From NCBI RefSeq assembly GCF_041146795.1, contig NC_135184.1, forward strand, positions 5,717,467 through 5,781,466: a DNA stretch of 64,000 bases, written 5' to 3'. The stretch is from Maylandia zebra. Taxonomy: Eukaryota > Chordata > Actinopteri > Cichliformes > Cichlidae. Below the pieces are notes generated by a model. It saw only the letters and a list, made by a program, of their open reading frames with translations, was not told the DNA's origin and did no database searches. The translations under genes and the position numbers were made by a program. Position 1 is the stretch's first letter. Every line of letters starts with the position of its first letter. Of this stretch, positions 1-64,000 are shown piece by piece.

Positions 1-1806
1 GTGTTTATCCTCAAGTTCCTTTACAGCATCAACTAGTTGCTTCAGAATGACCTGGAAAAGATGAAAAACACAATAATGAGTTAATGCTTTTCTGCCTTGA
101 TTGAATGCTGTACAGTCTAAGGTTCTTCCAGTCAACCTACCTTGGCCTTGTCCTCTGTTAAAGTTCTTCCATGTTCTGCTTTGTATTTTTGCAGGTCCAC
201 AGCGGGGACAGGTCTCTCCAGCACCAGGATCAGCTCTTTGCCAAGGTCGAACCACTCCAGCAAGGACACAGGTGCAGATATTCCCACTGACCCTTCTGCT
301 TCACCTGCAAGTTTAACCATAATGGCCACTTCCACTGAGAGCTTCTTCCCGCTTTCATCCTGAAATGTTACAACAAAGTGGATGATGAGGAACGCCGCAT
401 TCAATCCAGTAATGTAAAACTGATTCAAGTGTTGGACGCTTACCGCCACTTTGCAGTAGACTTTATTTTTGGGAATGTGTTTGATGGCAACCTAGAAGAC
501 ACAGAGCATTGGTGAGCATTTCCTCAGTATGACGTAATGAAAGGTGGAAACACAGCAGACGTCTCAGTTTACGATATTATCCATTATCTGCGTTACTGCC
601 TGTCTTACTACCATCATCTGAACACTTACTGGAAAACGATCTTCTATCCGGTAGCCAGCAAACACTGCTCCGCAGCCTCCTTCTCCAAGCTGGTGCTCCT
701 CCACATATCTGGCTTGGAATTCACCTGAACAGACAAAACAGCAAATCTTGTTTTATTACAGCTGTGACACAAATTACTCTCCTCTGTAGCCTAAATGTTC
801 CTTTTGCCCTTCCCCTGAATATAAAACCCAAGCTGCTTGCTACTTACGTTTTTGGTCTGCCACTGATTTTTTGTCCTGGTCCACATTCCTTTTTTTTTTC
901 TTGGGTGGCTCTCTGTTGTCTCCCGTGGCCTTTCTTTTGCCATTTTTTGCGCACACCTGTTTGTTGTTCAAGTCTGGAGATGTGGAAAACACCAAAAGCA
1001 CATCAGCTCACTGGATGATAGACACAAACACTAAACACTAATATCTTAAACCTAGCAACCACACTTAATCTACCCCCTTATTCAACTAATTAGCCTACCT
1101 TTACCAGAGTCCAACAAGGAGGATGCTTGCTCCTTGTCACCGCTCATATGGTCGAGAAGTTTAGCCTTCTTTGCTTTCTTTGTTGTGCCCTCTTCATCTT
1201 GCACAACCTTGCGCTTCACTCCTCTGACCACATCTGAGCTGGTGGAAGGACCAGCCTGCTCAGCGACCCTCCTCCTTTTTATTGGGGTCTTCTTTTCAGG
1301 ACTGGCCTTTCTTTTAGCAGTCCTGCTCTTACAATCTATAAACGACAACAACACAGTGGTGAAAAAGAGTCCACGACATCAGGACTGGAAGCAGTTTGGC
1401 AAAGAATTTGAAATTGCTTTTGCTTAAATTATCACAAGTTTATTCTTGGGATAAAAAAACTGACCAGTGCGAATTGATACTAGGTTTACTAAGTCTTACA
1501 TCTTGATGACACTTGTTGCTCTGTTTTCACTGCTCAGTCCAAGAATAAACCTGTCACATTATTTTACCAAAAGACAAAGTGCCCCAGTAACCTTTCTTTG
1601 ATTAGACATGTTGCACTTACGTTAGTTTCAATCAAAACCAGGATTTAAATCCTCTAAAAATGAATCATTTTATACACAGAGCCTCAACATTGTTAGAAAT
1701 GTAGATTCTGTTATTTGGGGGATTTTTTTTTTTTTTTTTACTTACCTTGATCTCCTGGATCTTTCTTATCTGCCTCAGTCGTAACTTTTCTTGTTTCCTT
1801 TTTCAT
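1..1806 (-). CDS. Pim-like serine/threonine kinase, copy 1 (5' exons; continues past window start)
   Basis: Seven coding exons read on the minus strand, each with GT/AG borders: exon 1 1746-1806 (ATG at 1804-1806), exon 2 1099-1335, exon 3 848-973, exon 4 630-724, exon 5 444-491, exon 6 141-359, and part of exon 7 at 1-51; the 3' end lies outside the window. Exons 1-3 encode a lysine-rich N-terminal region with two nuclear-localisation-like stretches (KRKASPEKKTPIKRRR; PPKKKKR). Exon 4 carries the glycine-rich loop (LGEGGCGAVFAG), exon 5 the ATP-anchoring lysine (VAIKHIP), and exon 6 the hinge ERPVP; the hinge proline is typical of Pim kinases. Exon sizes match copy 2 exactly, so the gene looks intact as far as visible. 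It differs from copy 2 in a few residues of exons 2 and 3, while exons 5 and 6 look identical. The Pim family assignment is confident; the substrate is unknown. Confidence 0.85.
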
Positions 1807-2166
1807 TTTAATTTTTTGAGAACTTTTAAAATAGAAAATGTCACCTTAATGAGTGAATAGTCCTTCAAATGTCTGGATGCTTGACTTTTCTAACTAAGCT
1901 GTATAAGTCAGTTCTGTAAGTGAGCTTTAAAAGTCAACTCCGGAGACTATGGCAACACAACATAAGAAGCTTGCCTTTTAGTGACATCACTGACTGCCAG
2001 TAAAAGTGTTCCAAGTAGTTTAAAGAAAAACACTCTGGCAGACAAAGCCATAATATTTCATATAATTCAGTAATTTCACATTAAACTTTCTTTCATTATC
2101 CTTTCATTATTTGTTTAAAGACTTGATGTGTGGATGCTACTATGAAGACTTCTAGTTGAGCAAACA

Positions 2167-2349
2167 CTAATAAACACTGACTAGTTTATCTGAGATAAAA
2201 TATAACTGACTGCAGCCTTTATTCCATGTGTTTTGTCTGTGAATGCCCCCATGTACACATGTAACCTCCACCCACTGCAACACCAATAATGTCCCGGGGC
2301 AAAGCGGGGTTTGGTGAACCAGGAGCTGTGCGCAGCCCGTGTCCACCAA
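2167..2349 (-). pseudogene. Fragment of retrotransposon aspartic protease (Gypsy-like), copy 1
   Basis: The minus-strand reading begins with VDTGCAQLLVH, the aspartic-protease D-T-G signature in the form common in fish Gypsy-type pol proteins, followed by a W-x-x-V-T-C-V-H-G-G stretch like the second strand of those proteases. The frame soon stops, and no reverse transcriptase or integrase follows. Inference: an old LTR-retrotransposon relic carried passively in the duplicated segment. The assignment rests on motif recognition only. Confidence 0.5.
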
Positions 2350-2798
2350 AGCCTGGTGTATACCCCCTTGACACCTTATTAGAATGCTGTACCTCCATGA
2401 CTGCCTGGCATGCTCTGCTCCTTCTGCCCTGGCAATCAGATGATCCTCAGCCAGGGTGGCTTGCTGGTCAATGGCAGGGAACCCCTCGGGTGGGCCACTT
2501 TGTCCAGCAAACCAATGACTGTAGAAAACATGGATGATCTAACAGTTCTCCAAAAGTACATAAAGTACTTACCTAAAAAGCAGTTAATGTCATGTTGCAT
2601 TTATTTATTGTTATTACATTGTTTTACAGCAGCTAATTAAAAACCATCATCTTAACTACATGTTTTGTTTTTTTGTTCTTTGTTGTTGTTGTTGTTGTTT
2701 TGCAGTTGTCCTGTAGGTGATGGTGTAGCACAGAGACTGAACTAGTGGCTAGCTAACATAAGAAGGATGTACTTGAAACTTGCATCTCATCTTTGCAG

Positions 2799-2838
2799 CG
2801 TTCACTTTGAAGAGAATGTCTTTACCAAGGACTCACAG
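2799..2838 (+). pseudogene. Orphan THAP-domain-like exon, copy 1
   Basis: A 40-base stretch between a pyrimidine-rich acceptor (ctttgcag) and a donor (gttaagt) reads SVHFEENVFTKDSQ. This resembles the C-S-x-H-F...F core of the THAP zinc finger, with the cysteine contributed by a preceding exon. No matching upstream THAP exon with the first cysteine pair was found, so it looks like a leftover from a THAP gene or P-element-like transposase. Confidence 0.4.
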
Positions 2839-4273
2839 GTTAAGTAACTTTACAATTGTCATATTACAATATATAATTTTAGAGCATGATTACAGCTCTG
2901 CCATCTTGATTGAAAATTAAATACATCTGGAATACGAACAGCTGATCGGATCGGCAAAGCGTGTTTCTGGAATATTATGTTTTTGTTACTGCAAGCGCTT
3001 TTTATGCAATTTTTGCAAAGCTATATGTGGAAGGAAACCGTGACCTAGGACAAGCTGATGGCATAAGATGTAAGTACAACTCCTCTGGATTCATATGCAA
3101 AAAAATTATTGCGCTAGCTTACGCGGTTCCCGGTTCTACAGGGATTTAAAAATAGTTACGCAAAACAGAGCGTGCCCGCTCCGACCGGCTTTAAAGAGTT
3201 AAACATGTAACAATCGAATTGCATCTTTCCATTGCCAGCCATCTCATTTTGTACAAATCCAGTCAACTCTTCCAAGTTTGTGTATTTTTTAAACCCTTAC
3301 AAGAATTGAAATGTGTCCCAAATATCTGTATCCCATCAGAGGCAAGTTTCTTAAAGGAGAGGTAGTAGCTGCTCCACCATAGGACCAGTAGGACCTCCAG
3401 CACACAATGAACACTTAATTAACATTAACACATTTATTAAAACACAATTTTAAACAATAACCCTTTTCTTTTAGTGTGTTTCAATTTGTTCCTACCGCTC
3501 CATTGGAACAGTGTACTATCCAGTAACAGCATCCAGCTGGCAGAAGCATACACCTGCAGCAAGGAGAATCTACCAGGCAGGATAGCGGAGCGGAGTCATC
3601 AGATGAGGATGATCATGAAGTGGCTCATCCAGCAGGAACAAGATACCAAAAGGGGAGGGAAAAAACACAGAAAGCATAGTCATGACTAACTCAGTGTCAC
3701 TAACAGCTCATCTAGCAGTCTTAACATCATAAAGGTACAGGCTGGTCCATATAAAAAATATTAACAGAAAAAATAAATGCTGTTAACCAAATTTTCTTAG
3801 GCAAAAGCACATAATCTTGATATTTGACCTTGTATCAGCCGCCATATTGGAAAGGTAGCCAGGTTTCCTTAGCTGCTAGCTTGCTAACAGTCTGCTATCC
3901 AGCCCGGTAATAACTTCATTCACATATTTTAGAACATTTAGCTTTCTTCCTTAACAAAAACATCGCAGTTGTGGATTTGAATCTCGCTGCAGCATAATAA
4001 GACCCAGAACATTCAATTTGAACATGTGCTGCAAGCTAACTCCCCAGAGGAGTTCATGCAATGGCCAATGCCTGTCGGATTCGGCTCATGACTTCTCTGT
4101 CTAACAACACATTAAAACATCAGTTTCAAGTACAAATGTTTCATAAACTTATCTACAGCGGCTCATATTAAATGTACCCAAGTTTCCAGCTGGCAGTGGG
4201 CACAAGAACAACACTCCTCATCAGATCAAGGGAGGAAAAGAAAATTCTAGAGCTGAGCTGGGTGGCTGCTATG

Positions 4274-4864
4274 TAGGGTTGCCAACTCCCTGAAAAATAA
4301 ATAAGAGACACCTCGTGGCCAGGGCCGGGCAACCCAGTTCACCCTTCCCAGTGTGGTGAATTTTGTAGCTCTTTTTTTGTGTGTGAAATTATTTTTTAAC
4401 CATTTGACTTGAATTTGATTTAAGCAGATGCATATTCTTTGTGATATGACCATATGGGAAACAAATGATCATTTAGCCATTTATTTTTAGCTCAAAATGA
4501 CAACATTAACACAGTAAAACAGGTCTCTTTCTTAAACAGAAGCCTGTCATGCTTAACTTTTGAGAATATAAGTAAATCTTTCTTTAAAAGAACTCTGTCC
4601 TGCTTAACTTAAAATTATATAAATTAATAGAACGAAAAATATTCTTGTAACAGTGCACATATAGTGCATTTAGTACAAGTGGCTTCAGTTGAGGTATTAT
4701 TTCAGCTTTTCTAATGCTAATCAGCTGCTCCTGTTTGTAAACCCACTTGTTCCCATGATTACACATCATAACTCACCATCATTATTAATCTATGTATTAC
4801 TTTTATGTATTAGTCATCTATTTGTTGTAATCATCTATCCTTGCAGTTGTTTATTACACAAAAA
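4274..4864. mobile_element. Left end of a DNA transposon, truncated copy
   Basis: Starts with the terminus-like TAGGGTTGCCAACTCCC, also present at 47722. In this copy the element breaks off near 4864 and module A follows; the right terminus seen at 49750 in the other unit is absent. No transposase is visible. Confidence 0.45.
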
Positions 4865-4870
4865 AACTGA

Positions 4871-6698
4871 AATTTATTTTCCCAGGCAAACATTAAACAG
4901 CAGCAGCTGGAAAACTGGAAAACCTAAAGCCAAATAATCAATAAAACACAACAAACTTTTGTATGAGTGAGTATTGATAAACTGAGCAGAATTAAACCTC
5001 AGTGAAACCACATATAAGTTCTGGTAACTTGCACATATTTATGTTTAATATGTTGTTTTATATTTTGATCAGTTTCAGGTGTTTGTGCGACTGTGTTAAC
5101 CATCAGTAAAACCACATATAAATCACACTTCTGTGTTTAACAATTACAACACTTGATGCTGTTTTTCTGATTCAGGATTATGTGTGTGATGAGTTGGCCA
5201 CACAGTTCTTATCTTTCTGCTTCAGACACACACAAAACTGCCGAGGTTGAAGCTTCAGTCTCTTTCTACCCCAGGTCTCACCACATTTCCAAAATGTAAA
5301 CTCTGAGTATCATAAGAAATGTGGTTCAAAAAGATGTGCTGATCTATGAATGCATCCTTACTGAAAGCTAAAGATGTCCAGCAGACAGAAACAGCAGCTG
5401 AATGAACAGTTATCATGAGCGAGTGTACAAACACTATCACAGGAAATAACAGAAATAAACTGTAGTTTCCATTTATACCTGTAGTATTTTTTCAGCTCCA
5501 TGTCATCTTCCAATATGTCAAAATATGATTTCATTGTATCTTAAACAAATACAAACTTCTTTCTTCCCCCCAGAGAGCCAACAGTTTACTATCAGAACTG
5601 AGGCTGATCATTAACAGGGAGCAGCAGGTAACAAGGTCATCAGCAGTGGAGGAAAGTATGGAAGTAATACTCAGCTTCATATTTGAAGATACTCGAGTAT
5701 CTTAGTTGCAGGTCTGGAACAATGGTTTTATTTCCTTTCCCATTAAACATCTCACACAGCCCCTCATCTGTGACCCTTAGCAAACCCACTGGATATCTAC
5801 CTGCACATAAAGGAGATCAGATCAGTTCCATCTAGACCAGCTGTAACAGGAAAATGCTGCTTACACTTTGATGCATCACTTTCAGTTTGTCATATAAGAC
5901 AATATATCAGATTGAGGCATTATTTTCCTGCAGTGAGTAAATCTACTTTGTACTTTACTCTTTTCTTTTAGGTAAAGGCTCTAAACAGTACTTGTACACT
6001 GTGGAAATCCCATAAGAACGTCTCCTGAACTCTGAAAAATAACAAAACAAAGACTAAAAGGAGGTCATGGGTGCTGATGATGATGCTGATGATGAAGAGG
6101 AGGAGGAGTAGCATGCATTTAAAAAGTGACTGATGTCCTAGAATACAACAGAACAGTGTCTCTACAAACTTATGAAAACATGACAGTCTTGCATTAGTTT
6201 GTATTCTTATGATTTCAAAAAACGAGGGAAAAATCTCCTTGAAATGCACAATTCCTTTTTGTTATTTCTTAGTGTGTGACGTATTTTATTGGCTTTATGA
6301 TTGGTGCAAACAGTTTCCTGATTCATAATGGAAATAGATTTTAGACACAGGAGGAACACGCAGTGATCAGCAGGAGCAGCTTGGAGTCCAGTCTTCTTCA
6401 CACTGAGGAGGGACATATATGCAGGAACAGTTGTCATAACTGTTACAACCACCAGATGGCGAAAGAGTCCCACTGCAACTTTAAGCCATGAAGGATGTGT
6501 CTTGATGTTTGCTTGTGATAAATCTGCTTTATGTGAGTCTTTTTCAGAAAGTAACAGTAATATGTCTGATTATGTCTTTAATCAGTAAAGTCTCGCTTTG
6601 CTAGAAATAAATCAATAATAAAATTGTAAACATGCAGCTGTATGTTAGAAGTCAAAGGGTCCTTAAGTCTTCTGTAAATTGATGGGGATCAAATGAAG
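4871..6698. repeat. Spacer module A, copy 1
   Basis: A 1.8-kb stretch without a convincing gene, repeated at 28201-30027 and 52007-53559 (the last lacks the first ~250 bases). A partial copy of its beginning lies at 38590-38732. It contains a GAT/GAG trinucleotide run near 6072-6110 that differs in length between copies, and a 40-base relic of a TRIM gene at about 6362-6402. In copies 2 and 3 it runs straight into the TRIM module; here a LINE interrupts at 6698/6699. Confidence 0.85.
6362..6402 (-). pseudogene. 40-bp relic of a TRIM linker (module A, copy 1)
   Basis: The minus strand reads KKTGLQAAPADHC, identical to the segment between RING and B-box 1 in the TRIM genes here. Flanking sequence is not TRIM-like. 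The same relic occurs at about 29686-29726 and 53228-53268. Confidence 0.7.
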
Positions 6699-6992
6699 TA
6701 TTAGTATTTATTTATTTATTGTCATTGTCAAGAACAATGAAATTGCGTTTGGGGCTTCCATACAACCCAAAAAAAAGAAGAAAGAAGAAAATAATAAATA
6801 CCCCTTAAAACCCAAGTGTACATATTTAACCCAGTGTGACTCCAATGCAATAAGACAATCCCTAGCAATAATGTTCGTAGAAATTCAGACAAAGACCTGA
6901 GAAACATGACAAAATACAACAATGCAACCCATTCAATATTATTGTACTGTGAGATATGATATCAGATATGATAGTTATCTATTTAAGAAAGA

Positions 6993-7014
6993 GGGGGGGG
7001 GGGGGGGGGGGGGG
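6993..7014. repeat. Homopolymer of 22 guanines
   Basis: Uninterrupted G22 on the plus strand inside the LINE 3' UTR, hence C22 in the LINE transcript. It could form a G-quadruplex on the plus strand; its length may be affected by sequencing error. Confidence 0.85.
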
Positions 7015-7088
7015 CAGGAGGGGGAAGAGAATAAAGATATGATGCACCAATGCAGACCAGTTCATTGCTATTAAGAAGTTGGATATGG

Positions 7089-10028
7089 TTATTGTCCGTG
7101 AGAGGGGGGCAGAGAGTTCAGGAGCCTCACAGCCTGTGGATACAGGCTGTTGGCCAGTCTGGATGTTCTGGCCTGTATAGACCTGTACCTTCTCCCTGAG
7201 GGCAGCAGATGGAAAAGGTGGCGCGCAGGGTGATGTTGGTCCCGCAGGATACTGTGCACCCTCCTCAGACAGCGAGTGGGGAAGATATTACTGATCTCTG
7301 GCAGACTTGTTCCAATAATTCTGCCAGCTTCTTTCACCACCCGCTGGAGTGCTTGCTGATCGGCCTTGGTGCAGCTGGGGAACCACACTAGAAATCCATA
7401 CGTCAGAACGCTGCTGATGGCACAGTTGTAGAAGTTCAACATCAGAGATCTGGGAATGTGTGCGCTCCGCAGTCTCCTCAGGTAGTAGAGGCGCTGTTGG
7501 GCCTTCCGTACAACTGAGGTGATATGGTTGCCCCAGGACAGGTCCTCGGTCACAGTTACCCCCAAGAATTTAAAACTGCTCACCCTCTCCACCGCCTCAC
7601 TGCCAATGAAGAGAGGCAGATGGTTGTTATGGCCCCTCTTCCGGAAATCTACAATGATCTCCTTTGTCTTTTTGGTGTTTAAGACCAAGTTATTGTCGTG
7701 GCACCATGACTCTAGTTGTTGCACCTCTGTCCTATAGTTTGTCTCATCATTGTTGGATATAAGTCCGAGCACTGTAGTGTCATCTGCAAACTTAACAATG
7801 GGATTGGACGCGCCGGAGGAAATACAGTCATGGGTGAAGAGAGTGTATAGCAGAGGGCTCAGAACACACCCCTGAGGGGCACCGGTGTTGACCACAAGGG
7901 TGGAAGAGGTGTTCTTACCCACTCTGACACTCTGTCTACGGTTAGTGAGGAAGTCCACAATCCAGTTGCACAGAGAGGAGTTAAGTCCCAGTTGGTGGAG
8001 TTTGGGACGGAGTTTGTATGGCCGGATGGTATTAAAAGCCGAGCTGTAGTCTACAAAGAGGAGCCGTGCATAGGTGTTCCTGTGTTCCAAGTGCTTCAGT
8101 AATGTGTGCAGCACTGTGGCGATCGCATCCTCGGTTGACCGGTTCTCCCTGTATGCAAACTGGTGCGAGTCCAGGGATGGTGGAAAAGCAGCTCTGATGT
8201 GTTTAATGACCAGTCTCTCCAGGCATTTGGCGGGAATGGGGGTGAGTGCCACAGGTCTGAAATCGTTCAGACATGTGACATTTGACTGTTTTGGGATGGG
8301 AATGATGGTTGCTGCTTTGAAACAGGATGGTACCAGTGAACAGGACAATGAGGTGTTATATATAGAGGTGAAGACGTTCGCCAGGTCCGCAGCACAGTCT
8401 TTTAGCACCCGGCCCAGCACTCCATCTGGCCCGGCCGCCTTCCTGGTGTTAATGCTCCGGAACACACGCCTCAGCTCATGAGTGCTCAGGACTGGAGCAG
8501 GATCGGTTGAGGGGAGAGGGGACAGGACAGGGTCGGTGTTCTCCCTGTCAAAACGGGCATAAAAGAGATTTAGATCCTCAGCCAGAGTAGAACTGTCGGC
8601 TGAGGGTGATGGTGTTCTTCTTTTGTAGTCCGTGATAGCCCTGATGCCCTCCCAGACCTGCCTTGGGTTTGTGTTGTTCTCAAACCTGGCCTCGATACGC
8701 CTCCTGTGCTGCTGCTTGGCAGTCTTGATGCCTCTTCTCAGGTTGGCCCTGGCAGCACTGTATGCCTCCTGGTCCCCGGATTTGAAAGCGTTGTTCCTTG
8801 TTCGAATAAGTTGTTGAACTCCGTGTGTCATCCAGGGTGGATTATTAGGGAACACACGGAATCGTTTCCAAGTTGTTACATTGTCCACACAGAAACAGAT
8901 GTAGTCCAAGACAGTGGAGGTGTAACTGTCCAATGCGACACGATTGTCAGTGTCCTGCACCTTGAATACATCCCAGTCTGTGCAGTGGAAACAGTCCTGA
9001 AGCATCGGAATAGCGTCCTGCGGCCATGTTCTCACGGTTTTGGTTGTAATCCCAGTGCTCTTGATCTTTTGTGTGTATATTGGGTGTAGCAGAAGGGAGA
9101 GATGGTCTGACAGACCCAGGTGGGGATAAGCCTGGGCTCTGTACGCATTCGCCATGTTGGTGTACACCTGGTCCAACGTTCTATCTCCTCTGGTAGCACA
9201 CTTCACATTACGGTGGAAATTGTGAAGTACAGATTTCAGGTCCGCGTGGTTAAAATCCCCAGCCGCAATAAAGACACTGTCCGGGTGTGCTACCAGGCTG
9301 TTATTGATGCTGCTGCTCAATTGTGCTAACGCTAGCTTAGCATTAGCATCTGGTGGAATGTAAACAGCGCAGATGTAAACGGCAGAAAATTCCCGAGGGA
9401 GATAGAATGGACGGCACTTTAACACCAACAGTTCTACCTCTGTACTGCACAGTTTTTCCGTTACCGTGACGTTCGTGCACCAAAGGTTGTTAATATAGAT
9501 GCACAGCCCCCCGCCAGTCTTCTTACCCGAGTCCGCAGACCTGTCGGCTCGATAGGCGGTGCGGCCTGCTAGATCGATAGCCGCATCGGGAATGGCGCTG
9601 TCCAGCCAGGTTTCAGTGAAAATCATGCACGAACAGTTATTAAAAGTCCGTCGAGTGGCGATCTGCAGTCGTATTTCATCCAGTTTGTAACGGATTGAAC
9701 GGGCGTTGGAGAGGAATATGATCGGGAGTGGTGGTTTAAACGGACTAGTCTTTAGCCGTGCCCACAGGCCTCCCCGCTTGCCTCTCTTCTGCCTCCGCTC
9801 GCAACGTCTCCTCCTGCGGCTTGCTGTTGCGGGTAGCCCCGGGGGTTGCTTAACGATCTCCGGGGGGATGAGATACTCGGATGTTAGTTGAAGATCTCCA
9901 CGGCTTAGTTGTAGTAGATCATCTCCGTTGTATTGAAGTAACCCCAGACTGTGTGAAATAATACACAGTACCACCAAAAGTGCAAAAGTGTAGGAGCTCC
10001 GGGCCGCTGCGTCTGTGCGCGCCGCCAT
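7089..10028 (-). CDS. LINE ORF2: AP-type endonuclease and reverse transcriptase (979 aa, intact)
   Basis: An uninterrupted frame from ATG at 10026-10028. The frame can be extended upstream through a TTG codon into the junction repeat, which I reject as the start. A basic stretch lies near residues 70-90. The endonuclease spans about residues 100-320, with SNARSI, TETWL, GDFNHADL and SDHLSL holding the expected Asn, Glu, Asp and His residues. Reverse transcriptase lies at about 540-830, with KAAGPDG, VDYSSAFNTI, GAPQGCVLSPLL and FADDTTV. The C-terminus has the LLPSGRRYR...ARTSRLANS motif of this LINE group. No frameshift or stop is visible, so the copy is young and may encode active enzyme. 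It nicks target DNA and primes reverse transcription of its own RNA. Confidence 0.92.
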   Translation of the reverse strand: MAARTDAAARSSYTFALLVVLCIISHSLGLLQYNGDDLLQLSRGDLQLTSEYLIPPEIVKQPPGLPATASRRRRRCERRQKRGKRGGLWARLKTSPFKPPLPIIFLSNARSIRYKLDEIRLQIATRRTFNNCSCMIFTETWLDSAIPDAAIDLAGRTAYRADRSADSGKKTGGGLCIYINNLWCTNVTVTEKLCSTEVELLVLKCRPFYLPREFSAVYICAVYIPPDANAKLALAQLSSSINNSLVAHPDSVFIAAGDFNHADLKSVLHNFHRNVKCATRGDRTLDQVYTNMANAYRAQAYPHLGLSDHLSLLLHPIYTQKIKSTGITTKTVRTWPQDAIPMLQDCFHCTDWDVFKVQDTDNRVALDSYTSTVLDYICFCVDNVTTWKRFRVFPNNPPWMTHGVQQLIRTRNNAFKSGDQEAYSAARANLRRGIKTAKQQHRRRIEARFENNTNPRQVWEGIRAITDYKRRTPSPSADSSTLAEDLNLFYARFDRENTDPVLSPLPSTDPAPVLSTHELRRVFRSINTRKAAGPDGVLGRVLKDCAADLANVFTSIYNTSLSCSLVPSCFKAATIIPIPKQSNVTCLNDFRPVALTPIPAKCLERLVIKHIRAAFPPSLDSHQFAYRENRSTEDAIATVLHTLLKHLEHRNTYARLLFVDYSSAFNTIRPYKLRPKLHQLGLNSSLCNWIVDFLTNRRQSVRVGKNTSSTLVVNTGAPQGCVLSPLLYTLFTHDCISSGASNPIVKFADDTTVLGLISNNDETNYRTEVQQLESWCHDNNLVLNTKKTKEIIVDFRKRGHNNHLPLFIGSEAVERVSSFKFLGVTVTEDLSWGNHITSVVRKAQQRLYYLRRLRSAHIPRSLMLNFYNCAISSVLTYGFLVWFPSCTKADQQALQRVVKEAGRIIGTSLPEISNIFPTRCLRRVHSILRDQHHPARHLFHLLPSGRRYRSIQARTSRLANSLYPQAVRLLNSLPPSHGQ

Positions 10029-10038
10029 CTTAAATCTT

Positions 10039-10090
10039 GAGTCAGGACACAAGTATCTGTTCTTGAGTCAGGACACAAGTATCTGTTCTT
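10039..10090. repeat. Tandem 26-bp direct repeat at the LINE 5' junction
   Basis: Two exact 26-base copies (10039-10064 and 10065-10090). The last 20 bases of each match the start of the TRIM module; the first six (gagtca) are absent from the empty sites in the sister units. This probably arose during LINE insertion. Confidence 0.85.
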
Positions 10091-11391
10091 ACTCTAATAA
10101 ATGCTGCTTTAATATCCAACAGACTATTTTCCTTCCTCATCAGCAGCAAACAGCTCGACTGCGTCTGTGCATTTGTGTCCTCCATACTTGTTTCCACAGA
10201 CATCTCAGGCTTGATGCCACGATGCAGTGTAGAAACCCGACAACCCTCTGACTCATGTTCAAATGTTCAAGGACATTTCTCAGGATCATGTATGACCCCT
10301 TTTTGACATTTGGAATTTCATTAATAATATTTGTGTTTCTGAGTCATTTTTGTGGAGACTTCTGTCCAACGTAGTGTCCAAATGAAGCCTGAAGCTTTTC
10401 TTCACCCTCTTGTCAGATGGTCAGCAACAAAACTCTGTTCCAACCAATGTCTGATAAGAGATGAGACACAGCAGCTGAGCAAATGATCATTTCATGCTGA
10501 AGACATCCTCAGACAGAATTAAATACATACATAAACACAGCCTGGTGCCAATAACACAGCTAATGACACTGCTGTATCACTGGCTTTACTGATTAAAGAC
10601 CATATATGAAGGAAATCTTTGAACACAACAGAAAGTGACCTTTTAAACCTGCGACACTGATGCTGCATTCAAGGACCATTAAAAACATTTGAAAGGACTT
10701 AAGAACATGAAGAAAATGTGACTTGTTTCTCTGTAATGAAGCTGTTTTAGTGAAGAAAGTTGAAAGGTCACAGAGCGACTGCTGAATCTTCTGCTCTAAA
10801 CATGAACTCTGAACTTTGTGATGCTTCAGGAGGAAAACTGCTTCAGTTATTCTCTCAGATTAGTTTCATATTTTCTGCATCAGATTTGAGTGAGATCCTG
10901 GAATGAAGACAGAAGAGAAGACTTTGTTCAAAGTTTGATTTATAGTCAAACCTTCCAGTTTATTCACACAATAAAACATCAACACAATATATGAATTCAT
11001 TCATTAAAATCACAGTTTTTCCTCATTTGTTTGATGATTTTGACAAAAACAAACACAAACACACACACATGGTCTGCCATACTCATAAAGAGAAATGTCG
11101 ACATTTTTCAAGACAAATATTCCAGAAACATTTAGAGGATAGAGAAGTTTACATTTTCATGTGGAGAAATATTTTAGTAAATCAAAATGATGATGAGCAG
11201 TGATAGCCTCCATAAACAGTCACAGGAAAGATCTCCTTTAAAAACTCAGAAACATCAAGAGAAGAACTAGAAGATGTGGAGGTACCACCCATAATGTTTG
11301 ACTGACAGCTGATCTCTGTGCAGAAATGATGGAGAGAAAATAAAATGAAACTAAAATACAGATTTAAACCCACAATATGAAAGACTTCAGT
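10091..11391. other. TRIM module spacer and TRIM-1 3' UTR
   Basis: No gene is seen apart from the TRIM-1 3' untranslated region. The stretch is repeated nearly unchanged downstream of TRIM-2 (from about 19155), TRIM-3 (from 30028) and TRIM-4 (from 53560). Confidence 0.75.
10959..10964 (-). terminator. Poly(A) signal AATAAA, TRIM-1
   Basis: The minus strand has AATAAA about 430 bases after the TRIM-1 stop codon. The same hexamer is kept at 19676-19681, 30915-30920 and 54447-54452 after the other three TRIM genes, which supports use as the cleavage signal. Confidence 0.55.
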
Positions 11392-13038
11392 CTATTTGAG
11401 CTTAATCAACTCAGCAGTGTCTCCAATTCGCCAAAGCCAAATTCCAGCATAGAGCGGCTGAGTGAATGTGGTCTGGACTCTGTGGAGGAGAGTCATGGTT
11501 TCAGAGACGCTGTAGAAGGACAAAATACCTGCTCTGTGATCCAGGTACACTCCTACTCTGGAGGAACGAGGACCTGAGACAGGAGTTTGGATGTTGTTGT
11601 ACCGAAATGTATAACTGTTGTTGTTACAATCTAATGCCCAAGATTTGTCATTACGTCCAAATAAACATTCACTCCATCCTTTTCTGCTGATATTCTTGTA
11701 TGCGACTGCTACATAAACTCTCCCTCTCCACTCCACCTCCCAGTAACAACGTCCAGTCAGACTCTCTCTACTCAGGACCTGTTCATATCCAGTAAATCTG
11801 TCTGGATGATCAGAATAAGACTGTTGTTGTTTCATAAATGTTGCTTTTCTGTTCCCCTCTGATAATAACAGCTCTTTGTATGCTGTGTTTGGATCCAGTG
11901 TGATTTCACATGAATATTTTAAGAATTCAGCTCTGGTCTTTGGCTCTGGTTGTGACAGTAAAACATCCACTTCAGTGACTGTCAGTGAGATGTTTGTCCA
12001 TTCCTCTCTCAGAATGTCCTGTAGTTTATCTCTGACCTCTGACACAGCTGCTGTCACATCCTCAAAGTAGCTCAGAGGACGGATATTGATGCTGGATGAG
12101 TCTGTAGACTCACTGAGTGCTGACAGTGAGGGGTAGTTGTGTAGAAACTGGATGTGATCCTCTGTGTGTGAGAGCTGCTTCAGCTCAGCATCTTTCCTCT
12201 TCAGCTCAGTGATCTCCTGCTCCAGCTTCTCCTGAAGCTCTTTGACTCGACTCACTTCAGTTTCCTGCTGGGATCTGATCTGCTGCTTCACATCAGAGCT
12301 TCTTTTCTGGATGAGATGGATCAGCTCAGTGAAGATCTTCTCACTGTGCTCCACTGTTTGATCAGCAGACTGATTGATGGCCTCCACCTCCTGTTGAAGC
12401 AGCTTCACATCTTTCTCTCTGTCCTGGATTCTCTGCTGGATGTTTTGTCGACTCACCTCCAGCTCTCTCTGCCTCTCAGTCCTTTCTGCTGCAGCTGAGA
12501 CTGTGTCGTGGCCTTTATGTTCATCCACAGAGCAGAGATAACAGATACTCTGCTGATCAGTACGGCAGAACATCTTCATCACCTCATCATGACGAGAGCA
12601 GATGTTCTCCTGGAGCTTCTTGGAGGGCTCCACCAGCTTGTGTTTCTTTAATGGAGCCACATCATAATGAGGCTGAAGGTGTTTCTCACAGTAAGATGCC
12701 AGACAGAATAAACAGGACTTGAATGCTTTCATTTTTCTTCCAGTGCAGACATCACAGGCCACATCTTCAGGTCCAGCATAGCAGTGATCAGCAGGAGCAG
12801 TTTGGAGTCCAGTCTTCTTCAGCTCCTCCACTAAATCTGCTAACATGGTGTTTTTCATCAGGACAGGCCTCGCTGTGAAAGTCCTCCGGCACTGAGGGCA
12901 GCTGTAGATTTTCTTCTTTTCCTCTTCATCCCAGAAGCTTTTAATACAGTTCATGCAGTAGCTGTGTCCACAGGGAATAGTCACCGGATCCTTCAGTAGA
13001 TCCAAACAGACTGAACAGCAGATTTTTGTTTGATCCAT
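11392..13038 (-). CDS. TRIM-1: finTRIM/TRIM16-like RING E3 ubiquitin ligase (548 aa)
   Basis: A single-exon gene encoding RING, B-box 1, B-box 2, coiled coil and PRY/SPRY. The first RING cysteines lie in CCSVC, and all eight C3HC4 ligands are present, as are the zinc ligands of both B-boxes. The other three copies start at an ATG three codons upstream; here that codon is GTG (13045-13047), so translation probably starts at the ATG at 13036-13038, giving MDQTK. SPRY patches unique to this copy include AYKE, GYEQ, RKGWSECLFGR and the C-terminal GIWLWRIGDTAELIKLK. Family knowledge: RING-TRIM proteins transfer ubiquitin, dimerise through the coiled coil and recognise targets with SPRY loops; finTRIMs are fish-specific and linked to antiviral defence. 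The actual target is unknown. Confidence 0.92.
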   Translation of the reverse strand: MDQTKICCSVCLDLLKDPVTIPCGHSYCMNCIKSFWDEEEKKKIYSCPQCRRTFTARPVLMKNTMLADLVEELKKTGLQTAPADHCYAGPEDVACDVCTGRKMKAFKSCLFCLASYCEKHLQPHYDVAPLKKHKLVEPSKKLQENICSRHDEVMKMFCRTDQQSICYLCSVDEHKGHDTVSAAAERTERQRELEVSRQNIQQRIQDREKDVKLLQQEVEAINQSADQTVEHSEKIFTELIHLIQKRSSDVKQQIRSQQETEVSRVKELQEKLEQEITELKRKDAELKQLSHTEDHIQFLHNYPSLSALSESTDSSSINIRPLSYFEDVTAAVSEVRDKLQDILREEWTNISLTVTEVDVLLSQPEPKTRAEFLKYSCEITLDPNTAYKELLLSEGNRKATFMKQQQSYSDHPDRFTGYEQVLSRESLTGRCYWEVEWRGRVYVAVAYKNISRKGWSECLFGRNDKSWALDCNNNSYTFRYNNIQTPVSGPRSSRVGVYLDHRAGILSFYSVSETMTLLHRVQTTFTQPLYAGIWLWRIGDTAELIKLK

Positions 13039-13047
13039 TTGATTCAC

Positions 13048-14230
13048 GTGCTGTCCCGTTTCACCGTCTCTCAGTGACTGTCAGACAGTTTCACTTCCTC
13101 TGAACAGAAACAACCTCTGTGCTCTGAAGGGAAACAGATCTCTGCTCTTGTTCACCTCCTACAGGAAATGAGGCTCACCAGCAACTGCATTTACACCATG
13201 TTGTTTAGACCCATCCTGATACAGACACATCTGTGAAGGGAGGCACTAAAGAAATATTCTTACAGAGCGACCAAGAGCCAATCACATGATGCAGGGTGTG
13301 GTATGTTTGGTTACAACATGCAGTAACAAGTCTGACCCAGGCAAACTGGTTTAACTGGTTTAAACTGTTAAAATTAGTTTCAACTGGGTCAGCCCAGTTT
13401 CACTTTTCTTGAGTTATGACAGTCAACACTCAGTGAGTTCATTTTATATTTCAAAAAGTTCAGCAAAGTTTAGGATGCTGTGATGAATAAAAATAAATCA
13501 AACTTTATATTTTGACATTTTCTAATCTTAGTTCATTCTCACACTTACAGAATGATGCATGGGAACAACTGACTCCACTAAATCAAACCTATGTTCAAAT
13601 GAGATTATGATCATTAAATAGTAACAAATATTTAAATTTAGCAACAACAAATGCAGATCGGTCCACAATGTTTACAAAAACAAACAAACAAGCATTATTT
13701 TGTAGTTTTTCCTGTGTACACAGTCACAGTGGATTTTCAATGAAAACATCAAGATGTGCTTGAAATGCAAACTTTCAAGTTTAATTCAGGGTTTTAGTAA
13801 AATTTTGCCTGAACTGTTTAGTAATTTTCCACAAAGTGTCCATGTCAGTAATTCATTCAAATGTATTTTGGTCTTAAACTGATCCAGTAAATGTAACTTT
13901 TTCTCACGTACTTAATCGAGTATTTTAGTTGTTTAACTGTCATTATAACTAAACTGAACATCCAAAGCTTTTCTCACTGCAGTTTTGTTGTGCAGTTATA
14001 GCAGCACTTTGAATCATCCACAGGTTTATAGAACTGTCTGTTGAATTGTTGTTTTGTTTGGTGCAATGCTTGCTTTTATTTAAATATTGATGATAATTTG
14101 ATATATTTGATTATTTATTACTGGTGCAAACAATTCATTTCTTCATGGTGCAAATATATAGTAGACTCAGGAGTTTAACTCAGTTTTCTTGGCCTTTGTT
14201 TATCGTTCATTTAAAATCTTAATGGGTAAA
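13048..14230. other. TRIM-1 5' flank
   Basis: No gene. The first ~280 bases match the upstream regions of all the other TRIM genes. The rest resembles the distant flank of TRIM-4 (parts of 59140-60850). The last 190 bases match 22660-22850 and 33370-33560. Confidence 0.7.
13089..13098 (-). promoter_or_regulatory. ETS/IRF composite element upstream of TRIM-1
   Basis: The minus strand reads GGAAGTGAAA, an exact match to the ETS-IRF composite consensus GGAANNGAAA and close to an interferon-stimulated response element. It lies about 50 bp upstream of the start and is conserved in the other three copies. Function is inferred. Confidence 0.45.
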
Positions 14231-14698
14231 TCAGAATCAGAATACTTCATTAATCCCGAAGGAAATTAGGGTTACAGCAGGCAGCACGCTAATGGCGCAT
14301 GCACACTTACAAAGGAACCTTCTGACCAACTTTACACAAACATCACATTGGGGAGACATGTCAGAAAGGTAGGCTGATAGGAAAAAAACAACAAAAATAC
14401 ATAACATGAGGTAAGAGGAGGAGAAAAAAAACTCCACTCAGACTGAGCTCCTAGTGGGAGAACAGTTTGATAACAGAAAAAACACCTCAGCACAAAAAGC
14501 ACATGACTATCAATACACCATAGAAACACAAGACAAGCAACAGGGGCGGGTAAAGGGTAAGAGAGAGCCGGTGTAGACAGCGCATCCGGTCCTGCAGCAT
14601 GTCTGCGCTGGTCCAGTCGACTGCCATCTGCCCCGGTAGGGCACAAGCATCGAAGGCGTTTGGAAACGGAGGGGGGATCAGTGTGTGCATATCAGTGT

Positions 14699-14735
<37 letters not shown>

Positions 14736-14816
14736 TGAGACAGTGTCCTTCGCCCTGCCAGGCTAAGTAAACAGTCTTCCAGCCAACCCAGGTGGCCTTG
14801 CATGGAATGGGGGGAA
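14231..14816 (-). mobile_element. LINE 3'-end fragment with (GT)n
   Basis: Begins with a CAGAATCAGAATACTTCATT tail and the ATCCCGAAGG motif that mark LINE 3' ends in fish genomes, read here on the minus strand. A (GT)n tract lies at about 14700-14734. No coding part remains. Confidence 0.5.
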
Positions 14817-14826
14817 CAGTCTAAAC

Positions 14827-14872
14827 ACAGTTACCATATTGTAACTGTATACAGTTACAATATGGTAACTGT
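14827..14872. repeat. Perfect 46-bp palindrome
   Basis: Two 23-base arms with no spacer, centred at 14849/14850 on CTGTATACAG. Each arm also contains its own small inverted repeat, CAGTTAC...GTAACTG. It directly abuts the next palindrome. Confidence 0.95.
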
Positions 14873-14930
14873 AAATCTGTCTCATACAAAAACATGCTGT
14901 ATACAGCATGTTTTTGTATGAGACAGATTT
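14873..14930. repeat. Perfect 58-bp palindrome
   Basis: Two 29-base arms with no spacer, centred at 14901/14902 on GCTGTATACAGC. It begins at the base after the previous palindrome ends. Confidence 0.95.
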
Positions 14931-16665
14931 GTAACAGAGGCCTTGCTCTCAGTAAGTTTGAAGTCATTTCCTGATTTGTTTTGTAATCTCTGCTCTTTCT
15001 GTATTCTGCTCAGTTTGAATGCTTTGTCAGCAAAACAGATAACAAGTGAACAATTTTGAATAACAAACTGTAGCATGCACTAATATTACACATCTCCAAA
15101 CAACAATCCACTGAGACCATGAACTCCACTTCTTTGAAGCAATCTTCTTCTTTTTGGCATGAAAAAGAAAGAAGAAACAGCACGAGCTGCTTTGATCTAC
15201 CAAAAGGAAAAAACAAGATATCTGAGGTGAAATCAGTCAGGTGAAATAATTAAGATATAAACAGTAATTCAATGCAATGTCTCAGGTAGCTTAGTCTGTT
15301 ACAACTGTTGATAAAAACTAAACAAATTAACACAGTGTCAGGGAACTGTTGTGTGGGAACTAGTCGCTTTTATGTCTGCAGTCATTTAACTTCCATCTAT
15401 TCATTTAACTTAGGGGGAAGAAATGTCAGGTTGGTGCAGGCTGGTTAGGTGCATTTGGTCCTCTGTTGTTGTAATTAGATGAGTTGGTTCACTTTGTGGC
15501 TCAGCTGTATGTGGGGTTATATCTTGGGCTGGGTATCGATTTTGATTTCTACAATCATTTTGATTCCAATTCACAAGGTCCCGATTCGATTCAATCACCA
15601 TTTCGATCCAATTTTGACTCAGCATATGAAGATTACGTGATGCTGCTGAAGTGAAGCAGAGCAAAGGTACAGAGGTTTTACTAGAGACACAGCTAAGCGT
15701 TTTGCAATTTGGCATCATTTTAAAAAGTTTAGATTTCTTCAGTATTGAACAACCGAAATGAGGCTTTTTTGTCAGAGGTTATTTCATAAAAACAGCACCT
15801 GACAGCGCTGTACACAACGGTAGACTGGTGCATAATAAGCAAGTGAATAATGCAGAGAACAGATTTGAGATGGGAAACTGTTCTTGAAGTACACTGAGAG
15901 AGAGAGAGAGAGCTGTGCAGGAGGTGTGATTTTACCCTGGTGGAACCAAAACAGCAAAGGTAGGAGGGATTTTATGATGATGTTCATCAAATGTGAAGCA
16001 GTTTTGATCTTCTTTGCTGCTCGTTCAGTGAATTTTGGTCAGAGAGTGACAAAACCTGCAGCTTCAGAAAATGTGAGATGTCAGCATTCAGCCCCGACAA
16101 TGTGTCTGTGTACGTGCCATCGGGTGAACGATCCACGCTTTGTGTTTACATCTTTGTGCTGAATCTGTTTAGCTGCTCTCACTTGCTGTAGGTTGCCTCC
16201 TCAAGTGGCCGGTCTCCACCATCACTGCAGTGAAGCCTGTTCATTTAATTAATGTTTGCTAATAAAGTGTTTTCATTCACGGTTCTGTGTTGACAGCCCT
16301 GCTATCTAAGGAGTTTCTTTTCTGCAGCTCTACATTTGCAGTTATTTTGTCTAAACTTTGTTTTATGAAACTGACCTTCCTCACCTCTGACCTTTCACAC
16401 ATAGTGGTCACTACAGTGGACAGCTATTCAAAGGCTGTTTTCTTGTATTTGTGTCAGTGTTGATGATATACTTGCACATAACCACAACACACAGTGTCAA
16501 ATTCACAAGTTGAAACATATGTTGTCCACCTAAGTGGACATGTAAAAAACTCTTTGAAAACTACGTTTAAAAAACTCAAGTTCAAAAATCTTTTTTTCAT
16601 GACTAAAGATGAATAAAAATACTCAAGAAAACAATCATGAGTGAGGTTGTCATAATTCATCCATG
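14931..16665. other. Spacer with little recognisable content
   Basis: No supported gene. A run at about 15523-15620 (GGGCTGGGTATCGATT and a following GATTCGATT) resembles one end of a hAT-type element with no partner end found. A short (GA)n lies at 15895-15912. Confidence 0.5.
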
Positions 16666-16986
16666 GTAAATGGCCTGTATTTGTATAGCGCTTTACTAGT
16701 TCCTAAGGACCCCAAAGCACTTTACACTACATTCACCCATTCACACACCCATTCACACACTGGTGATGGCAAGCTACATTGTAGCCACAGCCACCCTGGG
16801 GCGCACTGACAGAGGCGAGGCTGCCGGACACTGGCGCCACCGGGCCCTCTGACCACCACCAGTAGGCAACGGGTGAAGTGTCTTGCCCAAGGACACAACG
16901 ACCGAACAGAATCGGAAGGTTTGCTCGAACCGGCAACCTTCCGATTACAAGGCGAACTCCCAACTCTTGAGCCACGATCGCCCCCA
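16666..16986 (-). mobile_element. tRNA-derived SINE, minus orientation
   Basis: About 320 bp matching the element at 51540-51850 in the opposite orientation. The minus strand carries A-box-like GTGGCTCAAGAGTTGG and a B-box-like motif, a conserved body, and a 3' end with AAAGCGCTATACAAATACAG-like sequence. The insert is flanked by TCATCCATG at 16657-16665 and 16987-16995, a clean target-site duplication. Confidence 0.85.
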
Positions 16987-16995
16987 TCATCCATG

Positions 16996-18916
16996 AAAGG
17001 ATTAATAACGAGCCCGTGTGCCTTTTGTAACTGTTACGTTTGCACTGGCTATTGTAACCTCTCCTGGGGTGTAACTTCCTCCCCAGGTGGCGCTGTCAAC
17101 ACCATCTAGTTGCCTTTACCTGTTTTCCACCTTTGTGCCACCACATTTGCATATGTCTCTATCAATTAAGTCTGATTTGAGGTCTGCCATATTTTAAATT
17201 CAGCTATTTCTCTCAGAAATTTGGGATCTAAATGACAAATCTGTTATACTGTCACTGTTTAGTGCAAATGACTCATTGGGACATATAAAATTACAAATTT
17301 TAAAATTTTTATTAAATCGCATCACCTGATATTGAGTGTCCAAGAATATCAAACCTGTAAAAATTGTTTACGGTCAGAATTTATAAAAACTAATTGTAAG
17401 TAAATTCAAACACGTGAGCTTTTCTTTGTGTTGAATATCAACACTTAAGACTGTGAACTTTACTTTAGAACAAACAACAACTGAGTTGAGTTTTCTTTAT
17501 GTTACATTGTAAATATGTTAGGTTATGCTGGCATTAGGTATTTTCTGTTCTGCAGCAGTTTGCCCTCTAGTGGTTGTTTTTGTGTATTTTTTTTACTCTG
17601 TAAGATCGAGCCAGAGGCAGTTTCACCTCCATTAATCTGTTGCCATCCATGCCTTCACAAGCTGATAAACGGCATCATCTGTGAGTAATATTGTTTGTTA
17701 TCACTGAGACAACTTGTGTGCATTATTATTTGTTGTGAAGGCGTGATATAGTTTGTAGTTAGAATTTAATTTGAATGCATGTATAACCTAAGCTAGTGAG
17801 GTTAAGCTAGCTCATATGTCATGTGGTTTCTTTAACGTTTTGATCATGAGTGTGATTTCATTTGATGTTTTATTCGGGCACTCACTAAGCAGATAAATAT
17901 TGTGCTCATATTTTTGAATATGTGTTTGTTATACTGTATATTGAGGCAACATTTTTATTGGTTTATTTCTGGTTTTGTCAACAGTTTCACACTTTTTCCT
18001 TATTAAATCATCCAACTCAACACATTGGCCTGTTCCCTGGATTTTGATTAGGAGAGTGTTTAGCTGTCTGTATAGCTGAGTCTACGTTCACGAGGACAAC
18101 GCTTAGTGAGGACAGAACATAGGTTCTGGTGTTTAGTATTAGTTAGGGTTTAGTTGAGATTTAACCTAGTTTATGTTTCTCCTTCGTCTCCTTGTTTGAG
18201 TCTCTTTCTGTTTTTTTCCATGTGTTATCTCCTCGTCTATAGGTTCCCTTTGTGTCTCGCTCCCTCTGTCTCGTGTCAAGCTTGCGTGTCCCAGTTCATG
18301 TCTCAATGTTTCCTGTTTTATTGTGGATTCTGTTCCATAATCAGTGTGTTTAGTTGTACTTTCCCTGTGGCGTTCAGGTACATTTGTGTCAGCTGTGTTT
18401 CCACTTCCCTCATTACCCTTCTGTGTATTCATGTCCTCTGCCTTCCCCTGTTCTTTTTCAGGTTGTGTGTTTTCTCCATGTCAAGTCACGTCTGGTCACA
18501 ACGTTTTATTTCTACTTCTCAGGTTCATGCTCATGTTTTTTTTCTTCATGTTCCGGTTCAGTTTCATGTTTCAGTCATCATAGTCATTTAGCTGCTCCCA
18601 GTTTAGTTTGTAGTTTAGTTTGTCCCAGGACGTTTTGCCTGAATTGTTTTCCATTTTTGACTTCAGCCCAAAAGAAACGGTTCACCTTTTTTACATGTTT
18701 TTTTTCTTTACTTATTTCTCTGTCTGCGTTTTCGGTCCACGTCATAACACTGTCATTCCAAATGTCTATTGATAACAAGAAAAACTTTTTAGTACACAAT
18801 CTAGATTTCTCCCCAACTTTAGAATCTGTCGGCTTTGTCTGCTGGTCTGAAGTCAATAAACCACAAGAAAGATGATTTTAGTCATTTTATTTGCATCGTG
18901 CAGTTTGACTGTGTCC
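16996..18916. other. AT- and T-rich spacer, possible decayed LTR
   Basis: No supported gene. The pyrimidine-rich stretch from about 18050 to 18750 resembles in texture the solo LTR at 27482-28122, but termini and target duplication were not found. Open frames here are low-complexity. Confidence 0.4.
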
Positions 18917-19140
18917 ATTCAATTAAACTTTATTTATGTAGCGTCAAATCACAACAAAAGTCGCCTCAAGGTGCATTATATTGTAAGGTAAACCCTACAA
19001 TAATACATACAGCGAAAAACCCAACAATCATATGACCTCCTATGAGCAAGCACTTAGGGAACAGTGGGAAGGAAAAACTCCCTTTTAATACGAAGAAACC
19101 TCCGGCAGAACCAGGCTTAGGGAGGGGCGGGGCCATCTGC
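18917..19140. repeat. Dispersed fish repeat (retroelement tail)
   Basis: Contains AACTTTATTTATGTAGCGTC, a run of AAAACCC and GGGAAGGAAAAACTCCC, features of a very common fish interspersed repeat. A related but divergent piece lies at about 42249-42345. It ends just before the TRIM-2 module begins at 19155. Confidence 0.55.
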
Positions 19141-19675
19141 TATGACCAATGACATTCCAACCAATGTCTGATAAGAGATGAGACACAGCAGCTGAGCAAA
19201 TGATCATTTCATGCTGAAGACATCCTCAGACAGAATTAAATACATACATAAACACAGCCTGGTGCCAATAACACAGCTAATGACACTGCTGTATCACTGG
19301 CTTTACTGATTAAAGACCATATCTGAAGGAAATCTTTGAACACAACAGAAAGTGACCTTTTAAACCTGCGACACTGATGCTGCATTCAAGGACCATTAAA
19401 AACATCTGAAAGGACTTAAGAACATCAAGAAAATGTGACTTGTTTCTCTGTAATGAAGCTGTTTTAGTGAAGAAAGTTGAAAGGTCACAGAGCGACTGCT
19501 GAATCTTCTGCTCTAAACATGAACTCTGAACTTTGTGATGCTTCAGGAGGAAAACTGCTTCAGTTATTCTCTCAGATTAGTTTCATATTTTCTGCGTCAG
19601 ATTTGAGTGAGATCCTGGAATGAAGACAGAAGAAAAGACTTTGTTCAAAGTTTGATTTATAGTCAAACCTTCCAG

Positions 19676-19681
19676 TTTATT
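19676..19681 (-). terminator. Poly(A) signal AATAAA, TRIM-2
   Basis: Same hexamer and context as after TRIM-1. Because of the hAT insertion it lies about 960 bases past the stop codon instead of about 430. Confidence 0.5.
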
Positions 19682-19854
19682 CACACAATAAAACATCAAC
19701 ACAATATATGAATTCATTCATTAAAATCACAGTTTTTCCTAATTTGTTTGATGATTTTGACAAAAACAAACACAAACACACACACATGGTCTGCCATACT
19801 CATAAAGAGAAATGTCGACATTTTTCAAGACAAATATTCCGGAAACATTTAGAG

Positions 19855-20380
19855 CAGGGGTGCTCACACTTTTTCCGCATGTGAGCTACTTATAAAATGA
19901 CCAAGTCAAAATGATCTACCCACTACAAAAATCCAAAACATATACTTATTTATAAATATATTGAGGATTCTTTATATCTACAATGTATATACATGCATAA
20001 CCGCAATATCCAATATTTCACAACACAATTAACTATGTAAATTTTTTGTCATTACCTGAGTTTACTCTGATGACTTGCACTGAATTGAATCAGCCAGGGA
20101 TGCATAGTCCGGACAGTAGCTGCTGACGGCCAGGTTTAAGAGAAAAAACCGAGAGCTAAAAATTGGAGTTAACTCGCTGACTAGCTTGTCAGTTTTACTA
20201 CACTTCGCGCCGCTGTTTGCGCATGCGCAGCGACCTAAGCGTCAGAAAAAATCTGATGTCATCTGACTGGCTTCCCTGTATCAATCAAGTGACGGGATGG
20301 ATGATAGGCTGGCATCTATTTTTTTAATGCCATGCGATCTACCAATACTACCTTTGCGATCGACGTATTGAGCACCCCTG
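19855..20380. mobile_element. Non-autonomous hAT element (526 bp) in the TRIM-2 3' region
   Basis: Terminal inverted repeats CAGGGGTGCTCA and TGAGCACCCCTG, flanked by an exact 8-bp duplication ATTTAGAG (19847-19854 and 20381-20388). Sister units show the uninterrupted site. No transposase. It sits about 260-790 bp past the TRIM-2 stop, upstream of the poly(A) signal, so it would lengthen the TRIM-2 3' UTR. Confidence 0.95.
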
Positions 20381-20639
20381 ATTTAGAGGATAGAGAAGTT
20401 TACATTTTCATGTGGAGAAATATTTTAGTAAATCAAAATGATGATGAGCAGTGATAGCCTCCATAAACAGTCACAGGAAAGATCTTTAAAAACTCAGAAA
20501 CATCAAGAGAACAACTAGAAGATGTGGAGGTACCACCCATAATGTTTGACTGACAGCTGATCTCTGTGCAGAAATGATGGAGAGAAAATAAAATGAAACT
20601 AAAATACAGATTTAGACCCACAATATGAAAGACTTCAGT

Positions 20640-22304
20640 CTATTTCACTTTAGTCAACTCAGCTGTGGCTCCATATTTATAGTAAACCATCAGTCCAGCA
20701 TAGAGCGGCTGAGTGAATGTGGTCTGGACTCTGTGGAGGAGAGTCATGGTTTCAGAGACGCTGTAGAAGGACAAAATACCTGCTCTGTGATCCAGGTACA
20801 CTCCTACTCTGGAGGAACGAGGACCTGAGACAGGAGTTTGGATGTTGTTGTACCAAAATGTATAAATGTTGTTGTAACACTCTAATGACCAAGATTTGTC
20901 ATTATGTCCAAATCCACATTCATTACCCAATCCTTCTCTGCTGATATTCTTGTATGCGACTGCTACATCAACTCTCCCTCTCCACTCCACCTCCCAGTAA
21001 CAACGTCCAGTCAGACTCTCTCTACTCAGGACCTGAAACCAGTCAGTGAATCTGTCTGGATGATGGTAATAACACTGTTGTTCATTCATTACTGTTGCTT
21101 TTCTGTTCCCCTCTGATAATAACAGCCATGTGTGTGATGTGTTTGGATCCAGTGTGATTTCACATGAATATTTTAAGAATCCAGCTCTGGTCTTTGGCTC
21201 TGGTGGATCTGACAGTAAAACATCCACTTCAGTGACTGTCAGTGAGATGTTTGTCCATTCCTCTCTCAGAATGTCCTGTAGTTTATCTCTGACCTCTGAC
21301 ACAGCTGCTGTCACATCCTCAAAGTAGCTCAGAGGACGGATATTGATGCTGGATGAGTCTGTAGACTCACTGAGTGCTGACAGTGAGGGGTAGTTGTGTA
21401 GAAACTGGATGTGATCCTCTGTGTGTGAGAGCTGCTTCAGCTCAGCATCTTTCCTCTTCAGCTCAGTGATCTCCTGCTCCAGCTTCTCCTGAAGCTCTTT
21501 GACTCGACTCACTTCAGTTTCCTGCTGGGATCTGATCTGCTGCTTCACATCAGAGCTTCTTTTCTGGATGAGATGGATCAGCTCAGTGAAGATCTTCTCA
21601 CTGTGCTCCACTGTTTGATCAGCAGACTGATTGATGGCCTCCACCTCCTGTTGAAGCAGCTTCACATCTTTCTCTCTGTCCTGGATTCTCTGCTGGATGT
21701 TTTGTCGACTCACCTCCAGCTCTCTCTGCCTCTCAGTCCTTTCTGCTGCAGCTGAGACTGTGTCGTGGCCTTTATGTTCATCCACAGAGCAGAGATAACA
21801 GATACTCTGCTGATCAGTACGGCAGAACATCTTCATCACCTCATCATGACGAGAGCAGATGTTCTCCTGGAGCTTCTTGGAGGGCTCCACCAGCTTGTGT
21901 TTCTTTAACTGAGCTGCTACATAATGAGGCTGAAGGTGTTTCTCACAGTAAGATGTCAAACACACAAAACAGGACTTGAATGCTTTCATTTTTCTTCCAG
22001 TGCAGACATCACAGGCCACATCTTCAGGTCCAGCATAGCAGTGATCAGCAGGAGCAGCTTGGAGTCCAGTCTTCTTCAGCTCCTCCACTAAATCTGCTAA
22101 CATGGTGTTTTTCTCCAGGACAGGCCTCGCTGTGAAAGTCCTCCGGCACTGAGGGCAGCTGTAGATTTTCTTCTTTTCCTCTTCATCCCAGAAGCTTTTA
22201 ATACAGTTCATGCAGTAGCTGTGTCCACAGGGAATAGTCACCGGATCCTTCAGTAGATCCAAACAGACTGAACAGCAGAATTTTGTTTGATCCATTTGAT
22301 TCAT
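20640..22304 (-). CDS. TRIM-2: finTRIM/TRIM16-like RING E3 ubiquitin ligase (554 aa)
   Basis: Intact single exon from ATG at 22302-22304. RING ligands are C11, C14, C26, H28, C31, C34, C50 and C53. B-box 1 is at about 98-127, and B-box 2 ligands are C150, H153, C161, D164, C169, C172, H177 and H180. The coiled coil lies at about 188-300, and PRY/SPRY at about 375-554. Residues 182-364 appear identical in all four copies. Copy-specific residues cluster at 113-133 (HYVAAQL), 390-393 (SHTW), 405-414, 421-423 (DWF), 444-446, 456-464 (REGLGNECG), 475-485 and 536-553 (ending ELTKVK). A RING ligase role with SPRY-defined target choice is inferred from the family. Confidence 0.93.
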   Translation of the reverse strand: MNQMDQTKFCCSVCLDLLKDPVTIPCGHSYCMNCIKSFWDEEEKKKIYSCPQCRRTFTARPVLEKNTMLADLVEELKKTGLQAAPADHCYAGPEDVACDVCTGRKMKAFKSCFVCLTSYCEKHLQPHYVAAQLKKHKLVEPSKKLQENICSRHDEVMKMFCRTDQQSICYLCSVDEHKGHDTVSAAAERTERQRELEVSRQNIQQRIQDREKDVKLLQQEVEAINQSADQTVEHSEKIFTELIHLIQKRSSDVKQQIRSQQETEVSRVKELQEKLEQEITELKRKDAELKQLSHTEDHIQFLHNYPSLSALSESTDSSSINIRPLSYFEDVTAAVSEVRDKLQDILREEWTNISLTVTEVDVLLSDPPEPKTRAGFLKYSCEITLDPNTSHTWLLLSEGNRKATVMNEQQCYYHHPDRFTDWFQVLSRESLTGRCYWEVEWRGRVDVAVAYKNISREGLGNECGFGHNDKSWSLECYNNIYTFWYNNIQTPVSGPRSSRVGVYLDHRAGILSFYSVSETMTLLHRVQTTFTQPLYAGLMVYYKYGATAELTKVK

Positions 22305-22345
22305 GTGCTGTGCCGTTTCACCGTCTCTCAGTGACTGTCAGACAG

Positions 22346-22355
22346 TTTCACTTCC
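22346..22355 (-). promoter_or_regulatory. ETS/IRF composite element upstream of TRIM-2
   Basis: GGAAGTGAAA on the minus strand, 42-51 bp upstream of the ATG, as in the other TRIM copies. Confidence 0.45.
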
Positions 22356-25060
22356 TCTGAACAGAAACAACCTCTGTGCTCTGAAGGGAAACAGATCTCT
22401 GCTCTTGTTCACCTCCTACAGGAAATGAGGCTCACCAGCAACTGCATTTACACCATGTTGTTTAGACCCATCCTGATACAGACACATCTGTGAAGGGAGG
22501 CACTAAAGAAATATTCTTACAGAGCGACCAAGAGCCAATCACATGATGCAGGGTGTGGTATGTTTGGTTACAACATGCAGTAACAAGTCTGACCCAGTTA
22601 AAGTTTAATAGTTTAACTTTACGTGGATGTTTGAAATTGAAGTTTTATAGGACTCTCTGTTTAATTGTTGTTTTGTTTGGAGCGATGGTTCTTTTTATTT
22701 AAATAATTGATGATAATTTGATATATTTGATTATTTATTACTGGTGCAAACAATTCATTTCTTCATGGTGCAAATATATAGTAGACTCAGGAGTTTAACT
22801 CAGTTTTCTTGGCTTTTGTTTATCGTTTCATTTAAAATCTTAATGGGTAAAGATCATCATAATTACATATGAAATTATATGTACAAATTATATGTTCCAT
22901 TACACTATTAACAGCACAGATTATACAGCAAACATCAGATTCATGGATGGAGCCAGAGGCTAAATGACTGTTCAGTCCTCTTTAGGAAACGATCTTCATA
23001 TGACGACAAACACGACAACAATCAGCTGTCAAACTGTACAAGAAGTTCACAGTAATGTAAAAGAAGTTATATCACTTTATTTTTAAACGTACGCACTCAG
23101 GGTCAGGACTGAAGACACTGATCGAGAAAATACTCTAAATATAAATATTCACCTAAACATTCAAAATTATTCAATTGCATGAAAAGAAATATGAACTCTC
23201 TACAATACTGGCTTCTGATTGGTTGAAAAAGCAGGCGCTGAACTTCAGAAGAGCTAAATCTGCAAAACTGTGTAAAACCAGAGTGGATGCTGCCCTCTGA
23301 CCTTTCAGAAGTACGATCTTTTTATGAAGACACAGAGGCAGAGTTATTATTCATCACTTTAAAGATGATATTCGTTATCTGTTCTTCACTCGTTGTCTAG
23401 TAAAGTCCAGAGAATGAGACACATGATTTCAAAACATACAGCTGCATGTTAGAGATCACAGAGTTCTTCAGTCTTATGAGAACTCATGGAGACTAAATGT
23501 CAGACACATCAACAGTAAATGTCGTTCCTCCCCCCGTGAGTTTGTGTCCTCCACACTTGTTTACACAAACATCTGAGGTTTGAACAGTGTGCAAAACCAC
23601 ATGTTACAAAGCTGCTGAGCTACTGAATACTGGAATATTTCATTCAATATCACCATCTGACCAAAGGACAAACACAGAGAGGATTAGAGCGCCAAACTTT
23701 GTTTCAAACTGTTTCAGATTTTAGAGGCAAAAAGCAGAATTTCTACCTGGACAAAGAAATCAAAGCAGGAGAAAAACAAGCTTTTTACATTTATTCAAAG
23801 GCATTATGTGAATGTACTCTGAGCCACAGCCTCCTAAAGTAAAGACATTTTATCATCTAAACCAGACAGAGTCATGTTTTCAGCAGTGTCTGTATCCTCC
23901 ATATAGACCATGCCATGGTCCACCTAGGGTGTCCAGGTGTCTGACTTTATGTGGGACTACACAGCGCTCAGTCCTTGTTTGCCTGTGCCACACACACATT
24001 GAGCCAATGTCTAGTTTTTTTATTGACTCTAGTTTCTGTCGATCGGTAGGCCCACAAAAAAACCCTGTACAGGAAGTAGATTTCATCTCTCTGATAAAAG
24101 GAGTTCTAATCCCTGATCCTATGAGTCTGAGCCAGTAGATGATATTGATATGATCATATTTATGCCTTTGTTGTTTCACAAAGGGTTAAAAACATTCACA
24201 GGTTGGACTGTGGTTCTCCTTTTAGCGTCTCTGCTGGAATTTTAACTGTGAACCTCTTAGATCCAAACTTCTGAACTGCTCATCTCACAGAGGACAAAAG
24301 GGAAGAACTCCGAATCTCTTCTTCACCTCACTTTTATACCTGCTCACCCTTTCTCCCCCCTTCCCTCACTGGACGTCACATCTTCACACTTGGGCCAATC
24401 AGGTTGTTGACATTTGATCATCTGATGTGCACCCACACCTCATCTCTCTCTCTCTCTCTGACTCACAAGATTTAACACAAAGTTTAAACTTTAAAATCAC
24501 TTCATTACATTTTCTTTGTTATTCTTAACACAGAAAATTCACATTCAAAAACTTAACACAGAATAAAACAGAGTAGCCAGTAGTGGGACATGGTTCCAGC
24601 AACTCTGATGGTGACGGCCCGTTTGAAGCTGAAGCTCCGGCACGTGTGTCAAAAAATCAACACACTGCTTCAGAAACGCTGTGCTGAGGCTTGGTTTGAC
24701 TGAACAGAGTCACGTGATCAATGACGTCTGAAGCTTCATTCAGCACGTCACTGCTTCAGTACCTGATTCAAAGATTTATTGAAATCATTGGTGGGATTTG
24801 TGCCGTGTTTTGGTGGTTTTGTGTGAGCGAATCAGTGTGTGACATAATTATAGACATGGAGCCAGGAAGAGAGGACGCTCTGCCTGTTCCTGAATAAAAA
24901 CCAGTTCATCAGCATTTCTGCTCCCAGGTCTAAAATGTACATAAGAAATATGATGTACACATAATTATAATGATATAACTTATAGTATATTATATATAAA
25001 CGTACCAGTCTGCTGGTTAATTACATGATCAGGTGGAAGCAGTGACCTCACAACCTCCTA
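22356..25060. other. TRIM-2 5' flank
   Basis: No supported gene. It matches the TRIM-3 flank (33062-37735, apart from a transposon there) over its whole length. A short (CT)n tract lies at about 24445-24461. Confidence 0.7.
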
Positions 25061-25064
25061 TAAG

Positions 25065-26975
25065 CTTTAAGTTAAGGTTACTTTATTTATACCCACAGGT
25101 AAATTTGCTTTACAGAACAATGATAGCATTTGGCCTCCCTTCACAAACACACACACCTAATGAAACCTGACAAAACACATATTTAGTAATTAAACAAAGT
25201 GAATCAAATCAAAAACAATTCTTATTGAGTTCAGTGACAGCAGCAGGGACAAAGCTGTTTTTATAATGCTTTGTCCTGCATCTTGGAACTAGAAACCTCC
25301 GTCCTGAAGAAAGAAGCTAAATCCACCCCGTAGAGGATGGGAACCATTTTTAAGGATTGATTAAGCCATCTGTGGTACCTGTTTAGAGTACAGGGAGTCT
25401 AAACAGGCCTGTGACTCATCTATCAGACGACTGGACCATCTCACTCACTAATTCAGTCAATTTTTCTCTGTGACAGAGGTCTGACTGAACCATGGCACCA
25501 AACAAAAAGATAAAACAGACTCAATAAAAGAACAAGAAAACAAAGTTAAAATCTTTCGCTCAATGTGGAAATGAGCAAGTTTCCTGAGGCAGTAAAGGCA
25601 CTGGTGACCCTTTTTACAGACCGATTTGCAATAAAAGTTCAGTTTTTCATTGATTATGGTCCCAAGATATTTATATGATTGCACTTGCTCTATTTTCTGA
25701 CCTTTAATTAAAGTGACTCTGTGCCCATTTAGTTGTTTCCTAAAATCAATAACCATATCTTTTGTTTTAGATATGTTCAATTGGAGATAAGACTCCTCCC
25801 ACCACTGAACAAACTAATCAATGATTGGACCGTGGTGAGTTTCACCCTCTTTCAGTAAGCTGACAATAACAAAGTCATCTGTAAATTTAATGATGGCCCT
25901 GTTTTCATATCTGCTCTGACACATGTTTGTAAAGAGAATGAATAATAAGGGCGATAAGAGACCCTGGAGGAGAAGCTGTGGAGGAGAACACTGGGTCAGA
26001 CAGAACCCCATTTATTCTCACTCTTTGTGACCTGTCAGTTAAAAGATCTAAAATCCAGCAAACCAGGTTTTTCCTGATTTCAAACTCTTCTAAAAGTCTT
26101 TTCATTAAAATATGGGGCTGTATTGTATTAAAATCAGAAGATAAATCAATGAAAAGAAGTCTTGCAAAAGTCCCTTTACTCTCTACATGTTTAAGAATCA
26201 GATTTAGTCCAAAGCGCGTCCTGCACTCCTCTGTTGGGCCTGTACGCAAACTGCATTGGATCCAGCTGATATTCAATCTCTTCCATAATCACATTTCTGA
26301 GGATTTTTTCAAAGACTTTCATGACAACTCAGGTGAGGCAACAGGCCTGAAGTCATTCAGGACGTTTGGACGACTAGATTTAGGGACATGAACGACGACA
26401 GCTTCCTTCCAAAGCGAGGGCACATTTTGTATTTGAAAGGATTTATTGAAAATAAGCTGAAATTTAGGACTGAGCTCTTTAGCACAAGATTTAATTAGGC
26501 GGCACTAATGTTATCAGGGCCCTGGCTCTTGTTCACATTAACTGTATGAAAGGCCTTTTGGACATCGCTGAGTTCAGTGATGAAGTGTTGAGTATCTTTC
26601 AGTTTCTGTTTCAGTTCAGAAGAACTAAAACGAGCATCAAGCATATTCAAATCTCTGTCTGGCTTAAAACCGTCTACAATGATCTGACTGCTGCTCTGGG
26701 GATTTTGAAACCCTGATATGGTTTTCATACAAGTCCAGGCAGACCCAAAATTTTTTGCAGCAAATTTTCTTTCAAGAAGGTTTTTGTAGATCTGTTTTGC
26801 TTTCAAGAGCTGGATTTTCAAGTCTTTGGTGACTGCCTGAAAGTCAGTAACAGCCCCCTCTTTTAAAGCCTGTCTCTTTTTCCTTGAACAGGATTTGATG
26901 CATTTGGTGACCCATGGCTTATTGTTAGGGTACACTTTAGCACGCTTAAGGGGTATAATCATGTCTTTACAAAAA
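25065..26975 (-). pseudogene. Decayed CR1/L2-type LINE reverse transcriptase
   Basis: Minus-strand fragments in order: a linker region at 26495-26962 (NNKPWVTKCIK, KSQGPDNIS), RT core at 25905-26276 (LLFIDLSSDFNTIQP), the catalytic box as FTDDFVIVSLL near 25814-26011, and a C-terminal part at 25457-25780 (DMVIDFRKQ, YKYLGTIINEKL). Frame changes and stops separate them, and the catalytic FADD has become FTDD. The 3' end is near 25065 (ACTTTATTTATACCC on plus). The endonuclease is missing. The element is absent from the matching position in the TRIM-3 unit. Confidence 0.85.
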
Positions 26976-27476
26976 CTGCATATGAGCTAACATCCACCAA
27001 AGCATCAAGACTGAATAAAAACTTCCCAATCTGTAAATTTAAAACATTCCTGCAAGGTAAGCACAGATTCTTCTGACCACATGATTGATTGATGATAACA
27101 TAATTTTTTCACCCCCCAAAAATTCATGTTCAAAGCAACATATCAGCCCGATATCACACAGAACTGTCACATGACATCAAACACGAGCTGTCAGCTCTGC
27201 AGAGTGGGCAATCATAATGAAGCAGTTCATTATAAGCTGCAGACTCAAGCTGCTCTTCATATATTTGTCCACCAGATGTCACCAAAGAGGACTGTGATGA
27301 AAGCTTCGAGTAATGAACCGTTTTTCATTACAAGCTCGGCCAACTGACTACAATCTACAATAAACTAATATGGCTTTTCAATCCTCTCTTCAATCACTTG
27401 GTACCACCAGGAACCTTTAAATGGGCACTCAAGCTGCCTGGAGACTGTTTTGTCGTGCACATCAGAGAAACCACAG
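26976..27476. other. Spacer shared with the TRIM-3 unit
   Basis: No gene. From about 27127 it aligns with 37934-38150. It includes an AAGCTTCGAGTAATGAACCG run typical of the end of a fish hAT-like repeat. Confidence 0.5.
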
Positions 27477-27481
27477 GTAAG

Positions 27482-28122
27482 TGTCACAGGCTGGGTCTCT
27501 GACCCAGCGCTCTGAGTTCATGTTTGTATTTGTCTCATTTTGTTATGTGATTAGTTTTGTGTCATTTCCTATCTGTCTTTAGTTTGGGCAGTTATTGTTT
27601 ATTGTTCCTCTGGTTTTCTATGTTTTGGGTTCTTGTATTATTCATCACGCATTAGGTTTGTTAAGTTTGTGTTCTCATGTTTTAGTTTTAGTATTTCCTG
27701 TTTTATTCTGACAATGTCATGTGTTCTTTGTTCATTGTATTTAGCTTTCCTCTCCTGGTCCTGTCATTAGGTTTATGTCTGTCAGCTGTTTTTCCCCCAT
27801 GTGTCGCCACTTCCCCTGATCACCTCATGTCTGTATTTAAGCCTTTTGTTTTCTTCATGCCATTGTTGGTTCGTCTGTTTATCTCACCAGAGTTACAGTT
27901 ATAGCCTGTTATTTTTCCACCTCAGTCATAGTTATAGTTTTTTGGTCTTAGTACCTTTAGTGTTTTTGTTTCTTAGTGTTTTGCCTGTTTGCTTTGGTCT
28001 CTTGGTTCATTCCCTGCCGTCATCGCAATAAAGGTTCACTTTTCTGTTAATCATTACAATTCCTCGTCATCATCTGCTTTTGGGTCCTGTTTCCACATAC
28101 ATCGGCGCACCCCGCCGTGACA
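27482..28122 (+). mobile_element. Solo LTR, Gypsy-type (641 bp)
   Basis: TG...CA termini (TGTCACAGG ... CCGTGACA) with an exact 5-bp duplication GTAAG on both sides (27477-27481 and 28123-28127). The empty site CACAGGTAAGACAATC survives at about 38304-38319 in the sister flank. It has a TATA-like GTATTTAAGCC near 27832 and AATAAA near 28026, giving plus orientation. No internal genes, so it formed by LTR-LTR recombination. Confidence 0.92.
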
Positions 28123-28200
28123 GTAAGACAATCTTATCCAAAAGGTCAGTGTAACAGTATTGTTTTCCACCAGCTTAACCAAACTTCCCACACTAACTGG

Positions 28201-30027
28201 AATTTCTTTTCCCAGGCAAACATTAAACAGCAGCAGCTGGAAAACTGGAAAACCTAAAGCCAAATAATCAATAAAACATAACAAACTTTTGTATGAGTGA
28301 GTATTGATAAACTGAGCATAATTAAACCTCAGTGAAACCACATATAAGTTCTGGTAACTGGCACATATTTATGTTTAATATGTTGTTTTATATTTTGATC
28401 AGTTTCAGGTGTTTGTGCGACTGTGTTAACCATCAGTAAAACCACATATAAATCACACTTCTGTGTTTAACAATTACAACACTTGATGCTGTTTTTCTGA
28501 TTCAGGATTATGTGTGTAATGAGTTGGCCACACAGTTCTTATCTTTCTGCTTCAGACACACACAAAACTGCCGAGGTTGAAGCTTCAGTCTCTTTCTACC
28601 CCAGGTCTCACCACATTTCCAAAATGTAAACTCTGAGTCTCATAAGAAATGTGGTTCAAAAAGATGTGCTGATCTATGAATGCATCCTTACTGAAAGCTA
28701 AAGATGTCCAGCAGACAAAAACAGCAGCTGAATGAACAGTTATCATGAGCGAGTGTACAAACACTATCACAGGAAATAACAGAAATAAACTGTAGTTTCC
28801 ATTTATACCTGTAGTATTTTTTCAGCTCCATGTCATCTTCCAATATGTCAAAATATGATTTCATTGTATCTTAAACAAATACAAACTTCTTTCTTCCCCC
28901 CAGAGAGCCAACAGTTTACTATCAGAACTGAGGCTGATCATTAACAGGGAGCAGCAGGTAACAAGGTCATCAGCAGTGGAGGAAAGTATGGAAGTAATAC
29001 TCAGCTTCATATTTGAAGATACTCGAGTATCTTAGCTGCAGGTCTGGAACAATGGTTTTATTTCCTTTCCCATTAAACATCTCACACAGCCCCTCATCTG
29101 TGACCCTTAGCAAACCCACTGGATATCTACCTGAACATAAAGGAGATCAGATCAGTTCCATCTAGACCAGCTGTAACAGGAAAATGCTGCTTACACTTTG
29201 AAGCATCACTTTCAGTTTGTCATATAAGACAATATATCAGATTGAGGCATTATTTTCCTGCAGTGAGTAAATCTACTTTGTACTTTACTCTTTTCTTTTA
29301 GGTAAAGGCTCTAAACAGTACTTGTACACTGTGGAAATCCCATAAGAACGTCTCCTGAACTCTGAAAAATAACAAAACAAAGACTAAAAGGAGGTCATGG
29401 GTGCTGATGATGATGCTGATGATGATGAGGAGTAGCATGCATTTAAAAAGTGACTGATGTCCTAGAATACAACAGAACAGTGTCTCTACAAACTTATGAA
29501 AACATGACAGTCTTGCATTAGTTTGTATTCTTATGATTTCAAAAAACGAGGGAAAAATCTCCTTGAAATGCACAATTCCTTTTTGTTATTTCTTAGTGTG
29601 TGACGTATTTTATTGGCTTTATGATTGGTGCAAACAGTTTCCTGATTCATAATGGAAATAGATTTTAGACACAGGAGGAACACGCAGTGATCAGCAGGAG
29701 CAGCTTGGAGTCCAGTCTTCTTCACACTGAGGAGGAACATATATGCAGGAACAGTTGTCATAACTGTTACAACCACCAGATGGCGAAAGAGTCCCACTGC
29801 AACTTTAAGCCATGAAGGATGTGTCTTGATGTTTGTTTGTGATAAATCTGCTTTATGTGAGTCTTTTTCAGAAAGTAACAGTAATATGTCTGATTATATG
29901 TCTTTAATCAGTAAAGTCTCGCTTTGCTAGAAATCAATAAATAAATAAATAATTGTAAACATGCAGCTGTATGTTAGAAGTCAAAGGGTCCTTAAGTCTT
30001 CTGTAAATTGACGGGGATCAAATGAAG
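28201..30027. repeat. Spacer module A, copy 2
   Basis: Matches 4871-6698 closely and passes without interruption into the TRIM-3 module at 30028, showing the site before LINE insertion. It contains the TRIM linker relic at about 29686-29726 and a shorter GAT run near 29402-29432. No gene. Confidence 0.85.
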
Positions 30028-30914
30028 GACACAAGTATCTGTTCGTACTCTAATAAATGCTGCTTTAATATCCAACAGACTATTTTCCTTCCTCATCAGC
30101 AGTAAACAGCTCGACTGCGTCTGTGCATTTGTGTCCTCCATACTTGTTTCCACAGACATCTCAGGCTTGATGCCACGATGCAGTGCAGAAACCTGACAAC
30201 CCTCTGACTCATGTTCAAATGTTCAAGGACATTTCTCAGGATCATGTATGACCCCTTTTTGACATTTGGACTTTCATTGATAATATTTGTGTTTCTGAGT
30301 CATTTTTGTGGAGACTTCTGTCCAACGTAGTGTCCAAATGAAGCCTGAAGCTTTTCTTCACCCTCTTGTCAGATGGTCAGCAACAAAACTCTGTTCCAAC
30401 CAATGTCTGATAAGAGATGAGACACAGCAGCTGAGCAAATGATCATTTCATGCTGAAGACATCCTCAGACAGAATTAAATACATACATAAACACAGCCTG
30501 GTGCCAATAACACAGCTAATGACACTGCTGTATCACTGGCTTTACTGATTAAAGACCATATCTGAAGGAAATCTTTGAACACAACAGAAAGTGACCTTTT
30601 AAACCTGCCACACTGATGCTGCATTCAAGGACCATTAAAAACATTTTAAAGGACTTAAGAACATGAAGAAAATGTGACTTGTTTCTCTGTAATGAAGCTG
30701 TTTTAGTGAAGAAAGTTGAAAGGTCACAGAGCGACTGCTGAATCTTCTGCTCTAAACATGAACTCTGAACTTTGTGATGCTTCAGGAGGAAAACTGCTTC
30801 AGTTATTCTCTCAGATTAGTTTCATATTTTCTGCATCAGATTTGAGTGAGATCCTGGAATGAAGACAGAAGAAAAGACTTTGTTCAAAGTTTGATTTATA
30901 GTCAAACCTTCCAG

Positions 30915-30920
30915 TTTATT
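30915..30920 (-). terminator. Poly(A) signal AATAAA, TRIM-3
   Basis: Conserved hexamer about 430 bases past the TRIM-3 stop codon. Confidence 0.55.
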
Positions 30921-31348
30921 CACACAATAAAACATCAACACAATATATGAATTCATTCATTAAAATCACAGTTTTTCCTCATTTGTTTGATGATTTTGAC
31001 AAAAACCAAACACAAACACACACACATGGTCTGCCATACTCATAAAGAGAAATGTCGACATTTTTCAAGACAAATATTCCAGAAACATTTAGAGGATAGA
31101 GAAGTTTACATTTTCATGTGGAGAAATATTTTAGTAAATCAAAATGATGATGAGCAGTGATAGCCTCCATAAACAGTCACAGGAAAGATCTCCTTTAAAA
31201 ACTGAGAAACATCAAGAGAACAACTAGAAGATGTGGAGGTACCACCCATAATGTTTGACTGACAGCTGATCTCTGTGCAGAAATGATGGAGAGAAAATAA
31301 AATGAAACTAAAATACAGATTTAAACCCACAATATGAAAGACTTCAGT

Positions 31349-33010
31349 CTATTTGAGCTTAATCAACTCAGCAGTGGCTCCATAATTATAAGGCAACAGT
31401 CCAGCATAGAGCGGCTGAGTGAATGTGGTCTGGACTCTGTGGAGGAGAGTCATGGTTTCAGAGACGCTGTAGAAGGACAAAATACCTGCTCTGTGATCCA
31501 GGTACACTCCTACTCTGGAGGAACGAGGACCTGAGACACGAGTTTGGATGTTGTTGTGCCAAAATGTATAAATGTTGTTGTAAAAATTTAATGACCAAGA
31601 TTTGTCATTATGTCCAAATACACATTCACTCCCTGCTCTGCTGATATTCTTGTAAGCGACTGCCACACGAACTCCTTCCCCTCTCCACTCCACCTCCCAG
31701 TAACAACGTCCAGTCAGACTCTCTCTACTCAGGACCTGCCACCATCTAGTGAATCTGTCTGGATGATCAGAATAAGACTGTTGTTGTTTCACTGCTGTTG
31801 CTTTTCTGTTCCCCTCTGATAATAACAGCTGTGTGTTTGCTGTGTTTGGATCCAGTGTGATTTCACATGAATATTTTAAGAATCCAGCTCTGGTCTTTGG
31901 CTCTGCTTGTGGATCTGACAGTAAAACATCCACTTCAGTGACTGTCAGTGAGATGTTTGTCCATTCCTCTCTCAGAATGTCCTGTAGTTTATCTCTAACC
32001 TCTGACACAGCTGCTGTCACATCCTCAAAGTAGCTCAGAGGACGGATATTGATGCTGGATGAGTCTGTAGACTCACTGAGTGCTGACAGTGAGGGGTAGT
32101 TGTGTAGAAACTGGATGTGATCCTCTGTGTGTGAGAGCTGCTTCAGCTCAGCATCTTTCCTCTTCAGCTCAGTGATCTCCTGCTCCAGCTTCTCCTGAAG
32201 CTCTTTGACTCGACTCACTTCAGTTTCCTGCTGGGATCTGATCTGCTGCTTCACATCAGAGCTTCTTTTCTGGATGAGATGGATCAGCTCAGTGAAGATC
32301 TTCTCACTGTGCTCCACTGTTTGATCAGCAGACTGATTGATGGCCTCCACCTCCTGTTGAAGCAGCTTCACATCTTTCTCTCTGTCCTGGATTCTCTGCT
32401 GGATGTTTTGTCGACTCACCTCCAGCTCTCTCTGCCTCTCAGTCCTTTCTGCTGCAGCTGAGACTGTGTCGTGGCCTTTATGTTCATCCACAGAGCAGAG
32501 ATAACAGATACTCTGCTGATCAGTACGGCAGAACATCTTCATCACCTCATCATGACGAGAGCAGATGTTCTCCTGGAGCTTCTTGGAGGGCTCCACCAGC
32601 TTGTGTTTCTTGAATGTAGGTGAATCATAATGAGGCTGAAGGTGTTTCTCACAGTAAGATGCCAGACAGACTAAACAGGACTTGAAGGCTTTCATTTTTC
32701 TTCCAGTGCAGAAATCACAGGCCACATCTTCAGGTCCAGCATAGCAGTGATCAGCAGGAGCAACTTGGAGTCCAGTCTTCTTCAGCTCCTCCACTAAATC
32801 TGCTAACATGGTGTTTTTCTCCAGGACAGGCCTCGCTGTGAAAGTCCTCCGGCACTGAGGGCAGCTGTAGATTTTCTTCTTTTCCTCTTCATCCCAGAAG
32901 CTTTTAATACAGTTCATGCAGTAGCTGTGTCCACAGGGAATAGTCACCGGATCCTTCAGTAGATCCAAACAGACTGAACAGCAGAATTTTGTTTGATCCA
33001 TTTGATTCAT
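31349..33010 (-). CDS. TRIM-3: finTRIM/TRIM16-like RING E3 ubiquitin ligase (553 aa)
   Basis: Intact single exon from ATG at 33008-33010, with the same order of RING, two B-boxes, coiled coil and PRY/SPRY and all zinc ligands kept. The B-box1-B-box2 linker reads HYDSPTFKKHKL, shared only with TRIM-4. B-box 1 has CDFC where the others have CDVC. SPRY-specific patches are ANTQ, AVKQQQ, RWWQV, an extra residue in GEGVR, RAGSECVFGH, LNFYNNIYTFWH, QTRVSG and the short C-terminal LLPYNYGATAEL. Both other complete units in this neighbourhood and the Pim gene lie on the same strand. Ubiquitin ligase activity is inferred from the intact RING; the target is unknown. Confidence 0.93.
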   Translation of the reverse strand: MNQMDQTKFCCSVCLDLLKDPVTIPCGHSYCMNCIKSFWDEEEKKKIYSCPQCRRTFTARPVLEKNTMLADLVEELKKTGLQVAPADHCYAGPEDVACDFCTGRKMKAFKSCLVCLASYCEKHLQPHYDSPTFKKHKLVEPSKKLQENICSRHDEVMKMFCRTDQQSICYLCSVDEHKGHDTVSAAAERTERQRELEVSRQNIQQRIQDREKDVKLLQQEVEAINQSADQTVEHSEKIFTELIHLIQKRSSDVKQQIRSQQETEVSRVKELQEKLEQEITELKRKDAELKQLSHTEDHIQFLHNYPSLSALSESTDSSSINIRPLSYFEDVTAAVSEVRDKLQDILREEWTNISLTVTEVDVLLSDPQAEPKTRAGFLKYSCEITLDPNTANTQLLLSEGNRKATAVKQQQSYSDHPDRFTRWWQVLSRESLTGRCYWEVEWRGEGVRVAVAYKNISRAGSECVFGHNDKSWSLNFYNNIYTFWHNNIQTRVSGPRSSRVGVYLDHRAGILSFYSVSETMTLLHRVQTTFTQPLYAGLLPYNYGATAELIKLK

Positions 33011-33051
33011 GTGCTGTGCCGTTTCACCGTCTCTCAGTGACTGTCAGACAG

Positions 33052-33061
33052 TTTCACTTCC
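33052..33061 (-). promoter_or_regulatory. ETS/IRF composite element upstream of TRIM-3
   Basis: GGAAGTGAAA on the minus strand, 42-51 bp upstream of the ATG. Confidence 0.45.
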
Positions 33062-35086
33062 TCTGAACAGAAACAACCTCTGTGCTCTGAAGGGAAACAG
33101 ATCTCTGCTCTTGTTCACCTCCTACAGGAAATGAGGCTCACCAGCAACTGCATTTACACCATGTTGTTTAGACCCATCCTGATACAGACACATCTGTGAA
33201 GGGAGGCACTAAAGAAATATTCTTACAGAGCGACCAAGAGCCAATCACATGATGCTGGGTGTGGTATGTTTGGTTACAACATGCAGTAACAAGTCTGACC
33301 CAGTTAAAGTTTAATAGTTTAACTTTACGTGGATGTTTGAAATGGAAGTTTTATAGGACTCTCTGTTTAATTGTTGTTTTGTTTGGAGCGATGGTTCATT
33401 TATTTAAATATTGATGATAATTTGATATATTTGATTATTTATTACTGGTGCAAACAATTCATTTCTTCATGGTGCAAATATATAGTAGACTCAGGAGTTT
33501 AACTCAGTTTTCTTGGCCTTTGTTTATCGTTTCATTTAAAATCTTAATGGGTAAAGATCATCATAATTACATATGAAATTATATTTACAAATTATATGTT
33601 CCATTACACTTTTAACAGCACAGAATATACAGCAAACATCAGATTCATGGATGGAGCCAGAGGCTAAATGACTGTTCAGTCCTCTTTAGGAAACGATCTT
33701 CATATGACGACAAACACGACAACAATCAGCTGTCAAACTGTACAAGAAGTTCACAGTAATGTAAAAGAAGTTATATCACTTTATTTTTAAACGTACGCAC
33801 TCAGGGTCAGGACTGAAGACACTGATCGAGAAAATACTCTAAATATAAATATTCACCTAAACATTCAAAATTATTCAATTGCATGAAAAGAAATATGAAC
33901 TCTCTACAATACTGGCTTCTGATTGGTTGAAAAAGCAGGTGCTGAACTTCAGAAGAGCTAAACCTGCAAAACTGTGTAAACCCAGAGTGGATGCTGCCCT
34001 CTGACCTTTCAGAAGTACGATCTTTTTATGAAGACACAGAGGCAGAGTTATTATTCATCACTTTAAAGATGATATTCGTTACATGTTCTTCACTCATTGT
34101 CTAGTAAAGTCCAGAGAATGAGACACATGATTTGAAAACATACAGCTGCATGTTAGAGATCACAGAGTTCTTCAGTCTTATGAGAACTCATGGAGACTAA
34201 ATGTCAGACACATGAACAGTAAATGTCGTTCCTCCCCCCGTCAGTTTGTGTCCTCCACACTTGTTTACACAAACATCTGAGGTTTGAACAGTGTGCAAAA
34301 CCACATGTTACAAAGCTGCTGAGCTACTGAATACTGGAATATTTCATTCAATATCACCATCTGACCAAAGGACAAACACAGAGAGGATTAGAGCGCCAAA
34401 CTTTGTTTCAAACTGTTTCAGATTTTAGAGGCAAAAAGCAGAATTTCTACCTGGACAAAGAAATCAAAGCAGGAGCAAAACAAGCTTTTTACATTTATTC
34501 AAAGGCATTATGTGAATGTACTCTGAGCCACAGCCTCCTAAAGTAAAGACATTTGATCATCTAAACCAGACAGAGTCATGTTTTCAGCAGTGTCTGTATC
34601 CTCCATATAGACCATGCCATGGTCCACCTAGGGTGACCAGGTGTCTGACTTTATGTGGGACTACACAGCGCTCAGTCCTTGTTTGCCTGTGCCACACACA
34701 CATTGAGCCAATGTCCAGTTTTTTTATTGACTCTAGTTTCTGTCGATCGGTAGGCCCACAAAAAAACCCTGTACAGGAAGTAGATTTCATCTCTCTGATA
34801 AAAGGAGTTCTAATCCCTGATCCTATGAGTCTGAGCCAGTAGATAATATTGATATGATCATATTTATGCCTTTGTTGTTTCACAAAGGGTTAAAAACATT
34901 CACAGGTTGGACTGTGGTTCTCCTTTTAGCGTCTCTGCTGGAATTTTAACTGTGAACCTCTTAGATCCAAACTTCTGAACTGCTCATCTCACAGAGGACA
35001 AAAGGGAAGAACCCCAAATCTCTTCTTCACCTCACTTTTATACCTGCTCACCCTTTCTCCCCCCTTCCCTCAGTGGACATCACATC
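33062..35086. other. TRIM-3 5' flank
   Basis: No supported gene. Nearly the same as 22356-24384. Small open frames near 34516-34883 and 23812-24179 are kept in both copies only because the DNA is duplicated. Confidence 0.7.
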
Positions 35087-37045
35087 CAGGGGCGGATCTA
35101 GAGAAATTTTCTTAGGGTGGCAAAGAAATCAAATGGGTGGCAAAATCAAAGCATTTTTTTTCCAAACACATATGCAGGTGGTTACATATGGTTGAAATGA
35201 TTCAAATGCAGTAAGTATACACGTTTTTCATATAAATATATAACTTAATTATTGTCTGTAGCCCACATAATTACACACTTTAGTTACATAAAACATGTGA
35301 GTTTTGATCTATGTACTGTATAGCCTGTATAATAATTAAATATATAGCCCAATAAGTGTAAAATCCAGAAAGCTACACAACATGGGGCGGTTCATTTACA
35401 AACACAAGTCTTACTTAAGTTTCACACTTTTTTTTTTGTTAGAAAACAATCACATTGTTACAGCTTAAATTGCACAAAATGTCAGGAGTCTGCACTGTCA
35501 TGAACAAAAATTTAAACCTAATTTTTCATCATTTGTTGGATTAACCCAGTGAGGTCTGAAATACAACCGGACATTTCTGACTCCTTTTGAGTTTACGTTT
35601 GTATTTCACCCTCAAATTTTTTATTTTATTTTTTCCCCCTTGCCTTGTTTGGTATCATTCTTTTTTAGCTCAACTGAATTTAGTTGTTTTTTTTCACTGA
35701 CATACTGCATTAGTGTTACTGATCTGAAATCACACAAAGAACTTAAAATCCTAGTAGTATTTTTTTTACTGTAAAAAAAAAAAAACATAGACATGTTGAT
35801 TAAATTTTTATAACTTGAAATGCAAATATAATATAATTGTACATTTTGTAAACATATACAACTATTTATCTAAAAATGCAGCCAATACACCTGCCGAGTT
35901 TTTAAATTTTGTACAACCATTTAAAGATATTACTAAAACTAAAATGAGAGAACAATCAGGCTTCGTAATAAAATGCCACACAAATGATGTGTGCCAGTAA
36001 AAAAAAAAGTTTGTCCACCAAAAGACAGAGGAGAAGAGCACAGGGATAAACCTGCAGGCCTGACAACAGGTGATGTATCACTCTGCTGGTTTGCTACTTA
36101 GTGACAGTTTTTACATTGCAAATGTGCCTTTGTGTTCATTAGTGCCCTCACTGACACACAAAGCAAAACGACTACACAACAGAACAACTACACAAGACAA
36201 CACAACACACTAAGTATACACTCCACACTAAACGTCACAAATCTCCCACATCTAAAAACTCTCTCTCTCTCTCACTCGTTCTGTCTCGCTGCCGTTACCG
36301 TCACTCCCAAAACTTTTCCCTCTTCCTAAACAACCAAATCTCAGTGTTGACTTTTTTTTAATTGGTCGACATGGTACATTTTTCCACTGATAGGAAAGAG
36401 GTGGCTTTTTTCCTTTCTTTACTGTTTTCGTGCTGTCGTTAAAACGCTTAAAACACACACACACAAACGTGACGACAGTATTTAGAAAAAAGCGTGGCTT
36501 ATATATATTATCATAACTCTGGATTTACTGGCCTGTAATTAAAATTTATAAACTTTGAAGTCCGAACTTTCAATGTGGGCTGAAATAGAGACTCCGTGTG
36601 GCTGCAGCTTTTTGCTAACTTAAATCAGTCATGTGATTTGGAGGTGCAGCGTGTCCGTGGACCACGGAGGGTTAATAACACTCATCTTCCTTCCATTTAC
36701 AGAGTCTAACATCCAACCACCTGTGTAAAATCCGAAATTCCCATGGTGTTGTTCAAAATGTGCTCTGGCACAATCATAAGCATGCTTGCTACTGAAAATA
36801 AGAAAAAAGCCCTCCTGCTATGGGCTGAACCATTTGTTAATGGTGGAGGGGGGGAACACTATCCAATATATTCAGTTTTAGCATTTATATTCACTGTTGA
36901 CTGTAACTATGCTCAAACTGCTAATGCTATCTTATTTTAATAAACAACACTGTCATATGCAAAACTGGGGTGGCACTTGGGGTGGCAAGGGATCATTTTA
37001 GGGTGGCACTTTCCACCCCATGCTATTCTTCTAGATCCGCCCCTG
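35087..37045. mobile_element. Non-autonomous hAT element (1959 bp)
   Basis: Terminal inverted repeats CAGGGGCGGATCTAGA and TCTAGATCCGCCCCTG with an 8-bp target duplication differing at one base (ATCACATC 35079-35086; GTCACATC 37046-37053). The sister flank at about 24375 has the empty site GTCACATCTTCAC. AT-rich interior with no frame over about 70 codons, so no transposase. Confidence 0.93.
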
Positions 37046-37053
37046 GTCACATC

Positions 37054-38511
37054 TTCACAATTGGGCCAATCAGGTTGTAGACATTTAATCATCTGATGTC
37101 CACCCACACCTCATCTCTCTCTCTCTCTCTCTCTCTCTGACTTACAAGATTTAACACAAAGTTTAAACTTTAAAATCACTTCATTACATTTTCTTTGTTA
37201 TTCTTAACACAGAAAATTCACATTCAAAAACTTAACACAGAATAAAACAGAGTAGCCAGTAGTGGGACATGGTTCCAGCAACTCTGATGGTGACGGCCCG
37301 TTTGAAGCTGAAGCTCCGGCACGTGTGTCAAAAAATCAACACACTGCTTCAGAAACGCTGTGCTGAGGCTTGGTTTGACTGAACAGAGTCACGTGATCAA
37401 TGACGACTGAAGCTTCATTCAGCACGTCACTGCTTCAGTACCTGATTCAATGATTTATAAGGAATTGAAGCATTGGTGGGATTTGTGCCGTGTTTTGGTG
37501 GTTTTGTGAGAGCGAATCAGTGTGTGACATAATTATAGACATGGAGCCAGGAAGAGAGGACGCTCTGCCTGTTCCTCAATAAAAACCAGTTCATCAGCAT
37601 TTCTGCTCCCAGGTCTAAAATGTACATAAGAAATATGATGTACACATAATTATAATGATATAACTTATAGTATATTATATATAAACGTGCCAGTCTGCTG
37701 GTTAATTACATAATCAGGTGGAGGCAGTGACCTCACAGCACAATACTCACAACTATTATAATATTGTGCTTTACATTGTTATATTTAGTGTATTTTTATT
37801 ACTAACAAACTACAAGAAGTCACAAGCAACAGCAGAACACACCATGGCACATGTTTACACAAGAACGTTTTATTCATCTAAATTATTTATTATTAAAATC
37901 GACATAACAGAATTTTTTTCACGTAAAACAAATACATGTTCAAAGCACCATATCAGCCCGATATCAGACACAACTATCACGTGACATTAAAGAGAAGCTG
38001 TCAGTTCATCTCTGCAGAGTGGGCAATCATAATGAAGCAGTTCATTACAAGCTGTAGATTCAAGCTGCGCTTCATAGTTTTGTCCACCAGATGTCACCAA
38101 ACAGGACTGTGTTGAAAAGCTTCGAGTAATGAACCGTTTTTCAATCCAAGCTTCAGAAAGCTTCATTTGGACATCAGAGGCCGTCTGATGTTAACTGGCA
38201 GCCCTTTATAGACTGCTGCTAATTTACCCTGAAGCCAAACCACTATCTGGGGTTACATACTGAACTAAGCTACACGCACATTTCACACACAATCAAGAGA
38301 AATCACAGGTAAGACAATCGTATCCAAAATTCTTGTCTGCAAGCAAAATACAATAACATAAGAACAAGCAAAATATAAGAACGGGTAAATCTGAGGATTA
38401 TAAACAAACATTCAATAAAACATAACAAACTTTTGTATGAGTTAAATATCAATATTAAAACCACCCATGTGTGTTTATATGGTTAAGTAATGAAGACGAC
38501 CCTCATTATAC

Positions 38512-38514
<3 letters not shown>
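37054..38514. other. Spacer, continuation of TRIM-3 flank
   Basis: No gene. 37054-37735 matches 24384-25050. 37934-38320 matches the sister flank around 27127-27481 and 28123. The decayed LINE at 25065 is absent here. Confidence 0.65.

Positions 38515-38547
<33 letters not shown>
38515..38547. repeat. (CA)n microsatellite
   Basis: About 16 uninterrupted CA units. Confidence 0.9.
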
Positions 38548-38549
<2 letters not shown>

Positions 38550-38589
38550 GTTAACTTAAACATATTTATTTTTAATTATTTAATTTATT

Positions 38590-38732
38590 TTCAACATGGC
38601 AGTATTGAGAAACTGAGCATAATTAAACCTCAGTGAAACTGCATATAAGTTCTGGTAATTGGCACATATTTATGTTTAATATGTTGTTTTAAATTTTGAT
38701 CATTTTAGCTGTTTGTGCAACTGTGTTAAACA
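38590..38732. repeat. Partial copy of the start of module A
   Basis: About 140 bases resembling 4970-5110 and 28310-28440 (AAACTGAGCATAATTAAACC and following). It breaks off where a different repeat begins at about 38737. Confidence 0.75.
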
Positions 38733-39004
38733 TTTTTTTTCAAGATGGCAGCACAGACACAGGCAACGTCTGCTTCCTCTCCCAACAAAACAGTGTTCAC
38801 GTCTTTGTTTTGCTCTTTTTCTTGTTTTTTTTTTTCTTTTTACAATGCTCATACAGTTGTGAGCTCCTCAAACTTTTCAGTCACGGAAGCGTTACGAATC
38901 ACTCAGGAACTGTTGACTGCTTCGGTGGCATCTACCATCAGGGACCAAGGCAGTACTCCAGGAGGATTTCACAAAGCTTCAGCGAGCGTTTCACCTCTCA
39001 TTCA

Positions 39005-39068
39005 AGAAGCTTCTTCAGTTCAGAATTTCTTCAGTTCTCTGAAGAAATTCTGAACTGAAGAAGCTTCT
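39005..39068. repeat. Hairpin with perfect 30-bp arms
   Basis: Arms 39005-39034 and 39039-39068 are exact reverse complements around a 4-base loop TTCT. They lie inside a dispersed repeat (about 38737-39135) that starts with CAAGATGGCAGC and ends with AAACTTAAAGAAGTCCAGA, a motif common in fish repeats. Confidence 0.95.
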
Positions 39069-39485
39069 CAGATGAGAGGTGAAACATCTTCAAGAAACTT
39101 AAAGAAGTCCAGATGCTTTTCTTTCCAAGCTCCTTAGACTGTAGTTAAACTTCACACACTGGACTTGTCAGTCACACATCCTTTGCCAGTAGGCATTCCC
39201 AGAATGATCTTTCCCCTTCTGACGCTTAGAATGACCAAATATGTGCAAAATGGACAATTCAACATGCCACCATGTCAGTCTTTTATTAAATATGACATGA
39301 AACAAATGACTGAGCCATTAAATTTGTCACAAAGGTGTTCACCTAATTCCAGGCAAATGGAATAGACTTCTATGGGACCATAAGTCTTTTTGCACTTTGA
39401 CATTTGTTTTACTTCTCAGATCTGTAACCTATAACTTTTATACTGTATGTGTTTTGATCATAGGAGTCTACGGGGACTTACTTAC

Positions 39486-39556
39486 TTTTAGCACGTTTAG
39501 CAGTTGATGTTGGCTTCTTTTTCAGTACTGGAGCTTCCTGCTCATTGAAGACTTTT
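39486..39556 (-). pseudogene. Orphan lysine-rich exon, possibly from a lost Pim-like copy
   Basis: On the minus strand a 71-base open stretch lies between an acceptor (ttccttttag) and a perfect donor (GTAAGT). It reads KVFNEQEAPVLKKKPTSTA followed by KRAK. The composition resembles the basic N-terminal exons of the Pim-like genes here, but no sequence match or neighbouring kinase exon was found. Confidence 0.3.
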
Positions 39557-39729
39557 CTAAAAGGAAATGCTTAATCCAAAATGGCGTTTTAAGGGCTTGG
39601 ATTAATGTCAATTTCAGCAAATATTCTTTCTTATGTTAAAAGAACATGGATCTCTGTCAGTGATAACTTCTGACTTTATAACTCAAATTTTAAGAGAGAG
39701 CTTCACTGCTAAGCTCTCATCTGTGTGGG

Positions 39730-40239
39730 TGTCACGGTTCACTTGAGGACTCACACGCAGGACTCAGAGGCACAGTCAGTATTTATTACAGTTCCACCAG
39801 GTGTATATACAAACAGTGCAGGGGATAGTGCTATATACAAAGCGGTGACAGGGAAAAGGCTCCGGGGAAATCCAGGTAGGGAAAAGACACTTGCTCCTCT
39901 CCAAACACTCACACAAAAAGGGAATCCGCTCGGGGAATGCAGAGTCGGGTCCAGGGGATCTATGTACAGAAGGAAACACACGTTAGAGGTTTTGCACAGG
40001 GAAGCAAAAGAGAACTTGCTCAGAGCCGGGCTGCACTGACGCGAGTCACACACAACGATCCAGTGATGAGTAGAAGCCACTCCCTGGCTTAAATGCTGGC
40101 TGCACTGATGAGGCCCAGGTGTTTCCTCTTCAGAGGGGCGTGGGCCGAGGGCGTGAACCCACCATGAGTTCCGCCCTGGCGAGAGAGCGAGAGAGAGAAC
40201 ACTACTAGTCAGCGGCCTGCTGATCCCCTGGCCGTGACA
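39730..40239 (-). mobile_element. Solo LTR, Gypsy-type (510 bp)
   Basis: Termini TGTCACGG and CCGTGACA with an exact 5-bp duplication GTGGG (39725-39729 and 40240-40244). On the minus strand a TATA-like CATTTAAGCC lies near 40088-40097 and AATAAA near 39780, which sets the orientation. No internal region. Open frames across it are by chance. Confidence 0.9.
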
Positions 40240-40641
40240 GTGGGGTTCAAATCCCTTATTCAGATTAAGATTTTATGTGACATTACATTGGCAAAAATTA
40301 AATTTACTTGAATAATGTGAGTATTGGAGTAAGTACTTGCGTAATTTTTGAATAACTTTAATTTTGTAATGTGCATATTTTATGAATAATGATGTTTCAA
40401 TACTTTAATCTACTGAATAAGTAAGAATTAGACTTAATAATCTTTTTACTTTAAAAAGGGAAATTGTGTACAATCTTTTATTCTCCAGAATGCACATAAT
40501 AAAAATGTTTTGGGGAATGTATATGCTTTTTAAAAACCAATTGCTTCTTACCTGATGCATGCTATAACTTTCAGCAAAACTGAACTAAAATTTGTTAACA
40601 AGCTTACCAAATAAGAAATGTTTTGTGAATTTTCTTTGCAG

Positions 40642-40844
40642 AGCGACTGGAAAGCCGGCTGTTATCAAAGCCCACATGCCCTAAAAAGGAGGGCGCGCTG
40701 GCCAGTAATGAGTTCATCACTAAGTTTAAGATAAGAGTTGATCAGAATAGAGGCGATGATGAAAGTCTGGAGCATCAGTTGGAGGCTGCCAACCTGTCTG
40801 ATGAATCGTTCGAGGCCCAGACAGAAGTCAACGGACAAATATGA
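40642..40844 (+). CDS. Possible terminal exon of an unrecognised plus-strand gene
   Basis: After a good acceptor (tttctttgcag) a frame stays open for 66 codons to TGA at 40842-40844 and is followed by AATAAA at 41014-41019. The peptide is charged (ERLESRLLSKP at the start, SFEAQTEVNGQI at the end) and I do not recognise it. No upstream exons were identified on the plus strand, so it may be a gene fragment. It is the only plus-strand candidate exon in the window with both acceptor and poly(A) signal. Confidence 0.35.
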
Positions 40845-41019
40845 TCACAGACATTTTAAACACGCGAGTTGAGAGTTAAGGGGGAAAAATATTGTAATAA
40901 GCATATATTTGAATTGCACACTAAGATATAAAGTGATGGCAGCGAGCACAGTGTTGCAGGATTTAATTAAAAACACATCTGACTAAGACCAACTGAAATT
41001 TAGAGTTGTGTATAATAAA

Positions 41020-42248
41020 GTTTATTCATGATTAATAAAACAAATCTGTAATATTTTTCTTTCTCTTTTGTCCATTTGAATCTCGCTACAGCTTAAATAA
41101 AAGAAAAGAATGTGTTTGGAATAAATTAAACTCTATTCTCTCTCTTTCTTTCTTTCTTTTTTTCTTGGTGGGTTTTCATTTGCAATCAAACGCAACATTA
41201 TACAATTATATAGTATAGTAAGAAATATCCTTTAACTTCATTTAGTATTTTAATTTTTGTTTTTATCGTTTCCCCTTCAGTTTGTGCTTATAACATGTTC
41301 TAATCTGACATATTATGCAGTAAATTATTTTTGCAATAACTTAACAGGCCATTGTGGGAGCCAACATTCACTTATCAAAGACATATTTGTATATTCTGTG
41401 GGCTGCTTTATGGTTGTGTCATTTAGAAACATAAGCCACAACAGACTTCCACCGGAGAGTACTTAAAAATGTATTTTTATGTAAAGATATTTTAATTAAC
41501 TACTATATTAAGAGAGAACCTATTGTTACATGGATGAATTGTACAAACTGTAGAGAAATAAGTTTAAGCGTGCAACTTTTTATTCATTTTTAACTGTATT
41601 AATGTTTTTATGTTGATACAGCCGCCTCATATCTGTTTCCTCAGTGTTTTTTAAACCATGTACTCCATCTATGAGTGAGAACATGAATAAATTCCTTTCC
41701 AAATTTGTAGTTCTTTTTTCCAACTGTTTTGAGTATATATGTAACATTTCTTTACACACAAATGCAGGTATTCTTTTGCACCAAGACGTTAAAGAAATGC
41801 TAAGAAAAAATGAAAATACTACGTTGCAACCTGTGTCTATCTATCTATCTATATATATATATATATTCGTACCCTTTTTTCATCATCTAGTTTCCTGTGC
41901 CAGATCTTCTACTGATCCACTGAGGCAGACGTAAAAAAACATGAACTAAAGCATATTTCTGTATATAAACAGGACTTTAAATCTTTATCAACAGCTACTT
42001 TAGAGGAAATTCTTCAATAAACTGCAACCAAAGGCTCAACTCAGAGGACAAAATCCAACCTGTTATAAATAGTGTGACAGCAAACTTTCTCTTGTGTAAA
42101 GTTACAAATAGGAGTAATTATCCACAGGAGCTTTTATACATAATGAAGTTATAATTCGTCCTGTAGAAATTGTACATTTAAGCTATATAGTTCCCGCTGT
42201 GATAACTCTGCTATGAATGCCTCTTATTAACTTTTATGCTTTTACAAC
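41020..42248. other. AT-rich spacer
   Basis: No supported gene. A (TATC)n/(AT)n microsatellite lies at about 41836-41867. Confidence 0.5.
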
Positions 42249-42740
42249 CCACTATGAGCAAACACTCAGCAACAGTGGGAAGGAAGAACTCCCTTCTTGA
42301 AGGAAAAAACCTCTGGTAGAACCAGGAAATCTGTCTAAACTAGTTGGGGGTTAGAGCAACAGATGCAAGTCTTCAGATCATTTGCAGTGTGACTGTCTTT
42401 GTGCACACTTTAACCTCATTCAGTTTTCTTATTTGTCAAAATGCACCATGGGTAAAAACAAAACAAAACAAAATAGTAATGAAGGAGAATCCTCAGCAAA
42501 GATGAATTAAACAAGTTTTATTTTGATCAAATTTTACTTTAAGTAAAACACATCTTTATTTGATGACTTTAATGTCATCAAATAAAGACAGTTTTGATGG
42601 AGCTCCTGACCCAGCCCAAGCTCTCTATGAAGACGAGGAAAAACTCCCCAGGGGGCCAGATCGATGGGAAGAAACCTCGGGAAAGCCCATTCAAAGAGAG
42701 ATCCCCTTTCCTGGGATGGCTGGGGGGGTTACAGGAACTC
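42249..42740. repeat. Dispersed repeat fragments with a hairpin
   Basis: 42249-42345 resembles the repeat at 18917-19140 (ACAGTGGGAAGGAAGAACTC). 42553-42588 is a hairpin with perfect 15-base arms around TTTAAT. 42592-42740 is another GC-rich repeat piece with GGAAGAAACCTCGGGAA. Confidence 0.55.
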
Positions 42741-42878
42741 CAAAAAAGCTAAATTTTTATTTATTTATTTTTTAAGATTGACCCATTCTATCTATTCCTG
42801 TCCAACAGAAAAAAGGAAGGAAGTTACTACAACGTATCATACTTATATGATAAGGTGTGAATTGTGTGTTTGTGTGTG

Positions 42879-45237
42879 TTATCTTAGCCAGGGGTGAAGC
42901 TGGAGCTCCTCCAGTGTTGGGCGCTTCTCCGGGACTAAAGCTAAACATGCGTCCAAGAAATCCCGGCATTCTTGAAAGAAAGAAAAGATCAAAAAGATGA
43001 AGATGATAGTTCTAGTGATCCAAGGCATCAGTGAATCTGGAAGTGTGAAGTTTTCTTACCTGTGGACAGACGCTTTTTGATGCTCAGTTGCTTTGTGAGG
43101 AACCTCGCGGTACTAAAGTATCGTGCATGAAGCGCTTCATACAACACCACTCCCATTTGCCACACCGTGGTGGGTCCACACCTGTAGCAGCTCCTAATGT
43201 ACCACTCGGGAGGGATGTGAAGAGGAGTGCCTAACAAACAGACACAATTGCAATTTCTTCTAAAACAAAAGACACAAATTGTTACATCTGTGAAAAGCAG
43301 GAGCAGAATATGTTACCATAGAAGATGCGATACAGAGATCGCTGCTTAACAAAGCAGCTCAGTCCAAAGTCAATGATGCGAACTCGAGGCACATCTGAGC
43401 CGGTCTCAATCAGAATGTTTGGTCCCTTGATGTCCCGATGAAAGATGTGTTTATCCTCAAGTTCCTTTACAGCATCAACTAGTTGCTTCAGAATGACCTG
43501 GAAAAGATGAAAAACACAATAATGAGTTAATGCTTTTCTGCCTTGATTGAATGCTGTACAGTCTAAGGCTCTCCCAGTCAACCTACCTTGGCCTTGTCCT
43601 CTGTCAAAGTTCTTCCATGTTCTGCTTTGTATTTTTGCAGGTCCACAGCAGGGACAGGTCTCTCCAGCACCAGGATCAGCTCTTTGCCAAGGTCGAACCA
43701 CTCCAGCAAGGACACAGGTGCAGATATTCCCACTGACCCTTCTGCTTCACCTGCAAGTTTAACCATAATGGCCACTTCCACTGAGAGCTTCTTCCCGCTT
43801 TCATCCTGAAATGTTACAACAAAGTGGATGATGAGGAACGCCGCATTCAATCCAGTAATGTAAAACTGATTCAAGTGTTGGACGCTTACCGCCACTTTGC
43901 AGTAGACTTTATTTTTGGGAATGTGTTTGATGGCAACCTAGAAGACACAGAGCATTGGTGAGCATTTCCTCAGTATGACATAATGAAAGGTGGAAACACA
44001 GCAGACGTCTCAGTTTACGATATTATCCATTATCTGCGTTACTGCCTGTCTTACTACCATCATCTGAACACTTACTGGAAAACGATCTTCTATCCGGTAG
44101 CCAGCAAACACTGCTCCGCAGCCTCCTTCTCCGAGCTGGTGCTCCTCCACATATCTGGCTTGGAATTCACCTGAACAGACAAAACAACAAATCTTGTTTT
44201 ATTACAGCTGTGACACAAATTACTCTCCTCTGTAGCCTAAATGTTCCTTTTGCCCTTCCCCTGAATATAAAACCCAAGCTGCTTGCTACTTACGTTTTTG
44301 GTCTGCCACTGATTTTTTGTCCTGGTCCACATTCCTTTTTTTTTTCTTGGGTGACTCTCTGTTGTCTCCCGTGGCCTTTCTTTTGCCATGTTTTGCGCAC
44401 ACCTGTTTGTTGTTCAAGTCTGGAGATGTGGAAAACACCAAAAGCACATCAGCTCACTGGATGATAGACACAAACACTAAACACTAATATCTTAAACCTA
44501 GCAACCACACTTAATCTACCCCCTTATTCAACTAATTAGCCTACCTTTACCAGAGTCCAACAAGGAGGATACTTGCTCCTTGTCACCGCTCATATGGTGG
44601 AGAAGTTTAGCCTTCTTTGCTTTCTTTGTTGTGCCCTCTTCATCTTGCACAACCTTGCGCTTCACTCCTTTGACCACATCTGAGCTGGTGGAAGGACCAG
44701 CCTGCTCAGCGACCCTCCTCCTTTTTATTGGGGTCTTCTTTTCAGGACTGGCCTTTCTTTTAGCAGTCCTGCTCTTACAATCTATAAACGACAACAACAC
44801 AGTGGTGAAAAAGAGTCCCCGACATCAGGACTGGAAGCAGTTTGGCAAAGAATTTGAAATTGCTTTTGCTTAAATTATCACAAGTTTATTCTTGGGATAA
44901 AAAAAACTGACCAGTGTGAATTGATACTAGGTTTACTAAGTCTTACATCTTGATGACACTTGTTGGTCTGTTTTCACTGCTCAGTCCAAGAATAAACCTG
45001 TCACATTATTTTACCAAAAGACAAAGTGCCCCAGTAACCTTTCTTTGATTAGACATCTTGTATTAAAGCTATTTTCAATCAAACATATGATTCAATTGCT
45101 CTAAAAACGATTCACACAGTGTCAACGTTTCTAGGATTTGGATTTTACCAGGATTTGATTTTATTATTTTACTTACCTTGATCTCCTGGATCTTTCTTAT
45201 CTGCCTCAGTCGTAACTTTTCTTGTTTCCTTTTTCAT
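42879..45237 (-). CDS. Pim-like serine/threonine kinase, copy 2, complete nine-exon gene (409 aa predicted)
   Basis: Coding exons on the minus strand: 45177-45237, 44545-44781, 44294-44419, 44076-44170, 43890-43937, 43587-43805, 43317-43497, 43060-43230 and 42879-42970. They total 1230 bases, exactly 410 codons with the TAA at 42879-42881, and the phases agree at all eight junctions. Kinase motifs appear in order: glycine loop LGEGGCGAVFAG, VAIK lysine, hinge LERPVP, catalytic loop HRDIKGPN, DFG (IIDFGLSC), PPEWY in place of APE, VWQMG, and a C-terminal RPTLEELQLHPW. HRD, DFG and the lysine are all present, so activity is expected. The ERPxP hinge, PPEW and V-W-x-x-G are Pim-family traits. 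About 150 N-terminal residues are basic, with bipartite and SV40-like nuclear localisation signals, which mammalian Pim proteins lack. The start is the first ATG in a 61-base first exon; an upstream noncoding exon cannot be excluded. TRIM-3 and TRIM-4 lie on either side on the same strand. Confidence 0.9.
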
Positions 45238-45597
45238 TTTAATTTTTTGAGAACTTTTAAAATAGAAAATGTCACCTTAATGAGTGAATAGTCCTTCAAA
45301 TGTCTGGATGCTTGACTTTTCTAACTAAGCTGTATAAGTCAGTTCTGTAAGTGAGCTTTAAAAGTCAACTCCGGAGACTATGGCAACACAACATAAGAAG
45401 CTTGCCTTTTAGTGACATCACTGACTGCCAGTAAAAGTGTTCCAAGTAGTTTAAAGAAAAACACTCTGGCAGACAAAGCCATAATATTTCATATAATTCA
45501 GTAATTTCACATTAAACTTTCTTTCATTATCCTTTCATTATTTGTTTAAAGACTTGATGTGTGGATGCTACTATGAAGACTTCTAGTTGAGCAAACA

Positions 45598-45780
45598 CTA
45601 ATAAACACTGACTAGTTTATCTGAGATAAAATATAACTGACTGCAGCCTTTATTCCATGTGTTTTGTCTGTGAATGCCCCCATGTACACATGTAACCTCC
45701 ACCCACTGCAACACCAATAATGTCCCGGGGCAAAGCGGGGTTTGGTGAACCAGGAGCTGTGCGCAGCCCGTGTCCACCAA
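45598..45780 (-). pseudogene. Fragment of retrotransposon aspartic protease (Gypsy-like), copy 2
   Basis: Duplicate of the fragment at 2167-2349 with the same VDTGCAQ motif and the same truncation. It moved with the segmental duplication rather than by transposition. Confidence 0.5.
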
Positions 45781-46246
45781 AGCCTGGTGTATACCCCCTT
45801 GACACCTTATTAGGATGCTGTACCTCCATGACTGCCTGGCATGCTCTGCTCCTTCTGCCCTGGCAATCAGATGATCCTCAGCCAGGGTGGCTTGCTGGTC
45901 AATGGCAGGGAACCCCTCGGGTGGGCCACTTTGTCCAGCAAACCAATGACTGTAGAAAACATGGATGATCTAACAGTTCTCCAAAAGTACATAAAGTACT
46001 TACCTAAAAAGCAGTTAATGTCATGGTTGCATTTATTTATTGTTATTACATTGTTTTACAGCAGCTAATTAAAAACCATCATCTTAACTACATGTTTTGT
46101 TTTTTTGTTCTTTGTTGTTGTTGTTGTTGTTTTGCAGTTGTCCTGTAGGTGATGGTGTAGCACAGAGACTGAACTAGTGGCTAGCTAACATAAGAAGGAT
46201 GTACTTGAAATGTACTGTACTTGAAACTTGCATCTCATCTTTGCAG

Positions 46247-46286
46247 CGTTCACTTTGAAGAGAATGTCTTTACCAAGGACTCACAG
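46247..46286 (+). pseudogene. Orphan THAP-domain-like exon, copy 2
   Basis: Identical to the exon at 2799-2838, with the same splice-like borders. Its preservation in both copies reflects the recent duplication and does not by itself show function. Confidence 0.4.
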
Positions 46287-47721
46287 GTTAAGTAACTTTA
46301 CAATTGTCATATTACAATATATAATTTTAGAGCATGATTACAGCTCTGCCATCTTGATTGAAAACTAAATACATCTGGAATACGAACAGCTGATCGGATC
46401 GGCAAAGCGTGTTTCTGGAATATTATGTTTTTGTTACTGCAAGCGCTTTTTATGCAATTTTTGCAAAGCTATATGTGGAAGGAAACCGTGACCTAGGACA
46501 AGCTGATGGCATAAGATGTAAGTACAACTCCTCTGGTTTCATATGCAAAAAAATTATTGCGCTAGCTTACGCGGTTCCCGGTTCGACAGGGATTTAAAAA
46601 TAGTTACGCAAAACAGAGCGTGCCCGCTCCGACCGGCTTTAAAGAGTTAAACATGTAACAATCGAATTGCATCTTTCCATTGCCAGCCATCTCATTTTGT
46701 ACAAATCCAGTCAACTCTTCCAAGTTTGTGTATTTTTTAAACCCTTACAAGAATTGAAATGTGTCCCAAATATCTGTATCCCATCAGAGGCAAGTTTCTT
46801 AAAGGAGAGGTAGTAGCTGCTCCACCATAGGACCAGTAGGACCTCCAGCACACAATGAACACTTAATTAACGTTAACACATTTATTAAAACACAATTTTA
46901 AACAATAACCCTTTTCTTTTAGTGTGTTTCAATTTGTTCCTACCGCTCCATTGGAACAGTGTACTATCCAGTAACAGCATCCAGCTGGCAGAAGCATACA
47001 CCTGCAGCAAGGAGAATCTACCAGGCAGGATAGCGCAGCGGAGTCATCAGATGAGGATGATCATGAAGTGGTTCATCCAGCAGGAACAGGATACCAAAAG
47101 GGGAGGGAAAAAACACAGAAAGCATAGTCATGACTAACTCAGTGTCACTAACAGCTCATCTAGCAGTCTTAACATCATAAAGGTACAGGCTGGTCCATAT
47201 AAAAAATATTAACAGAAAAAATAAATGCTGTTAACCAAATTTTCTTAGGCAAAAGCACATAATCTTGATATTTGACCTTGTATCAGCCGCCATATTGGAA
47301 AGGTAGCCAGGTTTCCTTAGCTGCTAGCTTGCTAACAGTCTGCTATCCAGCCCGGTAATAACTTCATTCACGTATTTTACAACATTTAGCTTTCTTCCTT
47401 AACAAAAACATCGCAGTTGTGGATTTGAATCTCGCTGCAACATAATAAGACCCAGAACATTCAATTTGAACATGTGCTGCAAGCTAACTCCCCAGAGGAG
47501 TTCATGCAATGGCCAATGCCTGTCGGATTCGGCTCATGACTTCTCTGTCTAACAACACATTAAAACATCAGTTTCAAGTACAAATGTTTCATAAACTTAT
47601 CTACAGCGGCTCATATTAAATGTACCCAAGTTTCCAGCTGGCAGTGGGCACAAGAACAACACTCCTCATCAGATCAAGGGAGGAAAAGAAAATTCTAGAG
47701 CTGGGCTGGGTGGCTGCTATG

Positions 47722-49750
47722 TAGGGTTGCCAACTCCCTGAAAAATAAATAAGAGACACCTCGTGGCCAGGGCCGGGCAACCCAGTTCACCCTTCCCAGT
47801 GTGGTGAATTTTGTAGCTCTTTTTTTGTGTGTGAAATTATTTTTTAACCATTTGACTTGAATTTGATTTAAGCAGATGCATATTCTTTGTGATATGACCA
47901 TATGGGAAACAAATGATCATTTAGCCATTTATTTTTTAGCTCAAAATGACAACATTAACACAATAAAACAGGTCTCTTTCTTAAACAGAAGCCTGTCATG
48001 CTTAACTTTTGAGAATATAAGTAAATCTTTCTTTAAAAGAACTCTGTCCTGCTTAACTTAAAATTATATAAATTAATAGAAAACAATAGAACGAAAAATA
48101 TTCTTGTAACAGTGCACATATAGTGCATTTAGTACAATTGGCTTCAGTTGAGGTATTATTTCAGCTTTTCTAATGCTAATCAGCTGCTCCTGTTTGTAAA
48201 CCCACTTGTTCCCATGATTACACATCATAACTCATCATCATCATTAATCTATGTATTACTTTTATGTATTAGTCATCTATTTGTTGTAATCATCTATCCT
48301 TGCAGTTGTTTATTACACAAAATAAATTATATTATCACACTTCTGGCCACATAGCGCTGATATTCACTGCACATGCCCATATTAACCTTAACCAGAGGGT
48401 TTGAAAAAACAAACAAACCAGTGTTTACATACCATATCTGCTTCTGCCGTGGCCTGGTGGACAAAAAATTGGTTAAGGGTTCCCCGAGCTTTCACGCCCC
48501 TAATGTTCTTCATGTGCCCACCACTAGAAGCATGCCTATGGAAAAAGTGCGCCGGCACACCACAGTGCAGTGTGCTTTATAGGTGTTATCGTGCATTTTC
48601 CCAGCCAGGTGTTTTCCTTTTCCCATTCCTCCCTGTACTTTTGCAGCCTTTTTTTTCTTTGTCTGAACAAACAAACATTGCTGCGCTAATGCTGGGCTTA
48701 CACTGTGCGATTTTTGGCCCATTTTGAGCCGACTTTTGAGTCGTGCGACCGATTTGGCGATCGGCCCGATTTGGGCCTTCATCGTGCATCGTGTAGTATA
48801 CGTGGGGTAACGAGAAGCGATTAACACCTCACGACCAGCTCCCGATATCAATCGCTCGTGAGCCGCTAACACTGCTCACGCGCAAACACGTAAACGTCGG
48901 TGAAAAAGATGGAGCAGCACGGCTGTGCAGCGTGTGAACTGGACACAAGCGATGGAGGCACAACTTGTAGAACTTTGGAAAGCTCATCCGAGCCTTTTCG
49001 ATGTGGCATCACAAAATTATCACGACCACAACAACCGTGAAAATAGTTGGATTTACATTGCTGCTCAATCACAGCTGCCTGATCATGTTTTTCATTAGCA
49101 ATTTAGCAAAGTTGATGTTGGTGGTGTGCGTGTCTGTGTGAGTGAAAGACAGAGCGAGCGAGCGAGCGACAGATTTTCTGTTATAACCTTCATTTTATGG
49201 ACGCACAGTGTGAGCGCTCAGGTCGCATCAGAGCATCGGGCGGTATAGTGTGAGACCCTGCATCGTGACCTACCAACTTCTAACCCCTGCGCGTCAATCG
49301 TGCAGTTTGAGCAGGAGCTGAATAACGTGACTGAAAAAATCGCACAGTGTCTGCCCAGCTTTACTGCCTAGGTGTACTGTCGTCCGAGACTTGCACCGCA
49401 GTGTCGGCGTTTGTTCCCCTGTTGGCCATGCTTGTTGTTGTGGTCATCTGTTGTCTTCCGGTATTTTCTCCGTAAGCGACCTTTCCTCGACCAATGGGAT
49501 GAGCGGTAATCTGAATTGTCATACTCGAATTGTCATAAGTGTGCTGTCAGCTCATTGGTCACAAAGCAGGAGAGGGGCTGGGAATTATGTTTTCAAACAA
49601 AGCGTTAATTCCATTAACATTTATAGACTACTTTTGATTCTCACTGTATTACGGGACAAAGTGCGTCCCTTATTAGCTCAATACGGGACGTGTACTTTTG
49701 TTTCTAAATACGGGACCATTCCGTTTTTTAAGGGACGGTTGGAAACCCTA
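47722..49750. mobile_element. DNA transposon remnant with both ends
   Basis: The left end TAGGGTTGCCAACTCCC and the reverse complement of the right end (TAGGGTTTCCAACCGTCCC) are similar. No clear target duplication was found and no transposase frame is visible. The interior contains a second inverted-repeat element at 48691-49359. In the other unit only the left ~590 bases persist. Confidence 0.5.
48691..49359. mobile_element. Inverted-repeat element (669 bp), nested
   Basis: Ends GCTGGGCTTACACTGTGCGA and the complement of TCGCACAGTGTCTGCCCAGC match at all but two of about 25 bases. The interior is GC-richer than the surroundings. No transposase. The superfamily is uncertain; flanking duplications are not clear. 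Confidence 0.75.
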
Positions 49751-49921
49751 TCTGCATCACAGGTGACTCCACTCATCCGTCCAACACCTTCTTCAGTTTG
49801 CTGCCATCAGGAAGGAGACTGAACAGCCTTCGGGCCAGAACCAGCAGACTGAGCGACAGCTTCATCCATCAGGCTGTCAGGATGCTGAATTCAATGTGCC
49901 TTTAATACCATCCGGCCCTGT

Positions 49922-50884
49922 ATGCTTCAGGAAAAACTGAACAGGATGGAGGTGGACCCCTGCCTGGTGGCTTGGATCTCCAACTACCTCACCGACAGGC
50001 CACAGTACGTCAGGCTGAAGGACATCGCGTCTGACATTGTGGTCAGCAGCACAGGAGCACCACAGGGAACTGTGCTGTCCCCTCTTCTCTTCACCCTGTA
50101 CACCTCTGACTTCTGCTACAACTCTGAATTATGCCATATTCAGAAGTTTGCAGATGACACAGCCATCATGGGGTGTATCTGGGATGATCAGGAAGAGGAG
50201 TACAGAAGTCTGGTGAGGAACTTTGTCGCATGGAGTCACACAAACCACCTGCAACTCAACACCTCAAAGACCAAGGAACTGGTTGTGGACTTCGGGAGGT
50301 CCAGAGAAGGTCCACTGCCGGTTCAGATAGAGGGGGAGGAGGTGGTCAACAAGTACAAGTACCTCGGGCTGTGGGTGGACAATAAACTGGACTGGTCATG
50401 CAACACAGAGCACCTGTATAAAAAAGCCCAAAGCCGACTGTACTTCCTCAGGAGGCTGAGGTCTTTTAACATCTGCAGGAAGCTCCTGAGGATGTTTTAC
50501 CAGTCGGTGGTTGCTGGAGTACTTTTCTATGCTGTGGTGTGCTGGGGGAGCAGCACAGCAAAGAAGGACTCATCCAGGCTGGAGAAACTGATCAGGAAGG
50601 CTGGCTCTGTGGTCGGCATGAAGCTGGACACTCTGGTGACAGTGGCAGAGAAAAGGACACTAAAAAAACTGCTGGACATTATGAACAATGCTGGGCATCC
50701 TCTGCACACAGTCATTAACAACCAGAAGAGTCTGTTCAGTGACAGGTTGCTTCTCCCCAAGACAAGAACTAACAGACTTAAAAACTCCTTTGTCCCACAC
50801 GCCATCAGACTGTTTAACTCCTCTCTGGAGGGGAGAGGGAGGGGAAACAGGAGGACAAAGGAGGGGGGAACAACTAAGCTGTAG
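49922..50884 (+). pseudogene. LINE reverse transcriptase, C-terminal half (320 codons)
   Basis: Open frame covering RT motifs from the A box onward, including the FADD catalytic box near residue 75, then the RT thumb-like region and C-terminal KTRTNRLKNSFVPHAIRLF. It lacks a natural start because the element is 5'-truncated. Not a cellular gene. Confidence 0.88.
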
Positions 50885-51054
50885 TGCCTCTTCACCTCAC
50901 TGTGCAATACTTTTGTGCAATACTTTTGTTAATAGTCAATGGTGCAATAGACCTCAATACTTGAAATGTGCAATTCACTTGTATTTTTATTTTTTATTCC
51001 TATTTATTCTATTTATCCCCTTTGTATATTTTATTTTTATTTGTCTCTGTATTT

Positions 51055-51056
51055 AT

Positions 51057-51096
<40 letters not shown>

Positions 51097-51119
51097 ATGT
51101 ATGTATGTATATGTATATA

Positions 51120-51168
<49 letters not shown>

Positions 51169-51234
51169 GTATATATGTATATATGTATGTATATATATAT
51201 ATATGTATGTATATATATATATGTATGTATATAT
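51055..51234. repeat. Compound TG/TATG/TA microsatellite
   Basis: (TG)n, (TATG)n and (TA)n blocks over about 180 bases inside the LINE 3' UTR. All open frames here are low-complexity artefacts. Confidence 0.9.
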
Positions 51235-51539
51235 AACATTCTGTAACTGTAACTTCTGTCGGTGCTGTGCTTTTGGAAACCGAATTTCCCAGAGGAACCC
51301 ACCCGAGGGATTAATAAAGTTTTATCTTATCTTATCTTATCTCTTCACTCCCTGCTCTCACACACGAACTCCAGACCTGCATTAACCTCTTTCCTCTGAA
51401 CCCCCCACCCCCCAAACATATGAACTCTGACCCAACACTATTACTTTTTCACTGTCCGCCCCACCCCCACTTGCACACAAACTTGTCCACAATCACTATG
51501 ATTGTGTTGGACACTGCTGTTTAAATAACTGTATAGTAT

Positions 51540-51850
51540 AGGCGATTGTGGCTCAAGAGTTGGGAGTTTGCCTTGTAATCGGAAGGTTGCCGGTTCGAGC
51601 CCCGGCTTGGACAGTCTCGGTCGTTGTGTCCTTGGGCAAGAGACTTCACCCGTTGCCTACTGGTGGTGGTCAGAGGGCCCGGTGGCGCCAGTGTCCGGCA
51701 GCCTCGCCTCTGTCAGTGCGCCCCAGGGTGGCTGTGACTACAATGTAGCTGCCATCACCTGTGTGTGAATGGGTGGATGACTGGATATGTAAAGCGCTTT
51801 GGGGTCCTTAGGGACTAGTAAAGCGCTATATAAATACAGGCCATTTACCA
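51540..51850 (+). mobile_element. tRNA-derived SINE, plus orientation
   Basis: A-box-like GTGGCTCAAGAGTTGG and B box GGTTCGAGCCCC in the first 70 bases, a conserved central body, and the end AAAGCGCTATATAAATACAG. Same family as 16666-16986. The head is tRNA-like, but the element is too long and lacks acceptor-stem pairing, so it is not a tRNA gene. Confidence 0.85.
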
Positions 51851-52006
51851 TATTGTGTTGTGCATAAAACTTTTATTTTATTTTTATCCTTTTATCTTTA
51901 TATTGTTTTAGTGTACACTGGGGGCCATGGGAGGATTGCAATTTCAAATTCTTGTGTATGACTGTACGTATATGGTCCTTGACAATAAAGCTGACTTTGA
52001 CTTTGA

Positions 52007-53559
52007 TATAAATCACACTTCTGTGTTTAACAATTACAACACTTGATGCTGTTTTTCTGATTCAGGATTATGTGTGTGATGAGTTGGTCACACAGTTCTT
52101 ATCTTTCTGCTTCACACACACACAAAACTGCCGAGGTTGAAGCTTCAGTCTCTTTCTACCCCAGGTCTCACCACATTTCCAAAATGTAAACTCTGAGTCT
52201 CATAAGAAATGTGGTTCAAAAAGATGTGCTGATCTATGAATGCATCCTTACTGAAAGCTAAAGATGTCCAGCAGACAGAAACAGCAGCTGAATGAACAGT
52301 TATCATGAGCGAGTGTACAAACACGATCACAGGAAATAACAGAAATAAACTGGAGTTTCCATTTATACCTGTAGTATTTTTTCAGCTCCATGTCATCTTC
52401 CAATATGTCAAAATATGATTTCATTGTATCTTAAACAAATACAAACTTCTTTCTTCCCCTCAGAGAGCCAACAGTTTACTATCAGAACTGAGGCTGATCA
52501 TTAACAGGGAGCAGCAGGTAACAAGGTCATCAGCAGTGGAGGAAAGTATGGAAGTAATACTCAGCTTCATATTTGAAGATACTCGAGTATCTTAGCTGCA
52601 GGTCTGGAACAATGGTTTTATTTCCTTTCCCATTAAGCATCTCACACAGCCCCTCATCTGTGACCCTTAGCAAACCCACTGGATATCTACCTGCACATAA
52701 AGGAGATCAGATCAGTTCCATCTAGACCAGCTGTAACAGGAAAATGCTGCTTACACTTTGATGCATCACTTTCAGTTTGTCATATAAGACAATATATCAG
52801 ATTGAGGCATTATTTTCCTGCAGTGAGTAAATCTACTTTGTACTTTACTCTTTTCTTTTAGGTAAAGGCTCTAAACAGTACTTGTACACTGTGGAAATCC
52901 CATAAGAACGTCTCCTGAACTCTGAAAAATAACAAAACAAAGACTAAAAGGAGGTCATGGGTGCTGATGATGATGATGATGATGAGGAGGAGTGACTTAT
53001 GTCCTAGAATACAACAGAACAGTGTCTCTACAAACTTTTGAAAACATGACAGTCTTGCATTAGTTTGTATTGTTATGATTTCAAAAAACGAGGGAAAAAT
53101 CTCCTTGAAATGCACAATTCCTTTTAGTTATTTCTTAGTGTGTGACGTATTTTATTGGCTTTATGATTGGTGCAAACAGTTTCCTGATTCATAATGGAAA
53201 TAGATTTTAGACACAGGAGGAACACGCAGTGATCAGCAGGAGCAGCTTGGAGTCCAGTCTTCTTCACACTGAGGAGGGACATATATGCAGGAACAGTTGT
53301 CATAACTGTTACAACCACCAGATGGCGAAAGAGTCCCACTGCAACTTTAAGCCATGAAGGATGTGTCTTGTGATAAATCTGCTTTATGTGAGTCTTTTTC
53401 AGAGAGTAACAGTAATATGTCTGATTATATGTCTTTAATCAGTAAAGTCTCGCTTTGCTAGAAATAAATAAATAAATAATAAAATTGTAAACATGCAGCT
53501 GTATGTTAGAAGTCAAAGGGTCCTTAAGTCTTCTGTAAATTGACGGGGATCAAATGAAG
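52007..53559. repeat. Spacer module A, copy 3
   Basis: Matches 5117-6698 and 28447-30027. Its first part is missing, replaced by LINE tail sequence. It contains the TRIM linker relic at about 53228-53268 and a GAT run near 52965-52990; a ~17-base stretch around the run seen in copies 1 and 2 is missing. It passes directly into the TRIM-4 module. Confidence 0.85.
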
Positions 53560-54446
53560 GACACAAGTATCTGTTCTTACTCTAATAAATGCTGCTTTAA
53601 TATCCAACAGACTATTTTCCTTCCTCATCAGCAGTAAACAGCTCGACTGCGTCTGTGCATTTGTGTCCTCCATACTTGTTTCCACAGACATCTCAGGCTT
53701 GATGCCACGATGCAGTGTAGAAACCTGACAACCCTCTGACTCATGTTCAAATGTTCAAGGACATTTCTCAGGATCATGTATGACCCCTTTTTGACATTTG
53801 GACTTTCATTAATAATATTTGTGTTTCTGAGTCATTTTTGTGGAGACTTCTGTCCAACGTAGTGTCCAAATGAAGCCTGAAGCTTTTCTTCACCCTCTTG
53901 TCAGATGGTCAGCAACAAAACTCTGTTCCAACCAATGTCTGATAAGAGATGAGACACAGCAGCTGAGCAAATGATCATTTTATGCTGAAGACATCCTCAG
54001 ACAGAATTAAATACATACATAAACACAGCCTGGTGCCAATAACACAGCTAATGACACTGCTGTATCACTGGCTTTACTGATTAAAGACCATATCTGAAGG
54101 AAATCTTTGAACACAACAGAAAGTGACCTTGTAAACCTGCGACACTGATGCTGCATTCAAGGACCATTAAAAACATTTGAAAGGACTTAAGAACATGAAG
54201 AAAATGTGACTTGTTTCTCTGTAATGAAGCTGTTTTAGTGAAGAAAGTTGAAAGGTCACAGAGCGACTGCTGAATCTTCTGCTCTAAACATGAACTCTGA
54301 ACTTTGTGATGCTTCAGGAGGAAAACTGCTTCAGTTATTCTCTCAGATTAGTTTCATATTTTCTGCATCAGATTTGAGTGAGATCCTGGAATGAAGACAG
54401 AAGAAAAGACTTTGTTCAAAGTTTGATTTATAGTCAAACCTTCCAG

Positions 54447-54452
54447 TTTATT
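54447..54452 (-). terminator. Poly(A) signal AATAAA, TRIM-4
   Basis: Conserved hexamer about 430 bases past the TRIM-4 stop codon. Confidence 0.55.
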
Positions 54453-54880
54453 CACACAATAAAACATCAACACAATATATGAATTCATTCATTAAAATCA
54501 CAGTTTTTCCTCATTTGTTTGATGATTTTGACAAAAACCAAACACAAACACACACACATGGTCTGCCATACTCATGAAGAGAAATGTCAACATTTTTCAA
54601 TACAAATATTCCAGAAAGATTTAGAGGATAGAGAAGTTTACATTTTCATGTGGAGAAATATTTTAGTAAATGAAAATGATGATGAGCAGTGATAGCCTCC
54701 ATAAACAGTCACAGGAAAGATCTCCTTTAAAAACTCAGAAATATCAAGAGAACAACTAGAAGATGTGGAGGTACCACCCATAATGTTTGACTGACAGCTG
54801 ATCTCTGTGCAGAAATGATGGAGAGAAACTAAAATGAAACTAAAACACAGATTTAAACCCACAATATGAAAGACTTCAGT

Positions 54881-56578
54881 CTATTTGAGCTTAATCAACT
54901 CAGCTGTGGCTCCACAATAATCATCATAATGGTAGTAAACCATCAGTCCAGCATAGTGAAGCCAAAGTCCAACATAGAGCGGCTGAGTGAATGTGGTCTG
55001 GACTCTGTGGAGGAGAGTCATGGTTTCAGAGACGCTGTAGAAGGACAAAATACCTGCTCTGTGATCCAGGTACACTCCTACTCTGGAGGAACGAGGACCT
55101 GAGACAGGAGTTTGGATGTTGTTGTACCAAAATGTAAAACTGTTGTTGTTACAATCTAATGACCAAGATTTGTCATTATGTCCAAACAAACATTCATTAC
55201 CACATCCTTCTCTGCTGATATTCTTGTATGCGACTGCTACATAAACTCCTCTCCCTCTCCACTCCACCTCCCAGTAACAACGTCCAGTCAGACTCTCTCT
55301 ACTCAGGACCTGCCGCCATCCAGTGAATCTGTCTGGATGATCAGAATAAGACTGTTGTTGATTCACTGCTTGCGCTTTTCTGTTCCCCTCTGATAATAAC
55401 AGCAGTTTGTTTGCTGTGTTTGGATCCAGTGTGATTTCACATGAATATTTTAAGAATCCAGCTCTGGTCTTTGGCTGTGGTTGTGGCAGTAAAACATCCA
55501 CTTCAGTGACTGTCAGTGAGATGTTTGTCCATTCCTCTCTCAGAATGTCCTGTAGTTTATCTCTGACCTCTGACACAGCTGCTGTCACATCCTCAAAGTA
55601 GCTCAGAGGACGGATATTGATGCTGGATGAGTCTGTAGACTCACTGAGTGCTGACAGTGAGGGGTAGTTGTGTAGAAACTGGATGTGATCCTCTGTGTGT
55701 GAGAGCTGCTTCAGCTCAGCATCTTTCCTCTTCAGCTCAGTGATCTCCTGCTCCAGCTTCTCCTGAAGCTCTTTGACTCGACTCACTTCAGTTTCCTGCT
55801 GGGATCTGATCTGCTGCTTCACATCAGAGCTTCTTTTCTGGATGAGATGGATCAGCTCAGTGAAGATCTTCTCACTGTGCTCCACTGTTTGATCAGCAGA
55901 CTGATTGATGGCCTCCACCTCCTGTTGAAGCAGCTTCACATCTTTCTCTCTGTCCTGGATTCTCTGCTGGATGTTTTGTCGACTCACCTCCAGCTCTCTC
56001 TGCCTCTCAGTCCTTTCTGCTGCAGCTGAGACTGTGATGTGGCCTTTATGTTCATCCACAGAGCAGAGATAACAGATACTCTGCTGATCAGTACGGCAGA
56101 ACATCTTCATCACCTCATCATGACGAGAGCAGATGTTCTCCTGGAGCTTCTTGGAGGGCTCCACCAGCTTGTGTTTCTTGAATGTAGGTGAATCATAATG
56201 AGGCTGAAGGTGTTTCTCACAGTAAGATGCCAGACAGAATAAACAGGACTTGAATGCTTTCATTTTTCTTCCAGTGCAGACATCACAGGCCACATCTTCA
56301 GGTCCAGCATAGCAGTGATCAGCAGGAGCAGCTTGGAGTCCAGTCTTCTTCAGCTCCTCCACTAAATCTGCTAACATGGTGTTTTTCTCCAGGACAGGCC
56401 TCGCTGTGAAAGTCCTCCGGCACTGAGGGCAGCTGTAGATTTTCTTCTTTTCCTCTTCATCCCAGAAGCTTTTAATACAGTTCATGCAGTAGCTGTGTCC
56501 ACAGGGAATAGTCACTGGATCCTTCAGTAGATCCAAACAGACTGAACAGCAGAATTTTGTTTGATCCATTTGATTCAT
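54881..56578 (-). CDS. TRIM-4: finTRIM/TRIM16-like RING E3 ubiquitin ligase (565 aa)
   Basis: Intact single exon from ATG at 56576-56578, the longest of the four. RING, both B-boxes and coiled coil are as in the others; after B-box 2 it has HKGHITV where the others have HKGHDTV (two adjacent base changes, not a zinc ligand). The SPRY is a patchwork: ANKL and AVNQQ resemble TRIM-3, REGCGNEC resembles TRIM-2, and LDCNNNSFTF resembles TRIM-1. The C-terminus is extended in frame, repeating a Y-x-G-L unit (YVGLWLHYAGLMVYYHYDDY). The DNA shows a 21-base insertion at 54956-54976 that repeats a GTCC(A/G)CATA-like unit. Role inferred as for the other copies; the extra loop could change target recognition. 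Confidence 0.93.
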   Translation of the reverse strand: MNQMDQTKFCCSVCLDLLKDPVTIPCGHSYCMNCIKSFWDEEEKKKIYSCPQCRRTFTARPVLEKNTMLADLVEELKKTGLQAAPADHCYAGPEDVACDVCTGRKMKAFKSCLFCLASYCEKHLQPHYDSPTFKKHKLVEPSKKLQENICSRHDEVMKMFCRTDQQSICYLCSVDEHKGHITVSAAAERTERQRELEVSRQNIQQRIQDREKDVKLLQQEVEAINQSADQTVEHSEKIFTELIHLIQKRSSDVKQQIRSQQETEVSRVKELQEKLEQEITELKRKDAELKQLSHTEDHIQFLHNYPSLSALSESTDSSSINIRPLSYFEDVTAAVSEVRDKLQDILREEWTNISLTVTEVDVLLPQPQPKTRAGFLKYSCEITLDPNTANKLLLLSEGNRKAQAVNQQQSYSDHPDRFTGWRQVLSRESLTGRCYWEVEWRGRGVYVAVAYKNISREGCGNECLFGHNDKSWSLDCNNNSFTFWYNNIQTPVSGPRSSRVGVYLDHRAGILSFYSVSETMTLLHRVQTTFTQPLYVGLWLHYAGLMVYYHYDDYCGATAELIKLK

Positions 56579-56619
56579 GTGCTGTGCCGTTTCACCGTCT
56601 CTCAGTGACTGTCAGACAG

Positions 56620-56629
56620 TTTCACTTCC
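56620..56629 (-). promoter_or_regulatory. ETS/IRF composite element upstream of TRIM-4
   Basis: GGAAGTGAAA on the minus strand, 42-51 bp upstream of the ATG. Confidence 0.45.
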
Positions 56630-56926
56630 TCTGAACAGAAACAACCTCTGTGCTCTGAAGGGAAACAGATCTCTGCTCTTGTTCACCTCCTACAGGAAAT
56701 GAGGCTCACCAGCAACTGCATTTACACCATGTTGTTTAGACCCATCCTGATACAGACACATCTGTGAAGGGAGGCAACAACAAGTCATAAATGCTTATTT
56801 CATCAGTGCCAGGGTTTGTTATGTTTGATTTACAATATGCAGTTAAAACTGTGACCTAGCTAACCTTGTTAACTAGTAACTTAGCCTATATGAAATGCCT
56901 TGTGGCGATGATTTAAGTAAGGTAAA
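56630..56926. other. TRIM-4 5' flank
   Basis: The first ~150 bases match the other TRIM upstream regions; homology weakens after about 56777. No gene. The hAT element at 56935 follows. Confidence 0.65.
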
Positions 56927-57329
56927 ACTTTATTGGGCGATAGAACGATAACGATATGTATCGCGATATAACTTTTTCTCGATAGAAAAATTAAACTATC
57001 GCGATAGACCTCGCCGCTCTTGTCCTCTTAAAAAAAAAAAAAAAAAGAAAAAAGAAAAAAAAAAAAAAGAACAGCCAATCCAAATTAAGTAGTGCAGAGC
57101 CGAACCAATCACAGCCGCAGTGTCACGTGACTTGTTACGTACAGCACAAGTGCCAAGCCGCACATGTGTATTTGTTTGGCAAGCAGCCAGCCACCGTACC
57201 GCCCGGGTAATGGAGGAAATGAGTGTGCCGACTAGAAAAATCAACCGAGCGTGACCAAAGGTTACCGAAGAGAAAACAGATGATGGTTCCAATGCCGGAG
57301 AGATTGTCGAACGGAAGAGCCATAGAAGT

Positions 57330-57412
57330 TCCGTAGTGTGAAGGTATTTCGGCTATTTCAAGTCTGACAAAAAACAGTAGCGTGCACTGTAAATTGTGCC
57401 AAAAGCAAGTCT
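57330..57412 (+). pseudogene. BED-type zinc-finger relic of a hAT transposase
   Basis: Two frames together give YFGYFKSDKK and VHCKLCQKQV, the C-x2-C half of a BED finger. A stop and a frame change separate them, and the transposase catalytic domain is absent. It belongs to the surrounding hAT element. Confidence 0.65.
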
Positions 57413-57437
57413 GGAAATACAATAAACTGGTGCATGC

Positions 57438-57976
57438 GCTACGTCCACACGTACCCGGGTATTTTTGAAAACGCAGATTTTTCTATGCGTTTTCACCTTT
57501 CGTCCACACGTAAACGGCGTTTTTGGTCACTGAAAACGAAGACTTTTGAAAACTCCGTTTTTGCATTTAGGTGTGGACTAGAAAAACGGAGAAAACGCAG
57601 CGTCAAAGGATTTTTTGACGTCACACTGCGCGCCACGTTATTGTGTCGGTGAAATGAATTTCTACAATACTGTTACTGTTAATTCTAATTTCTGCAGTGT
57701 TTAAATGCTTACATATACACACAGTTACTGTCCCTCCACACATACGACTGTTCTGCTTCTATGCCCCAGCTTTGTTTACTTTTTCCCACCGAGGCTTCTA
57801 GACTTCTGATTGGCCAACATTTCTGCACGGTTAGGAATCTAGCTCCACCTGCTGCTTTGGCATGTTCATAGCAGCGTTTTCCTTCATTTCTCCCTTTATG
57901 TGTGGACAGGATTATTTTTAAAACGAAAACGGAAAATCTCAGTTTTCAAAAATACCCGTGTACGTGTGGACGTAGC
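57438..57976. mobile_element. MITE (539 bp) nested in the hAT element
   Basis: Long imperfect terminal inverted repeats: GCTACGTCCACACGTACCCG at the left, and the reverse complement of GTGTACGTGTGGACGTAGC at the right, extending through TATTTTTGAAAAC on both sides. Many internal AAAACG-type repeats. No coding capacity. A clean target duplication was not found. Confidence 0.85.
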
Positions 57977-58563
57977 CTCAGTCTCTGACTGGAAGCGCTA
58001 ATTCGTCATTCGGCTTTTGTCAGACTAAAGTAACTGTTAAAACTGTTTGAAAAGCTAAGCTATACAACAAGGAGAGATTGAGAATTTCCTTTTAGTTCTC
58101 AGTTTATTTGATATTGACAAAAGTTAGTCAGTTTTGTCTGTTCTTCTGTAAAACAAACTAAGATTTATTTTTAGAATTAATATTTTGTTTCTAAGTGGAA
58201 TTGACAATTTAGTAGTCCGTTTCGTTTGTTCTATTTTGAAACTTAAACGCTTTAGCGGCTGCCTTTTGTGTAGTTTAAGTCTCATGTTCCTTAAGTACAT
58301 CTACCCTGTTGAACTTATTATGGGAAATAAATATTTAAATAAAAACAAGCTGCTGATTATTTCACATTTTACTTGTGAGCAACGGCACATTTAAATCTTA
58401 CAAATATAGTTATTTGGCTTATATCGTGATAGATATCGTTATCGCCTGAAATGAAAACATATCGTGATATGAAAAAATCTTATATCGCCCAGCTCTACTT
58501 TATTGGTATAGTACCTTTTGAGATAATAAAGCACTCCATGATAACGCTGGTTACACCCTTGTG

Positions 58564-59005
58564 CACAGGTGTCAAAACTCCAGTCCTTGAGGTCCTGAAA
58601 CTTTTACATGTGTCGCTGCTCCAACACACCTCAATAAAATTAGATCAATTAGCAAGAGCCCTGACTGCATACTGAGGTGGCAATTCAGCCATTAGATTCA
58701 TGTTATAGCAGCTCATGAATGAACGTGGCACAATATAAGCATTTTTATTGTTGAAGTACATTTTTTTCCAAACACTTTCATTTATTTAAAACTAGAAAAT
58801 GCATTTTCTGAAGAAACTGCAGTGTGAATGCTGATAACTGAACGTTTTGAGTTGAAATAATTGCTGAATGTTAAGTTAAAAATGTTGAGGTTTAGGGGTT
58901 CCCACCTCAGCATGTAGTCAAGACTCTTGCTAATGACCTACTCATTTTATTCAGGTGTGTCGCGGCAGGGACACATGTAAAAGTTTCAGGACTTTGACAC
59001 CCCTG
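58564..59005. mobile_element. hAT-type MITE (442 bp)
   Basis: Ends CACAGGTGTCAAAACTCC and GGACTTTGACACCCCTG, a Charlie-like terminus with two changes at the left, flanked by an exact 8-bp duplication CCCTTGTG (58556-58563 and 59006-59013). An ACTTTTACATGTGTC subterminal repeat is inverted at the other end. No transposase. Confidence 0.88.
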
Positions 59006-59222
59006 CCCTTGTGGATTAAACAGGATGAATTTGTTACACTCTTAACTCATCTAAACAAGGCATTTTGTAGAGGGTACAGCAGCCATGGCAGTTTTTCTTG
59101 AAACAACTAATCTCACGTGTTGACTTTTTCTCAAAATAAGCATGGGAACAACTGTCTACAATAAATCAAACATATGTTTTACTCATTATGTAAGAATTGT
59201 TATACAAATGACCAGTGCCAAG

Positions 59223-59710
59223 TAGGGCTGCCACAAATGATGATTTTGATCGTCGACTAGTCACCGATTATTTTTGCGATTAGTTGACTGATCAGATCAT
59301 GCATCCATTGGACGCACAGCTTACTGCACTAGCATGACCCATCCTCCAAATCCGGGGAAAAGGACGACGCATTTGTCGGAGTCTTCGAAATGGACAGCCT
59401 TCGTCGCGTCGCTGTAACGCAATCGGCCTACAAATGCGGCCTCAGAAGGATGCCGCCCCTGAATTTGGACAGAGCTACGATGCCGGAGACTGCTTCTTCT
59501 TCTTTTGCCTTTAACGGCAGCTGGCATCCTTGAACATGCATTGCTGCCATCTTCTGTTTCAGTCCGTTATTACACTCTTAAATCCTACTGCTTATTCCTG
59601 TCTTTCAGGATCTTACAAAGCTTCAAACGACGCGTCGACTATTAAATTAGTGGTTTACGATTTTGATAAACGACGTAATAATGACTAGTCGACTAATCTT
59701 GGCAGCCCTA
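59223..59710. mobile_element. hAT-type MITE (488 bp)
   Basis: Ends TAGGGCTGCCA and TTGGCAGCCCTA, with subterminal GTCGACTAGTC inverted at the other end. Flanked by 8-bp duplications differing at one base (GTGCCAAG 59215-59222; ATGCCAAG 59711-59718). No transposase; internal frames are short. Confidence 0.9.
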
Positions 59711-59718
59711 ATGCCAAG

Positions 59719-60950
59719 TGTACTGTGGTGTAAAAAAGTCATTAACTGCATGCTTGCTTCACCTACTTAGCTTTAGTATAATTTCCTAACTGTACATCCA
59801 AAGCTTTGCTCACTGCAGCTGTATTGCGCAGTTATGTTACACCCCTGAAAGCAGAGGGGAAATTACGAGTGATTTTCAAGTGATTCTCTCATGCAGTAGT
59901 TTAATGCAATGAAAAATGAACATAAGTAATTCACATTGCGTACTGCTCAATGTCACACAGTGGAAGAAAGAGCTAATTAATAACCCAAAAATAACAATTG
60001 AGTGCTTACTATTTGTATCTGAACATGTTTCCGTACAAAATAATAACAATAGAAACGTTTATAGCTTCTGCCGTTAGCTTAATGGCCATTGTGCAACTGA
60101 GGCTCAAAACCGCGGTCTACCCACTAAAAATCTATAATAAAATGTTTCTGAAGCTCACAAAATAACGAAAGACTACCTATAAAATATCTCAACAACGTAC
60201 AGAGTATAAAATATCCTGTTTTGATCACCATTACCTTAAAACACGGAGGAAAGAATGACGAGGGTGATTTTGAGATGCTTCTCTTCTGCAGTAGTTTTGT
60301 AATGAGGAGAGAGCGCGCGAAAGCCCCCTGGTAGAGAAAGAAGCCATTACCAATCGATCCCAGAAAAGACTTACTAGCCGATTACTGATGTACAGATCGC
60401 AGTTCTCTTGAATCAAATGACAACCATTAATGCAACATGAAAAATAACCAATTTAAAACAATTTCGCAGTGTATTTACATTGTTTTCAGGCTTAAGAATT
60501 TGTATTAACTGAGTGCCTTTTTTTTTTACTGTCAACTCTTTTAGTACAAAATCAACTTATGAATAACACCTGTATGGAGTCTTTTGGTACTGCTAAGGGG
60601 CTATAAGGGTAGTTTTCCACCCTGTCACAGTTACAGCAGCACTTTGTATCATCCACAGTCCTGAAAATTTTGGTGCATTGTTGTATTGTTTGGTTATATT
60701 TTTAAAAAAATTGAAAACGAAAAAACTTTTTGTTATTCGTGAATGTATTTTACTGTATTTATTACCAGTGCAAATAATTCAATTATTCATAATGGGCACT
60801 CCAGTTTACAAAAAACTTGAAGGAATTTAAAATTTAACAAATTATAGATAAAAAGATCAAAACTAGCCATTTAAATCCTGCCTCAGTTTTTGTAGCAAAT
60901 CTTAAAAAGAATATTCAACATAAAAATGTAAACACATCTGCATAAATTTT
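59719..60950. other. Divergent TRIM upstream flank
   Basis: No intact gene. Several blocks (ACATCCAAAGCTTTGCTCAC near 59794; GTTACAGCAGCACTTTG near 60630) match the TRIM-1 upstream flank near 13955 and 14000 at lower identity, so this is an older remnant of the same unit. Confidence 0.55.
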
Positions 60951-60956
60951 CCTATA

Positions 60957-61278
<322 letters not shown>

Positions 61279-61284
61279 TCTGAT

Positions 61285-62372
61285 TTCCTTGCTGCACTAT
61301 TTCACTTGTTTTCAGTGACTTTTGAACAAATAGCTGAGAGTACATTTTAATGTGCAGCCTCAGAAGGCGAACTCATGTTACATATGAAACAGGACATAAA
61401 TAGGCATTATATCTGAAACAAATTAAAACAATGCTTTGAACACACTTCAGATCTGAAAAGGGAAAAAAAACACATGCTGGATATCTGAGCTGATATGAAC
61501 TGAGTACTATGTTAGGAACCAAAGGATTTCACATTGTATGATGGAAGTGAAAACTGAATTGAACTGAATCTCCACCCAGGTCTCAAAAACATAATGTCTG
61601 GTGAGGTTTTTCAGGGGGGGTTATGATTAAAATGCAACACCGCAACCTAGGGGAATTTCACCGCTATGAAATATAAAGATTGTAGTTTCAAACAAGCCAA
61701 ACAAATGATAACGCAGGCTCGAATACACTACTGATGCAGACTGGTTTCAATATCAAAATACTTTTATTCAATATATTTGTTAAAAACAAACAAACAAATA
61801 CAAATAAAACAGAAGTTAAAACAAGTGCGGCATGAATCAGTATAAAGGTTGACTGTGAAGTAAAACAACCAAATATTGAGCTGGACTTACCAGTAGCTGA
61901 GGACCATGGGGAGAAAAAAAGGCACACGTACAAACCAACCACCTATATACACAAGGTGGTGTAAAACAAAAGGAATGTGGAAAACAACCCACTGGCATGA
62001 AGGCCCCACGGCTACTAGCTTATCCTACTTTTAAACCTGTAATAGGACACTTACCACCAGGCTCATTGCTCACAGTCATACAAGAAGAACTACTAAAATC
62101 TACTCCAAGCATTTTAAAACATCACACATGCTTTTAAAACAAAGAAAATAAAAAATACACAAGTCAAATAGTAATTTACACTCCACAGGTGAATGATGGT
62201 TGTTATAACTGATCCTAGCACAAACACACTTTGTGCTAGAACACAATGCAGCATGGGGCCATCTGTGGCGACTGGAGCAAGTCAAACAGACAAATAGCAG
62301 ATGTAAGCAGACACCAGCAAGACACACGTGAAGAGATCCTTCGAACCCAACGACGTAGGCAAAACAGAAATA
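61285..62372. other. Spacer without recognised genes
   Basis: No supported gene, repeat or RNA found. Short frames lack family resemblance. Confidence 0.5.
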
Positions 62373-62445
62373 TAAGAATCAGAATTGTGTTTATTGGCCA
62401 TGTATATGTGCGGTAGATGGTGACTCACAAGCACAGCAATGTAAA

Positions 62446-62519
<74 letters not shown>
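62373..62519. repeat. Retroelement tail plus (CA)n microsatellite
   Basis: AGAATCAGAATTGTGTTTATTGG-like tail of a fish retroelement at 62373-62445, then about 36 CA units at 62447-62519. Confidence 0.75.
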
Positions 62520-62520
<1 letters not shown>

Positions 62521-63065
62521 AAATTAAGGATTGTACATTAACATATGTTATTGTGGAAACTGCTATCGGGACCATACTGAATTTAACCAGATAAATATTT
62601 GATATAGTGAGAGAAAGAGAGTAAATGACAAACAGCCATTATAATTCATCATACACTGAGAGTAGCAGACAAATCAATAAAACACCTCTTCCAATTAATC
62701 TAATAATTCATTCAGCGTCCATCTGTTTGTTTTTTATGAGCTTTGTTTGATTTGATAAGTATCTGAGGCTGAGACCACAGGACTGTAAAATCGAATAAAT
62801 ATTATGCTGAACAGTCCAAAAGATTCAATAATCTTTTAATCTTTTGGAAATTTTCCCAATTTCTACTAATGAATGTTACCTTGTTTCAGGATACATAATA
62901 CCTGCCGTTATCTAAAGACACATCTGCTTACCTGTATCGTTTGCTTGTTTCTCCTTTTCTGTTTTTTTCTAAACCAAGGACCTGATGGCTTTGACCTTTT
63001 CTTGTCCATTTTTGTCCATCAGGAATTTTTCACTCCAGCATCAACACCTAATAGACCTACACCTT

Positions 63066-63186
63066 GTGGCCCCTAGAGACAAAGCAGCACGTACAAACTC
63101 CAAAACACGTACAAAACACAACGGAAGTGCTCCAGGATGCTAGGGGCAATGTTGAGCTTTGTACGTGATTTGTCTCTAGGGGCCAC
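63066..63186. mobile_element. Small inverted-repeat MITE (121 bp)
   Basis: Perfect 18-base terminal inverted repeat GTGGCCCCTAGAGACAAA at 63066-63083 and its complement at 63169-63186. An inner CACGTACAAA is also inverted. No target duplication identified. Confidence 0.75.
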
Positions 63187-63306
63187 CGTCTATATTTATA
63201 TGTAAACATATATAAATAAAACCACAATCTTTTTTACATTAGTAATTCCTTTTGTGCATAATTTCATATTTTTGTTGATAAGAAATTAATTAAAGCAACA
63301 AAACAA

Positions 63307-63375
63307 CCTGAAGAGCCGGTTAGGAGCCAAAAGAGCCGGTTCTCTAAAAACAGCTGGAATTTCCATCACTAGCCC
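63307..63375. mobile_element. Single end of a hAT-type element
   Basis: GAGCCGGTT repeats ending in ATCACTAGCCCT resemble the terminus of a common fish hAT element. The opposite end was not found. Confidence 0.4.
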
Positions 63376-63865
63376 TGTGGTGGTATAACGTGGTGTGGAG
63401 GTGTGTATGCAGCAGCACCGAGGTCCTCAGCTGATTTTAATTTCAAATATGTGTCTTGGGCGTAACTTTGTTTATGGCAGCCTGTGTGATTCATGCTGTA
63501 TTCACCTTGCACGCTAAGGTGCTGGCCAATTAAATCATCAGGAAGGCCGATGAACACCCGCCAGGCAGCATAAAGTTTGATTAAAATCTGCTGCAGAACA
63601 TAACTGTGAATTCTGACAGCCAATTTCAAATGTTAGTGTTTCAGTCACTAAAGACTGGCAGTAAATGGAAATGTCAAATGATTCATTACAAGGAGCTGCC
63701 AACTTTAGAGGTTAATCGTGACAAATCTTTTCCTTCACTCAGGTTAGCTAGTAGATTGCGGCTCAAGCAGTGAACACATGTTATCTCTATTCGGACTTTC
63801 CCAAGTGTTCTTTATTTTTTGCTCTTGCTGTTTTCTTTTATTAAGCAGCTTTAATCTTGTCCCAG

Positions 63866-64000
63866 CTGTGGTTCAGGTGGTACAATTGGTACCAGTCACA
63901 GGGTCAGTGGATTGGTCCACAGTTTCCTCCAGCCCACATGCCAAAGTATCCTTGGACAAGACACTGAACCCCAAGTCCATCAGCGTGTGTGAATGTTGGC
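63866..64000 (+). mobile_element. Partial, divergent SINE-like repeat running off the window
   Basis: TGGTTCAGGTGGTACAATTG at the left, then CCTTGGACAAGACACTGAAC and CCCAAGTCC, a body seen in tRNA-derived fish SINEs. Cut by the window end. Confidence 0.5.

What the first reader, a model, noticed from the sequence alone, without database searches (positions are those of the whole stretch)
11392..56578. Four TRIM paralogs with variation confined to SPRY loops and the B-box linker
Residues 182-364 (the stretch after B-box 2, the coiled coil and the following linker) appear identical in all four proteins. Differences cluster in residues about 113-133 and in eight or so patches between 365 and the C-terminus (TRIM-2 numbering), often several replacements in a row. 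This is seen in the sequences. Family knowledge: finTRIM B30.2 loops are reported to be diversifying target-binding surfaces. The sharp contrast within one exon implies diversifying selection plus homogenisation of the rest.
Basis: partly seen in the sequence, partly recalled or inferred. Interest (0 to 1): 0.85.

Follow-up and report, generated by a model that had tools for sequence, protein, structure and literature searches.

The report
Fish TRIM array with shuffled patches
A fish chromosome carries dozens of nearly identical TRIM genes, a family known for antiviral defence, whose middle part seems to be kept the same by copying between genes while small patches elsewhere hold older, shuffled variants, rather like the frame and variable loops of antibodies.

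Summary
In detail: in the four TRIM genes, codons 182-364 have no amino-acid difference and one silent one, and change is concentrated in B-box 1 and PRY-SPRY patches. The genes belong to a family with 78 scored matches in this genome, 49 on the window's chromosome; I compared 53. Silent changes are also concentrated in the patches, about 9 times the flanking rate in SPRY patches. Short patch haplotypes recur in new combinations and linkage nearly vanishes within 20-40 bp. Eight diverged copies up to about 1.6 Mb away show 15-36% silent divergence in the RING but at most 2% in the coiled coil. Best reading: gene conversion homogenises the coiled-coil core and moves short, old patch variants between copies. 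Moderate positive selection (omega about 1.5-2.5) acts on SPRY patches; none is seen in the B-box 1 patch (about 0.5-0.8). The kind is known (fish class-IV TRIMs, NLR-B30.2 genes); the base-level resolution and the coiled-coil core look new.

The parts
11392..13038 (-). T1 (g13): intact single-exon RING/B-box1/B-box2/coiled-coil/PRY-SPRY gene; its first ATG is GTG, so it begins 3 codons later than the others
20640..22304 (-). T2 (g14): intact single-exon TRIM gene used as reference numbering
31349..33010 (-). T3 (g15): intact single-exon TRIM gene
54881..56578 (-). T4 (g16): intact single-exon TRIM gene with an extended C-terminal loop
22143..22277 (-). T2 RING (codons 10-54): codons 1-60 look under purifying selection within the array (pN/pS 0.20) but have 15-36% silent divergence from eight diverged chromosome-18 copies
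21954..21977 (-). T2 B-box 1 variable patch, codons 110-117
21906..21920 (-). T2 B-box 1 variable patch, codons 129-133 (between its last two His)
   Evidence: zinc-ligand reading from sequence
21213..21761 (-). T2 coiled coil and linker, codons 182-364: homogenised conversion core
20643..21197 (-). T2 PRY-SPRY domain, codons 370-554
21126..21134 (-). T2 SPRY variable patch, codons 391-393
21081..21092 (-). T2 SPRY variable patch, codons 405-408
21036..21044 (-). T2 SPRY variable patch, codons 421-423
20967..20975 (-). T2 SPRY variable patch, codons 444-446
20904..20936 (-). T2 SPRY variable patch, codons 457-467
20874..20882 (-). T2 SPRY variable patch, codons 475-477
20667..20693 (-). T2 C-terminal variable patch, codons 538-546
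54914..54973 (-). T4 composite C-terminal loop: two V/A-G-L units in tandem; among the 19 array-A copies a 20-nt piece is shared verbatim with T2 only, and pieces of 9 and 15 nt near its end with g04 only, as if recombined in frame

Best explanation
This is a large germline repertoire of class-IV (RBCC-B30.2) TRIM E3 ligases under concerted evolution. Shown by sequence: tandem arrays of near-identical single-exon genes; a core (about codons 135-364: B-box 2, coiled coil, linker) whose silent sites are nearly identical across chromosome-18 copies with old, diverged ends; patches in B-box 1 and PRY-SPRY with far more silent and replacement change than framework or flanks; patch haplotypes in new combinations; a modest replacement excess in SPRY patches. 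Inferred from this: gene conversion homogenises the core and exchanges short tracts that carry the patches; the patch variants are older than the array; selection keeps them and so resists homogenisation there; the SPRY patches form a target-binding surface, for example for viral proteins; the shared coiled coil keeps a common dimerisation and effector chassis.
For: Intact family: 77 of 78 scored matches have no internal stop; 19 of 19 copies read in array A are open. Patches against background: medians 7-16% against 0-2.4%. Silent changes sit in the patches: 25 silent edges in about 53 SPRY-patch silent sites (18 copies) against 54 biallelic sites in 1035 flank columns (16 copies). Homogenised core: eight diverged chromosome-18 copies have RING pS 0.15-0.36 and SPRY-framework pS 0.04-0.16 against array A, but coiled-coil pS 0.001-0.020; 26 of 41 chromosome-18 copies compared are identical over 441 nt of coiled coil, the other 15 differ by 1-9 nt. 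Those silent sites are not frozen: coiled-coil pS to the chromosome-3 cluster is 0.066. A likely donor type: the 129-nt B-box 1 of g18 is 97, 95, 94 and 93% identical to four other chromosome-18 copies but at most 84% to the typical array copies in the list of 40, while in the RING it matches the array and not three of those four. Shuffling: PHI p <= 0.002 (123 informative sites, 18 copies), Sawyer-type fragment test p = 0.005; r2 falls from 0.32 at 1-2 bp to 0.077 at 20-39 bp, null 0.059; 100 of 159 SPRY-patch codon variants of array A occur at the same codon outside it, against 18.7 on average (maximum 32) at permuted codons. Selection: omega 1.5-2.5 in SPRY patches.
Against: Selection within array A alone is marginal (24 silent, 123 replacement edges, p = 0.06) and not seen in B-box 1. 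Adjacent codons assort almost independently, which conversion explains only if exchange is very frequent; recurrent mutation probably contributes, and multi-base mutations could add to the short-range linkage. Framework variants are also often seen elsewhere in the family (30 of 58). A roughly 3-fold higher mutation rate in patches is not excluded (see rivals). Arrays A and B are not independent samples. Structure does not show that the patches form one face. No expression, binding or antiviral data.
Confidence: 0.72

Rival explanations
1. Positive selection alone: recently duplicated genes gained many new amino-acid changes in the patches by point mutation, with the rest held by purifying selection.
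For: Omega above 1 in SPRY patches; ORFs intact.
Against: Silent divergence in the SPRY patches (pS about 0.12 within A) is far above the flanks (medians 0-2.4%) and above the silent framework divergence between the chromosome-18 and chromosome-3 clusters (0.07-0.08). Selection on amino acids cannot by itself raise silent divergence. Silent sites in the coiled coil are erased too.
Confidence: 0.08
2. A germline mutational hotspot or targeted hypermutation acts on the patches, alone or together with retention of old variants.
For: Both silent and replacement changes are dense in the patches; variable sites by codon position in the four SPRY domains are 28/29/20, near even. Patch/framework pS is 2.8-fold both within the chromosome-3 cluster and between it and array A, as a constant 3-fold multiplier would give.
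Against: As sole cause a constant multiplier fails: the same ratio is about 15-fold within A and about 20-fold within B (from; 6- and 17-fold if only SPRY framework is used), unless framework was homogenised there, which is the conversion reading. Copies with the same patch amino acid use the same codon in 85-93% of pairs against 46-49% expected. Distance-dependent compatibility points to recombination.
Confidence: 0.1
3. Assembly or polishing artefact: reads misplaced among near-identical copies homogenised the core and mixed the patches.
For: Tandem arrays are hard to assemble; reads cannot be examined here.
Against: The same framework-and-patch plan recurs in three clusters on two chromosomes; the uniform core is cluster-specific (18 fixed coiled-coil differences between A+B and chromosome 3); the reading frames stay open.
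Confidence: 0.06
4. The coiled-coil identity reflects constraint on the nucleotide sequence (an RNA or DNA element), not conversion.
For: Silent sites there are almost invariant among the chromosome-18 copies compared.
Against: The chromosome-3 cluster differs there by pS 0.066 and by pN 0.088 in codons 181-260, while it is itself nearly uniform (pi 0.005).
Confidence: 0.04

Closest known systems
finTRIM (ftr) multigene family of teleosts (PMC2657112; abstract, sections 7 and 8, section 11 part 1, and passages seen)
   Same: Large clustered RBCC-B30.2 family, nearest tetrapod relatives TRIM25 and TRIM16, B30.2 domain with positively selected hypervariable sites; in medaka 47 of 55 such genes are single-exon, as here.
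   Different: Zebrafish ftr genes have six exons. PAML there gave omega 2.6-3.0 for 16-18% of B30.2 sites and GARD one breakpoint; here recombination is dense and silent change tracks the patches. No ftr sequence was available to test membership.
btr and trim35/hltr multigene families (PMC3137616; abstract, section 5 part 1, section 7 and passages seen)
   Same: Fish class-IV TRIM expansions with positive selection in B30.2, recombination breakpoints in btr.
   Different: The genes here match TRIM25 and TRIM16 best among solved structures, a set that need not hold TRIM39 or TRIM35; no coiled-coil homogenisation is described in the parts seen.
NLR-B30.2 family of zebrafish (PMC4852459; passages seen)
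   Same: Gene conversion acts differently on a group-specific domain (NACHT) and on B30.2, with positive selection on B30.2; the authors propose that tracts shorter than the exon could recombine variants.
   Different: There it is inferred between domains of a multi-domain gene; here it is resolved inside one exon, at patches tens of bp apart, in a TRIM.
Young primate TRIM genes (PMC3228819, passages seen) and TRIM5alpha/TRIM22 (recalled)
   Same: SPRY variable loop 1 under positive selection.
   Different: The young primate set showed one breakpoint and, in the authors' words, no extensive conversion.
MHC and immunoglobulin framework/variable-loop architecture (recalled; named in a PMC4852459 passage)
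   Same: Homogeneous frame, diverse contact segments, gene conversion.
   Different: Unrelated proteins; the patches here are in germline paralogs of an E3 ligase.

Membership tests
TRIM, class IV (RBCC-B30.2) | RING, B-box, coiled coil and PRY-SPRY in order | tested here: met
finTRIM | Groups with ftr genes in RBB and B30.2 trees | not testable with these tools
   No ftr reference sequence was at hand
finTRIM | Nearest tetrapod relatives TRIM25 and TRIM16 | tested here: met
   Best sequence matches in the PDB are TRIM25 and TRIM16; only proteins with solved structures were compared
finTRIM | Exon structure (six exons in zebrafish, mostly one exon in medaka) | tested here: inconclusive
   Whole ORF in one exon in 4 of 4 window genes, as in medaka but not zebrafish (PMC2657112)
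finTRIM | B30.2 domain under positive selection | tested here: met
   Omega 1.5-2.5 in SPRY patches by the edge count, marginal in array A alone; weaker than a full codon-model test
Gene-conversion-shaped multigene family (as NLR-B30.2) | Discordant silent divergence between parts of the same gene | tested here: met
   A against D copies: RING pS 0.248, coiled-coil codons 181-260 pS 0.000
Targeted hypermutation system | Constant elevated mutation rate in target segments | tested here: inconclusive
   Patch/framework pS ratio about 15 within A, 20 within B, 2.8 within C and 2.8 between A and C: fails as sole cause, but a 3-fold rise plus homogenised framework is not excluded

The most novel reading that the evidence does not exclude
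The homogenised, cluster-specific coiled coil is itself an adaptation: it lets every paralog of one chromosome cluster pair with every other, giving a combinatorial set of two-headed E3 ligases with mixed SPRY specificities. The chromosome-3 cluster (18 fixed coiled-coil differences from A+B) would be a separate, non-pairing set.
Probability: 0.15. Interest if true: 0.85.

Novelty: new variant of a known kind. Interest (0 to 1): 0.57.

Why it matters
It separates forces within one exon: homogenising conversion, retention of old variants and positive selection. It shows that the contrast between loops and core, read as dN/dS alone, would have misjudged this family. It also gives a case in which the proposal made for NLR-B30.2 genes, that short conversion tracts recombine recognition patches (PMC4852459, passages), is visible at base resolution. 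If the common coiled coil permits free pairing, a vertebrate innate repertoire could be combinatorial. In the paper searches made (an open-licence library, mostly listings seen) I saw no report of a homogenised coiled-coil core in a fish TRIM array; that is no proof of absence.

Tried and rejected
First flank estimate: one search suggested about 5% flank divergence and one search gave 0.16-0.42 changes per site downstream. Both were inflated, because the downstream flank of g01 is cut off by the end of the fetched DNA and that of g12 is diverged (seen). Leaving out g01 and g07 (with and without g12) or also g12, alignable flanks are at 0-2.4%. Under the wrong value I had considered that the patches were merely at the neutral level; that is withdrawn.

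Hypermutation was considered seriously, because silent changes are dense in the patches. The ratio argument speaks against it as sole cause only: the ratio within the chromosome-3 cluster equals that between clusters. On re-checking I therefore raised this rival from 0.07 to 0.10 and lowered the best explanation from 0.75 to 0.72. Loop-against-strand enrichment was tested and was not significant (p = 0.29, weak model). A search of loci L001-L008 (C3) for donors of the g18 and g02 variants gave nothing. The broken TRIM fragments match only the first 38-70 nt of the B-box 1 queries. Pairwise difference does not depend on distance along the array (SPRY p = 0.36; flank p = 0.91, that one spoiled by g01). 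Papers: searches; what was seen is stated in Closest known systems; of PMC8698530 (grass carp TRIMs) passages only.

Limits: the patches were defined from array A diversity itself; B and C were scored with that mask. Omega is from minimum-spanning edges and Nei-Gojobori counts, not from a codon likelihood model with recombination; over all patches together (B-box 1 and others included) the Nei-Gojobori ratio in A is only 1.0. The 53 copies compared are 19 of array A (g07, almost identical to g01, dropped before most counts) plus 34 fetched singly: 13 and 7, 14. L037, L049, L061 and L062 were outside the group counts. The copies were chosen from the 78 matches by score and position, so they are not a random sample. 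The 78 is a lower bound (2028 candidates, 78 scored), and a few of them are slightly shorter than the query. The Fisher tests use edge counts and rounded site numbers carried over.
Full report
OBSERVATION. The four minus-strand ORFs exist as described and carry RING, B-box, TRIM coiled-coil, PRY and SPRY domains. In their codon alignment, codons 182-364 have no amino-acid difference and one silent change; 78 of 567 columns vary, most in B-box 1 and PRY-SPRY. The four units are recent segmental copies, 95-99% identical in the TRIM-unit alignments.

FIRST TEST OF THE INTERPRETATION. Among the four genes, Nei-Gojobori counts in the SPRY part (365-end) give pN 0.083 and pS 0.055, a ratio of 1.5; in codons 113-133 the ratio is 0.93; in the coiled coil pS is 0.004 and pN 0. 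So silent change is concentrated in the same places as replacement change.

THE WIDER FAMILY. The window lies at C18:5717467-5781466 of a 962-Mb assembly. A protein search gave 78 scored matches, nearly all full-length. By my count 28 lie at C18:5.46-5.83 Mb (array A and its edges), 21 at C18:4.10-4.99 Mb, 28 on C3 at 19.6-22.0 Mb and 1 on C5; one of 78 has an internal stop. I read 19 array-A copies, all open, and 34 others. Group B is 12 copies of C18:4.36-4.61 Mb, group C is 7 copies of chromosome 3, group D is 8 diverged chromosome-18 copies (7 at 4.10-4.68 Mb, 1 at 5.47 Mb), group E is 3 copies at C18:5.46-5.48 Mb.

PATCHES AGAINST BACKGROUND. Over 17 copies, median pairwise differences are 0-1% in the 200 bp upstream, 0.2% in codons 181-360, 0.5-2.4% in the alignable downstream flank, 9.5% in codons 101-135, 7.1% over codons 361-500 and 16% in the last loop; further out (-300 to -200 and beyond +3100 from the ATG) the copies diverge or no longer align (4% and 29%). 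With patches defined by total nucleotide diversity, blind to silent or replacement, SPRY patches have pS 0.125 and pN 0.181, SPRY framework pS 0.020 and pN 0.011; all patches together have a ratio of 1.03 (18 copies, threshold 0.05). A count that avoids path averaging gives 25 silent and 122 replacement single-base edges in SPRY patches (omega 1.48, p = 0.08) and 17 and 28 in B-box 1 (omega 0.48, p = 0.02). Silent edges per silent site are 0.47 in SPRY patches, 0.13 in SPRY framework and 0.008 in the coiled coil, against 54 biallelic sites in 1035 flank columns, 0.052, over 16 copies.

SELECTION. With the mask from array A, SPRY-patch edges are 24 silent/123 replacement in A (omega 1.52, p = 0.06), 9/77 in B (2.56, p = 0.004) and 8/61 in C (2.51, p = 0.011); B and C pooled p = 6.5e-5; all copies in one network 42/205 (1.46, p = 0.023). 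B-box 1 patches give 0.48, 0.77 and 0.64, and 0.46 in one network. A and B are not independent, since their framework differs hardly more between than within (dAB 0.0070, piA 0.0067, piB 0.0046).

SHUFFLING. Patch haplotypes recur in different company: the codons for RWW in patch 421-426 occur in g10, g15 and g17, and one 54-nt haplotype of patch 459-476 in g02, g06 and g09, with different neighbours. PHI is below its shuffles at all five window sizes tested (p <= 0.002); Sawyer-type fragments give p = 0.005 (228 polymorphic sites); r2 is 0.32 at 1-2 bp, 0.15 at 10-19 bp, 0.077 at 20-39 bp, null 0.059, and still slightly above the null to 160 bp. T4's long C-terminal loop holds two V/A-G-L units in tandem, one piece of 20 nt shared only with T2 among the 19 copies.

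CONVERSION OF THE CORE. Between A and the eight D copies, pS is 0.248 in the RING (codons 5-60), 0.048 in 61-100, 0.318 in B-box 1, 0.026 in 135-180, 0.000 in 181-260, 0.008 in 261-340, 0 in 341-364 and 0.093 in selected SPRY framework. Thus copies up to about 1.6 Mb apart, some in the opposite orientation, have old ends and a young middle. Of 41 chromosome-18 copies (A, B, D and E), 26 are identical over 441 coiled-coil nucleotides and 15 differ by 1-9. The chromosome-3 cluster has its own nearly uniform coiled coil (pi 0.005), with 18 fixed amino-acid differences from A+B and pS 0.066. So the silent sites can change, and in this sample the homogenisation stays within one chromosome.

DONOR TYPE. 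The B-box 1 of g18 (129 nt) is 97, 95, 94 and 93% identical to those of C18:5824016, 5470700, 4666366 and 4652122; 40 of 117 candidates were scored. In codons 101-120 g18 matches these copies (L049-L052) at 93-95% but g17, g19 and g14 at 68-72%, while in codons 1-60 it matches g17, g19 and g14 at 90-100% and L050-L052 at 68-95%; L049, an edge copy of array A, resembles the array there. Direction of transfer is inferred.

OLD POOL OR HYPERMUTATION. SPRY-patch pS is 0.123 within A, 0.064 within B, 0.076 within C and 0.222 between A and C; framework pS (codons 67 onward) is 0.008, 0.003, 0.027 and 0.079, ratios of about 15, 20, 2.8 and 2.8. A constant multiplier with one shared history is thus excluded; an old pool plus ordinary divergence fits A and A-C. 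A 3-fold higher rate in patches combined with homogenised framework in A and B would also fit these four ratios and is not excluded. B-box 1 between A and C (pS 0.47) does not fit the simple sum and suggests still older or foreign variants. Same-amino-acid pairs use the same codon in 91.7% (within A), 93.3% (A-B) and 84.6% (A-C), expected 46-49%; Fst A-C is 0.93 in the coiled coil, 0.78 in framework and 0.40 in patches. Of 159 SPRY-patch codon variants in A, 100 recur at the same codon outside A (permuted mean 18.7); for framework variants the figure is 30 of 58.

STRUCTURE. The SPRY model has mean pLDDT 58.8, with the PRY half unreliable; it aligns with TRIM25- and TRIM16-type domains. Diversity in loops is 0.153 against 0.114 in strands, p = 0.29. 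The claim 'SPRY loops' therefore rests on published TRIM work and is not shown here.

MECHANISM. Shown: array, homogenised core, shuffled patches with raised silent divergence, moderate replacement excess in SPRY patches. Inferred: conversion as the agent, great age of the patch variants, target binding, selection for patch diversity, a common dimer. Whether any copy is expressed is untested. The literature seen places the kind as known: finTRIM B30.2 selection (PMC2657112), btr/hltr (PMC3137616), and conversion acting differently on domains of NLR-B30.2 genes (PMC4852459).

Noticed in passing
window 6360-6400, 29684-29724, 53226-53266 (minus): An exact 41-bp copy of TRIM codons about 76-89 lies alone downstream of several array copies: 11 places in the 264-kb stretch, these three included, at 100%. 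It is preceded by CCTCCTCAG and followed by GTGTTC, so it looks like a tiny exon or exon remnant.
   Followed up: partly
window 60980-61285 (minus); C18:5631263-5631568: Two near-identical broken TRIM fragments covering about the first 113 codons, 83% identical to T2, with frame breaks.
   Followed up: partly
window 7089-10067 (minus) and 49889-50884 (plus): Long reverse-transcriptase-like ORFs of LINE type between TRIM units (named from recall, not searched).
   Followed up: no
window 1-4874 and 43447-48333: A 4.9-kb duplicated block, 97.7% identical, that does not overlap the TRIM exons.
   Followed up: no
window 43282-43746 (minus): ORF with a protein-kinase-like stretch (HRDIKGPNILIE...DFGLS) (kinase name from recall).
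   Followed up: no
C18 and C3 clusters (L029-L048): The coiled coil is nearly uniform within the chromosome-18 copies and within the chromosome-3 copies compared, but has 18 fixed amino-acid differences between A+B and chromosome 3, with pN 0.088 against pS 0.071 in codons 181-260.
   Followed up: partly
whole genome G000: 150 PRY-domain places were scored of 746 candidates, in clusters on C3, C12, C18, C22, C23 and others: a very large PRY-SPRY arsenal beyond this family.
   Followed up: no
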